Shown: in pieces, positions 1-47,774 of the stretch
Numbering within the stretch: position 1 is the stretch's first letter
Layout: every line of letters begins with the position of its first letter
NCBI RefSeq assembly: GCF_023684405.1
Contig: NZ_JAGSOI010000012.1
Location: forward strand, 1 to 47,774
Source: Methanococcoides seepicolus
Lineage (GTDB): Archaea; Halobacteriota; Methanosarcinia; Methanosarcinales; Methanosarcinaceae
Reading direction: 5' to 3'
DNA length: 47,774 nt
Translations under genes and position numbers: made by a program
The notes under the pieces: generated by a model
Told to the model about the DNA's origin: nothing
Databases searched by the model: none
The model's input: the letters and a program-made list of their open reading frames with translations, nothing else

Positions 1-795
1 TCATTTGGGATGGTGAGGTTGAGCTACCATCAGGCACATTTGATTTTGTTCCTACCAACAATCAGTCTGCAAGTTATGAGATCAATAATTTCACCGATCT
101 TGGAGCTCTTGTGACTGCGAATCAAAGTGCTGGTTTTAGTATCAACATAACAGACGAATGGTACGCATCATTAGGTTCGTTCTGGATCGATGGTATTAAT
201 GGAACTAACAATGAACCATGGGGTCCTACCTCTAAATCATGGTCGATCTTGATCAATGATGTGCCAGCTTCTGAAGGACTTAGTAAGAACAAGCTGAGGA
301 ATGGGGATATTGTCAGTTTCTGGTTCTGTCCAACGAACAGTACGACATATGAACCCATCATCGATGAAGCAACATATGTCCTGAACATCACTCTGAAACC
401 TACAACTGTCATTTGGGATGGTGAGGTTGAGCTACCATCAGGCACATTTGATTTTGTTCCTACCAACAATCAGTCTGCAAGTTATGAGATCAATAATTTC
501 ACCGATCTTGGAGCTCTTGTGACTGCGAATCAAAGTGCTGGTTTTAGTATCAACATAACAGACGAATGGTACGCATCATTAGGTTCGTTCTGGATCGATG
601 GTATTAATGGAACTAACAATGAACCATGGGGTCCTACCTCTAAATCATGGTCGATCTTGATCAATGATGTGCCAGCTTCTGAAGGACTTAGTAAGAACAA
701 GCTGAGGAATGGGGATATTGTCAGTTTCTGGTTCTGTCCAGCGAACAGTACGACATATGAACCTATCATCGGTGAGGCAACATATGTCCTGAATA
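1..795 (+). repeat. In-frame 408-bp tandem repeat inside the surface protein gene
   Basis: Copy 1 starts at 1 (possibly earlier, outside the window) and copy 2 at 409. Positions 1-330 and 409-738 look base-for-base identical by eye; after that a few substitutions appear (for example caacgaac versus cagcgaac), and the copies diverge at about 795. The unit is 136 codons, so gain or loss keeps the frame. The identity at silent sites points to recent duplication or gene conversion. Confidence 0.9.
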
Positions 796-1070
796 TATCT
801 GCAGCAATTGAAAGTAGTACTAAAAGTAAAAGTAGCGGTGGTGGAACGGGTAATGCCACTATTTTGAAAGTTGTCGATGAAACACAACCAGAAGAAGATG
901 AAGGCCAAATTGCACCTGGCAAGGATGCGGATGCAGGCTCTGCAGAGCAGTCTGATGCACCAATCGATGAAGCCGAAGAACCCAAAAAAGGTCTGCCTGG
1001 ATTTGAAGGAATAGTTGCAGTATTCGGTTTGTTGCTCTCAGCTATCTTTATCGTGAGAAGAAGGATGTGA
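3..1070 (+). CDS. Surface protein with tandem DUF4430-like domains and PGF-CTERM tail (5' partial)
   Basis: The reading frame is open to the left window edge, so the N-terminus is missing. At least two copies of a domain of about 136 residues are present. Each ends in a stretch (WSILINDVPASEGL...NGDIVSFWFCP) that resembles the DUF4430/transcobalamin-C-like fold. A Ser/Gly-rich and then acidic, threonine-poor linker follows (about 75 residues). The C-terminus has the archaeosortase tripartite form: LPGF, a hydrophobic helix, then RRRM. Many Asn-X-Ser/Thr sites fit an N-glycosylated S-layer-associated protein. The protein is probably exported, cut at the PGF signal and lipid-anchored outside the cell. 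The two PQQ propeller genes downstream look like part of the same surface cluster. The ligand is unknown; a B12-like ligand should not be assumed from the fold name. Confidence 0.8.
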   Translation: MWDGEVELPSGTFDFVPTNNQSASYEINNFTDLGALVTANQSAGFSINITDEWYASLGSFWIDGINGTNNEPWGPTSKSWSILINDVPASEGLSKNKLRNGDIVSFWFCPTNSTTYEPIIDEATYVLNITLKPTTVIWDGEVELPSGTFDFVPTNNQSASYEINNFTDLGALVTANQSAGFSINITDEWYASLGSFWIDGINGTNNEPWGPTSKSWSILINDVPASEGLSKNKLRNGDIVSFWFCPANSTTYEPIIGEATYVLNISAAIESSTKSKSSGGGTGNATILKVVDETQPEEDEGQIAPGKDADAGSAEQSDAPIDEAEEPKKGLPGFEGIVAVFGLLLSAIFIVRRRM

Positions 1071-1177
1071 TAAATCGACATACAAATATTGAGACCGTGT
1101 CGGGAAAGTGATGAAGAGCATTTTCCGATACTCTCATATTGAGATTTGAAATATAGACGTTGGGGGGGGCTAAATGG

Positions 1178-3367
1178 ATGAACAAAAAAAATAAAAACGT
1201 TTTCGCTTTTTTTTTGAGTGCAATACTATTCATTTGTATCTTGTCGGGTATAGCATGCGCATCTGATTGGTCTCAGTTCCAGAAGGACAAAATTAACTCC
1301 GGAATTACAAAGGATGAAGCACCGATATCCGATCCGATGACTGGTAGTTCCTTATCATGGGAAAGGAAATTATCTTCTAACATCGACATTGCACCCATAG
1401 TTGTTGGAGACCTTGTATACGTGGCAACCGGTGACAACAAAGTGTATGCCATCGATAAAGAGACAGGAAACATCACATGGGAAAACTCTTCAAGCGGTAG
1501 CGGTTTCCTTCTTGCAAATATAGCCTACGGGAAGAACATGATCTTTGTTCCCACTAAAAATGGAAAAGTATATGCTTTTGATGCAAAGACAGGAGTTGAA
1601 ATGTGGGATGTTAAAATATCCAGTAATCAACTGAATACGCCTGTTACATACGACAATAAACGGATATTTTTCGGGGATGCTGTCAGTGGTGGCACTGGCT
1701 CATCCACTGATGGAACATACTATTGCTTTGATGTGAAGGACGGTACTGAGCTCTGGAGTCGTGACTCTACCAGTGGCGGAGGTTATTACTGGGCAGGCGC
1801 AGCTCTGAAAGGGGATTATCTGATCTATGGTGATGACAGATCACATCTGACATCGGTTGAAAAAGATACGGGTAATACCACTGATGAAATAGATGTCTCT
1901 TCCGTTTTTGGTGTTGATGTAAAGGAGATCCGTTCCTCTATTGTTTGGAACAGTGAAAAGTTATATTTCACATCAAAAGGTGGATATTGTTTTGTCCTTG
2001 GATTCAATCATAGCAGTGGCAAGTTTGACACCATGGATAGTTACAACACGTATATAGGTCCCAGTGTATCCACACCGGCAATCTACAATGGAAAGGTCTA
2101 TGTCGGAAGTGCTGGAGCTTTATCCTGTTTAAATGCATCCGATTTAACTGGTATCTGGACTTTTGCAGTATCTGGTGATGTAATGTCCTCTCCTGCTGTA
2201 TCGGAACGTTATGATACAGGAAATGGCAACGTTTACATCTATTTCACAACAAACGATGCACATGGAATGATATATTGCCTTAAAGATTACAATGGGAACA
2301 GTAATCCTGTAGAACAATGGTCATATGGGGAACCGGGAAAAACAGACTGGTCTCTTGCAGGTGTCGCGATATCTGATGGATGGATATATTATGGTACTGA
2401 CACGAATTATTTGTTTGGCTTAACAAACAAAAAAACTGTTATTGATAGTGGCGGCAGGAGAGGGGGTGGGGGTAGCGGTAGCAGTGGTTCAGCAAACATC
2501 TTATTTAGTACTGGAGAAGCGCCTGAGAATATCATTGCATTCGAAACAAGTATAAGTTACATGGCATTTGGTCATAAAACAACGTATGAGTTCTATAATC
2601 CAGATAACTATATCACCTCAATATCATTTGACGCGAAGCAGAATTGGGGGAAACAAGCTGCCGTTGTTGAGATATTGAATTCCAATTCTACGTACGGAAC
2701 ATCAATAGAGAAACAGGTCTATAAGTACCTAAACATCTGGATCGGTAAAGCTGGATTTGCAAACCCTGTACGCATGGATAATATAACTGTAGAATTCAAA
2801 GTTCTTAAATCAGAAATCAACGAAAGTACTGTAAACAGATCCACGATCACTTTGAACAGGTTCTATGATGATAAATGGAACTCTCTAAACACAGAGGAAC
2901 TCGAGGACAGGGAGGATAATGATACCATCTATTTCAGAGCAGAAACCACCGGTTTTACACCATTTGTCATATCATATGAAAATTTTTCCGAAGTTGGTGT
3001 TTTGGAGTCTGATCATATAGATGGATATAAAGTTAATTCTTCGTACACAAAAACAATAACCGGAGATTACCAAAATCTTGACATCTGGTCTGCTCTGGTT
3101 GGATTTACAACGCCTGAACGCACGGAAAATATGACCATAGAGTTCAGAGTACTAAAATCAGAAATCAACGAGAGTAATGTAAACAGGTCCACGATCACTT
3201 TGAATAGATTCTATGATGATAAATGGAACTCTCTAAACACAGAGGAACTCGAGGACAGGGAGGATAATGATACCATCTATTTCAGAGCAGAAACCACTGG
3301 TATTTCACCATTTAAGATCACAGCTGAAGCGACTCTGGAAGTGGAGGATGGAAATCGAAACCAATAA
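1178..3367 (+). CDS. Secreted PQQ-like beta-propeller protein with two PGF-pre-PGF domains
   Basis: I chose ATG 1178 (MNKKNKN) because a run of eight G lies just upstream as a ribosome binding site; the upstream TTG at 1160 would overlap it. A signal peptide ends near ACAS. Residues of about 30-425 form WD/PQQ-type blades with the recurring pattern VYAxDxxTGxxxW. A Gly/Ser-rich linker follows, then a PGF-pre-PGF domain (YKYLNIWIGKAGF...FRAETTGFTPF) and a second, shorter copy of it. In this family that domain normally precedes a PGF-CTERM anchor, but here the protein stops at DGNRNQ with no transmembrane tail, so it may be released or held by partners. It probably works in adhesion or substrate binding at the cell surface. 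PQQ itself is not implied. Confidence 0.85.
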   Translation: MNKKNKNVFAFFLSAILFICILSGIACASDWSQFQKDKINSGITKDEAPISDPMTGSSLSWERKLSSNIDIAPIVVGDLVYVATGDNKVYAIDKETGNITWENSSSGSGFLLANIAYGKNMIFVPTKNGKVYAFDAKTGVEMWDVKISSNQLNTPVTYDNKRIFFGDAVSGGTGSSTDGTYYCFDVKDGTELWSRDSTSGGGYYWAGAALKGDYLIYGDDRSHLTSVEKDTGNTTDEIDVSSVFGVDVKEIRSSIVWNSEKLYFTSKGGYCFVLGFNHSSGKFDTMDSYNTYIGPSVSTPAIYNGKVYVGSAGALSCLNASDLTGIWTFAVSGDVMSSPAVSERYDTGNGNVYIYFTTNDAHGMIYCLKDYNGNSNPVEQWSYGEPGKTDWSLAGVAISDGWIYYGTDTNYLFGLTNKKTVIDSGGRRGGGGSGSSGSANILFSTGEAPENIIAFETSISYMAFGHKTTYEFYNPDNYITSISFDAKQNWGKQAAVVEILNSNSTYGTSIEKQVYKYLNIWIGKAGFANPVRMDNITVEFKVLKSEINESTVNRSTITLNRFYDDKWNSLNTEELEDREDNDTIYFRAETTGFTPFVISYENFSEVGVLESDHIDGYKVNSSYTKTITGDYQNLDIWSALVGFTTPERTENMTIEFRVLKSEINESNVNRSTITLNRFYDDKWNSLNTEELEDREDNDTIYFRAETTGISPFKITAEATLEVEDGNRNQ
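2794..3314 (+). repeat. Duplicated 170-bp segment inside the PQQ protein gene
   Basis: Positions of about 2794-2965 and 3143-3314 encode the same part of the PGF-pre-PGF domain (EFxVLKSEINES to the end of the domain). From ttctatgatg to gaaaccac the two copies appear identical at the base level, while their starts differ. The mixture of identical and diverged parts suggests local gene conversion. Confidence 0.85.
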
Positions 3368-3489
3368 AAGAAGGACGGTTTGTTTCTACAGATCTTTGTA
3401 GATGTGGGCTGAAAAGTTATCAACATTTTGTGGATTCAAATTTGAGGTAAGTGAGGGTCAAACGATTCTGTATCAAGGATGAATGTAAA

Positions 3490-5898
3490 ATGAACAAAAA
3501 AAGAATATCTAATAAAGCATTCGTATTTTTTTTCATTTTTATATTTTTAACTTCAATGTCGACAGTCGCCACATCGTCCGATTGGTCACAGTTTCAATCT
3601 GACTGGGAACATACCGCATTAACACAGGACCCTGCAGTCAAGGATAATCCGGAAACAGCCTGGAGTGTTACCACCTCTATGTATGAAGAGAATGGTATCA
3701 ACGCCCCACCTATAATTGCAGACGATCTTGTGTATATCTATACAACGAATGGTTCCATCTGGGCATTTGACAAGAACAATGGGGATCTGGTCTGGAGAAA
3801 TAAAACCACTGGGGGAACTGCACTTCAATCATCGACACCAGCTTATGGCAATGGAAAGATCTTTGTTGCCAGCAATAGTGGTGACTTGTTTGCATTCGAT
3901 GGATTAACAGGTGAAAAGCTTTGGAATGAGCATGTGACTGACAGCAATTTTGAATGTCCTATAACCTATTTCGATCACATGATATATATCGGAGATGGAC
4001 TTAAGGGCGGAGTTGCTACAAAATATTACTATTGCTACGATGAGAACGGACAACAGCTCTGGAAATATGCTAATGAGCGATCTGCAGGATTCTTGTGGAA
4101 TGGTGCATGCGTTATAGAGGATTTCATTGTATATCCAACGCACGAAGGTAAGTTGGTAAGCCTCGATAAAGAAAACGGAGGCCTTGTAGATGAGATCGAT
4201 CTCTCTTCTGAAGTTCTCGATTTTGCAAAGGATGATCCTGGAATGTTCCGTTCATCTGTAACATATAACGATGGATTCGTATATACTACCTCAGAAAGGG
4301 GACAGTCTTTAGGATATGTATGGAAGATCGGATATGATAATGGAAAGTTCATCAATGATGGTTGGTCTACTCAGAACGGTTTCAGTACATCAACACCTGC
4401 TATCCACGATGGGAAAATCTATGTAGGACAGGGGGAACATGGTTACACAGGTAATCTCACCTGTTTGGACGATTCAACCGGAAATATTTTGTGGTCTTAT
4501 TTTGTTGATGCGGGTGTGAAGTCGTCGCCAGCCATTGCTGTGGAGGGTGAGATGACGTACATTTATTTTACAGGGGCAAAAAGTAATGGTTCTCTTTATT
4601 GCCTGAAAGAAGATGGTTCTCTTGCCTGGGAATATAATCCACCGGATGATGGATACATATTACAAGGTGCCGCAATATCTGATGGAAAAATTTACTTTGG
4701 AACGGATAGTGGATACCTCTATTGCATTCAGGAGTCAATCCCAAAAGAGTGGGAGCAGTTCCATAAGGATGCTCAAAATACTGGATATTCCCCATCTGAT
4801 GCCCCGAATACGAACAACATATTATGGGCCAGCGGAGATATAGGGGCAGTAAAAGGTTCATCACCTGTTATCGCTGACGCGAAGGTTTACGTAAACTGTG
4901 GAGACTACGTTAAATCTTTGGACCAGTATACCGGTGAGTTCCTGACAAATCACAGTAGAGGTAGCACCAAATATAATTCAATAGCTTCTCCTGCCTACCA
5001 CAACGGCAGTGTGTGGTGTGGCTTGCCTGATTCGGTTAATAGCGGTACAACAGTGGCAGATGGGAAACTATTCGAAGGTGAGTGGGACGGTCACTATTAC
5101 TGCTTCGATGAAGTGACCGGAGAGGAGTTATGGAATTTTAGTGCTAATGGGAATGTACAGGCGACACCTGCGTATGAGGAAGGCAGGGTTTATTTCACAA
5201 GCTGGGAATATGGGCAGACCTATGCAGGGTCTGTCTACTGCGTTGATTCAAATACAGGAAACCTGATCTGGAATCAGAGTGAAATTGTGTATAACTGCTG
5301 TGGTTCTCCAACGATCTATGGCAATATTGTTTATGTGACTACCTACAATTTCTATGGCGAAGGCGAGATATACGCACTGAACAAAAACAATGGTTCCATT
5401 TTATGGAAAAGGTCGATACATCGGACAGATTCAACACCAACGGTGGCTTATGGCAACGTCTATGTTTCCGGAGGAATTTATGGATACACTGATCTACAGA
5501 CATACTGTTTCGATGCAACAACCGGAGATCTCAAATGGAACACGACTCCCGGTGATGGGATTGGGGGATGGCTCTGTTCGGTTGCCGTTGCAGATGAAAA
5601 AGTATTTGTAGGCACCGCTCTTGAGACAGAAGATGATTATACCGGACTTAATGGAACATGTGCCTTGGACGCATTTACCGGGGAATTGATATGGAATTCG
5701 AAATACGGAGGATCCTCTCCAGCCGTTTCGGATGGAATGGTATTTACCATTGCGGATGGCAGAGTCTATGCTTTTGGTGATGTACTAGCTAGAGATGAAT
5801 CAACTAATGAGGAATCACCCGGTTTTGGATCATTCGTTGCAGCATCAGGATTGTTGATTTCAGCCATTTATATGATGAGAAGAAAAAGGAAAGACTGA
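3490..5898 (+). CDS. Large PQQ-like beta-propeller surface protein with PGF-CTERM tail
   Basis: The start at ATG 3490 (MNKKRIS) gives a standard signal peptide ending near ATSS and matches the start of the preceding paralogue (MNKK...SDWSQFQ). The mature protein carries two propeller-sized halves, each beginning with a W(S/E)QF(Q/H) segment (near residues 32 and 418), and a series of blades with xYCxDxxTGxxxW. The C-terminus is SPGF, a hydrophobic helix and RRKRKD, an archaeosortase-type anchor. The product is probably lipid-anchored outside the cell. It lies 122 bases after the previous gene and shares its N-terminal design, so the two are paralogues. Its role (adhesion, scaffolding or enzyme) cannot be read from the sequence. 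Confidence 0.85.
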   Translation: MNKKRISNKAFVFFFIFIFLTSMSTVATSSDWSQFQSDWEHTALTQDPAVKDNPETAWSVTTSMYEENGINAPPIIADDLVYIYTTNGSIWAFDKNNGDLVWRNKTTGGTALQSSTPAYGNGKIFVASNSGDLFAFDGLTGEKLWNEHVTDSNFECPITYFDHMIYIGDGLKGGVATKYYYCYDENGQQLWKYANERSAGFLWNGACVIEDFIVYPTHEGKLVSLDKENGGLVDEIDLSSEVLDFAKDDPGMFRSSVTYNDGFVYTTSERGQSLGYVWKIGYDNGKFINDGWSTQNGFSTSTPAIHDGKIYVGQGEHGYTGNLTCLDDSTGNILWSYFVDAGVKSSPAIAVEGEMTYIYFTGAKSNGSLYCLKEDGSLAWEYNPPDDGYILQGAAISDGKIYFGTDSGYLYCIQESIPKEWEQFHKDAQNTGYSPSDAPNTNNILWASGDIGAVKGSSPVIADAKVYVNCGDYVKSLDQYTGEFLTNHSRGSTKYNSIASPAYHNGSVWCGLPDSVNSGTTVADGKLFEGEWDGHYYCFDEVTGEELWNFSANGNVQATPAYEEGRVYFTSWEYGQTYAGSVYCVDSNTGNLIWNQSEIVYNCCGSPTIYGNIVYVTTYNFYGEGEIYALNKNNGSILWKRSIHRTDSTPTVAYGNVYVSGGIYGYTDLQTYCFDATTGDLKWNTTPGDGIGGWLCSVAVADEKVFVGTALETEDDYTGLNGTCALDAFTGELIWNSKYGGSSPAVSDGMVFTIADGRVYAFGDVLARDESTNEESPGFGSFVAASGLLISAIYMMRRKRKD

Positions 5899-5899
5899 A

Positions 5900-6100
5900 T
5901 TGTTCTTTACGGAAAAGATAATTGCTGACAGGACTTTAACCCCCAAGCAAATTTGTAACGAGTTTGATGCCTCCTACAGTATAACTATAAAACAATCGGA
6001 TCTGATCGAAATACTTGAAGACCTGAATGAGAGGGGATGTATGGAGTGCATTGATGATAAAGAGAATATATTATGGAGAAAAGCCAACGTTTCGAAGTAA
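5900..6100 (+). CDS. Small hypothetical protein, possible winged-helix fragment
   Basis: This frame follows the PQQ gene by one base and opens with TTG; I see no clear ribosome binding site and no better start. The 66 residues show a helix-turn-helix-like order: LTPKQICNEFDASY, a second helix (SDLIEILEDLNERG) and a short hairpin (CIDDKENILWR). This resembles the winged-helix part of small archaeal regulators. It may be a complete small DNA-binding protein, translated by coupling to the gene before it, or the remnant of a longer regulator. Coding status is uncertain. Confidence 0.4.
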   Translation: MFFTEKIIADRTLTPKQICNEFDASYSITIKQSDLIEILEDLNERGCMECIDDKENILWRKANVSK

Positions 6101-6387
6101 ATCGTGGATAAATACAGTAGTTCGCGAATTTCGGTTTAAACTCATATAAAAGAAATCATACTATACATTTACACGTGGTATAATTCCTCCGCATGTATTC
6201 CCAATTGCAAAAAAAGCCTCTTCTACTCGATTTAAATTAAATTTTACCGAATGCGCCAAAAATACACTACAACTTTTTTGAGCGATGAAGTTTGCCAACC
6301 AAAGTATCTAATATTAATTATATTTATGAGTGTTTCAGACAAACCATATATTAGCTAATCTAATGTATATTCTGTTGGGGTTTTAAA

Positions 6388-6579
6388 ATGTGGAGTTTTT
6401 CAAAAATAGACACCGAAAATCTGAAAGCTATCACTGATCTAGAAAGCAAATTAGGTATAACCTTAATTGCTTTTTCAGATGATGGAATCGAGTATGCAGA
6501 CTTAAATGAAGATGCTACTAAAGAAGTAAAGGACTTAGAAAAGAAACTGGGTCTTTCACTGGTAGCCATTAAAGCATAA
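6388..6579 (+). CDS. Conserved-looking 63-aa protein with an internal repeat
   Basis: ATG 6388 follows a good ribosome binding site (gttgggg, 7 bases away) and an AT-rich promoter region near 6310-6335. The protein is soluble and charged. Its two halves repeat each other: LESKLGITLIAF near residue 20 and LEKKLGLSLVAI near the end. Each is a helix followed by a strand, so it could form a small alpha/beta fold or a dimer. No known family is recognised. The isolated gene with its own promoter signals argues that it is real. Confidence 0.6.
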   Translation: MWSFSKIDTENLKAITDLESKLGITLIAFSDDGIEYADLNEDATKEVKDLEKKLGLSLVAIKA

Positions 6580-6983
6580 TAACATAGTGGATTGCAATAT
6601 TTTGCACCCACTACCTTTTTTCAATATCAATGCTTCCTACGTTAAAAAGTTACGCTTTTAAAACGAAAAGCTAATTTGATGACATTTTTTTTAATAACAT
6701 CTTCCAAATGATACCAAATATCAGATGATTGCGGAATGGATCGTAACCTCCATCCACAGAATCGAATTCAATATTATTACAACATATTATAAATATTAAT
6801 GCGGTTGGGCAGGTTTATCGGAATTCTCTACAAAGTATAGTAATAGTGCAAAATAATTTTGTTTGCCATTATGATTTACATATTTTTATCTGCGAAATAT
6901 CTATGATATCAACACTTTTTGCAGTTCCCACATCGATATCTTCTCACGATTTATGCACACGGAGGAAATGTGAATTTTGGTGG
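6580..6983. other. Intergenic region, no gene seen
   Basis: AT-rich spacer between the small plus-strand gene and the converging cobA/nrdJ operon. A plus-strand ORF that begins near 6846 runs into the 3' end of cobA on the opposite strand and lacks a family signature. No RNA gene or repeat is evident. Confidence 0.5.
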
Positions 6984-7505
6984 TTAATATTCAACACCTT
7001 CCCTTGCCGGGATGTTTTTTTCGTAAGGATGCTTCAGAAACCTCATTTCCGTTACAAGGTCTGCCCTTTCTATCAGTTCCTTGGGAGCCCTTCTTCCTGT
7101 CAGGACTAGTGTAGTCTCCTCCGGGATATCCTCCAACAGTTTGAGGATGTCTTCAGTCTTCAGAATTCCAAAGTGGGCCGCAAGGTTTATCTCGTCCAGT
7201 ATCAAGAGCCTAGGTCCCGTCTGGATAGCTTTCTTTGCAAATTCCAAGGCCTCTGCCGCCAGCTTATAGTCCTCAGGCTCAGGAGTCTTGAGGTTTATGA
7301 ACTCCTTCCTCCCGAACTGGTAAATCTCATACTCTGGTGACAATCTATCCTTTATCTTGTACTCCCCTATGTATTTTCGATCTTTCATGAACTGGATAAT
7401 TATGACCTTGTACCCGTGGCCCACCGCCCTAAGAGCCAATCCAAAGGCGCTTGTGGACTTCCCCTCACCTTCCCCTGTGTAAAGATATACCATGCCTTTA
7501 CCCAC
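6984..7505 (-). CDS. cobA: Cob(I)alamin adenosyltransferase, CobA/CobO/BtuR family
   Basis: The enzyme transfers the 5'-deoxyadenosyl group of ATP to cobalt(I) corrinoids and makes adenosylcobalamin or its precursor. The P-loop GEGEGKST lies at residues 11-18. The family features GLALRAVGHGYKV, QFMKD, LLILDEI (Walker B-like) and VLTGRRAP follow in the right order. The length of 173 residues is normal. The start is GTG at 7505, directly after the stop of nrdJ, with GGAGGTG placed just upstream; ATG 7493 is the alternative. Sitting behind a B12-dependent ribonucleotide reductase, it probably supplies that enzyme's cofactor. Confidence 0.93.
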   Translation of the reverse strand: MGKGMVYLYTGEGEGKSTSAFGLALRAVGHGYKVIIIQFMKDRKYIGEYKIKDRLSPEYEIYQFGRKEFINLKTPEPEDYKLAAEALEFAKKAIQTGPRLLILDEINLAAHFGILKTEDILKLLEDIPEETTLVLTGRRAPKELIERADLVTEMRFLKHPYEKNIPAREGVEY

Positions 7506-9599
7506 TTAAACACCTCCGAGGGGACACTCCTCGGTAATACAATCTCCAGAGAATTCTGAATCCGCCACAATTCCCTCCTCCTTATCTTTTCTTAAACCAG
7601 CTATCACTAAAACCTGCTTGGTCTTGCTCCCGTAGCGGTAGACAGTGATTCCCTTGCACTTCAGCTTATAAGCCATCACATAGATTTTTCTGACGTCTTC
7701 TAGGGTAGCGTTGGCTGGCAGATTAACTGTTTTGGCAACAGCATTGTCCACATACTTCTGGAAAGCCGCCTGCATCCTGACATGCCATTCCGGGGCAATG
7801 TCCAAAGATGTGACAAATACACGCTTAATATCCTCGGGTATCTTCGGGATGTTCTTAATAGACCCTGTCTTGGATATCTCTATCAGGAGGTCAGTGCTGT
7901 AGAATCCCCTCTCCTTTGCGATTTTCTCGAACACCGGGTTTACTTCCAGCAACTGCGTCCCCATGACATTTCTTACAAAGGATAGGGCAAAGATGGGTTC
8001 TATACCGGAACTTGTATTGGCAATTATGCTTATGGTCCCAGTGGGAGCTACGGTATTTACAGTAGCATTTCTCATGGCCTTGTAATCATTCGCCCACATG
8101 CTACTCTTGAAGTTCGGAAATGATCCCCTCTTCTCACCAAGTTCCACTGATTTCTTCACCGATTCGTCCCTGATGAACTTCATTAATTTTTCGGCGGTCT
8201 TTATGGCTTCCTCCGAATCGTAGGGTATTGCAAGTATGGTGCACATCTCAGCAAACCCCATCACACACAGGCCAATCTTACGGTTATTTTTTGTGATCCT
8301 GTCAATCTCTTTCAAGGGATACCTATTGGCATCAATCACGTTGTCCAGGAAATGCACACACAACCTCGTGGTCTTCCTTAGCTTCTCCCAGTCAATCTCA
8401 CCGTCCCTTACCATCTTGGACAGATTGATAGACCCGAGGTTGCAGGATTCGTATGGAAGGAGGGGTATCTCACCGCATGGATTGGTGCTTTCAATGATAC
8501 CAACATGAGAGATGGGATGTTTTCGATTAATCTCATCCAAAAAGACCATCCCCGGATCTCCAGTCCGCCAGGACATGATTACTATCAAGTCAAAAACATC
8601 CCTAGCCTTCAGCTTTCCTGTGGATTTTCCCGTCCTAGGGTTTATGAGGTTATATTCCCTGTCCTCTTCAACCGCTTTCATGAATTCGTCTGTAACACCC
8701 ACGGAGATATTGAAGTTGTCCAAGAAACCCTCATTTCCCTTAGAGATTATGAATTCGATTATGTCAGGATGATCAACCCTCAGGATGCCCATGTTGGCAC
8801 CCCTCCTCTTCCCACCCTGCTTTATCACTTCAGTAGCCTGGTCAAAGATTCTCATAAAGGACACCGGCCCCGAGGTCACGCCCTTGGTAGACATTACTAT
8901 GTCCCCCCGAGGCCTTAATTTCGAAAAAGAAAAGCCAGTTCCACCCCCTGATTGGTGTATCAGGCTCATGTTAGTCAAAGCCCCAAAGATGCTCTTCAAG
9001 GAATCCTCCACAGGTAACACGAAACACGAACTCAGCTGCCCTAGGTCCGTACCAGCGTTCATCAGTGTTGGAGTATTGGGCAGGAACTCCAGACCTGCCA
9101 TCATCCTGTAGAACTCCTCTTCTGTCTTTTTCACATCCCCTCCGTATCTTTTATCAACTGAGGCTACAGCCTTGGCCACCCTCTTGACCATCCCGGCAGG
9201 GGTCTCTATGATGTTGCCTTTCTCGTCCTTCAGCAGAGATTTTCTCTCCAGTACCCTAATAGCATCGATACTAAGCTTGAGCTCATCTTTTTCCACTCCC
9301 AAAAGCTTCTTTGCTTCCCTCACATCTGTCCTTTTCTGGCGATACAGAATATAGGCTTTGGCCACCTTGGCGCATCCATTCCTGATTATAATCTCTTCAA
9401 CTATATCCTGTACATCTTCTACACCAGGAATCCTGTCTTTGAACTTATCTTCAAGAGCCTCCACCACTTGGCAGGATATTTTACTGGTCAGGTCGCCGTT
9501 CTTTTCCCTTACCGCCAAAATGGCCTTCTGTATTGCTAAAGTAATCTTTGCAGAGTCAAATGCTACGATTCTACCGTCCCTTTTTCTTATCTTTTCCAT
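7506..9599 (-). CDS. nrdJ: Adenosylcobalamin-dependent (class II) ribonucleotide reductase
   Basis: This enzyme reduces ribonucleotides to deoxyribonucleotides with a B12-generated thiyl radical, so it works with or without oxygen. ATG 9599 is preceded by GGGGTG. An N-terminal ATP-cone (KIRKRDGRIVAFD, residues of about 1-90) gives allosteric control. The catalytic core shows NTPTLMNAG, the redox cysteine in LSSCFVLPV, GGGTGFSFSKLRP, the NPCGE active-site motif followed by CNLGSINLS, and the APTGTISIIANTSSGIEP substrate loop. The tail ends with CITEEC, a likely pair for reduction by thioredoxin or glutaredoxin. The length of about 698 residues fits archaeal NrdJ. By eye the operon is richer in G+C and in AGG/CTC codons than its flanks, which suggests transfer from another archaeal lineage. 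Confidence 0.95.
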   Translation of the reverse strand: MEKIRKRDGRIVAFDSAKITLAIQKAILAVREKNGDLTSKISCQVVEALEDKFKDRIPGVEDVQDIVEEIIIRNGCAKVAKAYILYRQKRTDVREAKKLLGVEKDELKLSIDAIRVLERKSLLKDEKGNIIETPAGMVKRVAKAVASVDKRYGGDVKKTEEEFYRMMAGLEFLPNTPTLMNAGTDLGQLSSCFVLPVEDSLKSIFGALTNMSLIHQSGGGTGFSFSKLRPRGDIVMSTKGVTSGPVSFMRIFDQATEVIKQGGKRRGANMGILRVDHPDIIEFIISKGNEGFLDNFNISVGVTDEFMKAVEEDREYNLINPRTGKSTGKLKARDVFDLIVIMSWRTGDPGMVFLDEINRKHPISHVGIIESTNPCGEIPLLPYESCNLGSINLSKMVRDGEIDWEKLRKTTRLCVHFLDNVIDANRYPLKEIDRITKNNRKIGLCVMGFAEMCTILAIPYDSEEAIKTAEKLMKFIRDESVKKSVELGEKRGSFPNFKSSMWANDYKAMRNATVNTVAPTGTISIIANTSSGIEPIFALSFVRNVMGTQLLEVNPVFEKIAKERGFYSTDLLIEISKTGSIKNIPKIPEDIKRVFVTSLDIAPEWHVRMQAAFQKYVDNAVAKTVNLPANATLEDVRKIYVMAYKLKCKGITVYRYGSKTKQVLVIAGLRKDKEEGIVADSEFSGDCITEECPLGGV

Positions 9600-9776
9600 C
9601 TCGCACCCCAATTAGAGTTGATAAATGTTCCAATTAAATGTTTCCCCATTATATTGTTAGGAGACTTCAGCTCTGTAGAATTCCTCTATAAATGACAGCA
9701 AAAATTCAATACAATGGTAGGTGGCAATCAAAAACTATAACAAAAAATACCTGAATAATATATTGGGGGTAAATAA

Positions 9777-9812
9777 GTGAAAATATGTGTAACAGCTACG
9801 TCTGGAAATTAA
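9777..9812 (+). pseudogene. Truncated start of a NifX/NifB-type cofactor-binding protein gene
   Basis: A GTG preceded by a strong GGGGG ribosome binding site opens the frame MKICVTATSGN and then stops. This is the typical beginning of the dinitrogenase iron-molybdenum cofactor (MTH1175-like) family, in which a Leu-Asp-Ala segment follows. Everything downstream is lost, and a CRISPR-repeat-like sequence begins 10 bases later. I infer a deletion or insertion that removed the gene body. The identification rests on only 11 residues. Confidence 0.4.
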
Positions 9813-9822
9813 TTCTTTTATC

Positions 9823-9850
9823 GAGTTCCCCATACATGTGGGGATAAAAC
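9823..9850 (+). repeat. Solitary type I-E-like CRISPR repeat
   Basis: The 28-base sequence has the form GAGTTCCCC, ATACATG, TGGGGATAAAAC. It matches the architecture of type I-E repeats: a CCCC/GGGG stem, a small loop and a GATAAAC-like end. No second copy lies 30-35 bases away on either side, so there is no array. It is either an orphan repeat left after array loss or a chance hairpin. Confidence 0.4.
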
Positions 9851-9959
9851 GGCACGAACCAATGGATTCCAAGGCAAACGCAGAATTACTCATGCATCAA
9901 TTCCCAATTGTAACAATTGTACCAAATGAAGTGAAGACATTTTCTGCCAAAATTTATCA

Positions 9960-10680
9960 TTCCGATTAATCGACTCCTTGCCTTGATTCCATAGATTATA
10001 GATTTGAGATCTATCATATTGAGTTGATATTTTTAACTACTATTCGACCACTCGCTCCCCATGGGAGACGGCCTTTCCATTCAGCACAGGCAGGATTTAG
10101 ACCCTCTTAAAATTCTGCCCATAGGCAATCCGACATCTCAACAAATGAACTAGCTGTGATATTCTACCTCGAACTAATGGGCCGATAGCCCGCAGGATAC
10201 CAATCACTCAACATATTCCCAAAGACCCACCGATGACGTCAAGTAGGACACTTGAGCTACTCAGACCGACTAACCTTGCGATGAAGTATTTACTGGTTGT
10301 CCGTCCGCAGGTGAGATACCCTCCCTATCAAAATAATATACATCATCATCCCCTATTACACGTCCCAGCATGCTCAGCTCGAGGTCAAGATGTTTCACGC
10401 TCAAAACAGAATCAATGGATCAGAGCCAAGACATTCGGTGTCGTGTCGTTCGTCTTATTCATACCACACGGTCCAGTACATTACAAAGCTGCTTCTCATT
10501 GGAACTGCCACTAAACGCAGGTCTGCGTTGAGTGTGATAGTAACACCATTTCTCCCACGGACGCTGCAAGGTATTCAAGGCTGAGCAGTTGTGGAGTACA
10601 AATTGAAGTGTCAATAACAGCTGATAACTCGCATCAAAATACCAGGGGGGTGTATGTATTATTGTTGTTACCCCATTTAC
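9960..10680. other. Decayed, relatively GC-rich block; possible insertion-sequence remnant
   Basis: No intact gene fits here, yet the sequence is clearly richer in G+C than its flanks. Read on the minus strand, several short stretches look like broken coding sequence. One, near 10460-10620, reads HNCSALNTLQRPWEKWCYYH, which recalls the C-terminal end of TnpB/IS605-family proteins (H-x-D-x-N-A-x-N-x-L). Further stretches towards 10010 (FGNMLSDWYPAGY, EWKGRLPWGASGR) are interrupted by stops. It could also be an unrecognised structured RNA. I found no RNase P or SRP RNA signature. Confidence 0.4.
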
Positions 10681-10770
10681 CCTCGCTTTTCCAATTTTTG
10701 AAAATAACGTATTTACTGTTACAAAAAACACACATAGTTATAAACACAAGCATACGTATAAAAAAAATGG

Positions 10771-10855
10771 TGCGAGGGGTGTGATTCGAACACACGAATT
10801 CCTACGAAAATGGGTCCTAAGCCCATCGCCTTTGACCTGGCTGGGCAACCCTCGC
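10771..10855 (-). tRNA. tRNA-Leu (anticodon UAG)
   Basis: The 85-base gene folds fully: acceptor GCGAGGG pairs with CCCTCGC followed by discriminator A, the D-arm is GCCCAGCCAGGTCAAAGGC, the anticodon stem-loop is TGGGCTTAGGACCCA with anticodon TAG, a long variable arm typical of leucine follows, and the T-arm is GTGTGTTCGAATCACAC. No CCA is encoded and no intron is seen. Confidence 0.95.
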
Positions 10856-10949
10856 ATTGAGAGATGTAATTAAACGCGTTTCTGAATATTAACGTTGCGC
10901 TTTCTATGTTGCTAGTTCCTTTGAAATATTACGAAGCCCTTTGAATAAA

Positions 10950-10991
10950 GTCCTAAGCCCTGCGCCTTTGGCCAGGCTGGGCAACCCCCGC
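10950..10991 (-). pseudogene. 5' half of a second tRNA-Leu
   Basis: The minus strand reads GCGGGGGTTGCCCAGCC, then TGGCCAAAGGCGCAGGGC and TTAGGAC: acceptor 5' strand, D-arm and anticodon arm of a leucine tRNA with the same TAG anticodon. After that the sequence becomes unrelated, and the variable arm, T-arm and acceptor 3' strand are missing. It lies 94 bases upstream of the intact tRNA-Leu and differs from it at several positions, so it is a broken second gene and not a fresh duplication. Confidence 0.8.
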
Positions 10992-11092
10992 AAAAAAGAA
11001 CAATCTCTAAACTCATTTTTCATATTTAATCTTATGCAATGATGCGACAAGGCATATCTCTGCATGACCTTATCGCAGCCTTACAAAATTTA

Positions 11093-12445
11093 TTAATTGA
11101 CTTCGTTCGGAGGATGTTTGAGAATTTTTATTTCTTTCAGGAACATGACCGCCACAACTGCGAACATCAGATATATACCCACAGGGGCTGCCATCCAGAC
11201 ACCTGTAAGACCGTAGTATCTCGGCAGGATGAACAGTAAGGGAAGAATGAAGATGAAGATCTTGCCGAAATGGATGAACAATGAAGGTTTTATCTTGTTC
11301 ACTGACTGGTAATAGACAGCCACGGATATGATGACACCCTCAACAAGGATACCGAAAATGAATATCCTCATGCCTTCGACGGCTGTTGCTAGCAATTCGG
11401 GATCATTGCGATTGAAAAGCTGGATGATCGTTTCCGGGAACAGGTATAGTAGAGTGAATCCTGAAAGCCCTACAAAAAAACATGATAGTATGGCCATTTT
11501 GGTAGCACTGTAAACCCTGTCGTAAAGTTTTGCGCCGTGGTTGAATCCTATTATCGGCTGTACACCTCCGGAGATGCCTTCGAATATCATGTAGAAGATG
11601 GCGAACGAATACTCGATGACACCATAAGAAGATACAGCAATTTCAGAACCGTATTTCAGGAGCATATAATTATAGCTCAGCACAAGCACTCCAAGGGATG
11701 CCTGCATGACGAATGCCGGAAAACCAGTCTTTAATATGCCTGCAATGATCTCAAGGTCAGGGCTTATGTCGGAAAGGTAAAGTCTCAACTGCGCATGCCT
11801 GCTGAAGAAATAGGATACGAATGCGACCATGGAAACTGCAAACGCGATAATAGTAGCAATGGCAGCACCCTGCATACCCATACCCCAGCGCATGACGAAA
11901 AGATAATCAAGCACGATGTTCGTCACAGCGCCCACAAACATCATCTTCATAGCAAAGTTAGGGCGACCGTCATTACGCACAAGAGGATCAAGCCCTATAC
12001 CTGCAATGAAACAGATAGAACCTATGAACATTATTTGAAGATAGTCGTTCGCCATAACGAAAACAGTACCGGTAGCACCTACCATCCTGAGCAACGGTTC
12101 AGTGAAGAACAGCCCCAGTATAGCAAAGAATGTACCCACCACAAACATCAAAGGCAGCATATCAGAAGCGATCCGATGGGCACGCTTACGATTACCATTC
12201 CCAAGCTCTATGGCCACAAGGGAAGCACCGCCCGTTCCTATCAGCATGGCAATTGCAATCATACCAATGAGCAAAGGATATACAAGTGTCACCGATGCGA
12301 GACCAAGAGTACCTACGCCATTACCGATGAAATAGCCATCAATGGTAATCTGCACACCACCGATAATGAATCCCACGACCGCAGGAAGTGCAAATTTTCT
12401 GAACAATTTCCCTATACTTTCAACTGCTAATTCGTCTCCGCTCAT
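11093..12445 (-). CDS. MATE-family multidrug efflux transporter
   Basis: The 450-residue protein has about twelve membrane helices in two similar halves (starting near residues 15 and 240), as in MATE Na+/H+-coupled exporters. The N-terminal half has the typical early segment FALPAVVGFIIGG, followed by DGYFIGNGVG and LIGTGGASLVAIELG. It resembles the MepA/DinF side of the family. The substrate is probably a cationic drug or toxic metabolite. The ATG overlaps the end of the upstream marR gene by four bases (ATGA), so the two are co-translated and the regulator probably controls the pump. Confidence 0.9.
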   Translation of the reverse strand: MSGDELAVESIGKLFRKFALPAVVGFIIGGVQITIDGYFIGNGVGTLGLASVTLVYPLLIGMIAIAMLIGTGGASLVAIELGNGNRKRAHRIASDMLPLMFVVGTFFAILGLFFTEPLLRMVGATGTVFVMANDYLQIMFIGSICFIAGIGLDPLVRNDGRPNFAMKMMFVGAVTNIVLDYLFVMRWGMGMQGAAIATIIAFAVSMVAFVSYFFSRHAQLRLYLSDISPDLEIIAGILKTGFPAFVMQASLGVLVLSYNYMLLKYGSEIAVSSYGVIEYSFAIFYMIFEGISGGVQPIIGFNHGAKLYDRVYSATKMAILSCFFVGLSGFTLLYLFPETIIQLFNRNDPELLATAVEGMRIFIFGILVEGVIISVAVYYQSVNKIKPSLFIHFGKIFIFILPLLFILPRYYGLTGVWMAAPVGIYLMFAVVAVMFLKEIKILKHPPNEVN

Positions 12446-12873
12446 TTCCCACCATCCCCTTCAAGATTAGAAGTTATCTTTTCCCACAAGCCTGAAAATA
12501 CCTCGAACTCATTGTCATCAAGAATAGCACGGACCTTGTTAAAGAACAGAACATCGCCCGAACTGGCCACACTGACAACTTCCGTCCCTTTAGGGGAAAG
12601 TTCTATCCGACACACTCGCCGATCATCTTTAGAGCGAATAACTTTGACAAGGCTCTTTCCAACAAGCTTATTCACCATATTGCTTGCAGAAGGCTTTTTC
12701 ACATCCATTGCAGATGCAAGTTCGGATAGCGTAGGTTTATCAAGGGACATAATTTCACGAAGATACAGAATCGAACTAAAGCTCACATCTTCACACATTG
12801 TAGAACTATCATTGTTTTTCAACATACTCTTATAGAATTTGTCTACTTTTTCAAATGATAATGGTTTTTTCAT
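12442..12873 (-). CDS. MarR-family transcriptional regulator
   Basis: The 143-residue protein has the MarR winged helix: LTELAS-like helix (LSELASAMDVKKPSASNMVNKL, recognition helix), followed by the wing SKDDRRVCRIELSPKG and a C-terminal dimerisation helix. It lies in one operon with the MATE pump. A palindrome that could be its operator lies six bases upstream of its start codon, so autorepression relieved by a pump substrate is likely. The helix-wing order and length are normal for the family. Confidence 0.9.
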   Translation of the reverse strand: MKKPLSFEKVDKFYKSMLKNNDSSTMCEDVSFSSILYLREIMSLDKPTLSELASAMDVKKPSASNMVNKLVGKSLVKVIRSKDDRRVCRIELSPKGTEVVSVASSGDVLFFNKVRAILDDNEFEVFSGLWEKITSNLEGDGGK

Positions 12874-12878
12874 GATCG

Positions 12879-12895
12879 TTAGTTAGACTAACTAA
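12879..12895 (-). promoter_or_regulatory. Palindromic operator and TATA box of the marR-MATE operon
   Basis: TTAGTTAG-A-CTAACTAA is a perfect palindrome with a single central base. On the minus strand the TATA-like TTTAAATA (12896-12903) lies directly upstream, and the ATG lies six bases downstream. Bound repressor would block the transcription start region. The promoter geometry suggests a leaderless or nearly leaderless transcript. Confidence 0.8.
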
Positions 12896-13010
12896 TATTT
12901 AAACATGGTGAAGTGTTAATCAATAACTTAAGACGCCGAACATTAGAAAGTCACAAAAAACCAGCTAGTGGATAGACAATATTTAAAGAATAATTAACAA
13001 AAGAATAGGA

Positions 13011-13058
13011 TGCGCCAACCGGGATTTGAACCCGGGTTTAGGGCTTGGAAGGCCCCAG
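13011..13058 (-). other. tRNA-Gly(UCC) 3'-half fragment, integration attachment site
   Basis: The minus strand carries the anticodon arm (GGGGC-CTTCCAA-GCCCT, anticodon TCC), a short variable loop, a perfect T-arm (CCGGG-TTCAAAT-CCCGG), the acceptor 3' strand TTGGCGC and discriminator A. The D-arm and the acceptor 5' strand are absent; the integrase gene begins instead. This is the usual footprint of integration into a tRNA gene: a duplicated 3' half at the end of the element far from the intact tRNA. Orientation puts the element to the right. Confidence 0.85.
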
Positions 13059-13098
13059 TCAACGCCATTTCGCAGCGCAGCGTATCGATTCCAACTCC

Positions 13099-13911
13099 AT
13101 GAAAAGTTGTGCAATATTTTACAATGATAATCGTGAGGATTTCACATCATGGATCCTTGCACGCATGTCTAAGGATACCGCCTTGAAGTATATCAGATAT
13201 ACAGATCGATATCTTACAGATCTACCACTTCAGGATCAATGCGACATCGTTCAACTTTCATCCACTGTCCAGACAGGATGGAACTGGTATGCTAAAGCAT
13301 TACGGAATTATATCCATTTTCTTGAGGATCGTAATATCCTCACGTCTGATCAGGCTATAGAATGGAAAAAACCGTTGTCCATGAAAAGCACCAACCCTGA
13401 CACATGGGTTCCAGATGTTGAAGATATACAGAATGTCCTCAAAGCTGCTCAAAATCCAACATATGTACACTTTATGCAGCTTTTGCTATACAGTGGTATA
13501 AGGACAACCGAAGCGATCCATATCGTCCATAATTTTGATGTTAAGCGTTTACATTTCAGCGGGGATGTTGCGTACTATGACATTGACTGGAACCGCGGGA
13601 ACAAACACGCAATAAAAGCATTTATGCCGTCTGACTTTGCAAGGACATTGCAGCGCACACCCGACATCAGTATCAATGCGGTTCAGAAATACTTCAGGGT
13701 CCGTGGGATCGGGCTGAAATATTGCAGGAATCTGTTCATAGATCAATGCGTCAAGGTAGGTATATCAGAATCCCTTATCCAGTATATGATCGGACATACA
13801 AACGGATCCGTGCTTATGACCAACTACCTAGAAAAGCTCAATAATTCCACGGTCGCATATGCTAAAGTATCCACCAATCTACAGGATATAATCAATACCC
13901 GTAAACAATGA
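13099..13911 (+). CDS. SSV/pNOB8-type archaeal tyrosine integrase
   Basis: This recombinase inserts and excises the element at the tRNA site. The catalytic set is visible: Arg in SGIRTTEA (about residue 135), the KYCR box (archaeal form of HxxR), His in MIGHTNG (about 233) and the nucleophile Tyr in MTNYLEK (about 243). From ATG 13099 the protein has 270 residues; the same frame is open back to TTG 13045 inside the tRNA fragment. A different frame read from ATG 13010 through the tRNA gives the familiar MRQPGFEPGFRAWK start of SSV-type integrases but ends just at 13099, so the old N-terminus may be frameshifted. No clear ribosome binding site is seen at 13099. Confidence 0.85.
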   Translation: MKSCAIFYNDNREDFTSWILARMSKDTALKYIRYTDRYLTDLPLQDQCDIVQLSSTVQTGWNWYAKALRNYIHFLEDRNILTSDQAIEWKKPLSMKSTNPDTWVPDVEDIQNVLKAAQNPTYVHFMQLLLYSGIRTTEAIHIVHNFDVKRLHFSGDVAYYDIDWNRGNKHAIKAFMPSDFARTLQRTPDISINAVQKYFRVRGIGLKYCRNLFIDQCVKVGISESLIQYMIGHTNGSVLMTNYLEKLNNSTVAYAKVSTNLQDIINTRKQ

Positions 13912-14000
13912 TAACATCAACATTGCGTGCAAGCATATGAGAACAGACCTACACTGTGGATAGTATCAGTCCATTTCTGTCCATGTGTAGGGTTATATTT

Positions 14001-14040
14001 TCCCCAAGCCCTAATCCCTGGTTCAATTCCCGTTTGGCTA
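14001..14040 (+). repeat. Degenerate inverted copy of the tRNA-Gly 3' half
   Basis: The plus strand reads CCAAGCCCTAA, CCC, GGTTCAA, TCCCG and TTGGC with spacing equal to that in the minus-strand fragment at 13011-13051. By hand alignment 31 of 40 positions agree. The T-stem now has mismatches, so it is not a working tRNA. Together the two copies form an inverted pair around the integrase gene. Confidence 0.55.
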
Positions 14041-14064
14041 TTTCTGGGCGTTATTCAATACATA

Positions 14065-14148
14065 TGCGACACATTGGACGTATCAAAATCATTGCGACAC
14101 ACGTTACACGTAATTATCCATGCGACACATGGAAAAATCATTATCACG
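14065..14148 (+). repeat. Three iteron-like direct repeats, 28-bp period
   Basis: TGCGACACA occurs at 14065, 14093 and 14121, exactly 28 bases apart, with looser similarity between the units. Regular short repeats next to an integrase can be arm-type recombinase sites or replication iterons. No gene overlaps them. Confidence 0.65.
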
Positions 14149-14149
14149 G

Positions 14150-14967
14150 ACATTATGGTAAAATGTCTTACCTGAAATAATAGAAATAATATCCAACCCT
14201 AATGTATGGTTGAATCTATAGGTATACTTAACCCGTACATGTATGGAATTGCATTGATTCGTGGATCTACAATAGTTGTCGATATGCCAATATCTAACGT
14301 TGTTTCCATTTCATATGGGTTAAAATATCCTATAGATGCTTTTTTGTCTATAGCATGGTAGCACATAACTTTTGGCAAAGTCGTATTTATTACACATTCG
14401 TCTCAAATATAATATTGGTTCTGGCATACGAATGCTTAATATTATCCATGCGTTGCAAAGCTAACATCAATTTTCGCACTGTTACTAGCCTGAAATTTAA
14501 CAAAAGTAAACGTAAAAAAATCTATAGATATATCGAATTTAATTCTTGTTCGTTGACAGAATTAACCATGTACCTGCAATAGTGGGAAGAAATATAAAAA
14601 ATGTTGTATGCAGAAAGTTGCAGAGGAAAAACAAGAACCTCTTGAGCAAAGGTGTAGTTACTTTAGAAAGCCACTTGGTCCAAGGGAACTCAAACACGAA
14701 CGAACTCTTTTTGTAAATTAATAAATATCTCAATTATTTTTCATTTAATCGATTACGAACCATATATAGAATATGATGAGGAAATTACATAACATATATA
14801 GAAATTGTAAAGAAAAAAATAGTAGCTCTTTTTTGTTAGTCAACTTAAGTAAGCATAATTGTATATGTGTCAAGTTTGTTTAATAACATCATTCGAAACT
14901 TATTTATGAAGGTTAGAATCATTAGACAAACAATCAAATTTAAAAGGAAAGTGATATTATTAATGGA
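14150..14967. other. Non-coding region, no convincing gene
   Basis: AT-rich region between the integrase and the next gene. A 75-codon plus-strand frame near 14355 has no start signals and an untypical composition. An AT-rich promoter-like stretch (cttatttatga near 14900) precedes the gene at 14968. Confidence 0.4.
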
Positions 14968-15537
14968 ATGATAGGCTACCTTCTTGAGCATTATATAAAT
15001 CCAATAATTGTTCTTTTTATTGTATCTATAGCATTTTCTGCTGGTACTGATACTACTAATGGCGTATTATTCTCATATCTTGAGAAAGTGCCATCGATTT
15101 ATTATATGCTCATCATCGCTTTTGGAATATTATGGATTGTTGGCATCTTCATATATAAGCGTAGACAAACCCAAAAAAAAGGAATCGGATTGATACCAAC
15201 TGGACATCCTATCCATGGATGGAAAATTCTTGGAAATATTGAATATAAAGACGTTTTATGGACAATGCGCATTCCTAATAGAACTCCTTGGTCCATAGGA
15301 AAAGAGCCTTTAGATTTAGATGATATTGACATAAAAATACCCCCAATCTGCCCGAAATGTAATACTGAACTAAATCAAAAAGATAATGTGTTTGGTCTTT
15401 ATAATTGGAATTGTCCACATCCAAAATGTAGTTACAAGAAACGATGGAATTTTAGTAGCTGGTATTCTGAAAGAGAAACGGTTAAAAAGATTGCTAAAAC
15501 AGATATTCGATCAAACTCCAAAAAAAGAAGAATATAA
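14968..15537 (+). CDS. Membrane protein with C-terminal zinc ribbon, unknown function
   Basis: The 189-residue protein has two membrane helices near the N-terminus (residues of about 10-30 and 44-64), a short basic loop, a soluble region and a CPKC...CPHPKC set of cysteines (about residues 130-155) that should bind one zinc ion. The end is very basic. ATG 14968 follows AAGGAAAGTGA. The design (membrane anchor plus zinc ribbon) is common in archaeal plasmid and virus genes, but no family is recognised. It sits alone between the integrase region and converging plasmid-type genes. Confidence 0.7.
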   Translation: MIGYLLEHYINPIIVLFIVSIAFSAGTDTTNGVLFSYLEKVPSIYYMLIIAFGILWIVGIFIYKRRQTQKKGIGLIPTGHPIHGWKILGNIEYKDVLWTMRIPNRTPWSIGKEPLDLDDIDIKIPPICPKCNTELNQKDNVFGLYNWNCPHPKCSYKKRWNFSSWYSERETVKKIAKTDIRSNSKKRRI

Positions 15538-15548
15538 GATTATTAGAT

Positions 15549-15904
15549 TCAAGAATTTTCAGGTAGCATGATTGTATACTTACCAAGCTCGTTTAGTGAT
15601 ATGAATATCTGCTGTTTCTTCCCACTGGACAATTCAATATTACCTGAATAAAACGATTCAGACTTATCCTTGAACCCATTAGATGCCTTCCAATAGTGTT
15701 AGCTTGATTCAAAAGGTCTAACAGGTTTGGGATATTAATCCCATCATCCTGCAAATATCCTTGAGCCATCAGGTTAGTTGTAATGTACCTAAAGATTCCG
15801 ATCTCCCATTTAGTATTGACTTGCAGGATGTCGAAAAGGATACCATCTTCAACAGCTTGTTCTGAAGTGCAAGTATAGACAACTTCACCAAAAATATCAT
15901 CCAC
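15549..15904 (-). pseudogene. DUF6573-like plasmid gene broken by a frameshift
   Basis: The first part, from GTG 15904, reads FGEVVYTCTSEQAVEDGILFD, which fits the DUF6573 pattern (YxxxQAxEDGxLxD) of plasmid and phage genomes. Near 15691-15700 the frame is lost: the original frame runs on to 15592 as unrelated residues, while another frame continues with SFYSGNIELSSGKKQ and ends in GKYTIMLPENS at 15549. That tail is what the family normally has. A one-base change near the tatt/gtgtt stretch explains it. It is either a pseudogene or a sequencing error. It follows the 71-residue gene upstream by four bases. Confidence 0.65.
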
Positions 15905-15908
15905 ACAA

Positions 15909-16124
15909 TCACATCCTCTGCTGGATTGTCACAACAAAGGTTGATCTGTCTGGTGCGATAACAACTAAGCCATTATCATTAGACAGGACTCCTGCTTCTT
16001 CAAGTGTCAGTACTTCATAGGATAGTAGTTCTCTATCTTCATTATCTTCATCATCTTCATCTTCCCATGTTTTGTTCCATATTGCGTTCTCAAGAAATGT
16101 CATAAAATCAGATTCGGTAGTCAT
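15909..16124 (-). CDS. Small acidic plasmid-type protein
   Basis: The 71-residue protein starts at ATG 16124 after GGTGATAA. It has a strongly acidic middle (WEDEDDEDNEDRE) and a C-terminal half (LTLEEAGVLSNDNGLVVIA) that looks like a small folded domain with strands at the end (FVVTIQQ). Small acidic proteins are frequent beside DUF6573 genes on plasmids, and some act as DNA mimics against restriction. That role is only a suggestion. It is in an operon with the frameshifted gene downstream. Confidence 0.6.
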   Translation of the reverse strand: MTTESDFMTFLENAIWNKTWEDEDDEDNEDRELLSYEVLTLEEAGVLSNDNGLVVIAPDRSTFVVTIQQRM

Positions 16125-16380
16125 AGTTTATCACCGAAAAAATTTATCCGAGACACTCCTAATGTAAAATTTGAAAGATTAATTGTAATGTGTGGTTTCA
16201 ATGAGGTAGAAGGTATGTAATGACATTGAAATTAAATAGGGTAATCATATAAAAAAAACATCACGATAGAATATTTGTCAATTCAACATAATAAAATAGG
16301 AACAGTTATGTACTAGCAAGATAACCAAAACAGTATAAACAAATGTACATTACAGTTAGCTAAAATGGCGATGAAAAATA

Positions 16381-18006
16381 ATGATTAAAAAAATAAAAAT
16401 TGAAAATTTCAAATGTTTTAAAGGTGAATTTCAACTCGAATTAAATGAAGGATTGAATATAATAGTTGGAAACAATGAGGCTGGTAAATCCACAATTATT
16501 GAAGCCATTCATTTAGCATTAACTGGAATATTAAATGGAAAATATCTAAAAAATACACTCACCCAGTACTTATTTAATAATGAGATAATAGATGAATATA
16601 TAGCTAATTTGAATAATAATGGAAAAAGTGATCCACCTCATATACTAATTGAACTATATTTTGATAATGAGAGCATTCCAACATTTATGGGAAGTAGCAA
16701 TAGTAGTAGAGATATGAATGGGTGTGGACTCGCATTAAAAATAGAGTTTGATGAAGAATACAAGGAAGAATATGAAATCCTTGTTAAAAGTGATACCATC
16801 AAAACACTTCCTATTGAATATTATTCTATTAAGTGGTCAACGTTTGCTAGAAAAGACATAACGACTAAGAGTATACCTGTAAAATCAGCATTGATTGATT
16901 CATCTTCATGTGGTTCTCAAAACGGATCTGACATTTACCTATCACGAATTGTTCGACAATATTTAGATGCAGAAGAAATTGTGCAGATATCTCAGGCTCA
17001 TAGAAATATGAAAGAATACTTCATGGATGATCCTACTATCCAAAAAATAAATGAAAAGATAAAAGATAATATCAACATATCAGAAAAAACAGTAGAATTG
17101 TCTGTTGAACATTCATCTAAAAACTCTTGGGAAAATAGTTTGATGGCACATTTGGATGATGTTCCATTTCACTATGTCGGCAAAGGAGAACAATGTATTA
17201 TAAAGACAAAGCTAGCACTCCTCAATAAAAAAACAAAAGATGCCCCAGTTATTCTTTTAGAAGAACCCGAAAATCATCTTACACACACAAAACTAAATCA
17301 ATTGATTAATGATATTAAGAACGATTGCCAAGAAAAACAAATTATTATTTCTACACATAGTAGCTTCGTTGCCAACAAATTAGGTTTAGATCATCTTATT
17401 CTTTTAAACAACCAGAATCAAATAAAACTGAATGATCTAGAAAAATCTACAAAACAGTTTTTTGAAAAAATATCTGGTTATGACACTCTAAGAATGATAT
17501 TGTGTAAAAAAGCAATATTAGTAGAGGGAGATTCTGATGAATTAGTCGTTCAAAAAGCATATATGGATGCTAAAGAGGGCAAATTACCTATTGAAGATGA
17601 AATTGATGTTATTTCAGTCCGCAGCTTGGCTTTCAAACGGTTTTTGGAGATTGCGAAAATAATTAATCAACCCGTAGCGGTCATAACGGATAACGACGGT
17701 GATTACGAAACAAAAATCACAAACAAATACAAAAAATATGAGAGTATAGGGTGCATTTCAATTTTCGCAGATGAACGAAATGCATTAAGAACGCTTGAAC
17801 CTCAATTTGTTGAAGCCAACAATACCGATTTATCTGCATTATGCACAACAATTGGAATCAACAACATAGATTATGATACAGAAGAAAAAATCACCGAATA
17901 CATGAGCAAGAACAAGACGAAATGGGCACTTTGCGTCTTTGAAAGTAACAATAAACTAAATTATCCTAAATACATAATGGATGCTGTGAAGTGGTGTAAT
18001 GAGTGA
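16381..18006 (+). CDS. OLD-family ATPase/TOPRIM nuclease, GajA-like
   Basis: The 541-residue protein joins an SMC/ABC-type ATPase with a C-terminal TOPRIM nuclease. The P-loop GNNEAGKST is at residues 30-38, Walker B in VILLEEPENHL near 290, and the H-loop ISTHSSF after it. The TOPRIM domain starts with ILVEGDSDE (Glu near 382), continues with the acidic pair VITDNDGDY (near 437) and includes a late lysine (NKTKWAL). This is the order and size of GajA from Gabija anti-phage systems, and the helicase downstream overlaps it by eight bases. In Gabija, GajA nicks DNA when nucleotides fall during infection. Other OLD-helicase pairs exist, so the exact subtype is open. Confidence 0.85.
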   Translation: MIKKIKIENFKCFKGEFQLELNEGLNIIVGNNEAGKSTIIEAIHLALTGILNGKYLKNTLTQYLFNNEIIDEYIANLNNNGKSDPPHILIELYFDNESIPTFMGSSNSSRDMNGCGLALKIEFDEEYKEEYEILVKSDTIKTLPIEYYSIKWSTFARKDITTKSIPVKSALIDSSSCGSQNGSDIYLSRIVRQYLDAEEIVQISQAHRNMKEYFMDDPTIQKINEKIKDNINISEKTVELSVEHSSKNSWENSLMAHLDDVPFHYVGKGEQCIIKTKLALLNKKTKDAPVILLEEPENHLTHTKLNQLINDIKNDCQEKQIIISTHSSFVANKLGLDHLILLNNQNQIKLNDLEKSTKQFFEKISGYDTLRMILCKKAILVEGDSDELVVQKAYMDAKEGKLPIEDEIDVISVRSLAFKRFLEIAKIINQPVAVITDNDGDYETKITNKYKKYESIGCISIFADERNALRTLEPQFVEANNTDLSALCTTIGINNIDYDTEEKITEYMSKNKTKWALCVFESNNKLNYPKYIMDAVKWCNE

Positions 18007-19144
18007 AAACAAACTGATTATTGCCGCTGCAGGTTCTGGAAAAACGACTGAGATAATTAAAGAAGCACTAAAACAGCGCGATGGTAATATTCTTATAACT
18101 ACATATACGCAAGCAAATGAAGAAGCCATTCGCAGAAAAATTATTGAGATGGAAAAATGCATTCCAAAAAATATCACTGTTCAAACATGGTTTTCATTTT
18201 TAATTCAGGATGGCATTAAACCGTATCAAGATTGTCTATTCGTACATAAAATAAACGGAATGGTATTAGTTAATGAGGCATCAGGATATCGTTTTACAAA
18301 CAAGAATGGTCAAAAAATCTGTTATCCAGAGTCAAATTTTAACAAATACTATTTTACGGATGATTTTTGCATCTACTCTGATAAAATAGCTAAACTTGTA
18401 TTCAAACTTAATGAACAAAGCGAAAGTGCCGTAATAAATCGCTTAAGTAAAATTTATTCTCATATATTTGTAGATGAAGTCCAAGATTTAGCAGGATACG
18501 ATTTGGAATTTATAAAATTATTATTTAGTAGCCCCACAAATGTGATTTTAGTTGGAGACCCGCGTCAAGTAACATACCTTACTCATAATGAACAGACACA
18601 CAAACAATATTCATATGGCAGAATTAAAAATTTCATACTCGATAAATGTGAAAATGAGAAATGTGAAATTGATGAGATATCATTAAATATTTCACATCGA
18701 AATAATGGGCTTATATGTGATTTTTCATCAAGACTTTATCCAAATTACAATGAATGTAATTCAGACCAACTCACAGAAACAGGTCATGATGGTATTTTTT
18801 TAGTAAGAATGTGTGAACTTGATCAATATTTAGATACTTACAGACCTCTTCAACTTAGGTATAGTATCACAGAAAAAAGAGTAAGAAAAGACTATTCAGT
18901 CATGAATTTTGGTGAATCAAAGGGTTCTGAGTGTGATAGAGCAATTATTTACCCAACTATTGGTATGTTAAAATGGGTATTTAATAACAATACAAATTTA
19001 GCAGACAAAACGAAAGCTCAATTTTATGTCGCACTAACAAGAGCAAAATACAGTGTAGCTATTGTATGTCCTGATAAAGTTAGCAAATCTGTTGAGGGGA
19101 CACAACTTTATACAACTTTAAAATCACTATTCTCTTTTTTCTAA
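17999..19144 (+). CDS. Short UvrD-like helicase, GajB-like partner
   Basis: The superfamily 1 motifs are present: P-loop AAAGSGKTT at residues 9-17, motif Ia TYTQANEEA, motif II FVDEVQDLAG near 157, motif III VGDPRQVTY, motif IV/V around NISHRNNG and FGESKGSECDRAII, and motif VI FYVALTRAKYSV near 345. With 381 residues it is much shorter than typical UvrD and shorter than the type GajB (about 490), with reduced 1B/2B inserts. The ATG lies inside the end of the GajA-like gene, so they are translated together. It probably senses or processes DNA ends for the nuclease. Confidence 0.8.
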   Translation: MSENKLIIAAAGSGKTTEIIKEALKQRDGNILITTYTQANEEAIRRKIIEMEKCIPKNITVQTWFSFLIQDGIKPYQDCLFVHKINGMVLVNEASGYRFTNKNGQKICYPESNFNKYYFTDDFCIYSDKIAKLVFKLNEQSESAVINRLSKIYSHIFVDEVQDLAGYDLEFIKLLFSSPTNVILVGDPRQVTYLTHNEQTHKQYSYGRIKNFILDKCENEKCEIDEISLNISHRNNGLICDFSSRLYPNYNECNSDQLTETGHDGIFLVRMCELDQYLDTYRPLQLRYSITEKRVRKDYSVMNFGESKGSECDRAIIYPTIGMLKWVFNNNTNLADKTKAQFYVALTRAKYSVAIVCPDKVSKSVEGTQLYTTLKSLFSFF

Positions 19145-19342
19145 TTGATGGAGATTTTATCGATGAAAGTTTTATTAAACTTTTAGGTTGATTATAAAAT
19201 AAATAGGAACTGTTATAAGAAGGTATAATAACTATAGACTATGATTTTCGAGTATCTTCCTCAAATCAGCTTTTTAATATTAAGTTAACTTTTACACTTA
19301 TATCAATTTCAATTGCATTCATTTTTAAAAAATATGTACTAA

Positions 19343-20943
19343 CCCAAGTTTGACAGTTTTTACCTTTTTCTAAAGAGAATGTCTTCTCTTTTGTTCAATT
19401 TTTTACTTTTTTTGTCAGGATATCCTATTTGACAGTTTCAACAAATTCACTCAAATCGTCATGAAATACCCCATTTTGACCTCAAAACTAACCTATTTAT
19501 CGCATCAAAATTGGCATAAATGTACTTTTTTGATTTTCTCTGCCATGAATCCACGGTAACTGTCAAATTCGAAATGGATTTTTTGATGAATTTTGTTGAC
19601 GTATGTTTCAACTCTGCAAATTCATATCGCATCAGCGATATGAACATCTGTGCAATAAACCCAATGATAATCGCACCATAAATGCTATCATCCGTCCACA
19701 CTCTCAACGGTTTGATCTCTATCTCATTCTTCAGAGAATGAAATATCTTCTCAATGGAATCTTTTTTTCGATACGTTAGAAGTGCCTGTTTTAATGTCAA
19801 ATTCTTGCTTGATTTTAGGCAGAAAAATCCCTCTCTTCCAGTGATGAGCTTGTCTTCAAGAAGTTTAATCGCTTCATCTTCACTGAGTTCGATCAGTTTC
19901 GTCTGAAATGAATAGCTTACATCAATCAGTACATTATTGATCCTGAAACGTTTTGGGATCTTCTTTTTCCTGTCAATGATCTCTTGCAACTCTTTAGCCT
20001 CATGAATTTGTCTCAGAACTTTTCTCCCCTTTGACTCAAGTTGTTCCTTTTGAAGCTTCTCTGAGAAGTAAAAATAATTCACACTATTGGGTTTAGTGAT
20101 CTTAATTCCATAGATTCCATTCTCTGGATTAATTATCTCTGGACAATATTCATAAAAATCTGCGATGATTTTATCATCGCTCTTATTGAGCTTTTTTGCA
20201 GTTATATATTGCATTTCATCTGCTCTGATCAAAGCAGTATTCTCTATACTATTTGCACCTTTATCAAATACAACAAGAGAACCTTTTCTAAGTCTCCTAT
20301 TAACCTGATGATACGTCTTCTTAAAATGAGTCTGATCATTCAGGTTACCTTTCTCCACAGTAATCCCAAAAGGAAGGTTGATGGGATCAGCGAGTTCGCT
20401 GATCCCTATGGTGATTTGTTTCTTATCTGGCCTATGATCACGGCTGTAACCATATTTTCCAAGTGGAGCTTTATCTCCATGAAGAACGACACTGGTCCAA
20501 TCCATATTGATATTAGTATGTTCGAAATCATACCTCTTGAACAAGTTATCCTGGATATCTGAAATAATCTCATCTCGATTTGCACCAATTATTCCAAGTA
20601 CTCGATAGAGAGTTCTTTCGCTGAATTCATCAAGGTCAAAAAGATCAAGAACTTCATCACGATTTATCCATTCATATGCTTTTTTGATGCTAAAATTATC
20701 TGTGAGCTTATAGCTCACAAGAGCTTTCAATAGACTGTTGATGTTAATCCCGTTCTTTTTGTGTTTGCCAAAAACAGTGGAAAGATCAAGGATATCATAG
20801 AATTTTTCAACGGCCAGAATGGTTCCAATCGGAAAGGATATATTGGTGTTAGGAACTATTTCGTATGTTCTTAGTTTGTTTTGTTTTGTCACGATTCAAA
20901 TCAGCTAAGGACACTTATATTTATTTTGATTGTCAAACTTGGG
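19343..20943. mobile_element. IS1634-family insertion sequence, intact
   Basis: Both ends carry the inverted repeat CCCAAGTTTGACA (19343-19355 and, inverted, 20931-20943). The element is directly flanked by TACTAA on each side (19337-19342 and 20944-20949), a 6-bp target duplication that fits the family. The length is 1601 bp and one transposase gene fills it. The intact ends and target duplication suggest a recent insertion, next to the 3' end of the Gabija-like operon. Confidence 0.92.
19459..20892 (-). CDS. IS1634-family DDE transposase
   Basis: The 477-residue protein has the DDE triad in the order expected: Asp in NMDWTSVVLHG, Asp in VVFDKGANS, and Glu in IEKIFHSLKNE preceded by the YRKKDSI segment (a YREK-like motif). 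The N-terminal part is a helix-rich DNA-binding region, and a large beta-strand insertion lies between the second Asp and the Glu. The length is normal, with no frameshift or stop, so the copy is probably active. It catalyses cut-and-paste movement of the surrounding element. Confidence 0.92.
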   Translation of the reverse strand: MTKQNKLRTYEIVPNTNISFPIGTILAVEKFYDILDLSTVFGKHKKNGININSLLKALVSYKLTDNFSIKKAYEWINRDEVLDLFDLDEFSERTLYRVLGIIGANRDEIISDIQDNLFKRYDFEHTNINMDWTSVVLHGDKAPLGKYGYSRDHRPDKKQITIGISELADPINLPFGITVEKGNLNDQTHFKKTYHQVNRRLRKGSLVVFDKGANSIENTALIRADEMQYITAKKLNKSDDKIIADFYEYCPEIINPENGIYGIKITKPNSVNYFYFSEKLQKEQLESKGRKVLRQIHEAKELQEIIDRKKKIPKRFRINNVLIDVSYSFQTKLIELSEDEAIKLLEDKLITGREGFFCLKSSKNLTLKQALLTYRKKDSIEKIFHSLKNEIEIKPLRVWTDDSIYGAIIIGFIAQMFISLMRYEFAELKHTSTKFIKKSISNLTVTVDSWQRKSKKYIYANFDAINRLVLRSKWGIS

Positions 20944-21072
20944 TACTAAATAAAAAAAGATATAAATAATTTCAGCTTATTTTACATGTCCAACCACTTT
21001 TCTCATAGCAGGAGTATCAACTGTAAAGTGATAATTTTTTGAGAGCAATTGTGTTCAAATTCAACTTTTCAC

Positions 21073-21303
21073 TTACTCGGATCTTTTTTTAATTTCTTGA
21101 AAAGTATTCCTACAAACTCCAAGTATCTCGGCTTCTTTCTGTGGCATTTCAAGAATGTTCCTCTTAATCTCTTCCACATCAACAAACTCCTGAGCTTTCT
21201 TCACATCTAATTCCTGTTCATCAATATTGTTTGCTTCTTTTCCAATATATACATATAAAAGAATCAGCATGAACCCTTTCAAGAACTCAAACATCACCAT
21301 CAA
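21073..21303 (-). pseudogene. Gene remnant with a C-terminal HTH-like end
   Basis: A frame of 76 residues begins with TTG 21303 and has a hydrophobic start and a charged end, VEEIKRNILEMPQKEAEILG followed by CRNTFQEIKKR. The last part looks like a helix-turn-helix and recalls the C-terminal end of some archaeal Cas1 proteins (IxxxILxMxxxEaxxLGxxxxTLxxxKK). The upstream partner frame (21300-21430) overlaps it, so both are probably pieces of one or two broken genes. I do not claim a function. Confidence 0.35.
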
Positions 21304-21430
21304 ACTTTAGATTCAAGATGTTCCATATAATGCATTATTATCCTGCTTAATGGCTTGAAATAATGAGATAATTCCTTGATATCTCCAGTTTCATAGTTAA
21401 TGAATAGCTCATGAGCAACTTCTATGTATT
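21300..21430 (-). pseudogene. Short coding remnant upstream of the HTH-like frame
   Basis: The minus strand reads EVAHELFINYETGDIKELSH and then FKPLSRIIMHYMEH before a stop at 21300-21302. The regular pattern of hydrophobic and charged residues is that of an alpha-helical protein, but no start codon is left and the frame is closed upstream. It shares its stop with the start of the next frame. It is probably debris left from the end of a larger gene. Confidence 0.35.
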
Positions 21431-21950
21431 ATTAAAAAATGTTAGATATATCTAGAGATTGTCCATTGCCCAGGTATGGCATCAAATTCAGAAATATCGG
21501 CGAATTATGTCAAATACAAAACGACTACATCAAATAGAGTCTCTTTCAGATATGTTCAGATGAGATAAATAAGATGAAATGAAAACGAAAAGTTTGTTCT
21601 ATTTACATAGGATAAAAGTACATCTGATATAGTTCAGCTGAACATTAAATCAGATTAGATCATCTGATTTCAAGAAGATATCATGTCTCATAATGAATTT
21701 TATTTCATTTTCATGTGATGCAGGTTAGTATTCCCTGGATTCATTAACACATTATTTAATTCCATATGTTTGAAAAAGGTAAGCAATCTATAGATATCGC
21801 TTCTTTTTGTATGCGTGGTATCATTTATCCTGGTTTATCAGTACATATTTCCTCATTAGTAAAGCATTTATATCGAATCCTTTTGTCCAGACATGACTTT
21901 AAATCAAGAACAATAAAAAGTAAGTTGATTTTGAGTTATTAAATTCAAAA
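21431..21950. other. Non-coding region with recurrent TCAGAT/ATCTGA words
   Basis: No gene is seen. Between about 21545 and 21680 the words tcagatga, catctgat, gttcagctgaac, atcagatt and catctgat recur, partly as inverted pairs. They may be binding sites or the remains of repeats. The GIY-YIG gene ends at 21951 on the minus strand, so its terminator should also lie here. Confidence 0.4.
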
Positions 21951-23111
21951 TCATTTTGCTACAATCATTTCCCTTTCTGAATCATAACGATAATCGATAA
22001 TATCACCTGAGATGATGAATTCAATAGTTTCTTCTATCACATCTAAAGGTGCTATAAACCATTCTCGTGGTGAGTGACGTATCTTATTTTTATCAAATAT
22101 ATCAAAATTCAAGCAAACTTTTCCAAAAAATGTATGAGTCAATTGCTCGAGTTTTTGTGAGTTTAGGTTATAACATTTGAATTCTGATACAATTTTGACG
22201 GGAGCCATCAAATATGTTGGTTCTTGTTCCGCATTTTTTATTCTTTCTTCAACTGATATATTTGAGTATCCAATCTTGTAAAGATTTGAGATATTTTGAA
22301 TTTTTGGGTTACTGCTCAATGACTTTAAGATGTAGATGGAACCTGTTTCTTTGTCCTCTTCAGTAATGGCATTTGAACCACCAAATAACCCATCTTCATT
22401 TTCTGAAACCCTTCTGCCGTTTTTATAAAGTTCCGCTGATAAGGAACGAAGGAGCATGTCGGATTCAGTTCCATTCTCAAATATGCATCTTAAACGAGCA
22501 TTTATTTTGCCTTTTTCACTGATTTTCTCCCCAACGTAATCAACATAAAGCAGAACTCCTTTTAGCACAAAGAAATGTCCTTGTTTAATATCCTGTTCAT
22601 TTTTGAATGGATATAATCTGCGTTTTTTGTTTGACAGTTCAGATTGACATTTTATAAAAAGAGGTTCAAAATCCTCAAAGTCTGTGCACTTCCTCCTACT
22701 TGCAACATAATCAGGCATATTTGTCTCTTTAGGAACATGCTTAAAATCAAACAAGCCTTCTGAATCTCCTCCAAGGAGGTTTAGTTCATCAGCTCTAAAA
22801 ATATCATCAATGGAGTTAATTTCTATCCTTTCATCTTTGAGTAAGCCATACTTATCAAGTGATTGACAAGCCATGTTATTTTCCTCATCTTCTCTGAAAG
22901 CTTTCAAACGGCAGTAAAGTATGTGTTCAGATATATCCTCCCTATTTGGCTGGGGTTCTCTTTTATGCTTTTCAAAGAACTCATTGATCTCTTGAAAGGA
23001 TGTAATTAAACGCTCATCACTGCTCGAAGCTGAAGATCTTTTAGGTTTCACATCAAGCAAACCCAAAGAGTCAGAGTCAAATATTCCCTGCAAAGCTTCA
23101 TTCTTATCCAT
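21951..23111 (-). CDS. GIY-YIG nuclease-family protein (T5orf172-like)
   Basis: From ATG 23111 (ribosome binding site AGGGTG) the protein has 386 residues. The last 130 form a GIY-YIG domain of the T5orf172/MUG113 type: SIYILKSLSS with YxL in place of GIY, then NLYKIGYSN (YIG-equivalent), a conserved Arg-containing helix VEERIKNAE, and FKCYNLNSQKLEQLTHTFFG with its Glu. The N-terminal region has a charged stretch (LLDVKPKRSS, PQPNREDI) similar to proteins that pair with helicases. It starts one base after the helicase stop. In this operon it is the likely cutting subunit. Confidence 0.8.
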   Translation of the reverse strand: MDKNEALQGIFDSDSLGLLDVKPKRSSASSSDERLITSFQEINEFFEKHKREPQPNREDISEHILYCRLKAFREDEENNMACQSLDKYGLLKDERIEINSIDDIFRADELNLLGGDSEGLFDFKHVPKETNMPDYVASRRKCTDFEDFEPLFIKCQSELSNKKRRLYPFKNEQDIKQGHFFVLKGVLLYVDYVGEKISEKGKINARLRCIFENGTESDMLLRSLSAELYKNGRRVSENEDGLFGGSNAITEEDKETGSIYILKSLSSNPKIQNISNLYKIGYSNISVEERIKNAEQEPTYLMAPVKIVSEFKCYNLNSQKLEQLTHTFFGKVCLNFDIFDKNKIRHSPREWFIAPLDVIEETIEFIISGDIIDYRYDSEREMIVAK

Positions 23112-23112
23112 T

Positions 23113-25038
23113 TTAAGCACCCTGATTTCTCTTTTGCTTTCTCAGATAGATAAGGCATTCAGCTAATCTTCTTTCCAATGGATTATTTGATCCAAGACTT
23201 GGTTCTTTGCTATAGGTTTTTACAAACTCCTGAATTTTAGGCCATAGAATTATTGCTTCCTCAGTATCCATATTGATCCTGGTTGCATCAATTGATTCTT
23301 GGATAATTTTTAGAACTTGTGTAGTAACTGATTTAGAGAGGAACTCGAAAGCTTTTTGGAACGGATTCACCTGATCAATAAGATCGATATGTAAATCATC
23401 AATATTCACAAAAGTGTCGGCCATTCTGATAAAACGTTTGTCTCCAGATTCTTTGATCTCTTCAGGATTAACGACCAAAGCAATTACTACATGCTGACGG
23501 ACCTCTTCAACTTCATTATCAGATAGATCAGGATATCTTATTCTGATAATCCTTGGTATTAGAACTTTGTTAATGACCTCTGGGTCCACACTGCCAGGCA
23601 TGGCTTTAAGCATGATGTCATCTTGAAGTATATTTGCTGTCAAATCATTAATGTCTGATTCTAGTATCTCTTTGACCCTTTTGGAACTTGGTTTTTTGTA
23701 ACCTATTATTTTGATTACACCTGATTCTTCTTCTTCTTCATCCGAAAGTTTAGTCTTAAACTTCCAATTTGGAGCCAGGACCTGTTCCATCAACAAGGAA
23801 GCTGTAATAGCTTTGAGCATATTGTTTACTGAGATCTTCACCTGATTATCGTTTGCATCTGGTTGAGCTATCAGATTCGTGAACTGAGCATGTGTTTTGT
23901 TACTGCTGTCTCTGGTAGCACGACCAATTATCTGAATAATCTCTGTCAATGAACCCCTATAACCAACGGTCAAAGCATGCTCACAATAAGGCCAGTCAAA
24001 TCCTTCCTTTGCCATACCAAGCGCTATGATCAAATCCATATCATCCATTGATTTAATATTTCGTAGGTAATTGACAATCTTATCTCGTTCTTTTGGAGTA
24101 TCTTCTACTAAATCAGCAACTTTCAGGATTTTGTCATCAGATTTTCGTTTGACGTAGATTACTCCAGTATCAGCATCTTGATCGATCACAGTACCAATTT
24201 CATCTAAAATGAAATCGACTTCATTGTGTTTGTCTTTAGTAGATTCCCCACAGTTGACGCTTGGAATATGCAAAATAGTCTTTTTATCAGTATCCAATAC
24301 TTCTAAAATAGCAGATGTGTATTTACCTTGATAAAAATGATAGCCTATTCCAAGTGATTTCAAGTAAGTGTATCCATTTAGCTGTTCATAATAATTGTAT
24401 GTGACTTTTGTAAATTTAGCTTCATCTTCTGGCTTTAGAACAGGAGCACGATCTCCCCTGAAATAAGATCCTGTCATGGCAATTATGTGAGCTGACGACT
24501 TAAGCATTATATCGCGTAGTAGTTCTCCCAAACGGCTGTTTACGTCAGCTGAAACATGGTGGAATTCATCAATAGCAAGCAAAACATTATTGAACTTGGA
24601 TTCATCCAACTCATCACAGGCAAAACGGAGGGTGGCATGTGTACAAATGAGAATCCGCTCATCATTGTCCAGAAAATTGTGAAATGCTTCTACTTTGCTT
24701 TTGTTTCCTTCACTTCCAGGTGTGCAAAGATTGTACAAGTCATTAGGTTCCCAATTAGCAAAGAAACCATGTGATTTTAAATCTGTTTTCTCAAACGAGC
24801 TCCCAATAGAACGTTCAGGAACAGCTACAATAACTTTTTTGACTCCTTGATTATCCAATTTATCCAAAGCTAAAAACATCAAAGCACGAGATTTTCCCGA
24901 TGCAGGTGGAGCTTTCAACAATAAATATTGTGCATCCCTTGATTCATAAGCACGGGCTTGCATATCACGCATACCCAGGAGGTTATTTTTGGTACTTTCG
25001 CCTGTTTTCCTATATGTTACATGTACTATATCCGTCAT
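23113..25038 (-). CDS. DEAD/DEAH-box superfamily 2 helicase of a restriction-type operon
   Basis: The 641-residue protein begins at ATG 25038 after GAGGACA. Motif I is APPASGKS (residues of about 42-50), motif Ia is VPERSIGSSF, motif II is AIDEFHHV (DEFH form), motif III is MTGSY, and the second RecA domain shows ALGMAKEGFDWP (motif V) and QIIGRATRD (motif VI). The layout is that of Res subunits in restriction systems. The C-terminal 230 residues are helical and probably hold the partner-binding part. It is translated between the methyltransferase and the GIY-YIG gene, so it probably moves along DNA and delivers the nuclease. Confidence 0.85.
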   Translation of the reverse strand: MTDIVHVTYRKTGESTKNNLLGMRDMQARAYESRDAQYLLLKAPPASGKSRALMFLALDKLDNQGVKKVIVAVPERSIGSSFEKTDLKSHGFFANWEPNDLYNLCTPGSEGNKSKVEAFHNFLDNDERILICTHATLRFACDELDESKFNNVLLAIDEFHHVSADVNSRLGELLRDIMLKSSAHIIAMTGSYFRGDRAPVLKPEDEAKFTKVTYNYYEQLNGYTYLKSLGIGYHFYQGKYTSAILEVLDTDKKTILHIPSVNCGESTKDKHNEVDFILDEIGTVIDQDADTGVIYVKRKSDDKILKVADLVEDTPKERDKIVNYLRNIKSMDDMDLIIALGMAKEGFDWPYCEHALTVGYRGSLTEIIQIIGRATRDSSNKTHAQFTNLIAQPDANDNQVKISVNNMLKAITASLLMEQVLAPNWKFKTKLSDEEEEESGVIKIIGYKKPSSKRVKEILESDINDLTANILQDDIMLKAMPGSVDPEVINKVLIPRIIRIRYPDLSDNEVEEVRQHVVIALVVNPEEIKESGDKRFIRMADTFVNIDDLHIDLIDQVNPFQKAFEFLSKSVTTQVLKIIQESIDATRINMDTEEAIILWPKIQEFVKTYSKEPSLGSNNPLERRLAECLIYLRKQKRNQGA

Positions 25039-25071
25039 ATTTTGTCCTCAATTTCAACATATTCTATTCAT

Positions 25072-27693
25072 TTATACAGAAGTCATTTTTCCATAGAGCT
25101 TAAACATGTATTCCAAACGCTCCTCATCACTTTCAAAAGGCTTGCTTCGATAGCAACGCTCAACCGCCAAATCGTTTAATCGGTGTGCTTCACGTAAGCC
25201 TTCAGGCATTTTATCAGGATCGTAGAGCTGTGCCAAGGTTTTTGGAGAATTTTTTTCTCGCTCTTCTATAATTCGAAGTGTAGATTTAGTTATTTTCTCT
25301 TTACATTGTTCAGAGATAATGAAGGGAAAATTATTATAACAAAGAGCAGAAGAATATCTATAATCTGACTTCAAACGACCAGAAACGGTTTTGACCCATA
25401 ACATATGCATTTTTGAAGAAACTACTCCAAATATCCAATAATCAGTACTATAAATTACACTAGAAGAATTGGATACAACTGTATTAGCATTTACATGCCC
25501 AAACGGAATATATTCCCTCCTTTCCGAAGAAGTTAAAGGAACTATAATCGCTTGAGTTTCTTTATATGTTATTTGCCTGAATCTATTAGGATAAATCGAA
25601 TAATCAACAGTTGATTGAGCTTTACTTTTTTTACGAAAAACAGCAACTGCTTTTAATCTTTCATATATTGGAGGTATGGTTTGAGCACTTTCTAGCTGAT
25701 CATCTGTAATCCAAAGGCACCAACGTTCATTGCCGTTTAGAAAATCAGCTCCACTACTAAATTTCTTAATATATTGTAATGAAATTGGGTAATTTGTTGA
25801 TATTTCATCAACTTCTTTTTTATCTAATATTAAATTGCCACCATCTGTTGGCTTATTGCCATAAAGCATTTCAGGGATTTTACTGATGGGTTTGTTTCGT
25901 CTGGGCAAAGTAATGTTAGAACCCACTGTTAAGTATGGATTAATATTTGGAACTTCTTGCATTAAGCCATCTACAAAAATATACTTTGGATTCTTTGAAA
26001 CTTTTCTAACACCCACAATGATAACTATGACAGCTGCTTTCTTTTTTGCACTATTTGTCCACTTGAAAGACTTATAAGCAAAATCTATTTCTAAATTTTG
26101 ATGAAAAACATAGGGCCACAATAAGTTAACTTGTTCTCCTTGACATATTGAATTTGTAGAAACAAAGGCAAACTTTGAATTTGACTCATTAACAAAGTCT
26201 GCACCCATTTTAAACCAACATGCAATATAATCAAGATTCTTGTAATTTTTAAAGCCTTTAAAAACAGTTGCTAAATCTGCCTTTTGACTTTGATCTTGCA
26301 TACTTGAACCTAGATAAGGCGGATTCCCCAAAACATATATCTCGTCGTCTTTCCTTTTAGGACAAACAGTTTCCCAATCAACCCTACAAGCATTTCCTTG
26401 TACAATATGACCTGCTTCTTTTAGTGGCAGAGTTGGATTAGTACATCCGAATTCTTTAAAAAAATCTACGTTCATCTGATGTTCCGCCAGCCAGAGGGAT
26501 AGTTGTGCAATCTCATGAGCAAAATCATCGAGTTCAATGCCGTAAAATTGCCCTAAAGAAATACCTGAAATTGGTAAAGAACTACCTTGTTCTTTGAATA
26601 TTTCCATTTCTAGTCTACGTAGTTCCTTATATGCAATAATCAAGAAATTACCGCTACCACATGCAGGATCAAAAATTTTTATAGAATATAGGCGTTTTAG
26701 CAACTCGTTGCGTTTTTTTTGGTTACCTTTAGCCTTCTCAAAATCCTCTTTCAAACCATTAAGAAAAAGTGGTTCAATTACTTTCATGATATTAGGCACA
26801 GAAGTGTAATGCATGCCTAAACCACCACGTTGTTCAGGAGATATCACTGCCTGCATCATGGACCCAAAAATATCAGGATTGATGACAGACCAATCCAGTT
26901 TTCCACTATCGATAATAGCATTATATGATCGCCTGGTAAATTTTGGGATCTGCATTCTTTGTCTGAACAAGCCACCATTTACGTAAGGGAAAACATTAAG
27001 GTATGCAGGCAAGTCCTGGCGGTCTTTCTTGGAAGTATTAAGAACAACAAACAGCTTGTCCAAATAAGCATCCAGGTCACTTCCATCACCCTGAGTATGT
27101 GAAGCAACAACATTAGTAAATTGGCCTTCCTCAAAAATGTTAGTATCTTCAGCAAAATAACAGAAAAGCAAACGACAGAGGAATACATTTAATCCATGGA
27201 TAAACTCTGGTGAATCGTCTGGGTTGTCCTTTTTGATTTCATCAAAGAGCTTTGCCATTTTCTCGGCTGCTTTAACATCAGCAGGGTTTTCGTTTTGATG
27301 TTGGGTCTTTTCCATGCCAGCCCAGGGTAAAAAGAAATCATAGTGCTTGGGGAGATCTTTCAGCTCAATGTCCAGTTTATCCTGTGTTTTGGTATCAATT
27401 GCTAAAAGTGTCTTATAATCGGTAACAATTACAAACCTTTGGTCATGTTTAATGTTATCGATTAATGAAGAAATGGCAAGATGTAGGTCTTGATCGAAGA
27501 TCTCTTTGAAAAATAGCTTCTTTTTCCAGGATTTTTCCCCATCTACTTTTGAAAGGTTCAGATTTCCTTTCTTTAATCGTGTAATTGATGATTTAGGTAA
27601 TCCATAAGATAAGAGCAGATCATAAATAAAGGTCTCTTCTGAGAAAGAGAAAATTAGCTCTTGCAGGTTATTTTCAATTTGTGAAATATTCAT
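25072..27693 (-). CDS. MmeI-like N6-adenine DNA methyltransferase
   Basis: ATG 27693 is chosen because AGGGGA lies just upstream; an ATG 27 bases earlier is the alternative. The SAM-binding motif FDPACGSGNF (about residue 335) and the catalytic motif NPPY (VLGNPPYLGSS, about 455) mark an N6-adenine enzyme. The C-terminal part reads like MmeI proteins: a target-recognition region (YRYSSALCYNNFPF) and the closing LYDPDKMPEGLREAHR...DLAVERCY. The N-terminal region, where MmeI has its own nuclease, looks different, and I see no clear D-ExK motif. Cutting may therefore be done by the GIY-YIG partner. The gene heads a three-gene minus-strand operon. Confidence 0.88.
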   Translation of the reverse strand: MNISQIENNLQELIFSFSEETFIYDLLLSYGLPKSSITRLKKGNLNLSKVDGEKSWKKKLFFKEIFDQDLHLAISSLIDNIKHDQRFVIVTDYKTLLAIDTKTQDKLDIELKDLPKHYDFFLPWAGMEKTQHQNENPADVKAAEKMAKLFDEIKKDNPDDSPEFIHGLNVFLCRLLFCYFAEDTNIFEEGQFTNVVASHTQGDGSDLDAYLDKLFVVLNTSKKDRQDLPAYLNVFPYVNGGLFRQRMQIPKFTRRSYNAIIDSGKLDWSVINPDIFGSMMQAVISPEQRGGLGMHYTSVPNIMKVIEPLFLNGLKEDFEKAKGNQKKRNELLKRLYSIKIFDPACGSGNFLIIAYKELRRLEMEIFKEQGSSLPISGISLGQFYGIELDDFAHEIAQLSLWLAEHQMNVDFFKEFGCTNPTLPLKEAGHIVQGNACRVDWETVCPKRKDDEIYVLGNPPYLGSSMQDQSQKADLATVFKGFKNYKNLDYIACWFKMGADFVNESNSKFAFVSTNSICQGEQVNLLWPYVFHQNLEIDFAYKSFKWTNSAKKKAAVIVIIVGVRKVSKNPKYIFVDGLMQEVPNINPYLTVGSNITLPRRNKPISKIPEMLYGNKPTDGGNLILDKKEVDEISTNYPISLQYIKKFSSGADFLNGNERWCLWITDDQLESAQTIPPIYERLKAVAVFRKKSKAQSTVDYSIYPNRFRQITYKETQAIIVPLTSSERREYIPFGHVNANTVVSNSSSVIYSTDYWIFGVVSSKMHMLWVKTVSGRLKSDYRYSSALCYNNFPFIISEQCKEKITKSTLRIIEEREKNSPKTLAQLYDPDKMPEGLREAHRLNDLAVERCYRSKPFESDEERLEYMFKLYGKMTSV

Positions 27694-28498
27694 TAATCTA
27701 TTCCCCTGAATTACGGACATGCCATGATGTAATCGTAATAATCCCTCTCATTATATTTATATTTTGATATCACAAATTAATGAAGTTCCCATATACATTA
27801 CTAGACCAAGGTAGAATGACCACATTTTCCACTGCAAACAATATCTTCGTGGGACGACATACATTGCCCCATAGTGAACAGTACGCGTGGGGAAAAGCCC
27901 CACTTATTATTAATCCAAGTATATTTTTGCAGACGATTTAAGGCCAGCATGAGTATGCCTGCATACAGGTACCTCACACATAAACATCTATAAAGTGTAG
28001 AGTTATGCAGTAATTTTATTCATTAATTATCAAATAAAATCTCACCTCAAATGATGTGGCTAATACTGTGGCAGCAAGTGAGTCTCATACAGTCAATAAC
28101 AAAAGACAGACGACATCTATAGATGATATATATCCCAATCCATGTTGGTGATGTTTGATTTATATTAAGAATTGCGATTAAATACGGCATATGAATTTTA
28201 TAGTAGATGTCGACCGCATCAATCAGTCAACCAACTTATCATTCGTATATATCATCACCTGAAGTTTTTTCTGATCAATTATTTGTGAAAATCTCTATTC
28301 AATTGATGATCTCGTTCGATTTCATCCTGTTCACTTGGAATTAATTCAAACTATAGACGATGCTTGTTTTTATTCGACAGACTTCGTATATTTGATAATA
28401 TGTATGACTTCAATCCATCTATATTGTTGAAATCATACCAATTGGTTTTCGAAATATCAAAATGTAAAACTAACGGGAAGTCAACTTTCCGTATCAAT

Positions 28499-28567
28499 GA
28501 CAGTATTTTTTACGTAAATGAACACACACAGTAACAACACACATAGCTTTCGAAAAAAGGTACCCTG
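28499..28567 (-). repeat. Origin-type repeat copy A (inverted)
   Basis: Read on the minus strand it gives GGGTACCTTTTTTCGAAAGC, then TATGTGTGTTGTTACTG and, after a gap, TTTACGTAAAAAA. It matches copies B and C except that their GGGGGTGT is TGTGTGTT here. Opposite orientation to the other two is typical of origin recognition boxes, which often face each other. Confidence 0.8.
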
Positions 28568-29116
28568 AAAAATAATCGTATCATTATCTCCCATCATATT
28601 AGGATTTAGATAATTAAAAATGAATAAACTATATATACTATTAATTGTATAACTCTACAACATAGCTTTAGCTCATAATCTCATCAGCTTTTTCTCAAGC
28701 TCTACGACGACCCCCTAATCAAAGATTTGTTTTTCCCATAAGAATACGAAACAATCTATAGGAAATTTAACATAAAAAAAAGAAGAATGGAGTTGTCTTA
28801 ATAATATATGAATGAGATCGATCCTGTTGATTCACTCATTAAATCTTGTATATAATCAGTTTATTAGACCATATATGTGGCATTCATTGTCAATTGATTT
28901 AATGAATTGTAAGAAAGAATCATTTGCATCCTATCTTTATAATAGACCTTGCAGTGCTTTATTTGGAGTAGATGTGTAATTGTATGCATAACTTTAATCA
29001 TACAATACAAGTTGGCTTGTAACTACTAGCATCTGACCAATAATCTGCTATGATTTTACATATTTCCAGGTATGCGACTTCGAATTTTTTATTGTATGAG
29101 TGGGTTTTAATTTGGT

Positions 29117-29232
29117 GGGTACCTTTTTTTGAAAGCTGTGTGTGTTGTTACTGGGGGTGTCAGCTTACGTAAAAAAGAAGGGTACTAATGTCGAAATCCG
29201 TTTTTACGTTAATTTTAATTGTCGATTTTTAG
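29117..29232 (+). repeat. Origin-type repeat copy B
   Basis: The core is GGGTACC, a T-run, GAAAGCTGTGTGTGTTG, TTACTGGGGGTGTC and TTACGTAAAAAA. Similarity to copy C continues through a second part, TCGAAA...TTTTTACGTTAATTTTA, for about 115 bases. The GGGGGT string is the feature expected of archaeal origin recognition boxes. It lies 267 bases upstream of orc1. Confidence 0.85.
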
Positions 29233-29498
29233 AACAAAGAAAGGTAATGCAAACCAATTATCCTGGATATCAGCAGAATTGTAAATGAAAAATCATCCAC
29301 AAATATCTCCGATAATACAGAAAATATATAGGTTACGTATCCCTCGACAACATGGATGTATTCCATTGATGGCAAATATATGAATCATGGTTACTAAAAA
29401 TGAACATTGGCATAATTTATATTATATACAGTTAGTTTTATATAATGTGGAAATAAATAGATTGCTAATATACCATCACTGACTGGAGATATTTAGAA

Positions 29499-30701
29499 AT
29501 GAATATATTTGAAAACATTAGTAACTCCATTTTTCGCGATATACGTTGTCTTGAAAATGATTACATTCCATCGAAATTAATTGGACGTGATTATGAAATT
29601 GGTGAAATTGCCGATGCATGCAAACCAATATTCATCAACGGAAAACCACGTAACTTATTCTTATTCGGAAAACCTGGGACTGGGAAAAGCGTCACAAGCG
29701 CATATGTCATTAATCAGTTAAAGGAAAGTATTAAAAAACAAAAACTCGATATCGAAGTGGTACATTTTCGTGTTTCGTGTAAAGATAAACCAACAAGTAC
29801 CGCAGTATTACGCGAATTAATCAAACAGGCTAAACCTGGCACACGGTTACCAGGTCGTGGTCTTGGTTTTGATGATTATCTCGAATATTTTTCAGACATA
29901 TTTTCTAATGATTCTCATCGATTGATTATCGTTGTGCTAGACGAAATTGACTGTTTGAAAGACGATAAGATTCTGTACATTCTTTCAAGAGCAGACGAGA
30001 TGTGTTTGTTACCAAAAAACACGAAGTTTAGTATTATAGGAATATCAAATAATTTCGATTCCAAAAAATCGATTGGTACAAATGTTGTATCTTCTCTTTA
30101 TATGAAAGATATTTTGTTTAATCCATACAAGGAGGAACAACTGTTTAGTATACTAAATGATCGCCTAGATGCATTTTGTGATGATGTTGTTGATGAGGAG
30201 GTGATCTCTTTGTGTAGTCGATTATCTGCTGAAAAACATGGTAATGCTAGAGAAACTATCCAATTATTGAAAGAAGTTGGACATTTAGCTGAAAATAATG
30301 GTGATTCGAAAGTAAAACTAAATGATGTCCATATAGTAACTGAAACGGCAAATGTAGCCTATCTGGGTGACGTAATTATGAATCTACCTGAGCTAGAAAA
30401 AAGAGTGTTTCTAGCAGTTGTGCAACTATCCAATCATACCCGTTGCAAGACTCAAATCAAAACGGATACCGTTGTTTCAAAACAAGATGAACTATCTCGT
30501 AAATTTAAAATGAAGCCATTATCCAGACAAGACGTATCACAGATGCTGAATGGTCTTGCATTAAGTCAATTAATATCCATACAAAAGGGCAATGATGGTA
30601 GAAAAAACACAAGTATTATCAAACTAGATGAAGAAGTCAAAAAACAAAGCTTAGTGATTGAAAATGTCTTAGAGAAATCAATATATGAATCCCACATATA
30701 A
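29499..30701 (+). CDS. orc1: Orc1/Cdc6 replication initiator
   Basis: The AAA+ ATPase binds origin repeats and loads the MCM helicase. Walker A is GKPGTGKS at residues 57-64 and Walker B is IVVLDEID at about 145-152, with sensor-1 around IIGISNN and an arginine sensor 2 in HGNARETIQLL. The C-terminal 90 residues (LPELEKRVFLAV, then LSRQDVSQMLNGLALSQL) form the winged-helix DNA-binding domain. The length of 400 residues is normal. The gene sits between long repeats that match on both sides, which suggests a self-contained replicon. Its position in a mobile region favours an element-borne copy over the chromosomal one. Confidence 0.92.
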   Translation: MNIFENISNSIFRDIRCLENDYIPSKLIGRDYEIGEIADACKPIFINGKPRNLFLFGKPGTGKSVTSAYVINQLKESIKKQKLDIEVVHFRVSCKDKPTSTAVLRELIKQAKPGTRLPGRGLGFDDYLEYFSDIFSNDSHRLIIVVLDEIDCLKDDKILYILSRADEMCLLPKNTKFSIIGISNNFDSKKSIGTNVVSSLYMKDILFNPYKEEQLFSILNDRLDAFCDDVVDEEVISLCSRLSAEKHGNARETIQLLKEVGHLAENNGDSKVKLNDVHIVTETANVAYLGDVIMNLPELEKRVFLAVVQLSNHTRCKTQIKTDTVVSKQDELSRKFKMKPLSRQDVSQMLNGLALSQLISIQKGNDGRKNTSIIKLDEEVKKQSLVIENVLEKSIYESHI

Positions 30702-30772
30702 ATGTAAACGTGAGATGATTAAAATGAATGTATGAACGCATTGATGCAAGATCAGTAGTAAAGTCAAAACTG

Positions 30773-30828
30773 TGAATTATCGGTCAAATCGATTTTTCGG
30801 ACAAAACGATAAAGAAATCGATAATTCA
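30773..30828. repeat. Inverted repeat after orc1
   Basis: TGAATTATCG (30773-30782) pairs with CGATAATTCA (30819-30828), and an inner pair CGATTT/AAATCG adds to the stem. It lies between orc1 and repeat copy C. It could act as the orc1 terminator or as an origin structure. Confidence 0.6.
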
Positions 30829-30866
30829 TAAGATATAGTGATGTAAAATACAACCGTTTTTTGTTT

Positions 30867-30985
30867 GGGTACCTTTTTTCGAAAGCTGTGTGTGTTGTTA
30901 CTGGGGGTGTCGGTTTACCTAAAAAAAGTAGCTAAGCATATCGAAAGAGGTTTTTACGTTAATTTTAGTTTCTGGAAAATCGATT
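30867..30985 (+). repeat. Origin-type repeat copy C
   Basis: Same orientation as copy B and exactly 1750 bases after it: GGGTACC, T-run, CGAAAGCTGTGTGTGTTG, TTACTGGGGGTGTC, then CCTAAAAAAA and the second part TTTTTACGTTAATTTTA. The strong conservation outside any coding frame indicates function or recent duplication. Confidence 0.85.
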
Positions 30986-31327
30986 TTTGTAAAACATCTT
31001 TGATGTTATTTTTGAGTATACATATGTAATCTATTCAGTAATTATCTATTCCATACATCATAATGTAGAACATCACAACAAATGTGGTGAACTACAATCT
31101 TAGGAGCGATAAATGAAATAAGAGTGACATTGGATGTACGGCTTGCATGATCTGTTCATCCAGTGTCACGGCAATTCCTTAATTGAAACCACTCTGGAAA
31201 TGAAGCCTTTTTTACAAAGTTAAACTGGCATCCTGTGTATGATTTCAACTTTATATAATGCGAATAGAATTTAATTTCACATGGATTTTCCGTATATATT
31301 TATGTCACGCGCATTAAATAATTTAGT

Positions 31328-34063
31328 ATGTCAGAAGACAACATACTACCAAATATGAGAATACTCGACGAGCCATATCCACTTTCAAAATCGCAATGTG
31401 ATGCAGTGCTATCAGATGCTGATCGACTCCAGATCATTGCTGGTCCTGGAGCAGGGAAGACAGAAGTAATCGTGAGGAGGGTATTACATATCCTTCAATC
31501 CAAAGAGGTGGATCCTGAATCGATTGTTGTGATCACGTTTACTGAAAAGGCTGTGAAAAAGCTCAAATCTCTTATATATAAGCGAGCAGAGTATTTTGAT
31601 GATGGCAGTCTTCTGGATAAGGTAAACCGATTGAAGATACATACTATTGACTCATACTGCAAGAATCTTATCCAAAGTAATGGAGGATTTGGTAATTTCG
31701 ACGTCATATCTCCTGAAATGGAAAACGGATTGCTGGTCCGATACTGTTTCAATCTTGGTCTTCGAACTCTGGGGTCAGACCCATCAAAGTTCAAAATGAT
31801 CACGATCAAATACTTTCTGGATACCATCGATCTTATCGAGAACGAGATGATGGATATTGATTATTTGAAAATAACTGATCCGTCATTCATGAATGTCATG
31901 GACAATTATTATCGTTTCCTTGAGAAACACCGATTGATGTCATTCAAAATGATGACAAGGGCTGCAATAGAATATCTTGAAAGGGAGGATTCCGTCAAGC
32001 CACATATAAAATATATTTTTATAGACGAATTCCAAGACATCAATAAAAGCCAAGAGAGGCTTATTCGTCTGCTCTCTAGAGGTGCTCAGTTAACCGCCGT
32101 ACATGACCCTTGGCAAGTACTTTTTTGCTGGAGAGGTTCAAATCCGAGCTTCAGCAAAAATTTCGCGAAAACATATCAGTCAGCTGTCACAATCAAATTA
32201 GATGAGAACTACCGCTCCAGGCAAGCCATTGTTCATTTCATAAACGATGTCAAGGGAACTAGCATCTTTTCATCTGGTAGGCCAGTTGATCTTTGCCTCA
32301 CACCGACCAGGGAAGGGAACAATAATATCTATTCAAATGAGTTCCCTACAGAAAATGCTGAAGCGAGATGGCTCGTTGACAGCATTGAAAAATACGTGAC
32401 TGATGGTGGATTTTACAAAGATGTTGCAGTCCTATTTAGGACCATGAAATATTCAGAACCGTTTATCTCCGAGATCCGAAAGCGTAACATTCCATACCAT
32501 ATAGCAGGTCGTCAGGGATTATTCATCCGAACTGAGGTAAATGCTGTTGCAAAGCTCATGGCATGGCTATCTCCAAAAGGTTTCTTTCGTGAAAAGAAGT
32601 ACGAAGACAGTATAAACCAGGATGAATTAGTTGAATCAGCTCTCAGTGACTGGCAAACACAATTTCCAGAATCAAATCTGGACTTGAAGGTCAGGTCTCA
32701 CCTTGAGGACTGGAAACAGAAAGCTGTATCAGGTGAGTATGATAGTTTCAAGTCGGTATATGAAGCGTTGCTCAACATACTGAACTTCAAACATCTTGAT
32801 GAAAATGAAATGGAACAAAGGTTGATCATCATTAACCTTGGTCAGTTCTCCACCCTCCTGAACGATGTTGAATATACTATCAGATTGAGAGGTTTTAAGA
32901 GGAATTGGGAACGGGATTTCAAGACACTCTGTCTTTACTTAGACCATGCAAAATCCTCCATTTTTGGCAATGGCTCTGACGAGTTACCAGATGAGGATTC
33001 GATTACGATTTCCACTATCCATCAAGGCAAGGGTTTAGATTGGAATGTTGTTTATGTCCCAGCTTTGGTTGATGGACATTATCCTTCAAGTATGGTTGGT
33101 AGGTCGAAAAAGTACCTGATTGACACCGATTACATTGATGTCGAGAGATATGCAGGAACAGTCCTGGATGAAGCATATCTGTATTATGTGGCAATCAGCA
33201 GGGCAAAGAATACACTTGTGCTGAGTCATCATAAGACCAATTACGTAAAGGAGACGGAAATCAGCCCCTTCTTAAATGAATGTCTACAGTTTAATATCAT
33301 AAGGTTAAATGGAATGTCTTCATTCCCTGACTTCCAGATCGATCCGAACAGTCATTCTGAAAATGAGATGATGTCTTACGGTCTATCAGAGCTCATACTT
33401 TACAACAAGTGTCCGCATCTATACTGGCTTCGTGAGAAATGTGGTTTTTCATCACAATTTTCCCCTATGCTCGGTTTCGGGAAGGCTCTCCACTACAGTC
33501 TCCAGATTATCGCATCAACTTCTGGTGTTGATCCAGATATGATCGTAGACGATATAGTTGAAAGTTGCTTTTATCTCCCGTTCGCACCAAACGTGTCAAT
33601 TGCGAAGAAGAAGGCCAAGAAGATGCTACATCAATACATCAGTGAAAATCCAGACGATATGGCTAACATATCTGATACGGAAGTCCCGATAACGCTTTCT
33701 TTCGAAAATTATCTTGTAGAGGGGAAAGTGGATGCTGTGCTTGATGATGATGGGTCAAAGGAAGTACGTGAGTACAAAACATCTGATACTGTGATGTCAA
33801 TAGATGACATTTCACTTCAGGTCCAAGCATATGCAATGGAACTCAATAAGAGGGAAAATACCATTCGTAAGGGCAGTGTTGCTTTTCTTGATAAAGGGAA
33901 AGTTGATGATGTGGATATTGGCAGGGAAAGTCTTGATAACGCGAGACAGAAACTCGATAAATGTGTCAATGGAATTCAAAGGGCATCTTACCCAGCCAAA
34001 CCAACGGAGTTCTGTGATAATTGCGATATGAGGTTTATCTGTAAATATACCAAAATAAAGTAA
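31328..34063 (+). CDS. UvrD helicase fused to a Cas4-like Fe-S nuclease
   Basis: The 911-residue protein combines a superfamily 1A helicase with a C-terminal PD-(D/E)XK nuclease. Helicase motifs: AGPGAGKT at residues 38-45, TFTEKA, DEFQDINKSQ near 233, VHDPWQ, ENYRSR, ISTIHQGKGLDW near 560 and YYVAISRAKN near 620. Nuclease: VEGKVDAVLD and EVREYKTSD (about 798-818), followed by QVQAYA. Four cysteines (one in YNKCPHLYW, three in FCDNCDMRFICKY at the end) should hold an Fe-S cluster, as in Cas4 and AddB. It probably resects or degrades DNA ends. A TATA-like box near 31291 and no ribosome binding site suggest a leaderless transcript. Confidence 0.9.
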   Translation: MSEDNILPNMRILDEPYPLSKSQCDAVLSDADRLQIIAGPGAGKTEVIVRRVLHILQSKEVDPESIVVITFTEKAVKKLKSLIYKRAEYFDDGSLLDKVNRLKIHTIDSYCKNLIQSNGGFGNFDVISPEMENGLLVRYCFNLGLRTLGSDPSKFKMITIKYFLDTIDLIENEMMDIDYLKITDPSFMNVMDNYYRFLEKHRLMSFKMMTRAAIEYLEREDSVKPHIKYIFIDEFQDINKSQERLIRLLSRGAQLTAVHDPWQVLFCWRGSNPSFSKNFAKTYQSAVTIKLDENYRSRQAIVHFINDVKGTSIFSSGRPVDLCLTPTREGNNNIYSNEFPTENAEARWLVDSIEKYVTDGGFYKDVAVLFRTMKYSEPFISEIRKRNIPYHIAGRQGLFIRTEVNAVAKLMAWLSPKGFFREKKYEDSINQDELVESALSDWQTQFPESNLDLKVRSHLEDWKQKAVSGEYDSFKSVYEALLNILNFKHLDENEMEQRLIIINLGQFSTLLNDVEYTIRLRGFKRNWERDFKTLCLYLDHAKSSIFGNGSDELPDEDSITISTIHQGKGLDWNVVYVPALVDGHYPSSMVGRSKKYLIDTDYIDVERYAGTVLDEAYLYYVAISRAKNTLVLSHHKTNYVKETEISPFLNECLQFNIIRLNGMSSFPDFQIDPNSHSENEMMSYGLSELILYNKCPHLYWLREKCGFSSQFSPMLGFGKALHYSLQIIASTSGVDPDMIVDDIVESCFYLPFAPNVSIAKKKAKKMLHQYISENPDDMANISDTEVPITLSFENYLVEGKVDAVLDDDGSKEVREYKTSDTVMSIDDISLQVQAYAMELNKRENTIRKGSVAFLDKGKVDDVDIGRESLDNARQKLDKCVNGIQRASYPAKPTEFCDNCDMRFICKYTKIK

Positions 34064-34087
34064 TTATTTAAAATGAAATGAATGACA

Positions 34088-34142
34088 GTTCCAAACATCG
34101 TAGTAACAAAAATAAAAAGGTTACTACGATGAATACTGGAAC
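34088..34142. promoter_or_regulatory. Large two-part inverted repeat at the start of the winged-helix gene
   Basis: Outer arms GTTCCA (34088-34093) and TGGAAC (34137-34142) enclose inner arms CATCGTAGTAAC (34096-34107) and GTTACTACGATG (34120-34131), all perfect. The spacing puts the ATG at 34129 in the right arm. It may be an operator for the encoded regulator, or a hairpin in the mRNA that hides the start codon. Confidence 0.8.
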
Positions 34143-34704
34143 AATCAATGAACATACAAAAAATATACTGATGTCATCTGACATCCCCGATGAAATGGCA
34201 TCAATACTCGCTATTCTTTTAAGCGGAAAAGGTAAAACTGCAATGGAATTGAAGCAGATGACATATTTAGGAAACAATGCATTTTATGATGTATTGTCAG
34301 ACCTTCGAACATTAGGTTATGTAAACGACTTTCATATCCTCATTGGTGAGAGAGGTCATCCGACAAAGGTCTACTTCCTGAGTTCAACAAAGGATGTTTT
34401 CCTCAAACATCTTTGCAAACAAGTTTCGAATTCCCGTTATCTGGAAAACGATGATCAAATGTTTGAACTTCTATTTTATTTACTGTCCAAACAAGAGAAT
34501 AAGGTCAATAAAAGATTGGCTATTGATGATTTGTCAATGAACAATAAGCATGTTCGAAGGATTCTGAATAAAATGAAAGAAAGGGGCTGGGTCGAGGAGG
34601 TGATGCCATTTACGTATCAAATAAGCAATGAATCTTTCTTACGGTTGAACGTTTCGATTGATGAATTAAATGAATATTACCGAACGGAAACTGAAAGGAG
34701 ATAG
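34129..34704 (+). CDS. Winged-helix regulator, probably autoregulated
   Basis: Two starts are possible, ATG 34078 and ATG 34129. I prefer 34129, because the shorter protein begins directly before the folded part and the inverted repeat then lies over its start. The protein has two winged-helix units: MELKQMTYLGNNAFYDVLSD with a wing ERGHPTKVYFLS, and a second near LAIDDLSMNNKHVRRILNKM. Similar tandem domains occur in archaeal regulators of the TrmB/ArsR type. It follows the UvrD-Cas4 gene closely, so it may control that gene or its own operon. Confidence 0.7.
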   Translation: MNTGTINEHTKNILMSSDIPDEMASILAILLSGKGKTAMELKQMTYLGNNAFYDVLSDLRTLGYVNDFHILIGERGHPTKVYFLSSTKDVFLKHLCKQVSNSRYLENDDQMFELLFYLLSKQENKVNKRLAIDDLSMNNKHVRRILNKMKERGWVEEVMPFTYQISNESFLRLNVSIDELNEYYRTETERR

Positions 34705-34733
34705 GAGATCTTACGGGATCTCTGATCCTTTTA
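34704..34733 (+). terminator. Possible hairpin terminator after the regulator
   Basis: GAGATC (34705-34710) and GATCTC (34717-34722) form a stem directly behind the stop codon, followed by CCTTTTAA. The stem is short and the T-run modest, so the call is tentative. Confidence 0.4.
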
Positions 34734-35240
34734 ATGGTTGAGATGCTTGCATGGGAACACACTTTCAATGAATCTCTGACAATCATAATTTCCATGTATG
34801 GGGACATTTGTTCATATGAAGGTGTGAGTCTACTATATTAGAGTAGTCATGTCCTTTTATAAAACAATTAGTTGAAAGAACAGGAATCAATATTTGGATT
34901 ATCTCAATCATTTTCTATATTTCAGGTTCCGTATATTAATTTTGGGCTTGGCAGAAATAAGTTGAACATCTGGTCCACACTCAATCATATGCGGATGCAA
35001 ATATCTCTTGATGATACGCGCACCTCGATAAAATAGGATTTCCTGAATAATTATGATAGTAATTTTACTGCAACTATTGAATAATTTGTAGATTCCATCT
35101 CGAATTTATACCATTTTGTTTAAAACATGGGTTAAAATTGCAGTTCACCGCATGTATATCAATTGTATTTAATTTTTGTTATACAAATGCAAGCATTTAT
35201 TACCTTTGAATTATTTCCTTATAAATGTAATTATATATTA
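34734..35240. other. Non-coding region, nothing clear
   Basis: About 500 bases without a gene on either strand. The sequence is AT-rich with a TATA-like stretch near 35200-35235 that may serve the gene at 35269. Confidence 0.4.
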
Positions 35241-35268
35241 AAAAAATAAAAGTATTGGAAAATAAAAT
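35241..35268 (+). promoter_or_regulatory. Shared leader in front of gene 35269 (also at 35824-35851)
   Basis: AAAAATAAAA, three variable bases, TTGGAAAATAAAATATG precedes this gene; the same sequence with ATTACTGGAAAATAAAAT precedes the gene at 35852. Only two or three bases differ over 27. The copies end exactly at the ATG, so they probably act as a common promoter or translation signal, or mark a duplicated gene start. Confidence 0.65.
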
Positions 35269-35760
35269 ATGTACTGTAATAAAAATACACCAATCGATCT
35301 CGAGAAGAGAATTGCAACTGCTGAGAACGCAAAGACCACAGAATTGAATGCCCTAATTGAGAATGTTCCTATGCCAGCTGGAATGTGGGAACCTGCAACT
35401 AAGATTACAACGATAACAGCCGAAACTATACTTGGCCGAACCATTGCCGTTTTCATTATAATGGGACTCGCTGACTACACGTTACCTTACTCAATTAAAG
35501 GAAATTGTGCAAATCGGGTAATGGAACGCGGTCTACACTTGGGTGTTGTGACTCCAAAAGACTTCTGCATAGGATGTGGAAAATTCACCCCTAGCTTTGG
35601 TATGGACTATGAAATCGTTGAGGATGTATTGTGTGACGATCCGATAGCACTTGAGATTGCAGATGAATATATCAAATATTTGTTAATGAGTGGTGAATTT
35701 GCAGACCATGTCAATCACTTGAAAGAGGAGGAAGTTTTTCGTAACAGATATGAGAACTAG
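35269..35760 (+). CDS. Hypothetical protein with CxxC motif
   Basis: The 163-residue protein is not recognised. It has a helical N-terminal third, a hydrophobic segment (TILGRTIAVFIIMGLA, perhaps a buried helix), a middle part with FCIGCGK, and an acidic helical C-terminus. One CxxC and two more cysteines (GNCANR, VLCDD) could bind a metal. It shares its leader sequence with the truncated integrase downstream, so the two may be expressed together. No known domain can be named. Confidence 0.55.
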   Translation: MYCNKNTPIDLEKRIATAENAKTTELNALIENVPMPAGMWEPATKITTITAETILGRTIAVFIIMGLADYTLPYSIKGNCANRVMERGLHLGVVTPKDFCIGCGKFTPSFGMDYEIVEDVLCDDPIALEIADEYIKYLLMSGEFADHVNHLKEEEVFRNRYEN

Positions 35761-35851
35761 TGCAAGGGTATGTGACCACCCATAGTGGTTCCATCCTTTT
35801 TCCATCCCATATGTGATAATCACAAAAAATAAAATTACTGGAAAATAAAAT

Positions 35852-36382
35852 ATGCAATTCAATGAAAATAAATCAACAGTTTCTGACTATGAAGCTCTAG
35901 CTAATGAAAAAATCAGTGAATACCTGTCCTTTGCAAATGAATTCGAAAGAAAAATGGAAAACTTTTCACTGTTTCCAGAAGAAGCATTTAGTTCATATGC
36001 AGATGTATTTCCTATATTAGAAGCTGCTAACCAGACTGGTAAAACATTCATCACAATTTTAGCAGATTCTGGTGCCAGAATAAGTGAACTTGAAACACTT
36101 TGTATCAAAGATGTTCAATTTGATGGGGAGCTTGCAAAAATCAATGTTGTTGGAAGTATGAAACCGAAATGGATAAACTTGACTTATAGTAGCCTTATAT
36201 TAAAAGGCTTGTTGCTGATGCATCATCCACTTCATTCGGGTCCAAGTTCGCCTTTATGGATTAACCTGGAAACAGATAGATATGGTGAGACCTTAAGCTC
36301 TGAAGACCTTCGAAACATTGTTGCTGATGCAGGTGAAAAGGCAGCGTGGGGCCAAGAGATTATCCCTTATCTTCTGAGCTAA
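35852..36382 (+). pseudogene. Truncated tyrosine recombinase (XerC/archaeal integrase type)
   Basis: Residues of about 70-170 match the first part of the catalytic domain: FITILADSGARISELETLCI with the first catalytic Arg, then the strand pair VQFDGELAKINVVGS and a helix ending in PSSPLWI. The sequence reaches EIIPYLL, exactly where the HTxRH box (Y-x-LRHTRA) should follow, and then stops. The second Arg, the His and the Tyr nucleophile are all missing, so it cannot recombine DNA. It may be a decayed integrase; a retained DNA-binding fragment is less likely. Confidence 0.75.
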
Positions 36383-36391
36383 TAAAGAATC

Positions 36392-36676
36392 ATGGCTTTT
36401 AACAAACATTTAGATGCCTTCAATCTGTGTACCATTTTGGGTAGATTCAGATGTATCTTTGATTATACCAGATTCTGGAATACTTTGATGGTGTCCGAAA
36501 GTGCAGATGAATCATCTGCACATACCTTCTTATTTTTACAATCGGATTTTCTTCAAAGAGAATTTTTAGAGGGTTTGAAAGTACTATTATATTTGTCCCA
36601 CATGAACGCAGACCTTATCCAAATTAACCCCCACGAACTCACACAATTAGCATTACATCAGAATAAACGCATTTAA
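36392..36676 (+). CDS. Small hypothetical protein, doubtful
   Basis: The frame of 94 residues lies between the truncated integrase and the serine recombinase. It has an ATG, no ribosome binding site and no known motif. Its second half (FLQSDFLQREFLEGLKVLLY, then LIQINPHELTQLAL) looks helical. It may be the remnant of a gene fused or swapped in when the integrase was cut. Coding status is uncertain. Confidence 0.35.
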   Translation: MAFNKHLDAFNLCTILGRFRCIFDYTRFWNTLMVSESADESSAHTFLFLQSDFLQREFLEGLKVLLYLSHMNADLIQINPHELTQLALHQNKRI

Positions 36677-36694
36677 CTGAATGGGGAGATTATT

Positions 36695-37369
36695 ATGAAC
36701 AACTCTGTAGGATATGCAAGAACTTCAACCAAGGGCAAAAAAGGCGAACGTGAACAGAATATCGATACACAGATATTCAAGCTCAAGGAGCTCGGGCTAC
36801 CAACCGAGCACATATTTTTTGATGAAGGTATCAGTGGATCCGTACCCGCTAAGGACAGGAATGGATTCCAGGAACTGATGAAATTTGCACGTGTCAATGA
36901 AATTGACAAACTGTACACATTCGAGATATCAAGACTCGGAAGGACATTCTATGATACATTGATATTATACATGGAACTTGAGCAGGCTGGAATCCATGTC
37001 ATATCATTGTCACCAAATGAAGCATGGACAAAAACTGACGATCCAAATGTTCGAAAGCTCTATGTATCGCTGTTCTCATGGGTTGCCGAGAATGAAAAAC
37101 GTGCACTTAGTGAAAGAATCAAATTGGGTATCGAACGCCATAAAAAAGAGCATGGGTCATGGGGCAAAAATAGAAGAGAAATAAACAGACGCTCTGTAGC
37201 ACAATATCGTTCACGTGGGATGTCCTGGGAAGAAATTGCAAGGAAAATAGATGTCCCAACAAGTACACTACGTGACCATAGGCACAGGTGGGAGAAGGAT
37301 GATCAACTGAAGCGTATAAAAGATGCTGGACATTCGGCGGTTGAGTGTTTCAATGATGGACGTGAATGA
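36695..37369 (+). CDS. Serine recombinase (resolvase/invertase)
   Basis: The catalytic serine lies in VGYARTSTKG (Ser near residue 11). The conserved DEGISGS, the paired-Arg region EISRLGRTFYDTL and a C-terminal helix-turn-helix (GMSWEEIARKIDVPTSTLRDH) complete a small resolvase of 224 residues. ATG 36695 follows GGGGAG. Such enzymes resolve multimers of plasmids or invert DNA. Beside an orc1 replicon, multimer resolution or inversion are the natural candidates. Crossover sites are not identified, though the inverted repeat and iteron-like units just downstream are near enough to serve. Confidence 0.92.
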   Translation: MNNSVGYARTSTKGKKGEREQNIDTQIFKLKELGLPTEHIFFDEGISGSVPAKDRNGFQELMKFARVNEIDKLYTFEISRLGRTFYDTLILYMELEQAGIHVISLSPNEAWTKTDDPNVRKLYVSLFSWVAENEKRALSERIKLGIERHKKEHGSWGKNRREINRRSVAQYRSRGMSWEEIARKIDVPTSTLRDHRHRWEKDDQLKRIKDAGHSAVECFNDGRE

Positions 37370-37584
37370 GTCTTTTAGGAATAGAGTCTGACGGTTGATC
37401 AAGAAATCCTACACGAGTGATTCTAAAGGATATGGGTAACTTCAATTTTGATGTAACAAGAATGAGTTATTATGGCATGAATATTGTAGATTGCATAGAT
37501 ATATAGGTACCAATGTTAAAGTTTACTCCACACGCAAAAATATATTGTAATGAAATCCCCTCGAAAAATGAAAAATATCGAAAA

Positions 37585-37669
37585 ACGCGGTTTACTCCTT
37601 TTTCGCGGTGGTTAGTATATATCTAAAATATGAGGGTTAACCGTGGTGGTTTACAGGTGTAAACCGCGT
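37585..37669. repeat. Inverted repeat around ACGCGGTTTAC
   Basis: ACGCGGTTTAC (37585-37595) and GTAAACCGCGT (37659-37669) are exact inverses 63 bases apart. Related words (gggttaacc, ggtttac) lie between them, and CGAAAAAT/ATTTTTCG flank the pair. It lies about 215 bases after the serine recombinase gene, so it is a candidate recombination or regulatory site. Confidence 0.65.
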
Positions 37670-37713
37670 GGTAATTTTTCGGGTATTTGAGAGTTTAATT
37701 GAATTAAACATGG

Positions 37714-37820
37714 TGAACTTTTCATTTGATATAAATGTCCTGAATATTCAGCCTATATATTTCACCTGAACTTTTCAATTGAGTTATATCATCTGAACTT
37801 TTGAGTCATGTAGTTCAAAC
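37714..37820 (+). repeat. Four iteron-like repeats, 26-27-bp period
   Basis: Units begin at 37714 (TGAACTTTTCA), 37741 (TGAATATTCA), 37767 (TGAACTTTTCA) and 37794 (TGAACTTTTGA). Most units also share an ATAT word in the second half. The even spacing marks them as tandem binding sites. They lie in non-coding DNA between the recombinase and the membrane-protein cluster. Confidence 0.65.
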
Positions 37821-38261
37821 GTAAGAAAAAGGAAGAAGTAATATTTAGTAGGACAAGCGAGAAAAATCTATAGAAGTGTCTCGTTTGGATAAGGAATCAC
37901 AAAATAGGTTCTCGTTCGTATATGTTTAGAGTTCGTCCTGTTAGTTCAGATGAAAGTTTGTTCTGAATTATAAGGTAATGATTACATTTTACCATCTAGA
38001 GCAGTTTCGTTCAAATTGTCTGCATTCATCTTCTGTCCAATTAGGATGAATATATTTTGAGTTCAGAGAAGGGATGGGAATATACCTCTGTGGAATTATT
38101 TTTGCACCCCATTCTATCACCGTCTTTCTTCGAGATTCGACTTCATTAAAAGAGTCGTTAAAATTATAAAGCATGAAAACTCCAATTTTATTCCGCTTAT
38201 AATCAACCAGCTAATATTAGGTACTCTAATATTTGTCATACTACACCAACCGTGAAAGAAA
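37821..38261. other. Mostly non-coding region with one doubtful minus-strand ORF
   Basis: A minus-strand frame at 37989-38174 (61 codons) contains WGAKIIPQRYIPIPSLNSKY and ends in NWTEDECRQFERNCSRW, which looks like the end of a real protein, but I see no start signals or known family. The rest has no gene. The word gttcagatgaaagtttgttct near 37940 resembles one near 21575. Confidence 0.35.
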
Positions 38262-38684
38262 TCACATGGTTTCCTCACAAGTGATGCCAAAATCTCCGCT
38301 TTCATTATATATCTCAAAAACGACCGTGTTTACACGATGAGGGACTGTACTATGATTGACCGAAATATTTTCAGATTCAAAGTAAAAATCCCACTCATTC
38401 GATGGTTTATTTCTACGTGGGTTTGAGGTTAATGGTACTATTTTTGGCTTTTCTATACGAATTACTTGATCAGCATCAAGTTGATAAAGTTCCCCCATGT
38501 ACAAATCATCATTTGAATCAATTATCTTAAGTGTTGCATTATGTGGATATTCATCATAATTTCTGATTATACAAAGTGGGGATATGCTATCGGTTGTGTC
38601 CGCGATATAATAATACAGATGGGGGAACAGGAAGTATGTCAATACCAATATGAGAATTATACCCAATCCTTTTATGTATCTCAT
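38262..38684 (-). CDS. Membrane-anchored extracytoplasmic protein, paralogue of 42547
   Basis: The 140-residue protein has one N-terminal membrane helix (residues of about 7-28) and a soluble domain outside the cell with several Asn-X-Ser/Thr sites. Its pattern DEYPHNATLKIIDSNDDLYM followed by LDADQVIRIEKP repeats that of the gene at 42547 (DEHPHDASIEI...GSIYVNKTFSLGAGERIRV), so the two are paralogues with an Ig-like beta domain. The C-terminal VNTVVFEIYNESG also matches. Function unknown. Confidence 0.65.
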   Translation of the reverse strand: MRYIKGLGIILILVLTYFLFPHLYYYIADTTDSISPLCIIRNYDEYPHNATLKIIDSNDDLYMGELYQLDADQVIRIEKPKIVPLTSNPRRNKPSNEWDFYFESENISVNHSTVPHRVNTVVFEIYNESGDFGITCEETM

Positions 38685-38882
38685 TTGTTATCTCCCTTAT
38701 ATTCACAAGCTTGTAAAATATATTGGGAGGTGTCACTACATAAAGACATTGGGTAATAATTCTATCAATTATGGATATTATTTGTGAAGTTTTAGTATAG
38801 AGTTAGTTAATATAGGCTCTGTAGAAATCCTCAACCAAGCTAAACACACAACCTTGACAGTCTTAGGTTGTGTCGATTCGAC
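38685..38882. other. Short spacer
   Basis: AT-rich spacer between the beta-domain protein and the truncated paralogue. No feature seen. Confidence 0.3.
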
Positions 38883-39032
38883 TCAAGAAACAGTTGAATC
38901 CATAGAATACCTCATTAAAACCGTGGAAGGGTTTTCGTCCAGCAAAGTAATGGAATACTTGGGATTCTTGATAGCTTCTTTAACCTTTTCCAAATATTCT
39001 GCTTTTTCATTTCCAGATAGTTCTATTTTCAT
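38883..39032 (-). pseudogene. Truncated copy of the multi-pass family found at 40785 and 42059
   Basis: The 49-residue frame starts at ATG 39032, directly after the stop of the gene upstream. It reads MKIELSGNEKAEYLEKVKEA followed by IKNPKYSI, the same soluble N-terminus as the genes at 41333 (MELKQSADKKTEYLDRIKAA) and 42541. After KYSI the membrane part is replaced by unrelated residues and a stop. It is a partial duplicate that keeps only the cytoplasmic head. Confidence 0.75.
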
Positions 39033-39794
39033 TTATGTAGATTCTCCAATTATCTTATTGTAATGTCTGATATACAAGATACCCAGGATAGGCATCAATA
39101 GGAAAAATCCCATATATGATATGTTAAAGAATATTTTAACCCAGAAAAATTTAATCATATTCTCATCGATTAATCCCAGACCCATTTGAACTACCTGTAG
39201 AATCACTGGGATAATAGCACAAAGCAATGGCAACAACACAATCAATTTCATTTCCTTTGTAATCTTCATCCTATCATAGCCTACGGAAGGCAGCAAGTAA
39301 ATAAACAGGGTGATGGGAAGAATGATGACATATATTATGATCTGAGGTAATGTGTTATAAGGAAATCCCATATCAAATATTTCACGAGTTATAGGATATA
39401 TTGCAATTTCCACGAGTCTCTGAATTGGAAGCAGCAAGTTATAAATCAACGAATCATGGGGAAATGTAGTTGTCACGATATGAGTATGTCCAATTATAGC
39501 TATTATAGTATGGAACATACCAATAATTAGCAAAGGTATATAGTACAAAACCTTTCTAATATCTCTCCTGTTCTTAACAATATTCTGCCCAATGAAGCTT
39601 ATCGGTACTAAAAACAAGATAAATAATCCCAGTGTCATTACCAATGCATATATATCTAGATCAGACTGGCTTTTTGTCATTATCATTCCAAATATTGTTA
39701 AAATAATAACAGCTACCCATATATGCACTATAAAGAAAAGAAGTGCATCTAACGGTATTTTCGTTCTAACTTTTAAGACAAGATTATCAATCAA
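39033..39794 (-). CDS. Multi-pass membrane protein, unknown function
   Basis: The 253-residue protein has about six membrane helices, starting near residues 15, 47, 83, 155, 185 and 225. The start is TTG 39794, supported by AGGGGGAAT upstream; no ATG is available nearby. There is no recognised transport or enzyme motif. It lies in a minus-strand operon in which stops and starts nearly touch. Confidence 0.65.
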   Translation of the reverse strand: MIDNLVLKVRTKIPLDALLFFIVHIWVAVIILTIFGMIMTKSQSDLDIYALVMTLGLFILFLVPISFIGQNIVKNRRDIRKVLYYIPLLIIGMFHTIIAIIGHTHIVTTTFPHDSLIYNLLLPIQRLVEIAIYPITREIFDMGFPYNTLPQIIIYVIILPITLFIYLLPSVGYDRMKITKEMKLIVLLPLLCAIIPVILQVVQMGLGLIDENMIKFFWVKIFFNISYMGFFLLMPILGILYIRHYNKIIGEST

Positions 39795-39811
39795 ACGTTA
39801 TTCCCCCTGAT

Positions 39812-40351
39812 TCATTTTTGAGATCTTCGTAACACGAAACCCACGCACGCAAAAACAAGTACTAACCAATAGCTTCCAATAAACGGAATCGTATTATCAG
39901 ATCTTGCCGTTGGTACAATCTCACTTTTGTTGGATTTCCCCATTGATTCAAGTTCACTTATTATTTCACCTCTATCGGCAGTAGGATGCTTCCCTGGTTC
40001 ACCGATCGTTACTTTGAATCTGTTTTCAGCTACGTTTATGTCCTGAAGCATCAGTATTACCGATTCACCATTGTAAAATCGAGGTTCATTATTGTTGATA
40101 TACATAGAACCCCTTTCCGTAATTACTTCAATTTCATTCGACGGAAGTGGTCCCATCAGCCATTCGTCTACTTTTATTGTTACTACTGAGTATTTGAAAT
40201 GTTCTTGGACATTGGTTACATTCCCAACAGCGATTCGGTCAGAATCATTGATCTGATATGAGATCATGCCTGCTTCTTGAGTAAATAATGCATGTGCATT
40301 TGTTGCAGCAATCAAAAGTAAAAAGATCGTGAGAATGAATATTTTTTGCAT
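39812..40351 (-). CDS. Secreted, C-terminally anchored surface protein
   Basis: ATG 40351 is preferred over GTG 40360, because AGGTG lies six bases upstream of it. A signal peptide (FILTIFLLLIAATNAHA) is followed by a beta-rich domain with SDRIAVGNVTNV and VVTIKVDEWL, and the C-terminus is a membrane helix ending in RRSQK. The tail has the shape of an archaeal sorting signal, but PFIGS replaces PGF. The start of the mature part (IAVGxVxxV, VxVxxxL.G) resembles small metal-dependent or binding beta-domains seen in archaea. Function unknown. Confidence 0.65.
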   Translation of the reverse strand: MQKIFILTIFLLLIAATNAHALFTQEAGMISYQINDSDRIAVGNVTNVQEHFKYSVVTIKVDEWLMGPLPSNEIEVITERGSMYINNNEPRFYNGESVILMLQDINVAENRFKVTIGEPGKHPTADRGEIISELESMGKSNKSEIVPTARSDNTIPFIGSYWLVLVFACVGFVLRRSQK

Positions 40352-40418
40352 TTTTGACACCTATATTGGCACATATAAGTTTATCTGAATATGAAATTTT
40401 CAATGAACATGATACAGT

Positions 40419-40784
40419 TCAATTATCCACCATTATCAGTATCCCACCAAGCACAATCAAAGATCCTATTGGGATCCATAAAAATCCCATAAAAATGAAT
40501 CCAGCTACACCAGATGCAATAATCACAAGTACGGAATTGCAAATATCTTCCGACAACTTGTACGCTGATATTATCCCAATAATTGCAAGTGCGGTCGATG
40601 AAAATGTATTGATTGCCAATACGGTGATCGGATCAGAGATCCATAATATTTGTTCTACGGAATATCCAATGAACATACCATTGGTAGGTATTATTCCTGT
40701 AAGTGTACCGAATAGCCCTAAACTTATACAAATACCTGAAATTCCACCAATTGCTACTAAGTACCTTCCCCTATTTTCCATCAT
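40419..40784 (-). CDS. Four-helix small membrane protein
   Basis: The 121-residue protein has four membrane helices in a row and a Gly-rich last helix (PIGSLIVLGGILIMV), reminiscent of DUF4064-type small membrane proteins. Its ATG follows the stop codon of the upstream gene without a gap (TAA-ATG-ATG), so translation is coupled. No function can be given. Confidence 0.65.
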   Translation of the reverse strand: MMENRGRYLVAIGGISGICISLGLFGTLTGIIPTNGMFIGYSVEQILWISDPITVLAINTFSSTALAIIGIISAYKLSEDICNSVLVIIASGVAGFIFMGFLWIPIGSLIVLGGILIMVDN

Positions 40785-41333
40785 TTAAATACCCCATATT
40801 AAGTTGGTATATTTGATAAAAAATGCTACAGCTTGTATTATGAAAAGAAGTAATGCGATAGCCAAATATTTTCTTTTTCTAAATGCAACCAAATATCCCA
40901 TAAATACGTGGGCAAATGAGAATGGTAAAAATTCAATGATATTACTGAATGTTGTGGACCATACAATAAGTCTACCAAATTGTTCAAATTGGGAAGTAAG
41001 AATTGTATGTATGGGTGGACCATAAAATATCATAAGTGGATACATCAATAATCCCAATGCTGCAGATGAATATTTATTTCCAGTGTAGTAGCCATAACAA
41101 GCCAATGCGATAAATGGAAATATGAATATATCGAACAACAAAAATGGGCGAAAAATATAGATCAGAGGTCCTATTGTTTTTGACAGTAAACCAATTTCAA
41201 AAAGCACCCATATTAATGCAAATATGAATGGCAATCCCAAGATGACAAATATGGAGTACTTTGGATTCTCGATAGCAGCTTTGATCCGATCTAAATATTC
41301 AGTTTTCTTATCTGCGGATTGCTTTAGTTCCAT
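40785..41333 (-). CDS. Multi-pass membrane protein, paralogue of 42059
   Basis: The 182-residue protein opens with a soluble head (MELKQSADKKTEYLDRIKAA) and the segment ENPKYSIFVILGLPFIFAL that leads into about five helices. YGYYTGNKYSSAALGLLMYP and FRKRKYLAIALLLFI are shared, with changes, with the gene at 42059, and the head also with the truncated copy at 38883. These three form a local family. The function is unknown; the basic loop before the last helix suggests the inside of the cell. Confidence 0.7.
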   Translation of the reverse strand: MELKQSADKKTEYLDRIKAAIENPKYSIFVILGLPFIFALIWVLFEIGLLSKTIGPLIYIFRPFLLFDIFIFPFIALACYGYYTGNKYSSAALGLLMYPLMIFYGPPIHTILTSQFEQFGRLIVWSTTFSNIIEFLPFSFAHVFMGYLVAFRKRKYLAIALLLFIIQAVAFFIKYTNLIWGI

Positions 41334-41438
41334 TTGTGTAGAACCCCCATTCTTTGGTTAAATAAAACACAGGAAAGATGTTTGTTCACTTTATCATTCT
41401 TCTTACTGATCTTTGATCTCAATTCTTAGAATTTGTTA

Positions 41439-41708
41439 TCATTTCACAAAAGATTTCAATTCATTCATCTTATGTACATATCCCAGTAGAACAATAAATG
41501 TAGCTCCACCGATTGCCATTAACAAAAGTATACGGTTAATCATCATTTCCCATGTATAAATCTCATGAATATATGAATTGAAAATCAATACGAAATATCC
41601 ACAAAAGATTCCAGTGATAACCATCAAAGCAACCACATGATAATCAAGCTTCTTCAACATCCTTTCTGTAATCATTATTAACATCCATGAAAGCAATTCT
41701 CGCATCAT
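41439..41708 (-). CDS. Small membrane protein
   Basis: The 89-residue frame has two clear membrane helices (VVALMVITGIFCGYFVLIF and ILLLMAIGGATFIVLLGYV) and short charged ends. The true start may be an inner ATG near MLKKLDYH, which would give a more usual N-terminus. No family is recognised. Confidence 0.55.
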   Translation of the reverse strand: MMRELLSWMLIMITERMLKKLDYHVVALMVITGIFCGYFVLIFNSYIHEIYTWEMMINRILLLMAIGGATFIVLLGYVHKMNELKSFVK

Positions 41709-41830
41709 TCAATTCTTTTATTATTATCATATATCTCAAACACAGACAAGATTATTACCAATTAGAGCTATTCATTATATATTTAATTGCAATCCCATCT
41801 TATATATTTATTATGTTACATTAACTCATT

Positions 41831-42007
41831 TCATTTATTTTCTATACTTTGTTTTTTCACAAATCGATATTGAACCAATTAATATCACAGATATCAATGT
41901 AAAGTATAGCAACAATGACTGAAATTATCATTAAACCACCATTGATAAGCATGATAAATTGCTATTATAAGAGGCACTAAACGGTATATTTTTCTAAATA
42001 GTTTCAT
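41831..42007 (-). pseudogene. Frameshifted copy of the 59-aa membrane protein at 45836
   Basis: The start (MKLFRKIYRLVPLIIAIYHA) and NDNFS agree with the intact copy, but one base is lost after AATTTCAGT and a stop follows in the new frame. A second loss of two bases further on restores the frame for the last residues. The DNA of the two copies is alike across the whole gene and its flanks. This is a clear decayed duplicate. Confidence 0.75.
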
Positions 42008-42058
42008 GATGAGTTTCCCAAAATTTCCCTATATTTTCCTTCATTTTAATCCATTGTT

Positions 42059-42541
42059 TTAATCAATGTGACTGACAATTTCCATGAGCTGCAGCACAAA
42101 GATAAGCAATGCAATTGCCAAATATGGCTTTTTCTTGAATGTAAATAATAATCCGATTAGTGAATGGGCAAGTGAATACTTCCAAAACTCATCAATAATC
42201 ATAAATATGTATGACCATTCAAAATATCTCCAAAGTTGGTCGAATTGGAAATTAAGAATTTCATCAATAGGTTTGAAATAAAGGAGCATAAGTGGAATTA
42301 TCAATAGTCCAAATATTGCAGAAGATAGTTTGTTTCCAGTGTAGTAGGCATAGCAAGCCAATGCAACAAGTGGCCCAACAAGTACAATGACCATACCAAA
42401 TAGTCCAAATAATACCCCTAATAACGCAAGTATGAATGGTATTCCCAATATGATGAATATGGAGTATTTTGGATCCTTGATAGCATCTTTGATCCGATCT
42501 AAATATTCGGTATTTTCATTTGCATGTTCTTTTAGTTCCAT
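42059..42541 (-). CDS. Multi-pass membrane protein, paralogue of 40785
   Basis: ATG 42541 follows GAGG within the end of the upstream gene. The 160-residue protein keeps the family head (ANENTEYLDRIKDAIKDPKY) and SIFIILGIPFILAL, then about five helices with YAYYTGNKLSSAIFGLL and FKKKPYLAIALLIF. The stretch between helices differs in length from the paralogue at 40785. It is translationally linked to the beta-domain protein before it, so the two may form a complex. Function unknown. Confidence 0.7.
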   Translation of the reverse strand: MELKEHANENTEYLDRIKDAIKDPKYSIFIILGIPFILALLGVLFGLFGMVIVLVGPLVALACYAYYTGNKLSSAIFGLLIIPLMLLYFKPIDEILNFQFDQLWRYFEWSYIFMIIDEFWKYSLAHSLIGLLFTFKKKPYLAIALLIFVLQLMEIVSHID

Positions 42542-42546
42542 TGTCC

Positions 42547-42981
42547 TCAATCCCAGCTTAAAACATGAACATCAACAACAAATTCACCGCTATCATTGGT
42601 GAGTGTGTAAGTAACCGTATTTCCCCAACTGGATTCAGTGTGAAATGAAACTGAATGATTTTCGGATTTGAAATGATATCCCCATTTAGGTTTGATCATT
42701 TCAGACTTCAGTTTTGGAGGTGTATTCCATTCCAGAGATTGTCTGCCTACCCTGATGCGTTCCCCTGCTCCGAGACTAAATGTTTTATTTACATATATGC
42801 TACCATCGTGTCTCGTAATCTCAATACTTGCATCGTGTGGATGTTCATCTTCGTTGACGATTGTGAAAATTGGTTCACTTGGTCCCGCAAGTAACAATGG
42901 GATTGCATACAATACGATGAATATAAACACTGCTACAATTGCGAATAGAGTAATCTGATTTGGCATTTGATTTTTTGGCAT
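42547..42981 (-). CDS. Membrane-anchored extracytoplasmic protein, paralogue of 38262
   Basis: An N-terminal membrane helix (FAIVAVFIFIVLYAIPLLL) is followed by a beta-rich outer domain of about 105 residues with EHPHDASIEITRHDG and a closing VTYTLTNDSGEFVV. The same layout occurs at 38262. The small Ig-like domain could bind a protein or a sugar. It is followed by the multi-pass paralogue, and the 38262 gene also lies near a copy of that family, so the pair seems to have been duplicated as a unit. Confidence 0.7.
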   Translation of the reverse strand: MPKNQMPNQITLFAIVAVFIFIVLYAIPLLLAGPSEPIFTIVNEDEHPHDASIEITRHDGSIYVNKTFSLGAGERIRVGRQSLEWNTPPKLKSEMIKPKWGYHFKSENHSVSFHTESSWGNTVTYTLTNDSGEFVVDVHVLSWD

Positions 42982-43043
42982 GATACCTCATCTCCCTAAT
43001 TTGTGTACTACGCATTAGTTCCTGAAAATGCCCATTTAGTGAT

Positions 43044-44321
43044 TCACGAGTTCAATCGTTTTTGCTTTCTAAGTGCGAATAAAAGTGCCATTACAAGTGA
43101 AGGGATGGTGAAGCCTGGGGCGTTAGGAGTCTCAACGTCATCCTCTATGAGATCTTCACATGGTGCTTCATCTTCTACGGGCATCTCATCAAATTCGAAT
43201 TTTACTGGTATGTTATCGATACCATTCTGAACAGCTTTCTGGTCAATTGTCTCATAAATTTCATCCATCAAAGAACCATTGATCTCAGATCCTTCCAGGA
43301 ATGTTACTGAGATATAACCATCATAACCTTGCCCGTAAGAAATAACAGGACCATCTGGATACATGTATTTCTCCATATCATTTCTTATATTCCTCATACT
43401 CTCAAGTTCATCAAGCCAACTTCGTCTTTCATCTTCTGTATAAAAATCCATTTCTTTTCCGTAGAATGTTATAACTTTATAGCTACTGTTTTGTCTTTTA
43501 ATATTATCAATTGCTGATCTTGCAAGAATACGTACCCTATTTGACCTATCGTCCAGAGTTTTTGTAAGTGGTTCAATTGCTCTTTTGTCATCGAGTTCTC
43601 CAAGTGCCATTGCAGCATTTGATCTTACATTCTCATCTTCATCATTGAGTAGTTCAATTACAGGTTCAATTGCTCGCGAATCACCTGTTCCACCCAGAGC
43701 TCTAGCTGCATATGCCCGTACAAGTGGATTATTATCTTCTAAGACATCGATAAGGGGTTCCACGGATGGTTCTCCGATATTGCTTAAAGCTTCAGCAGCA
43801 TCTACACCACCTGTATATCCAAGCATTTGAATCAATGGCTCTACTGCTCTTTCATCTCCGATTGCCCCAAGAATTCTTATTGTGGCCAAGTGGATGGGGA
43901 AAATTTCATTTTGATCATTCATGGCTCCAACCAGAGATTCTACTGCTGGCTCATTTATATTCCCAAGGGCAATTTCCGCAGCACGTTGGACTTCATTGTT
44001 TTCGTCACCCAGCAATTCAATTAGAGGTTGTATTGCTCTTTCATTTCCAATTTTCCCAAGAGCAGATGCTGAATTTCCTCGAATTTTAGGGTTTTTGTCA
44101 TTTAGTGCCTGGATTAGAGGATCTACTGCAGGATCTCCAATTTCAACAAGGTTTTTCACAGCATCTAGTCTAATAAACACATCCTGGTGACCCATATTCT
44201 GTATCAATGATTCCATCATTATTTCATCTATAACAGTTTCATCAGAACTAGCACATGTAGAAACTGTGCCGAATATCAGAAGAATGGCTGATACAAAAAT
44301 ACATATAATTTTTACATACAT
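43044..44321 (-). CDS. Secreted HEAT-repeat surface protein with PGF-CTERM-like tail
   Basis: ATG 44321 gives a signal peptide ending near STCA. Seven or so HEAT (PBS-lyase type) repeats follow, each of about 31 residues with the pattern AxxPLIxxLxDxxxxVRxxAAxALGxI (residues of about 30-260). The C-terminal part is a separate domain (YKVITFYGKEMDFYTEDE) with a beta-rich part and an acidic linker; the end is APGF, a hydrophobic helix and RKQKR, an archaeosortase-type anchor. HEAT arrays of this kind bind proteins. It probably displays a binding platform outside the cell. No ribosome binding site is seen, so the transcript may be leaderless. Confidence 0.85.
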   Translation of the reverse strand: MYVKIICIFVSAILLIFGTVSTCASSDETVIDEIMMESLIQNMGHQDVFIRLDAVKNLVEIGDPAVDPLIQALNDKNPKIRGNSASALGKIGNERAIQPLIELLGDENNEVQRAAEIALGNINEPAVESLVGAMNDQNEIFPIHLATIRILGAIGDERAVEPLIQMLGYTGGVDAAEALSNIGEPSVEPLIDVLEDNNPLVRAYAARALGGTGDSRAIEPVIELLNDEDENVRSNAAMALGELDDKRAIEPLTKTLDDRSNRVRILARSAIDNIKRQNSSYKVITFYGKEMDFYTEDERRSWLDELESMRNIRNDMEKYMYPDGPVISYGQGYDGYISVTFLEGSEINGSLMDEIYETIDQKAVQNGIDNIPVKFEFDEMPVEDEAPCEDLIEDDVETPNAPGFTIPSLVMALLFALRKQKRLNS

Positions 44322-44522
44322 GGTTAAAAATATGTGCAATATTATTAAAAATAATTGGTATGTTCTGTGATTAAAACAAAAATTACCAATTCATCCTGAT
44401 GTTTATGGATTAAATTGAAGATGTTTGCTCAATTTCCTAGTATAGATCTCGCCTCATCCCCAGCCTACAACACTGATTAGTCGTGAAAAATAAAAAAAGT
44501 AGGAATCAGAGGATGACTTCCC

Positions 44523-45614
44523 TCATTCCATTGATTCAGCGATTTTTATGAGTTCATCTGAGTTCACTGGACCGCTTATTATCATTCTGGCATTTTCTAT
44601 GTTCCATGAAAGGGATGCATAATCGTCACCAAATGGCGAAGAAACAACCTGGCCTTCATGCCCATTGATATCCACAATCTCACCCCTATTTTCCATTATT
44701 GTAGGAGATTCTTCCCCATAGAAAATTTCACTGATGCGGAGGGCTTCGGAATCTTTTGAATAGGTTATGGAAACAGTTTCCTGCACTTCGCCAAAAAATT
44801 GGGTATTATTATTAACTGTTGCAACTTCAAATTCATAGCCTTCAGTAATGTAGGAAGGAACCAACACATCATATTCAGACAACTCCTGTGCTTCATCAAG
44901 AGTTACTTCCTCGGGAATTAGGTCCTCAAGGCCATCAAGAGTGACCACTTCCGCCCCTTCGGGAATCTCAAACTCAAATTCCGAATCAGGAATACCTGTG
45001 TTGACTTCAAAATCCCTGTATTCTGTCACAATCATGAGATTGCCTTCATTATCATACATTTCGAACTTGAGAGGCATCCAGGTTTCCCTGTCAATCCACG
45101 TTTTCATGTCAACAACTAAGCCAGACGTTGAATTCTCATTTGGTTTTATGGATATTACATAACTGCCTCTGCCGTCAACGGTATCTATGCCATCTAAAGT
45201 GTAATCGTTATCATCCAGGAAATCCTGCATTATACCTGTATAATCCATTTGGCTGGCATCAAAATCTCCCATGGAACCCAGATTCATCGCCATCACAGAA
45301 TTCTGATCGGGATTATATGTCCACATTGTTTTTCCGTTGGAAACCATAATCATACCTTCACCCTGTTCGGCTTGTATTATGGTGGTTTTCGTCTTATCAG
45401 GCATCTTTTGGGACATTGAAGAAATTGATGTGATTTCCTGCTCACCCAAATACGTCGTCATGTAAATGGTGGCAGAATAGTCCTCAATGTTTGCCTGCTT
45501 TTGCTGATATTCCTCAGCAATCTGTGCGGCTGTGAGCTCTTCACCAATACATCCTGCTGAAAAGAGCATGAGTGATGTTATCAGTAAAATAAGTGTTAAT
45601 TTTTGTGTATTCAT
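44523..45614 (-). CDS. LolA/RseB-like lipoprotein
   Basis: ATG 45614 follows GGAG. The signal peptide ends in a lipobox, FSAGC (Cys near residue 22), so the protein should be lipid-anchored outside. The N-terminal half (AEEYQQKQANIEDYSATIYM to LVVDMKTWIDRETWMPLKFEMYD) matches the outer-membrane lipoprotein sorting/RseB-type fold, common in methanogens. The C-terminal half (YDVLVPSYITEGYEFEVATV, VSITYSKD, IVDINGHEGQV) resembles the DUF4367 domain. The two together are a known archaeal arrangement. It probably binds a lipid or protein outside the cell. Confidence 0.85.
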   Translation of the reverse strand: MNTQKLTLILLITSLMLFSAGCIGEELTAAQIAEEYQQKQANIEDYSATIYMTTYLGEQEITSISSMSQKMPDKTKTTIIQAEQGEGMIMVSNGKTMWTYNPDQNSVMAMNLGSMGDFDASQMDYTGIMQDFLDDNDYTLDGIDTVDGRGSYVISIKPNENSTSGLVVDMKTWIDRETWMPLKFEMYDNEGNLMIVTEYRDFEVNTGIPDSEFEFEIPEGAEVVTLDGLEDLIPEEVTLDEAQELSEYDVLVPSYITEGYEFEVATVNNNTQFFGEVQETVSITYSKDSEALRISEIFYGEESPTIMENRGEIVDINGHEGQVVSSPFGDDYASLSWNIENARMIISGPVNSDELIKIAESME

Positions 45615-45835
45615 AGTTCCACTCCATAAGTTATGGAATAAAACCATAGTCAGGTATAAAAATTTAACGATTTTGTAAAAAATAGATGGAGTGCTACTAA
45701 TTTTTCATGGACTGTAAACCTATTCCCATTTTTCTTCGGTAAGACTTAGGAAATTTCCAGTTGTACTAGGTATGTTGACCGATGTCCGAACCTAGGACAG
45801 AAAACAATATCTTGCACCCATATGATACGTTCGAT

Positions 45836-46015
45836 TCATTTATTTTCTACACTTCGCTTTTTTACAAATCGATCCATTGGACCAATTAATATCACAGATA
45901 TCAATGTAAGGTATAGCAACAATGAACTGAAATTATCATTAAACCACCCTTGATAAGCATTATATAGTGCCAGTATGAGTGGTATTGTACGATATATTTT
46001 TCTAAATATTTCCAT
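45836..46015 (-). CDS. 59-aa membrane protein, intact copy
   Basis: ATG 46015 opens a frame that reads MEIFRKIYRTIPLILALYNA, then YQGWFNDNFS, a membrane helix (LLLYLTLISVILIG) and a basic tail (RFVKKRSVENK). A second copy of the gene and its flanks, about 4 kb away at 41831, is frameshifted. Conservation of the frame in this copy supports a real gene. It follows the 83-residue membrane protein by 16 bases. Function unknown. Confidence 0.65.
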   Translation of the reverse strand: MEIFRKIYRTIPLILALYNAYQGWFNDNFSSLLLYLTLISVILIGPMDRFVKKRSVENK

Positions 46016-46031
46016 GATGAGTTCCTCAATG

Positions 46032-46283
46032 TTACTTATTGACTTTTCTAAATAATACTAGAATAAAAGCTATCAAAACAATTATTGCCAACGCATAAAG
46101 GACACTGCCAATGATCTGTCCTGTAAGCATAAAGAACATGCCATATTTATTTGGATAAAAATACTCCATGAAATGGTATAAAATTGCAATAAGCAATAAC
46201 AACAATCCAAATGATGCACTTATATAATTGTGATAAAGATGTCTTGCGATATTTTGTATTAAATCCTCAACTTCTTTCAGCAT
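46032..46283 (-). CDS. Small membrane protein with two helices
   Basis: The 83-residue protein has two membrane helices (FGLLLLLIAILYHFM and IGSVLYALAIIVLIAFILVLF) and a charged N-terminus. Its ATG overlaps the stop of the restored reading frame of the gene before it (GTATGCTGA), which indicates translational coupling. No family is recognised. Confidence 0.6.
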   Translation of the reverse strand: MLKEVEDLIQNIARHLYHNYISASFGLLLLLIAILYHFMEYFYPNKYGMFFMLTGQIIGSVLYALAIIVLIAFILVLFRKVNK

Positions 46284-46569
46284 ACTTGTCCCTCATCCCC
46301 AATATGTGATCTGACTAGATAGTAATACAGCACCGCACCTATGAAATTCAGAAAAATTAGAACGAGCGACCAGATCAGTTTATCATTATCCCCTTGCTGG
46401 GAAAATCATCAGTGTTCCTCTGAAGGCAGTCACATAACATGAATATCCAGAAAACAATAACTATTGCGATAATTCCCCATAATAGTTGACCTATGTGATA
46501 TGTAAAAACAAGTATGGCAAAGAATACCATAAGTCTGACAATTGCCCATTTTGATTTTATTTTGCTCAC
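46277..46569 (-). pseudogene. PLDc_N-type membrane protein with a frameshift in a G run
   Basis: From GTG 46569 (ribosome binding site GGGGG) the frame reads a first helix, then FWIFMLCDCLQRNTDDFPSKG and stops soon after. In another frame the sequence continues NDKLIWSLVLIFLNFIGAVL and YYYLV, and ends at 46277. Joined, the two halves are a textbook phospholipase D nuclease N-terminal (PLDc_N) domain, a two-helix protein of about 97 residues. Adding one G to the GGGG at about 46388 restores the frame. It is a pseudogene, a sequencing error, or a programmed frameshift. Confidence 0.75.
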
Positions 46570-46685
46570 GCTTATGCCCCCATATTGTTAGCTTAATACA
46601 TCTTAGTCTCGTATTCAGTTTTAGTCAATATCTCATCACAAAATAGGACCACATTTGTTGTTCCGTAAATGGAATGCTTCTGAGT

Positions 46686-47117
46686 TCAATCAACAAATCC
46701 CCTTATAAAAAATACTACCCAGAACAGAAAACAGCATATCGCAAGAATATTGTACTGTATTTCTTTTATTGATGCAAAATAGCCTTCCAAGCCACCGAGG
46801 ATAACCAGAATTCCAAAATAAGTAAGAATCTCCATACTGATAAACTCTCTCGATATAATTGAACTCGAATAGAAATAAAGGAAAAGTCCGACTACAGGTA
46901 GCACTCCAACTATAACGGATCCGATCTTATCCCTCGTAATCAATCCATACATGATAGGGGCTAGGGCTAAGAGAAACAGGCTAAAAACCTCAATCAGAAA
47001 TGTCAATGAGCCACCAATTATTGTATCTAATGTATGTCCAAAATGGATTGCTCCAGTTGTAATAACGATGATTACTGAAGATATGATGATTGAGAGAATT
47101 AATTTTTTTATGTTCAT
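46686..47117 (-). CDS. Multi-pass membrane protein, unknown
   Basis: The 143-residue protein starts at ATG 47117 after GGGTGATAA and has about five helices, among them IISSVIIVITTGAIHFG, FLIEVFSLFLLALAPIMYG and LAICCFLFWVVFFI. There is no conserved polar motif that would suggest a transporter. It belongs to the row of minus-strand membrane genes. Confidence 0.6.
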   Translation of the reverse strand: MNIKKLILSIIISSVIIVITTGAIHFGHTLDTIIGGSLTFLIEVFSLFLLALAPIMYGLITRDKIGSVIVGVLPVVGLFLYFYSSSIISREFISMEILTYFGILVILGGLEGYFASIKEIQYNILAICCFLFWVVFFIRGFVD

Positions 47118-47165
47118 TTATCACCCTTCACAATACTTGAAAACATAAATTTAGCAAAGTCCCCC

Positions 47166-47351
47166 TTACTGAAGTCCCAATTTAACAATAGTCCAGTAGG
47201 TAAGAAACCCGTAAAGAAAAGACCCCACAAGTGATATTTCGATTAGCAGATTGTCATGTACTACATGTTTAGCCACAACTCCAGAGAGTACGATTATAGC
47301 AATAACCGTAAAAATTGGAATTACAAGTCTTAATGTTTTTTGTCTTTCCAT
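47166..47351 (-). CDS. Very small membrane protein
   Basis: The 61-residue frame starts at ATG 47351 with GGTAATAAC upstream. It has two helices (LVIPIFTVIAIIVLSGVVA and IEISLVGSFLYGFLTYWTIV) separated by a short polar loop. It is placed regularly between its neighbours on the same strand, which supports coding. Confidence 0.55.
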   Translation of the reverse strand: MERQKTLRLVIPIFTVIAIIVLSGVVAKHVVHDNLLIEISLVGSFLYGFLTYWTIVKLGLQ

Positions 47352-47419
47352 GTTATTACCAAAGAATACAAATTATCACCATTCTCAAAAATTCTCAATC
47401 AGTATTTTTAAGAATCATC

Positions 47420-47773
47420 TTAATTGACCGAGTAAAACAATTTTGCTACTTCTTCACTGGGTATAAGATATCCATTTACCTCATCTAACTTAGGATTCGA
47501 TGGATCTACGCCATATTTACTGATGTAATCGGTTTCTGCCTTCTCAATAATACTAATCATTTCAGCTTCAGTAATTATGATGTCATAATCCTTGCCATGT
47601 TCCATCCCTTCAGGGGGTTTGCCGTCTTCTGTAACAAGCACTTGGCTGTCACTTGAAAGTATGGTCCCTTCAAGGAAATTGGGTAATTCATTATTGGCGA
47701 ATTTTATATCATTTTCTGTAATGTTATATTTTCTATACATATCCTGTAATTCTTCGGAGGTATAATTTGTGTC
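47420..47773 (-). CDS. Hypothetical protein, 5' end outside the window
   Basis: The frame stays open to the right window edge (DTNYTSEELQDMYRKYNITE at the start), so the gene begins outside. The visible 117 residues are soluble and acidic, with EGTILSSDSQVLVTEDG, EAEMISIIEKAETDYISKYG and a C-terminal GYLIPSEEVAKLFYSVN. It may be the end of a secreted or peripheral protein. No family is recognised. Confidence 0.6.
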   Translation of the reverse strand, partial: DTNYTSEELQDMYRKYNITENDIKFANNELPNFLEGTILSSDSQVLVTEDGKPPEGMEHGKDYDIIITEAEMISIIEKAETDYISKYGVDPSNPKLDEVNGYLIPSEEVAKLFYSVN

Positions 47774-47774
47774 T

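What the first reader, a model, noticed from the sequence alone, without database searches (positions are those of the whole stretch)
13011..47774. tRNA-Gly(UCC)-integrated element carrying its own Orc1 origin and defence cargo
A 3'-half tRNA-Gly fragment at 13011-13058 sits directly in front of an SSV/pNOB8-type integrase. The fragment is on the minus strand, so the element should extend to the right and end at an intact tRNA-Gly(UCC). Inside are an orc1 gene with flanking origin repeats, two nuclease-helicase defence candidates, a UvrD-Cas4 protein and a resolvase. A self-replicating, tRNA-targeted defence carrier would explain the whole layout.
Basis: partly seen in the sequence, partly recalled or inferred. 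Interest (0 to 1): 0.8.

Follow-up and report, generated by a model that had tools for sequence, protein, structure and literature searches.

The report
Archaeal mobile element installing tRNA intron
A stretch of mobile DNA of at least 41 kb, carrying anti-virus defence genes, sits inside a glycine tRNA gene of a methane-producing archaeon; when it inserted it swapped half of that tRNA gene for its own version, which contains an intron that the relatives' genes lack.

Summary
The window is a whole contig (C24) of a draft Methanococcoides genome. Bases 13001-13061 are the host 3' half of tRNA-Gly(UCC), cut off from its 5' half. In relatives the order UvrB - tRNA-Gly(UCC) - MarR - MATE is intact; here UvrB and the 5' half lie on contig C124, the rest in the window. 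Joining the two ends at their shared 20-bp core restores one 405-aa integrase frame, so this is an SSV1-type ("suicidal") integrase split by integration; the window holds only its C-terminal part. The element is at least 41 kb (13062-47774 plus C124:1-6721), with an unsequenced gap. Cargo: a complete Gabija pair, an MmeI-like restriction enzyme with helicase and GIY-YIG nuclease, Orc1 between repeats, UvrD-Cas4.

Only two of 186 genomes of the order have it; 28 relatives' genes checked are intronless. On the other strand this DNA encodes the integrase linker. This is a clean case of the attP-borne tRNA-intron model that Sugahara et al. proposed in 2012. Replication, splicing and defence activity are inferred.

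The parts
10768..12873 (-). Chromosomal flank: tRNA-Leu (10768-10855), MATE transporter (11093-12445), MarR-type regulator (12442-12873)
   Evidence: Same order next to tRNA-Gly(UCC) in relatives:
13001..13061 (-). attR: displaced host 3' half of tRNA-Gly(UCC) plus flank; the 20-bp core shared with C124:6702-6721 is 13042-13061
   Evidence: 61/61 identity to G097 empty site, core identical to C124 (core identity asserted)
13062..13098 (-). Element DNA next to the core; resembles a degenerate tRNA 5' half, and is part of the integrase frame in the joined form
13062..13911 (+). Int(C): C-terminal part of the split SSV1-type integrase, R...KxxR...H...Y (Int(N) is on contig C124:6351-6721)
   Evidence: PF16795; SSV1 integrase structures as best match; alignment; joined frame
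14004..14038 (+). Inverted, degenerate copy of the tRNA-Gly(UCC) 3' half downstream of the integrase; role unknown
   Evidence: 89% complementary over 35 nt; similar copies in G094 and G097
14065..14128 (+). Three TGCGACAC repeats 28 bp apart; four in G097; possible binding sites (inference)
16381..19144 (+). Gabija system: GajA (16381-18006) and GajB (17999-19144)
   Evidence: PADLOC GajA E=6.8e-217, GajB E=6.3e-136, full length; Walker and TOPRIM motifs visible in the sequence
19337..20948 (-). Insertion sequence with DDE transposase (19459-20892)
   Evidence: PF01609; 84-91% copies elsewhere in the genus
21951..27720 (-). Operon: MmeI-type restriction-methylation enzyme (25072-27720), DEAD-type helicase (23113-25038), GIY-YIG (T5orf172) protein (21951-23120)
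28448..30985 (.). Putative origin: orc1/cdc6 (29499-30701, +) with about 100-bp repeats at 29107-29234 and 30857-30985 and an inverted copy at 28448-28575
31328..34704 (+). UvrD helicase fused to a Cas4-type nuclease (31328-34063) and a TrmB-like HTH protein (34078-34704); the HTH gene is shared with the G094 element (77% identity)
35852..37369 (+). Weak partial tyrosine recombinase (35852-36382) and serine resolvase (36695-37369); the resolvase is shared with the G094 element (75%)
37400..47774 (-). Cargo of unknown function, HEAT-repeat protein (43044-44339) and LolA-like protein (44523-45647); contig ends where it becomes identical to contig C120

Best explanation
The right-hand 34.7 kb of the window is the left part of an SSV1-type integrative element, probably an integrative plasmid, inserted in the tRNA-Gly(UCC) gene of a Methanococcoides chromosome. 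Its right end is on contig C124. In the circular form the attachment site lies inside the integrase gene. Recombination with the host gene at a 20-bp core (anticodon stem-loop) splits the integrase into Int(N) (C124 side) and Int(C) (window side). The host keeps its promoter and tRNA 5' half, and the element supplies a new 3' half. That 3' half carries a 32-nt intron at 37/38 in a bulge-helix-bulge fold, so integration turns an intronless tRNA gene into an intron-containing one that should still mature after splicing. The displaced host 3' half remains as the fragment at 13001-13061. The element carries Gabija, an MmeI-type restriction operon and an Orc1 replicon. Shown from sequence: insertion, both ends, split integrase, intron on the element side, cargo. 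Inferred: circular form and replication, splicing in vivo, defence activity, stability through loss of the intact integrase.
For: Synteny break exactly at tRNA-Gly(UCC), with the gene intact in nine relatives. A 20-bp core is identical at both ends, with host sequence outside and foreign sequence inside. Joining the ends restores a 405-aa integrase; the same operation gives 406 aa (one TAG read through) in G094 and 387 aa in G099. Int(N) of C124 is 51% identical to that of G094, and the right-end DNA is homologous. KxxR motif and SSV1 integrase as closest structures. Intron and new 3' half in only G000 and G096 of 186 genomes; 28 others checked are contiguous. Bulge-helix-bulge fold and stable spliced tRNA. 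Cargo.
Against: C24 and C124 are not joined in the assembly; the middle is missing. No circular form, splicing or replication has been observed. The genome is a draft with 4.36% estimated contamination. No integrase C-terminal part was found in G096, which has the same right end.
Confidence: 0.9

Rival explanations
1. The intron arose in the host gene after integration, or by ordinary tRNA-intron transposition, and the element merely sits beside it.
For: Archaeal tRNA introns are known to be gained by other routes (background knowledge); the host has other tRNA matches long enough to contain introns (109-110 nt).
Against: Intron and the strongly altered 3' exon go together and lie entirely on the element side of the core. 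The same-length segment exists in decayed form at the right ends of the G094 and G097 elements, in a gap-free alignment. The integrase frame runs through it.
Confidence: 0.06
2. The integrase is a pNOB8-type, intact 270-aa enzyme starting at ATG 13099, so the element can excise freely.
For: Int(C) has an ATG of its own, keeps the catalytic residues and lies just beside the core.
Against: The motif is KxxR (SSV1-type), not YxxR (pNOB8-type). A conserved N-terminal part is in frame across the core in several elements.
Confidence: 0.12
3. The element is a provirus rather than an integrative plasmid.
For: SSV1-type integrases are mostly viral; the best phage-collection matches are archaeal viruses.
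Against: No viral structural protein among the proteins scanned; no relative of the integrase in the viral contigs. Many genes in 38-47 kb are unassigned and the middle is missing, so this is not excluded.
Confidence: 0.1

Closest known systems
tRNA-intron gain by an intron-containing attP (Sugahara et al. 2012, PMC3293823, Caldiarchaeum tRNA-Thr)
   Same: An intronless attB and an intron-containing mobile-element attP recombine, so the host tRNA gains an intron and a tRNA fragment is displaced.
   Different: There: metagenomic fosmids, intron at 24/25, a 5' tRNA fragment, and only a putative recombinase resembling pNOB8-type. Here: canonical 37/38 intron, displaced 3' half, both ends tied by a split SSV1-type integrase, nine empty sites, a mesophilic methanogen genus.
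SSV1-type (suicidal) integrases and their integrative elements (review PMC8371274)
   Same: KxxR catalytic motif, tRNA target with exchange in the anticodon region, attP inside the integrase gene, gene split on integration.
   Different: The linker of the integrase overlaps a tRNA 3' exon and a spliceable intron on the other strand; the cargo is defence genes and Orc1 instead of a small virus genome.
Gabija (GajA/GajB) defence systems
   Same: Adjacent, near full-length GajA and GajB.
   Different: Archaeal, carried on an integrative element; activity untested.
Other Methanococcoides elements with the same integrase clade (G094 28 kb, G097 6 kb, G099 21 kb, in tRNA-Gly(CCC))
   Same: Integrase split by integration at a tRNA-Gly; G094 shares the TrmB-like and resolvase genes.
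   Different: Different tRNA-Gly target; G099 has an intronless 3' half, G094 and G097 have a decayed one; different replication and cargo genes.

Membership tests
SSV1-type (suicidal) integrase element | Catalytic motif R...KxxR...Y | tested here: met
   Alignment with SSV1 integrase structures and with five relatives; KYCR with flanking R, H and Y conserved (definition)
SSV1-type (suicidal) integrase element | attP lies inside the integrase gene, which is split on integration | tested here: met
   Joined ends give one 405-aa frame; same in G094 and G099; circular form itself not observed
[quoted passage not shown]
   Hybrid tRNA on C124, fragment in window, empty sites in nine relatives
pNOB8-type integrase element | YxxR motif and intact integrase gene after integration | tested here: not met
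   KxxR; gene split
attP-borne tRNA intron (Sugahara model) | Intron on the element side of the crossover, intronless attB in relatives | tested here: met
attP-borne tRNA intron (Sugahara model) | Intron is removed from the host tRNA in vivo | not testable with these tools
   Bulge-helix-bulge fold only
Gabija defence system | Adjacent full-length GajA (ATPase-TOPRIM) and GajB (UvrD-like helicase) | tested here: met
Gabija defence system | Protection against viruses | not testable with these tools
   No experiment
Orc1-type autonomous replicon | orc1/cdc6 next to repeated origin boxes, able to replicate | tested here: inconclusive
   orc1 flanked by about 100-bp repeats; 34% identical to a Methanohalobium plasmid Orc1; replication not shown

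The most novel reading that the evidence does not exclude
The intron is not a passenger but a selected device. One strand of the attachment site encodes the integrase linker, the other a spliceable tRNA intron. By placing 32 nt in the anticodon region, integration destroys the natural attB, so later elements aimed at the same tRNA cannot use the site, while the host keeps a working tRNA-Gly(UCC) only as long as it keeps the element's end.
Probability: 0.3. Interest if true: 0.85.

Novelty: new variant of a known kind. Interest (0 to 1): 0.66.

Why it matters
Why archaeal tRNA genes carry introns is a long-standing question. One proposal is that mobile elements deliver introns through their attachment sites, but the published case rests on metagenomic fragments and a remnant recombinase. 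Here both junctions, nine empty sites, the integrase and a foldable canonical intron are visible in one genus that includes cultured species, so the proposal becomes testable. The element also shows an unusual overlap: the same bases serve as integrase codons, recombination site, tRNA exon and tRNA intron. It is in addition a carrier of Gabija and restriction genes in methanogens.

Tried and rejected
An invertible-integrase reading of the inverted tRNA halves (13014-13048 / 14004-14038) was considered and set aside: the downstream copy has lost the 5' side of the core, and in G097 it does not match the tRNA in which that element sits. A pNOB8-type intact integrase was my working idea until the two ends were joined. 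The idea that the G094 and G097 elements never had a tRNA 3' half was replaced by decay of a collinear one. C120 as the direct continuation of the window could not be shown; it is a mostly 91-97% copy of 39-47.8 kb that becomes identical over about the last 127 bases, which explains the contig break. Rfam at gathering thresholds found nothing in 12800-47774. No relative of the integrase turned up in the viral contigs.

Full report
What the window is. The window is a complete contig, C24 (47,774 bases), of a 2.8-Mb draft genome in 158 contigs. Two relatives with the same integrase are named in the genome collection as a Methanococcoides MAG (contig length equal to that of G097) and M. vulcani SLH 33 (equal to G099), so the genus is Methanococcoides.

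The observation. A minus-strand tRNA-Gly(UCC) piece is called at 13008-13079 with a broken D-arm and a borderline 29-bit Rfam score. Bases 13001-13061 match the tRNA-Gly(UCC) 3' half and flank of relative G097 at 61 of 61. The integrase (PF16795), orc1, Gabija genes, MmeI-type enzyme, UvrD-Cas4 and resolvase are confirmed.

The other end. The same genome has one other tRNA-Gly(UCC), C124:6639-6742, also on the minus strand. Its 5' half and upstream sequence match nine other Methanococcoides genomes at 90-96%, but there the match stops at the anticodon; only G096 matches throughout. In those nine the gene is intact and intronless. It lies beside UvrB and, in most, before MarR-MATE-tRNA-Leu, usually with a two-gene block including a photolyase-like gene after the tRNA; in G099 MarR follows directly. 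In our genome UvrB and the 5' half are on C124, and the 3' half, MarR, MATE and tRNA-Leu are in the window. The break is at a 20-bp core, TGACTGGGGCCTTCCAAGCC, identical in both contigs.

One integrase in two pieces. Joining C124 at the core to the window at the core restores an open frame of 405 aa from the second of two adjacent Met codons (406 from the first). The same operation with the elements found in G094 and G099 gives 406 aa (with one TAG read as pyrrolysine) and 387 aa. In G097 the frame is open but the N-terminal part looks decayed. The N-terminal part is 51% identical between G000 and G094 and is found in only four genomes of the order. The motif is KxxR, and SSV1 integrase gives the closest solved structures. 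This is the suicidal SSV1 architecture described in PMC8371274 and PMC3293823. It also shows, independently of synteny, that C24 and C124 carry the two ends of one kind of element.

The intron. The hybrid tRNA on C124 consists of a 37-nt exon, a 32-nt intron (AGCCTATTCCCTTCATTGGGGTGGCTGAAGAC) and a 35-nt exon. The precursor folds with the anticodon stem, a 3-nt bulge, a 4-bp helix and a second bulge, which places cleavage at 37/38; the spliced hybrid folds as stably as the native tRNA (-30.9 against -30.5 kcal/mol). Everything 3' of the core, intron included, is on the element side. Across 186 genomes of the order only G000 and G096 have this intron and 3' half. In 28 other genomes examined the gene is contiguous. 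The G096 intron differs in its hairpin loop but folds identically. Aligned DNA of the G094 and G097 right ends runs without gaps through the intron and 3' exon, which in those elements have decayed. So the spacer is an old part of the integrase linker, not a late insertion (inference from the alignment). The G097 element instead carries an intact 5' half of tRNA-Gly(CCC), and the G099 element an intronless 3' half.

Comparison with the literature. Sugahara et al. 2012 (PMC3293823) proposed that an intron-containing attP recombining with an intronless attB gives the host tRNA an intron, and suggested that this may keep out later elements. The 2021 review cites it as a proposal. My searches of open-access papers showed no later clean case in their titles and abstracts, but subscription journals are not covered. 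The present locus fits the model and adds empty sites, both junctions, the enzyme and a canonical intron. That the intron protects the site is inference.

Cargo and replication. Gabija is complete by PADLOC models. Downstream on the other strand is an operon of an MmeI-type enzyme, a helicase and a GIY-YIG protein. Orc1 lies between repeats of about 100 bp, and its best plasmid match is from Methanohalobium. Related elements with the same integrase have quite different cargo: a DUF927 protein in G099, MoxR, vWA, D12-methylase and HerA-like genes in G094. No viral structural gene was seen in the proteins scanned, so an integrative plasmid is the more likely nature (inference).

Limits. The element is at least 34.7 kb in the window plus 6.7 kb on C124; the middle is missing because the contig ends where it becomes identical to C120. 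No circular form, replication, splicing or defence activity has been shown.

Noticed in passing
window 14004-14038; L044:1359-1398; G097 equivalent in L043: A degenerate tRNA-Gly 3' half in inverted orientation lies downstream of the integrase in three elements; in G000 and G094 it matches the target tRNA, in G097 it is UCC-like although the element sits in tRNA-Gly(CCC). No convincing role.
   Followed up: partly
L043 and L044 (G097:C9:71261-72064, G094:C1:2105074-2105874): Both integrases have an in-frame TAG at the same aligned position (ARxQ-O-DTA), where the window protein has Lys; probably a conserved pyrrolysine in a mobile-element integrase.
   Followed up: partly
G094:C1:2077557 and 2105912 (L163, L148): The only tRNA-Gly(CCC) found in G094 is a hybrid with a shortened D-arm, so this isoacceptor may be defective there.
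   Followed up: partly
L120 (G000:C120) against window 38950-47774: A second contig holds a 91-97% copy of much of 39-47.8 kb in the same order; it may be a related element or chromosomal source.
   Followed up: partly
L071/L137 (G000:C84:763-1511) and L050: Broken relatives of the same integrase lie near tRNA-Val(UAC) in two genomes.
   Followed up: no
window 21044-21412; L119:193-426: A repeat with many dispersed copies across Methanococcoides genomes, next to an insertion sequence; not identified.
   Followed up: no
window 12442-13008: The photolyase-like gene and its neighbour found between tRNA-Gly(UCC) and MarR in most relatives are absent here, and MarR is only 52-62% identical although MATE is 73-97%.
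   Followed up: no
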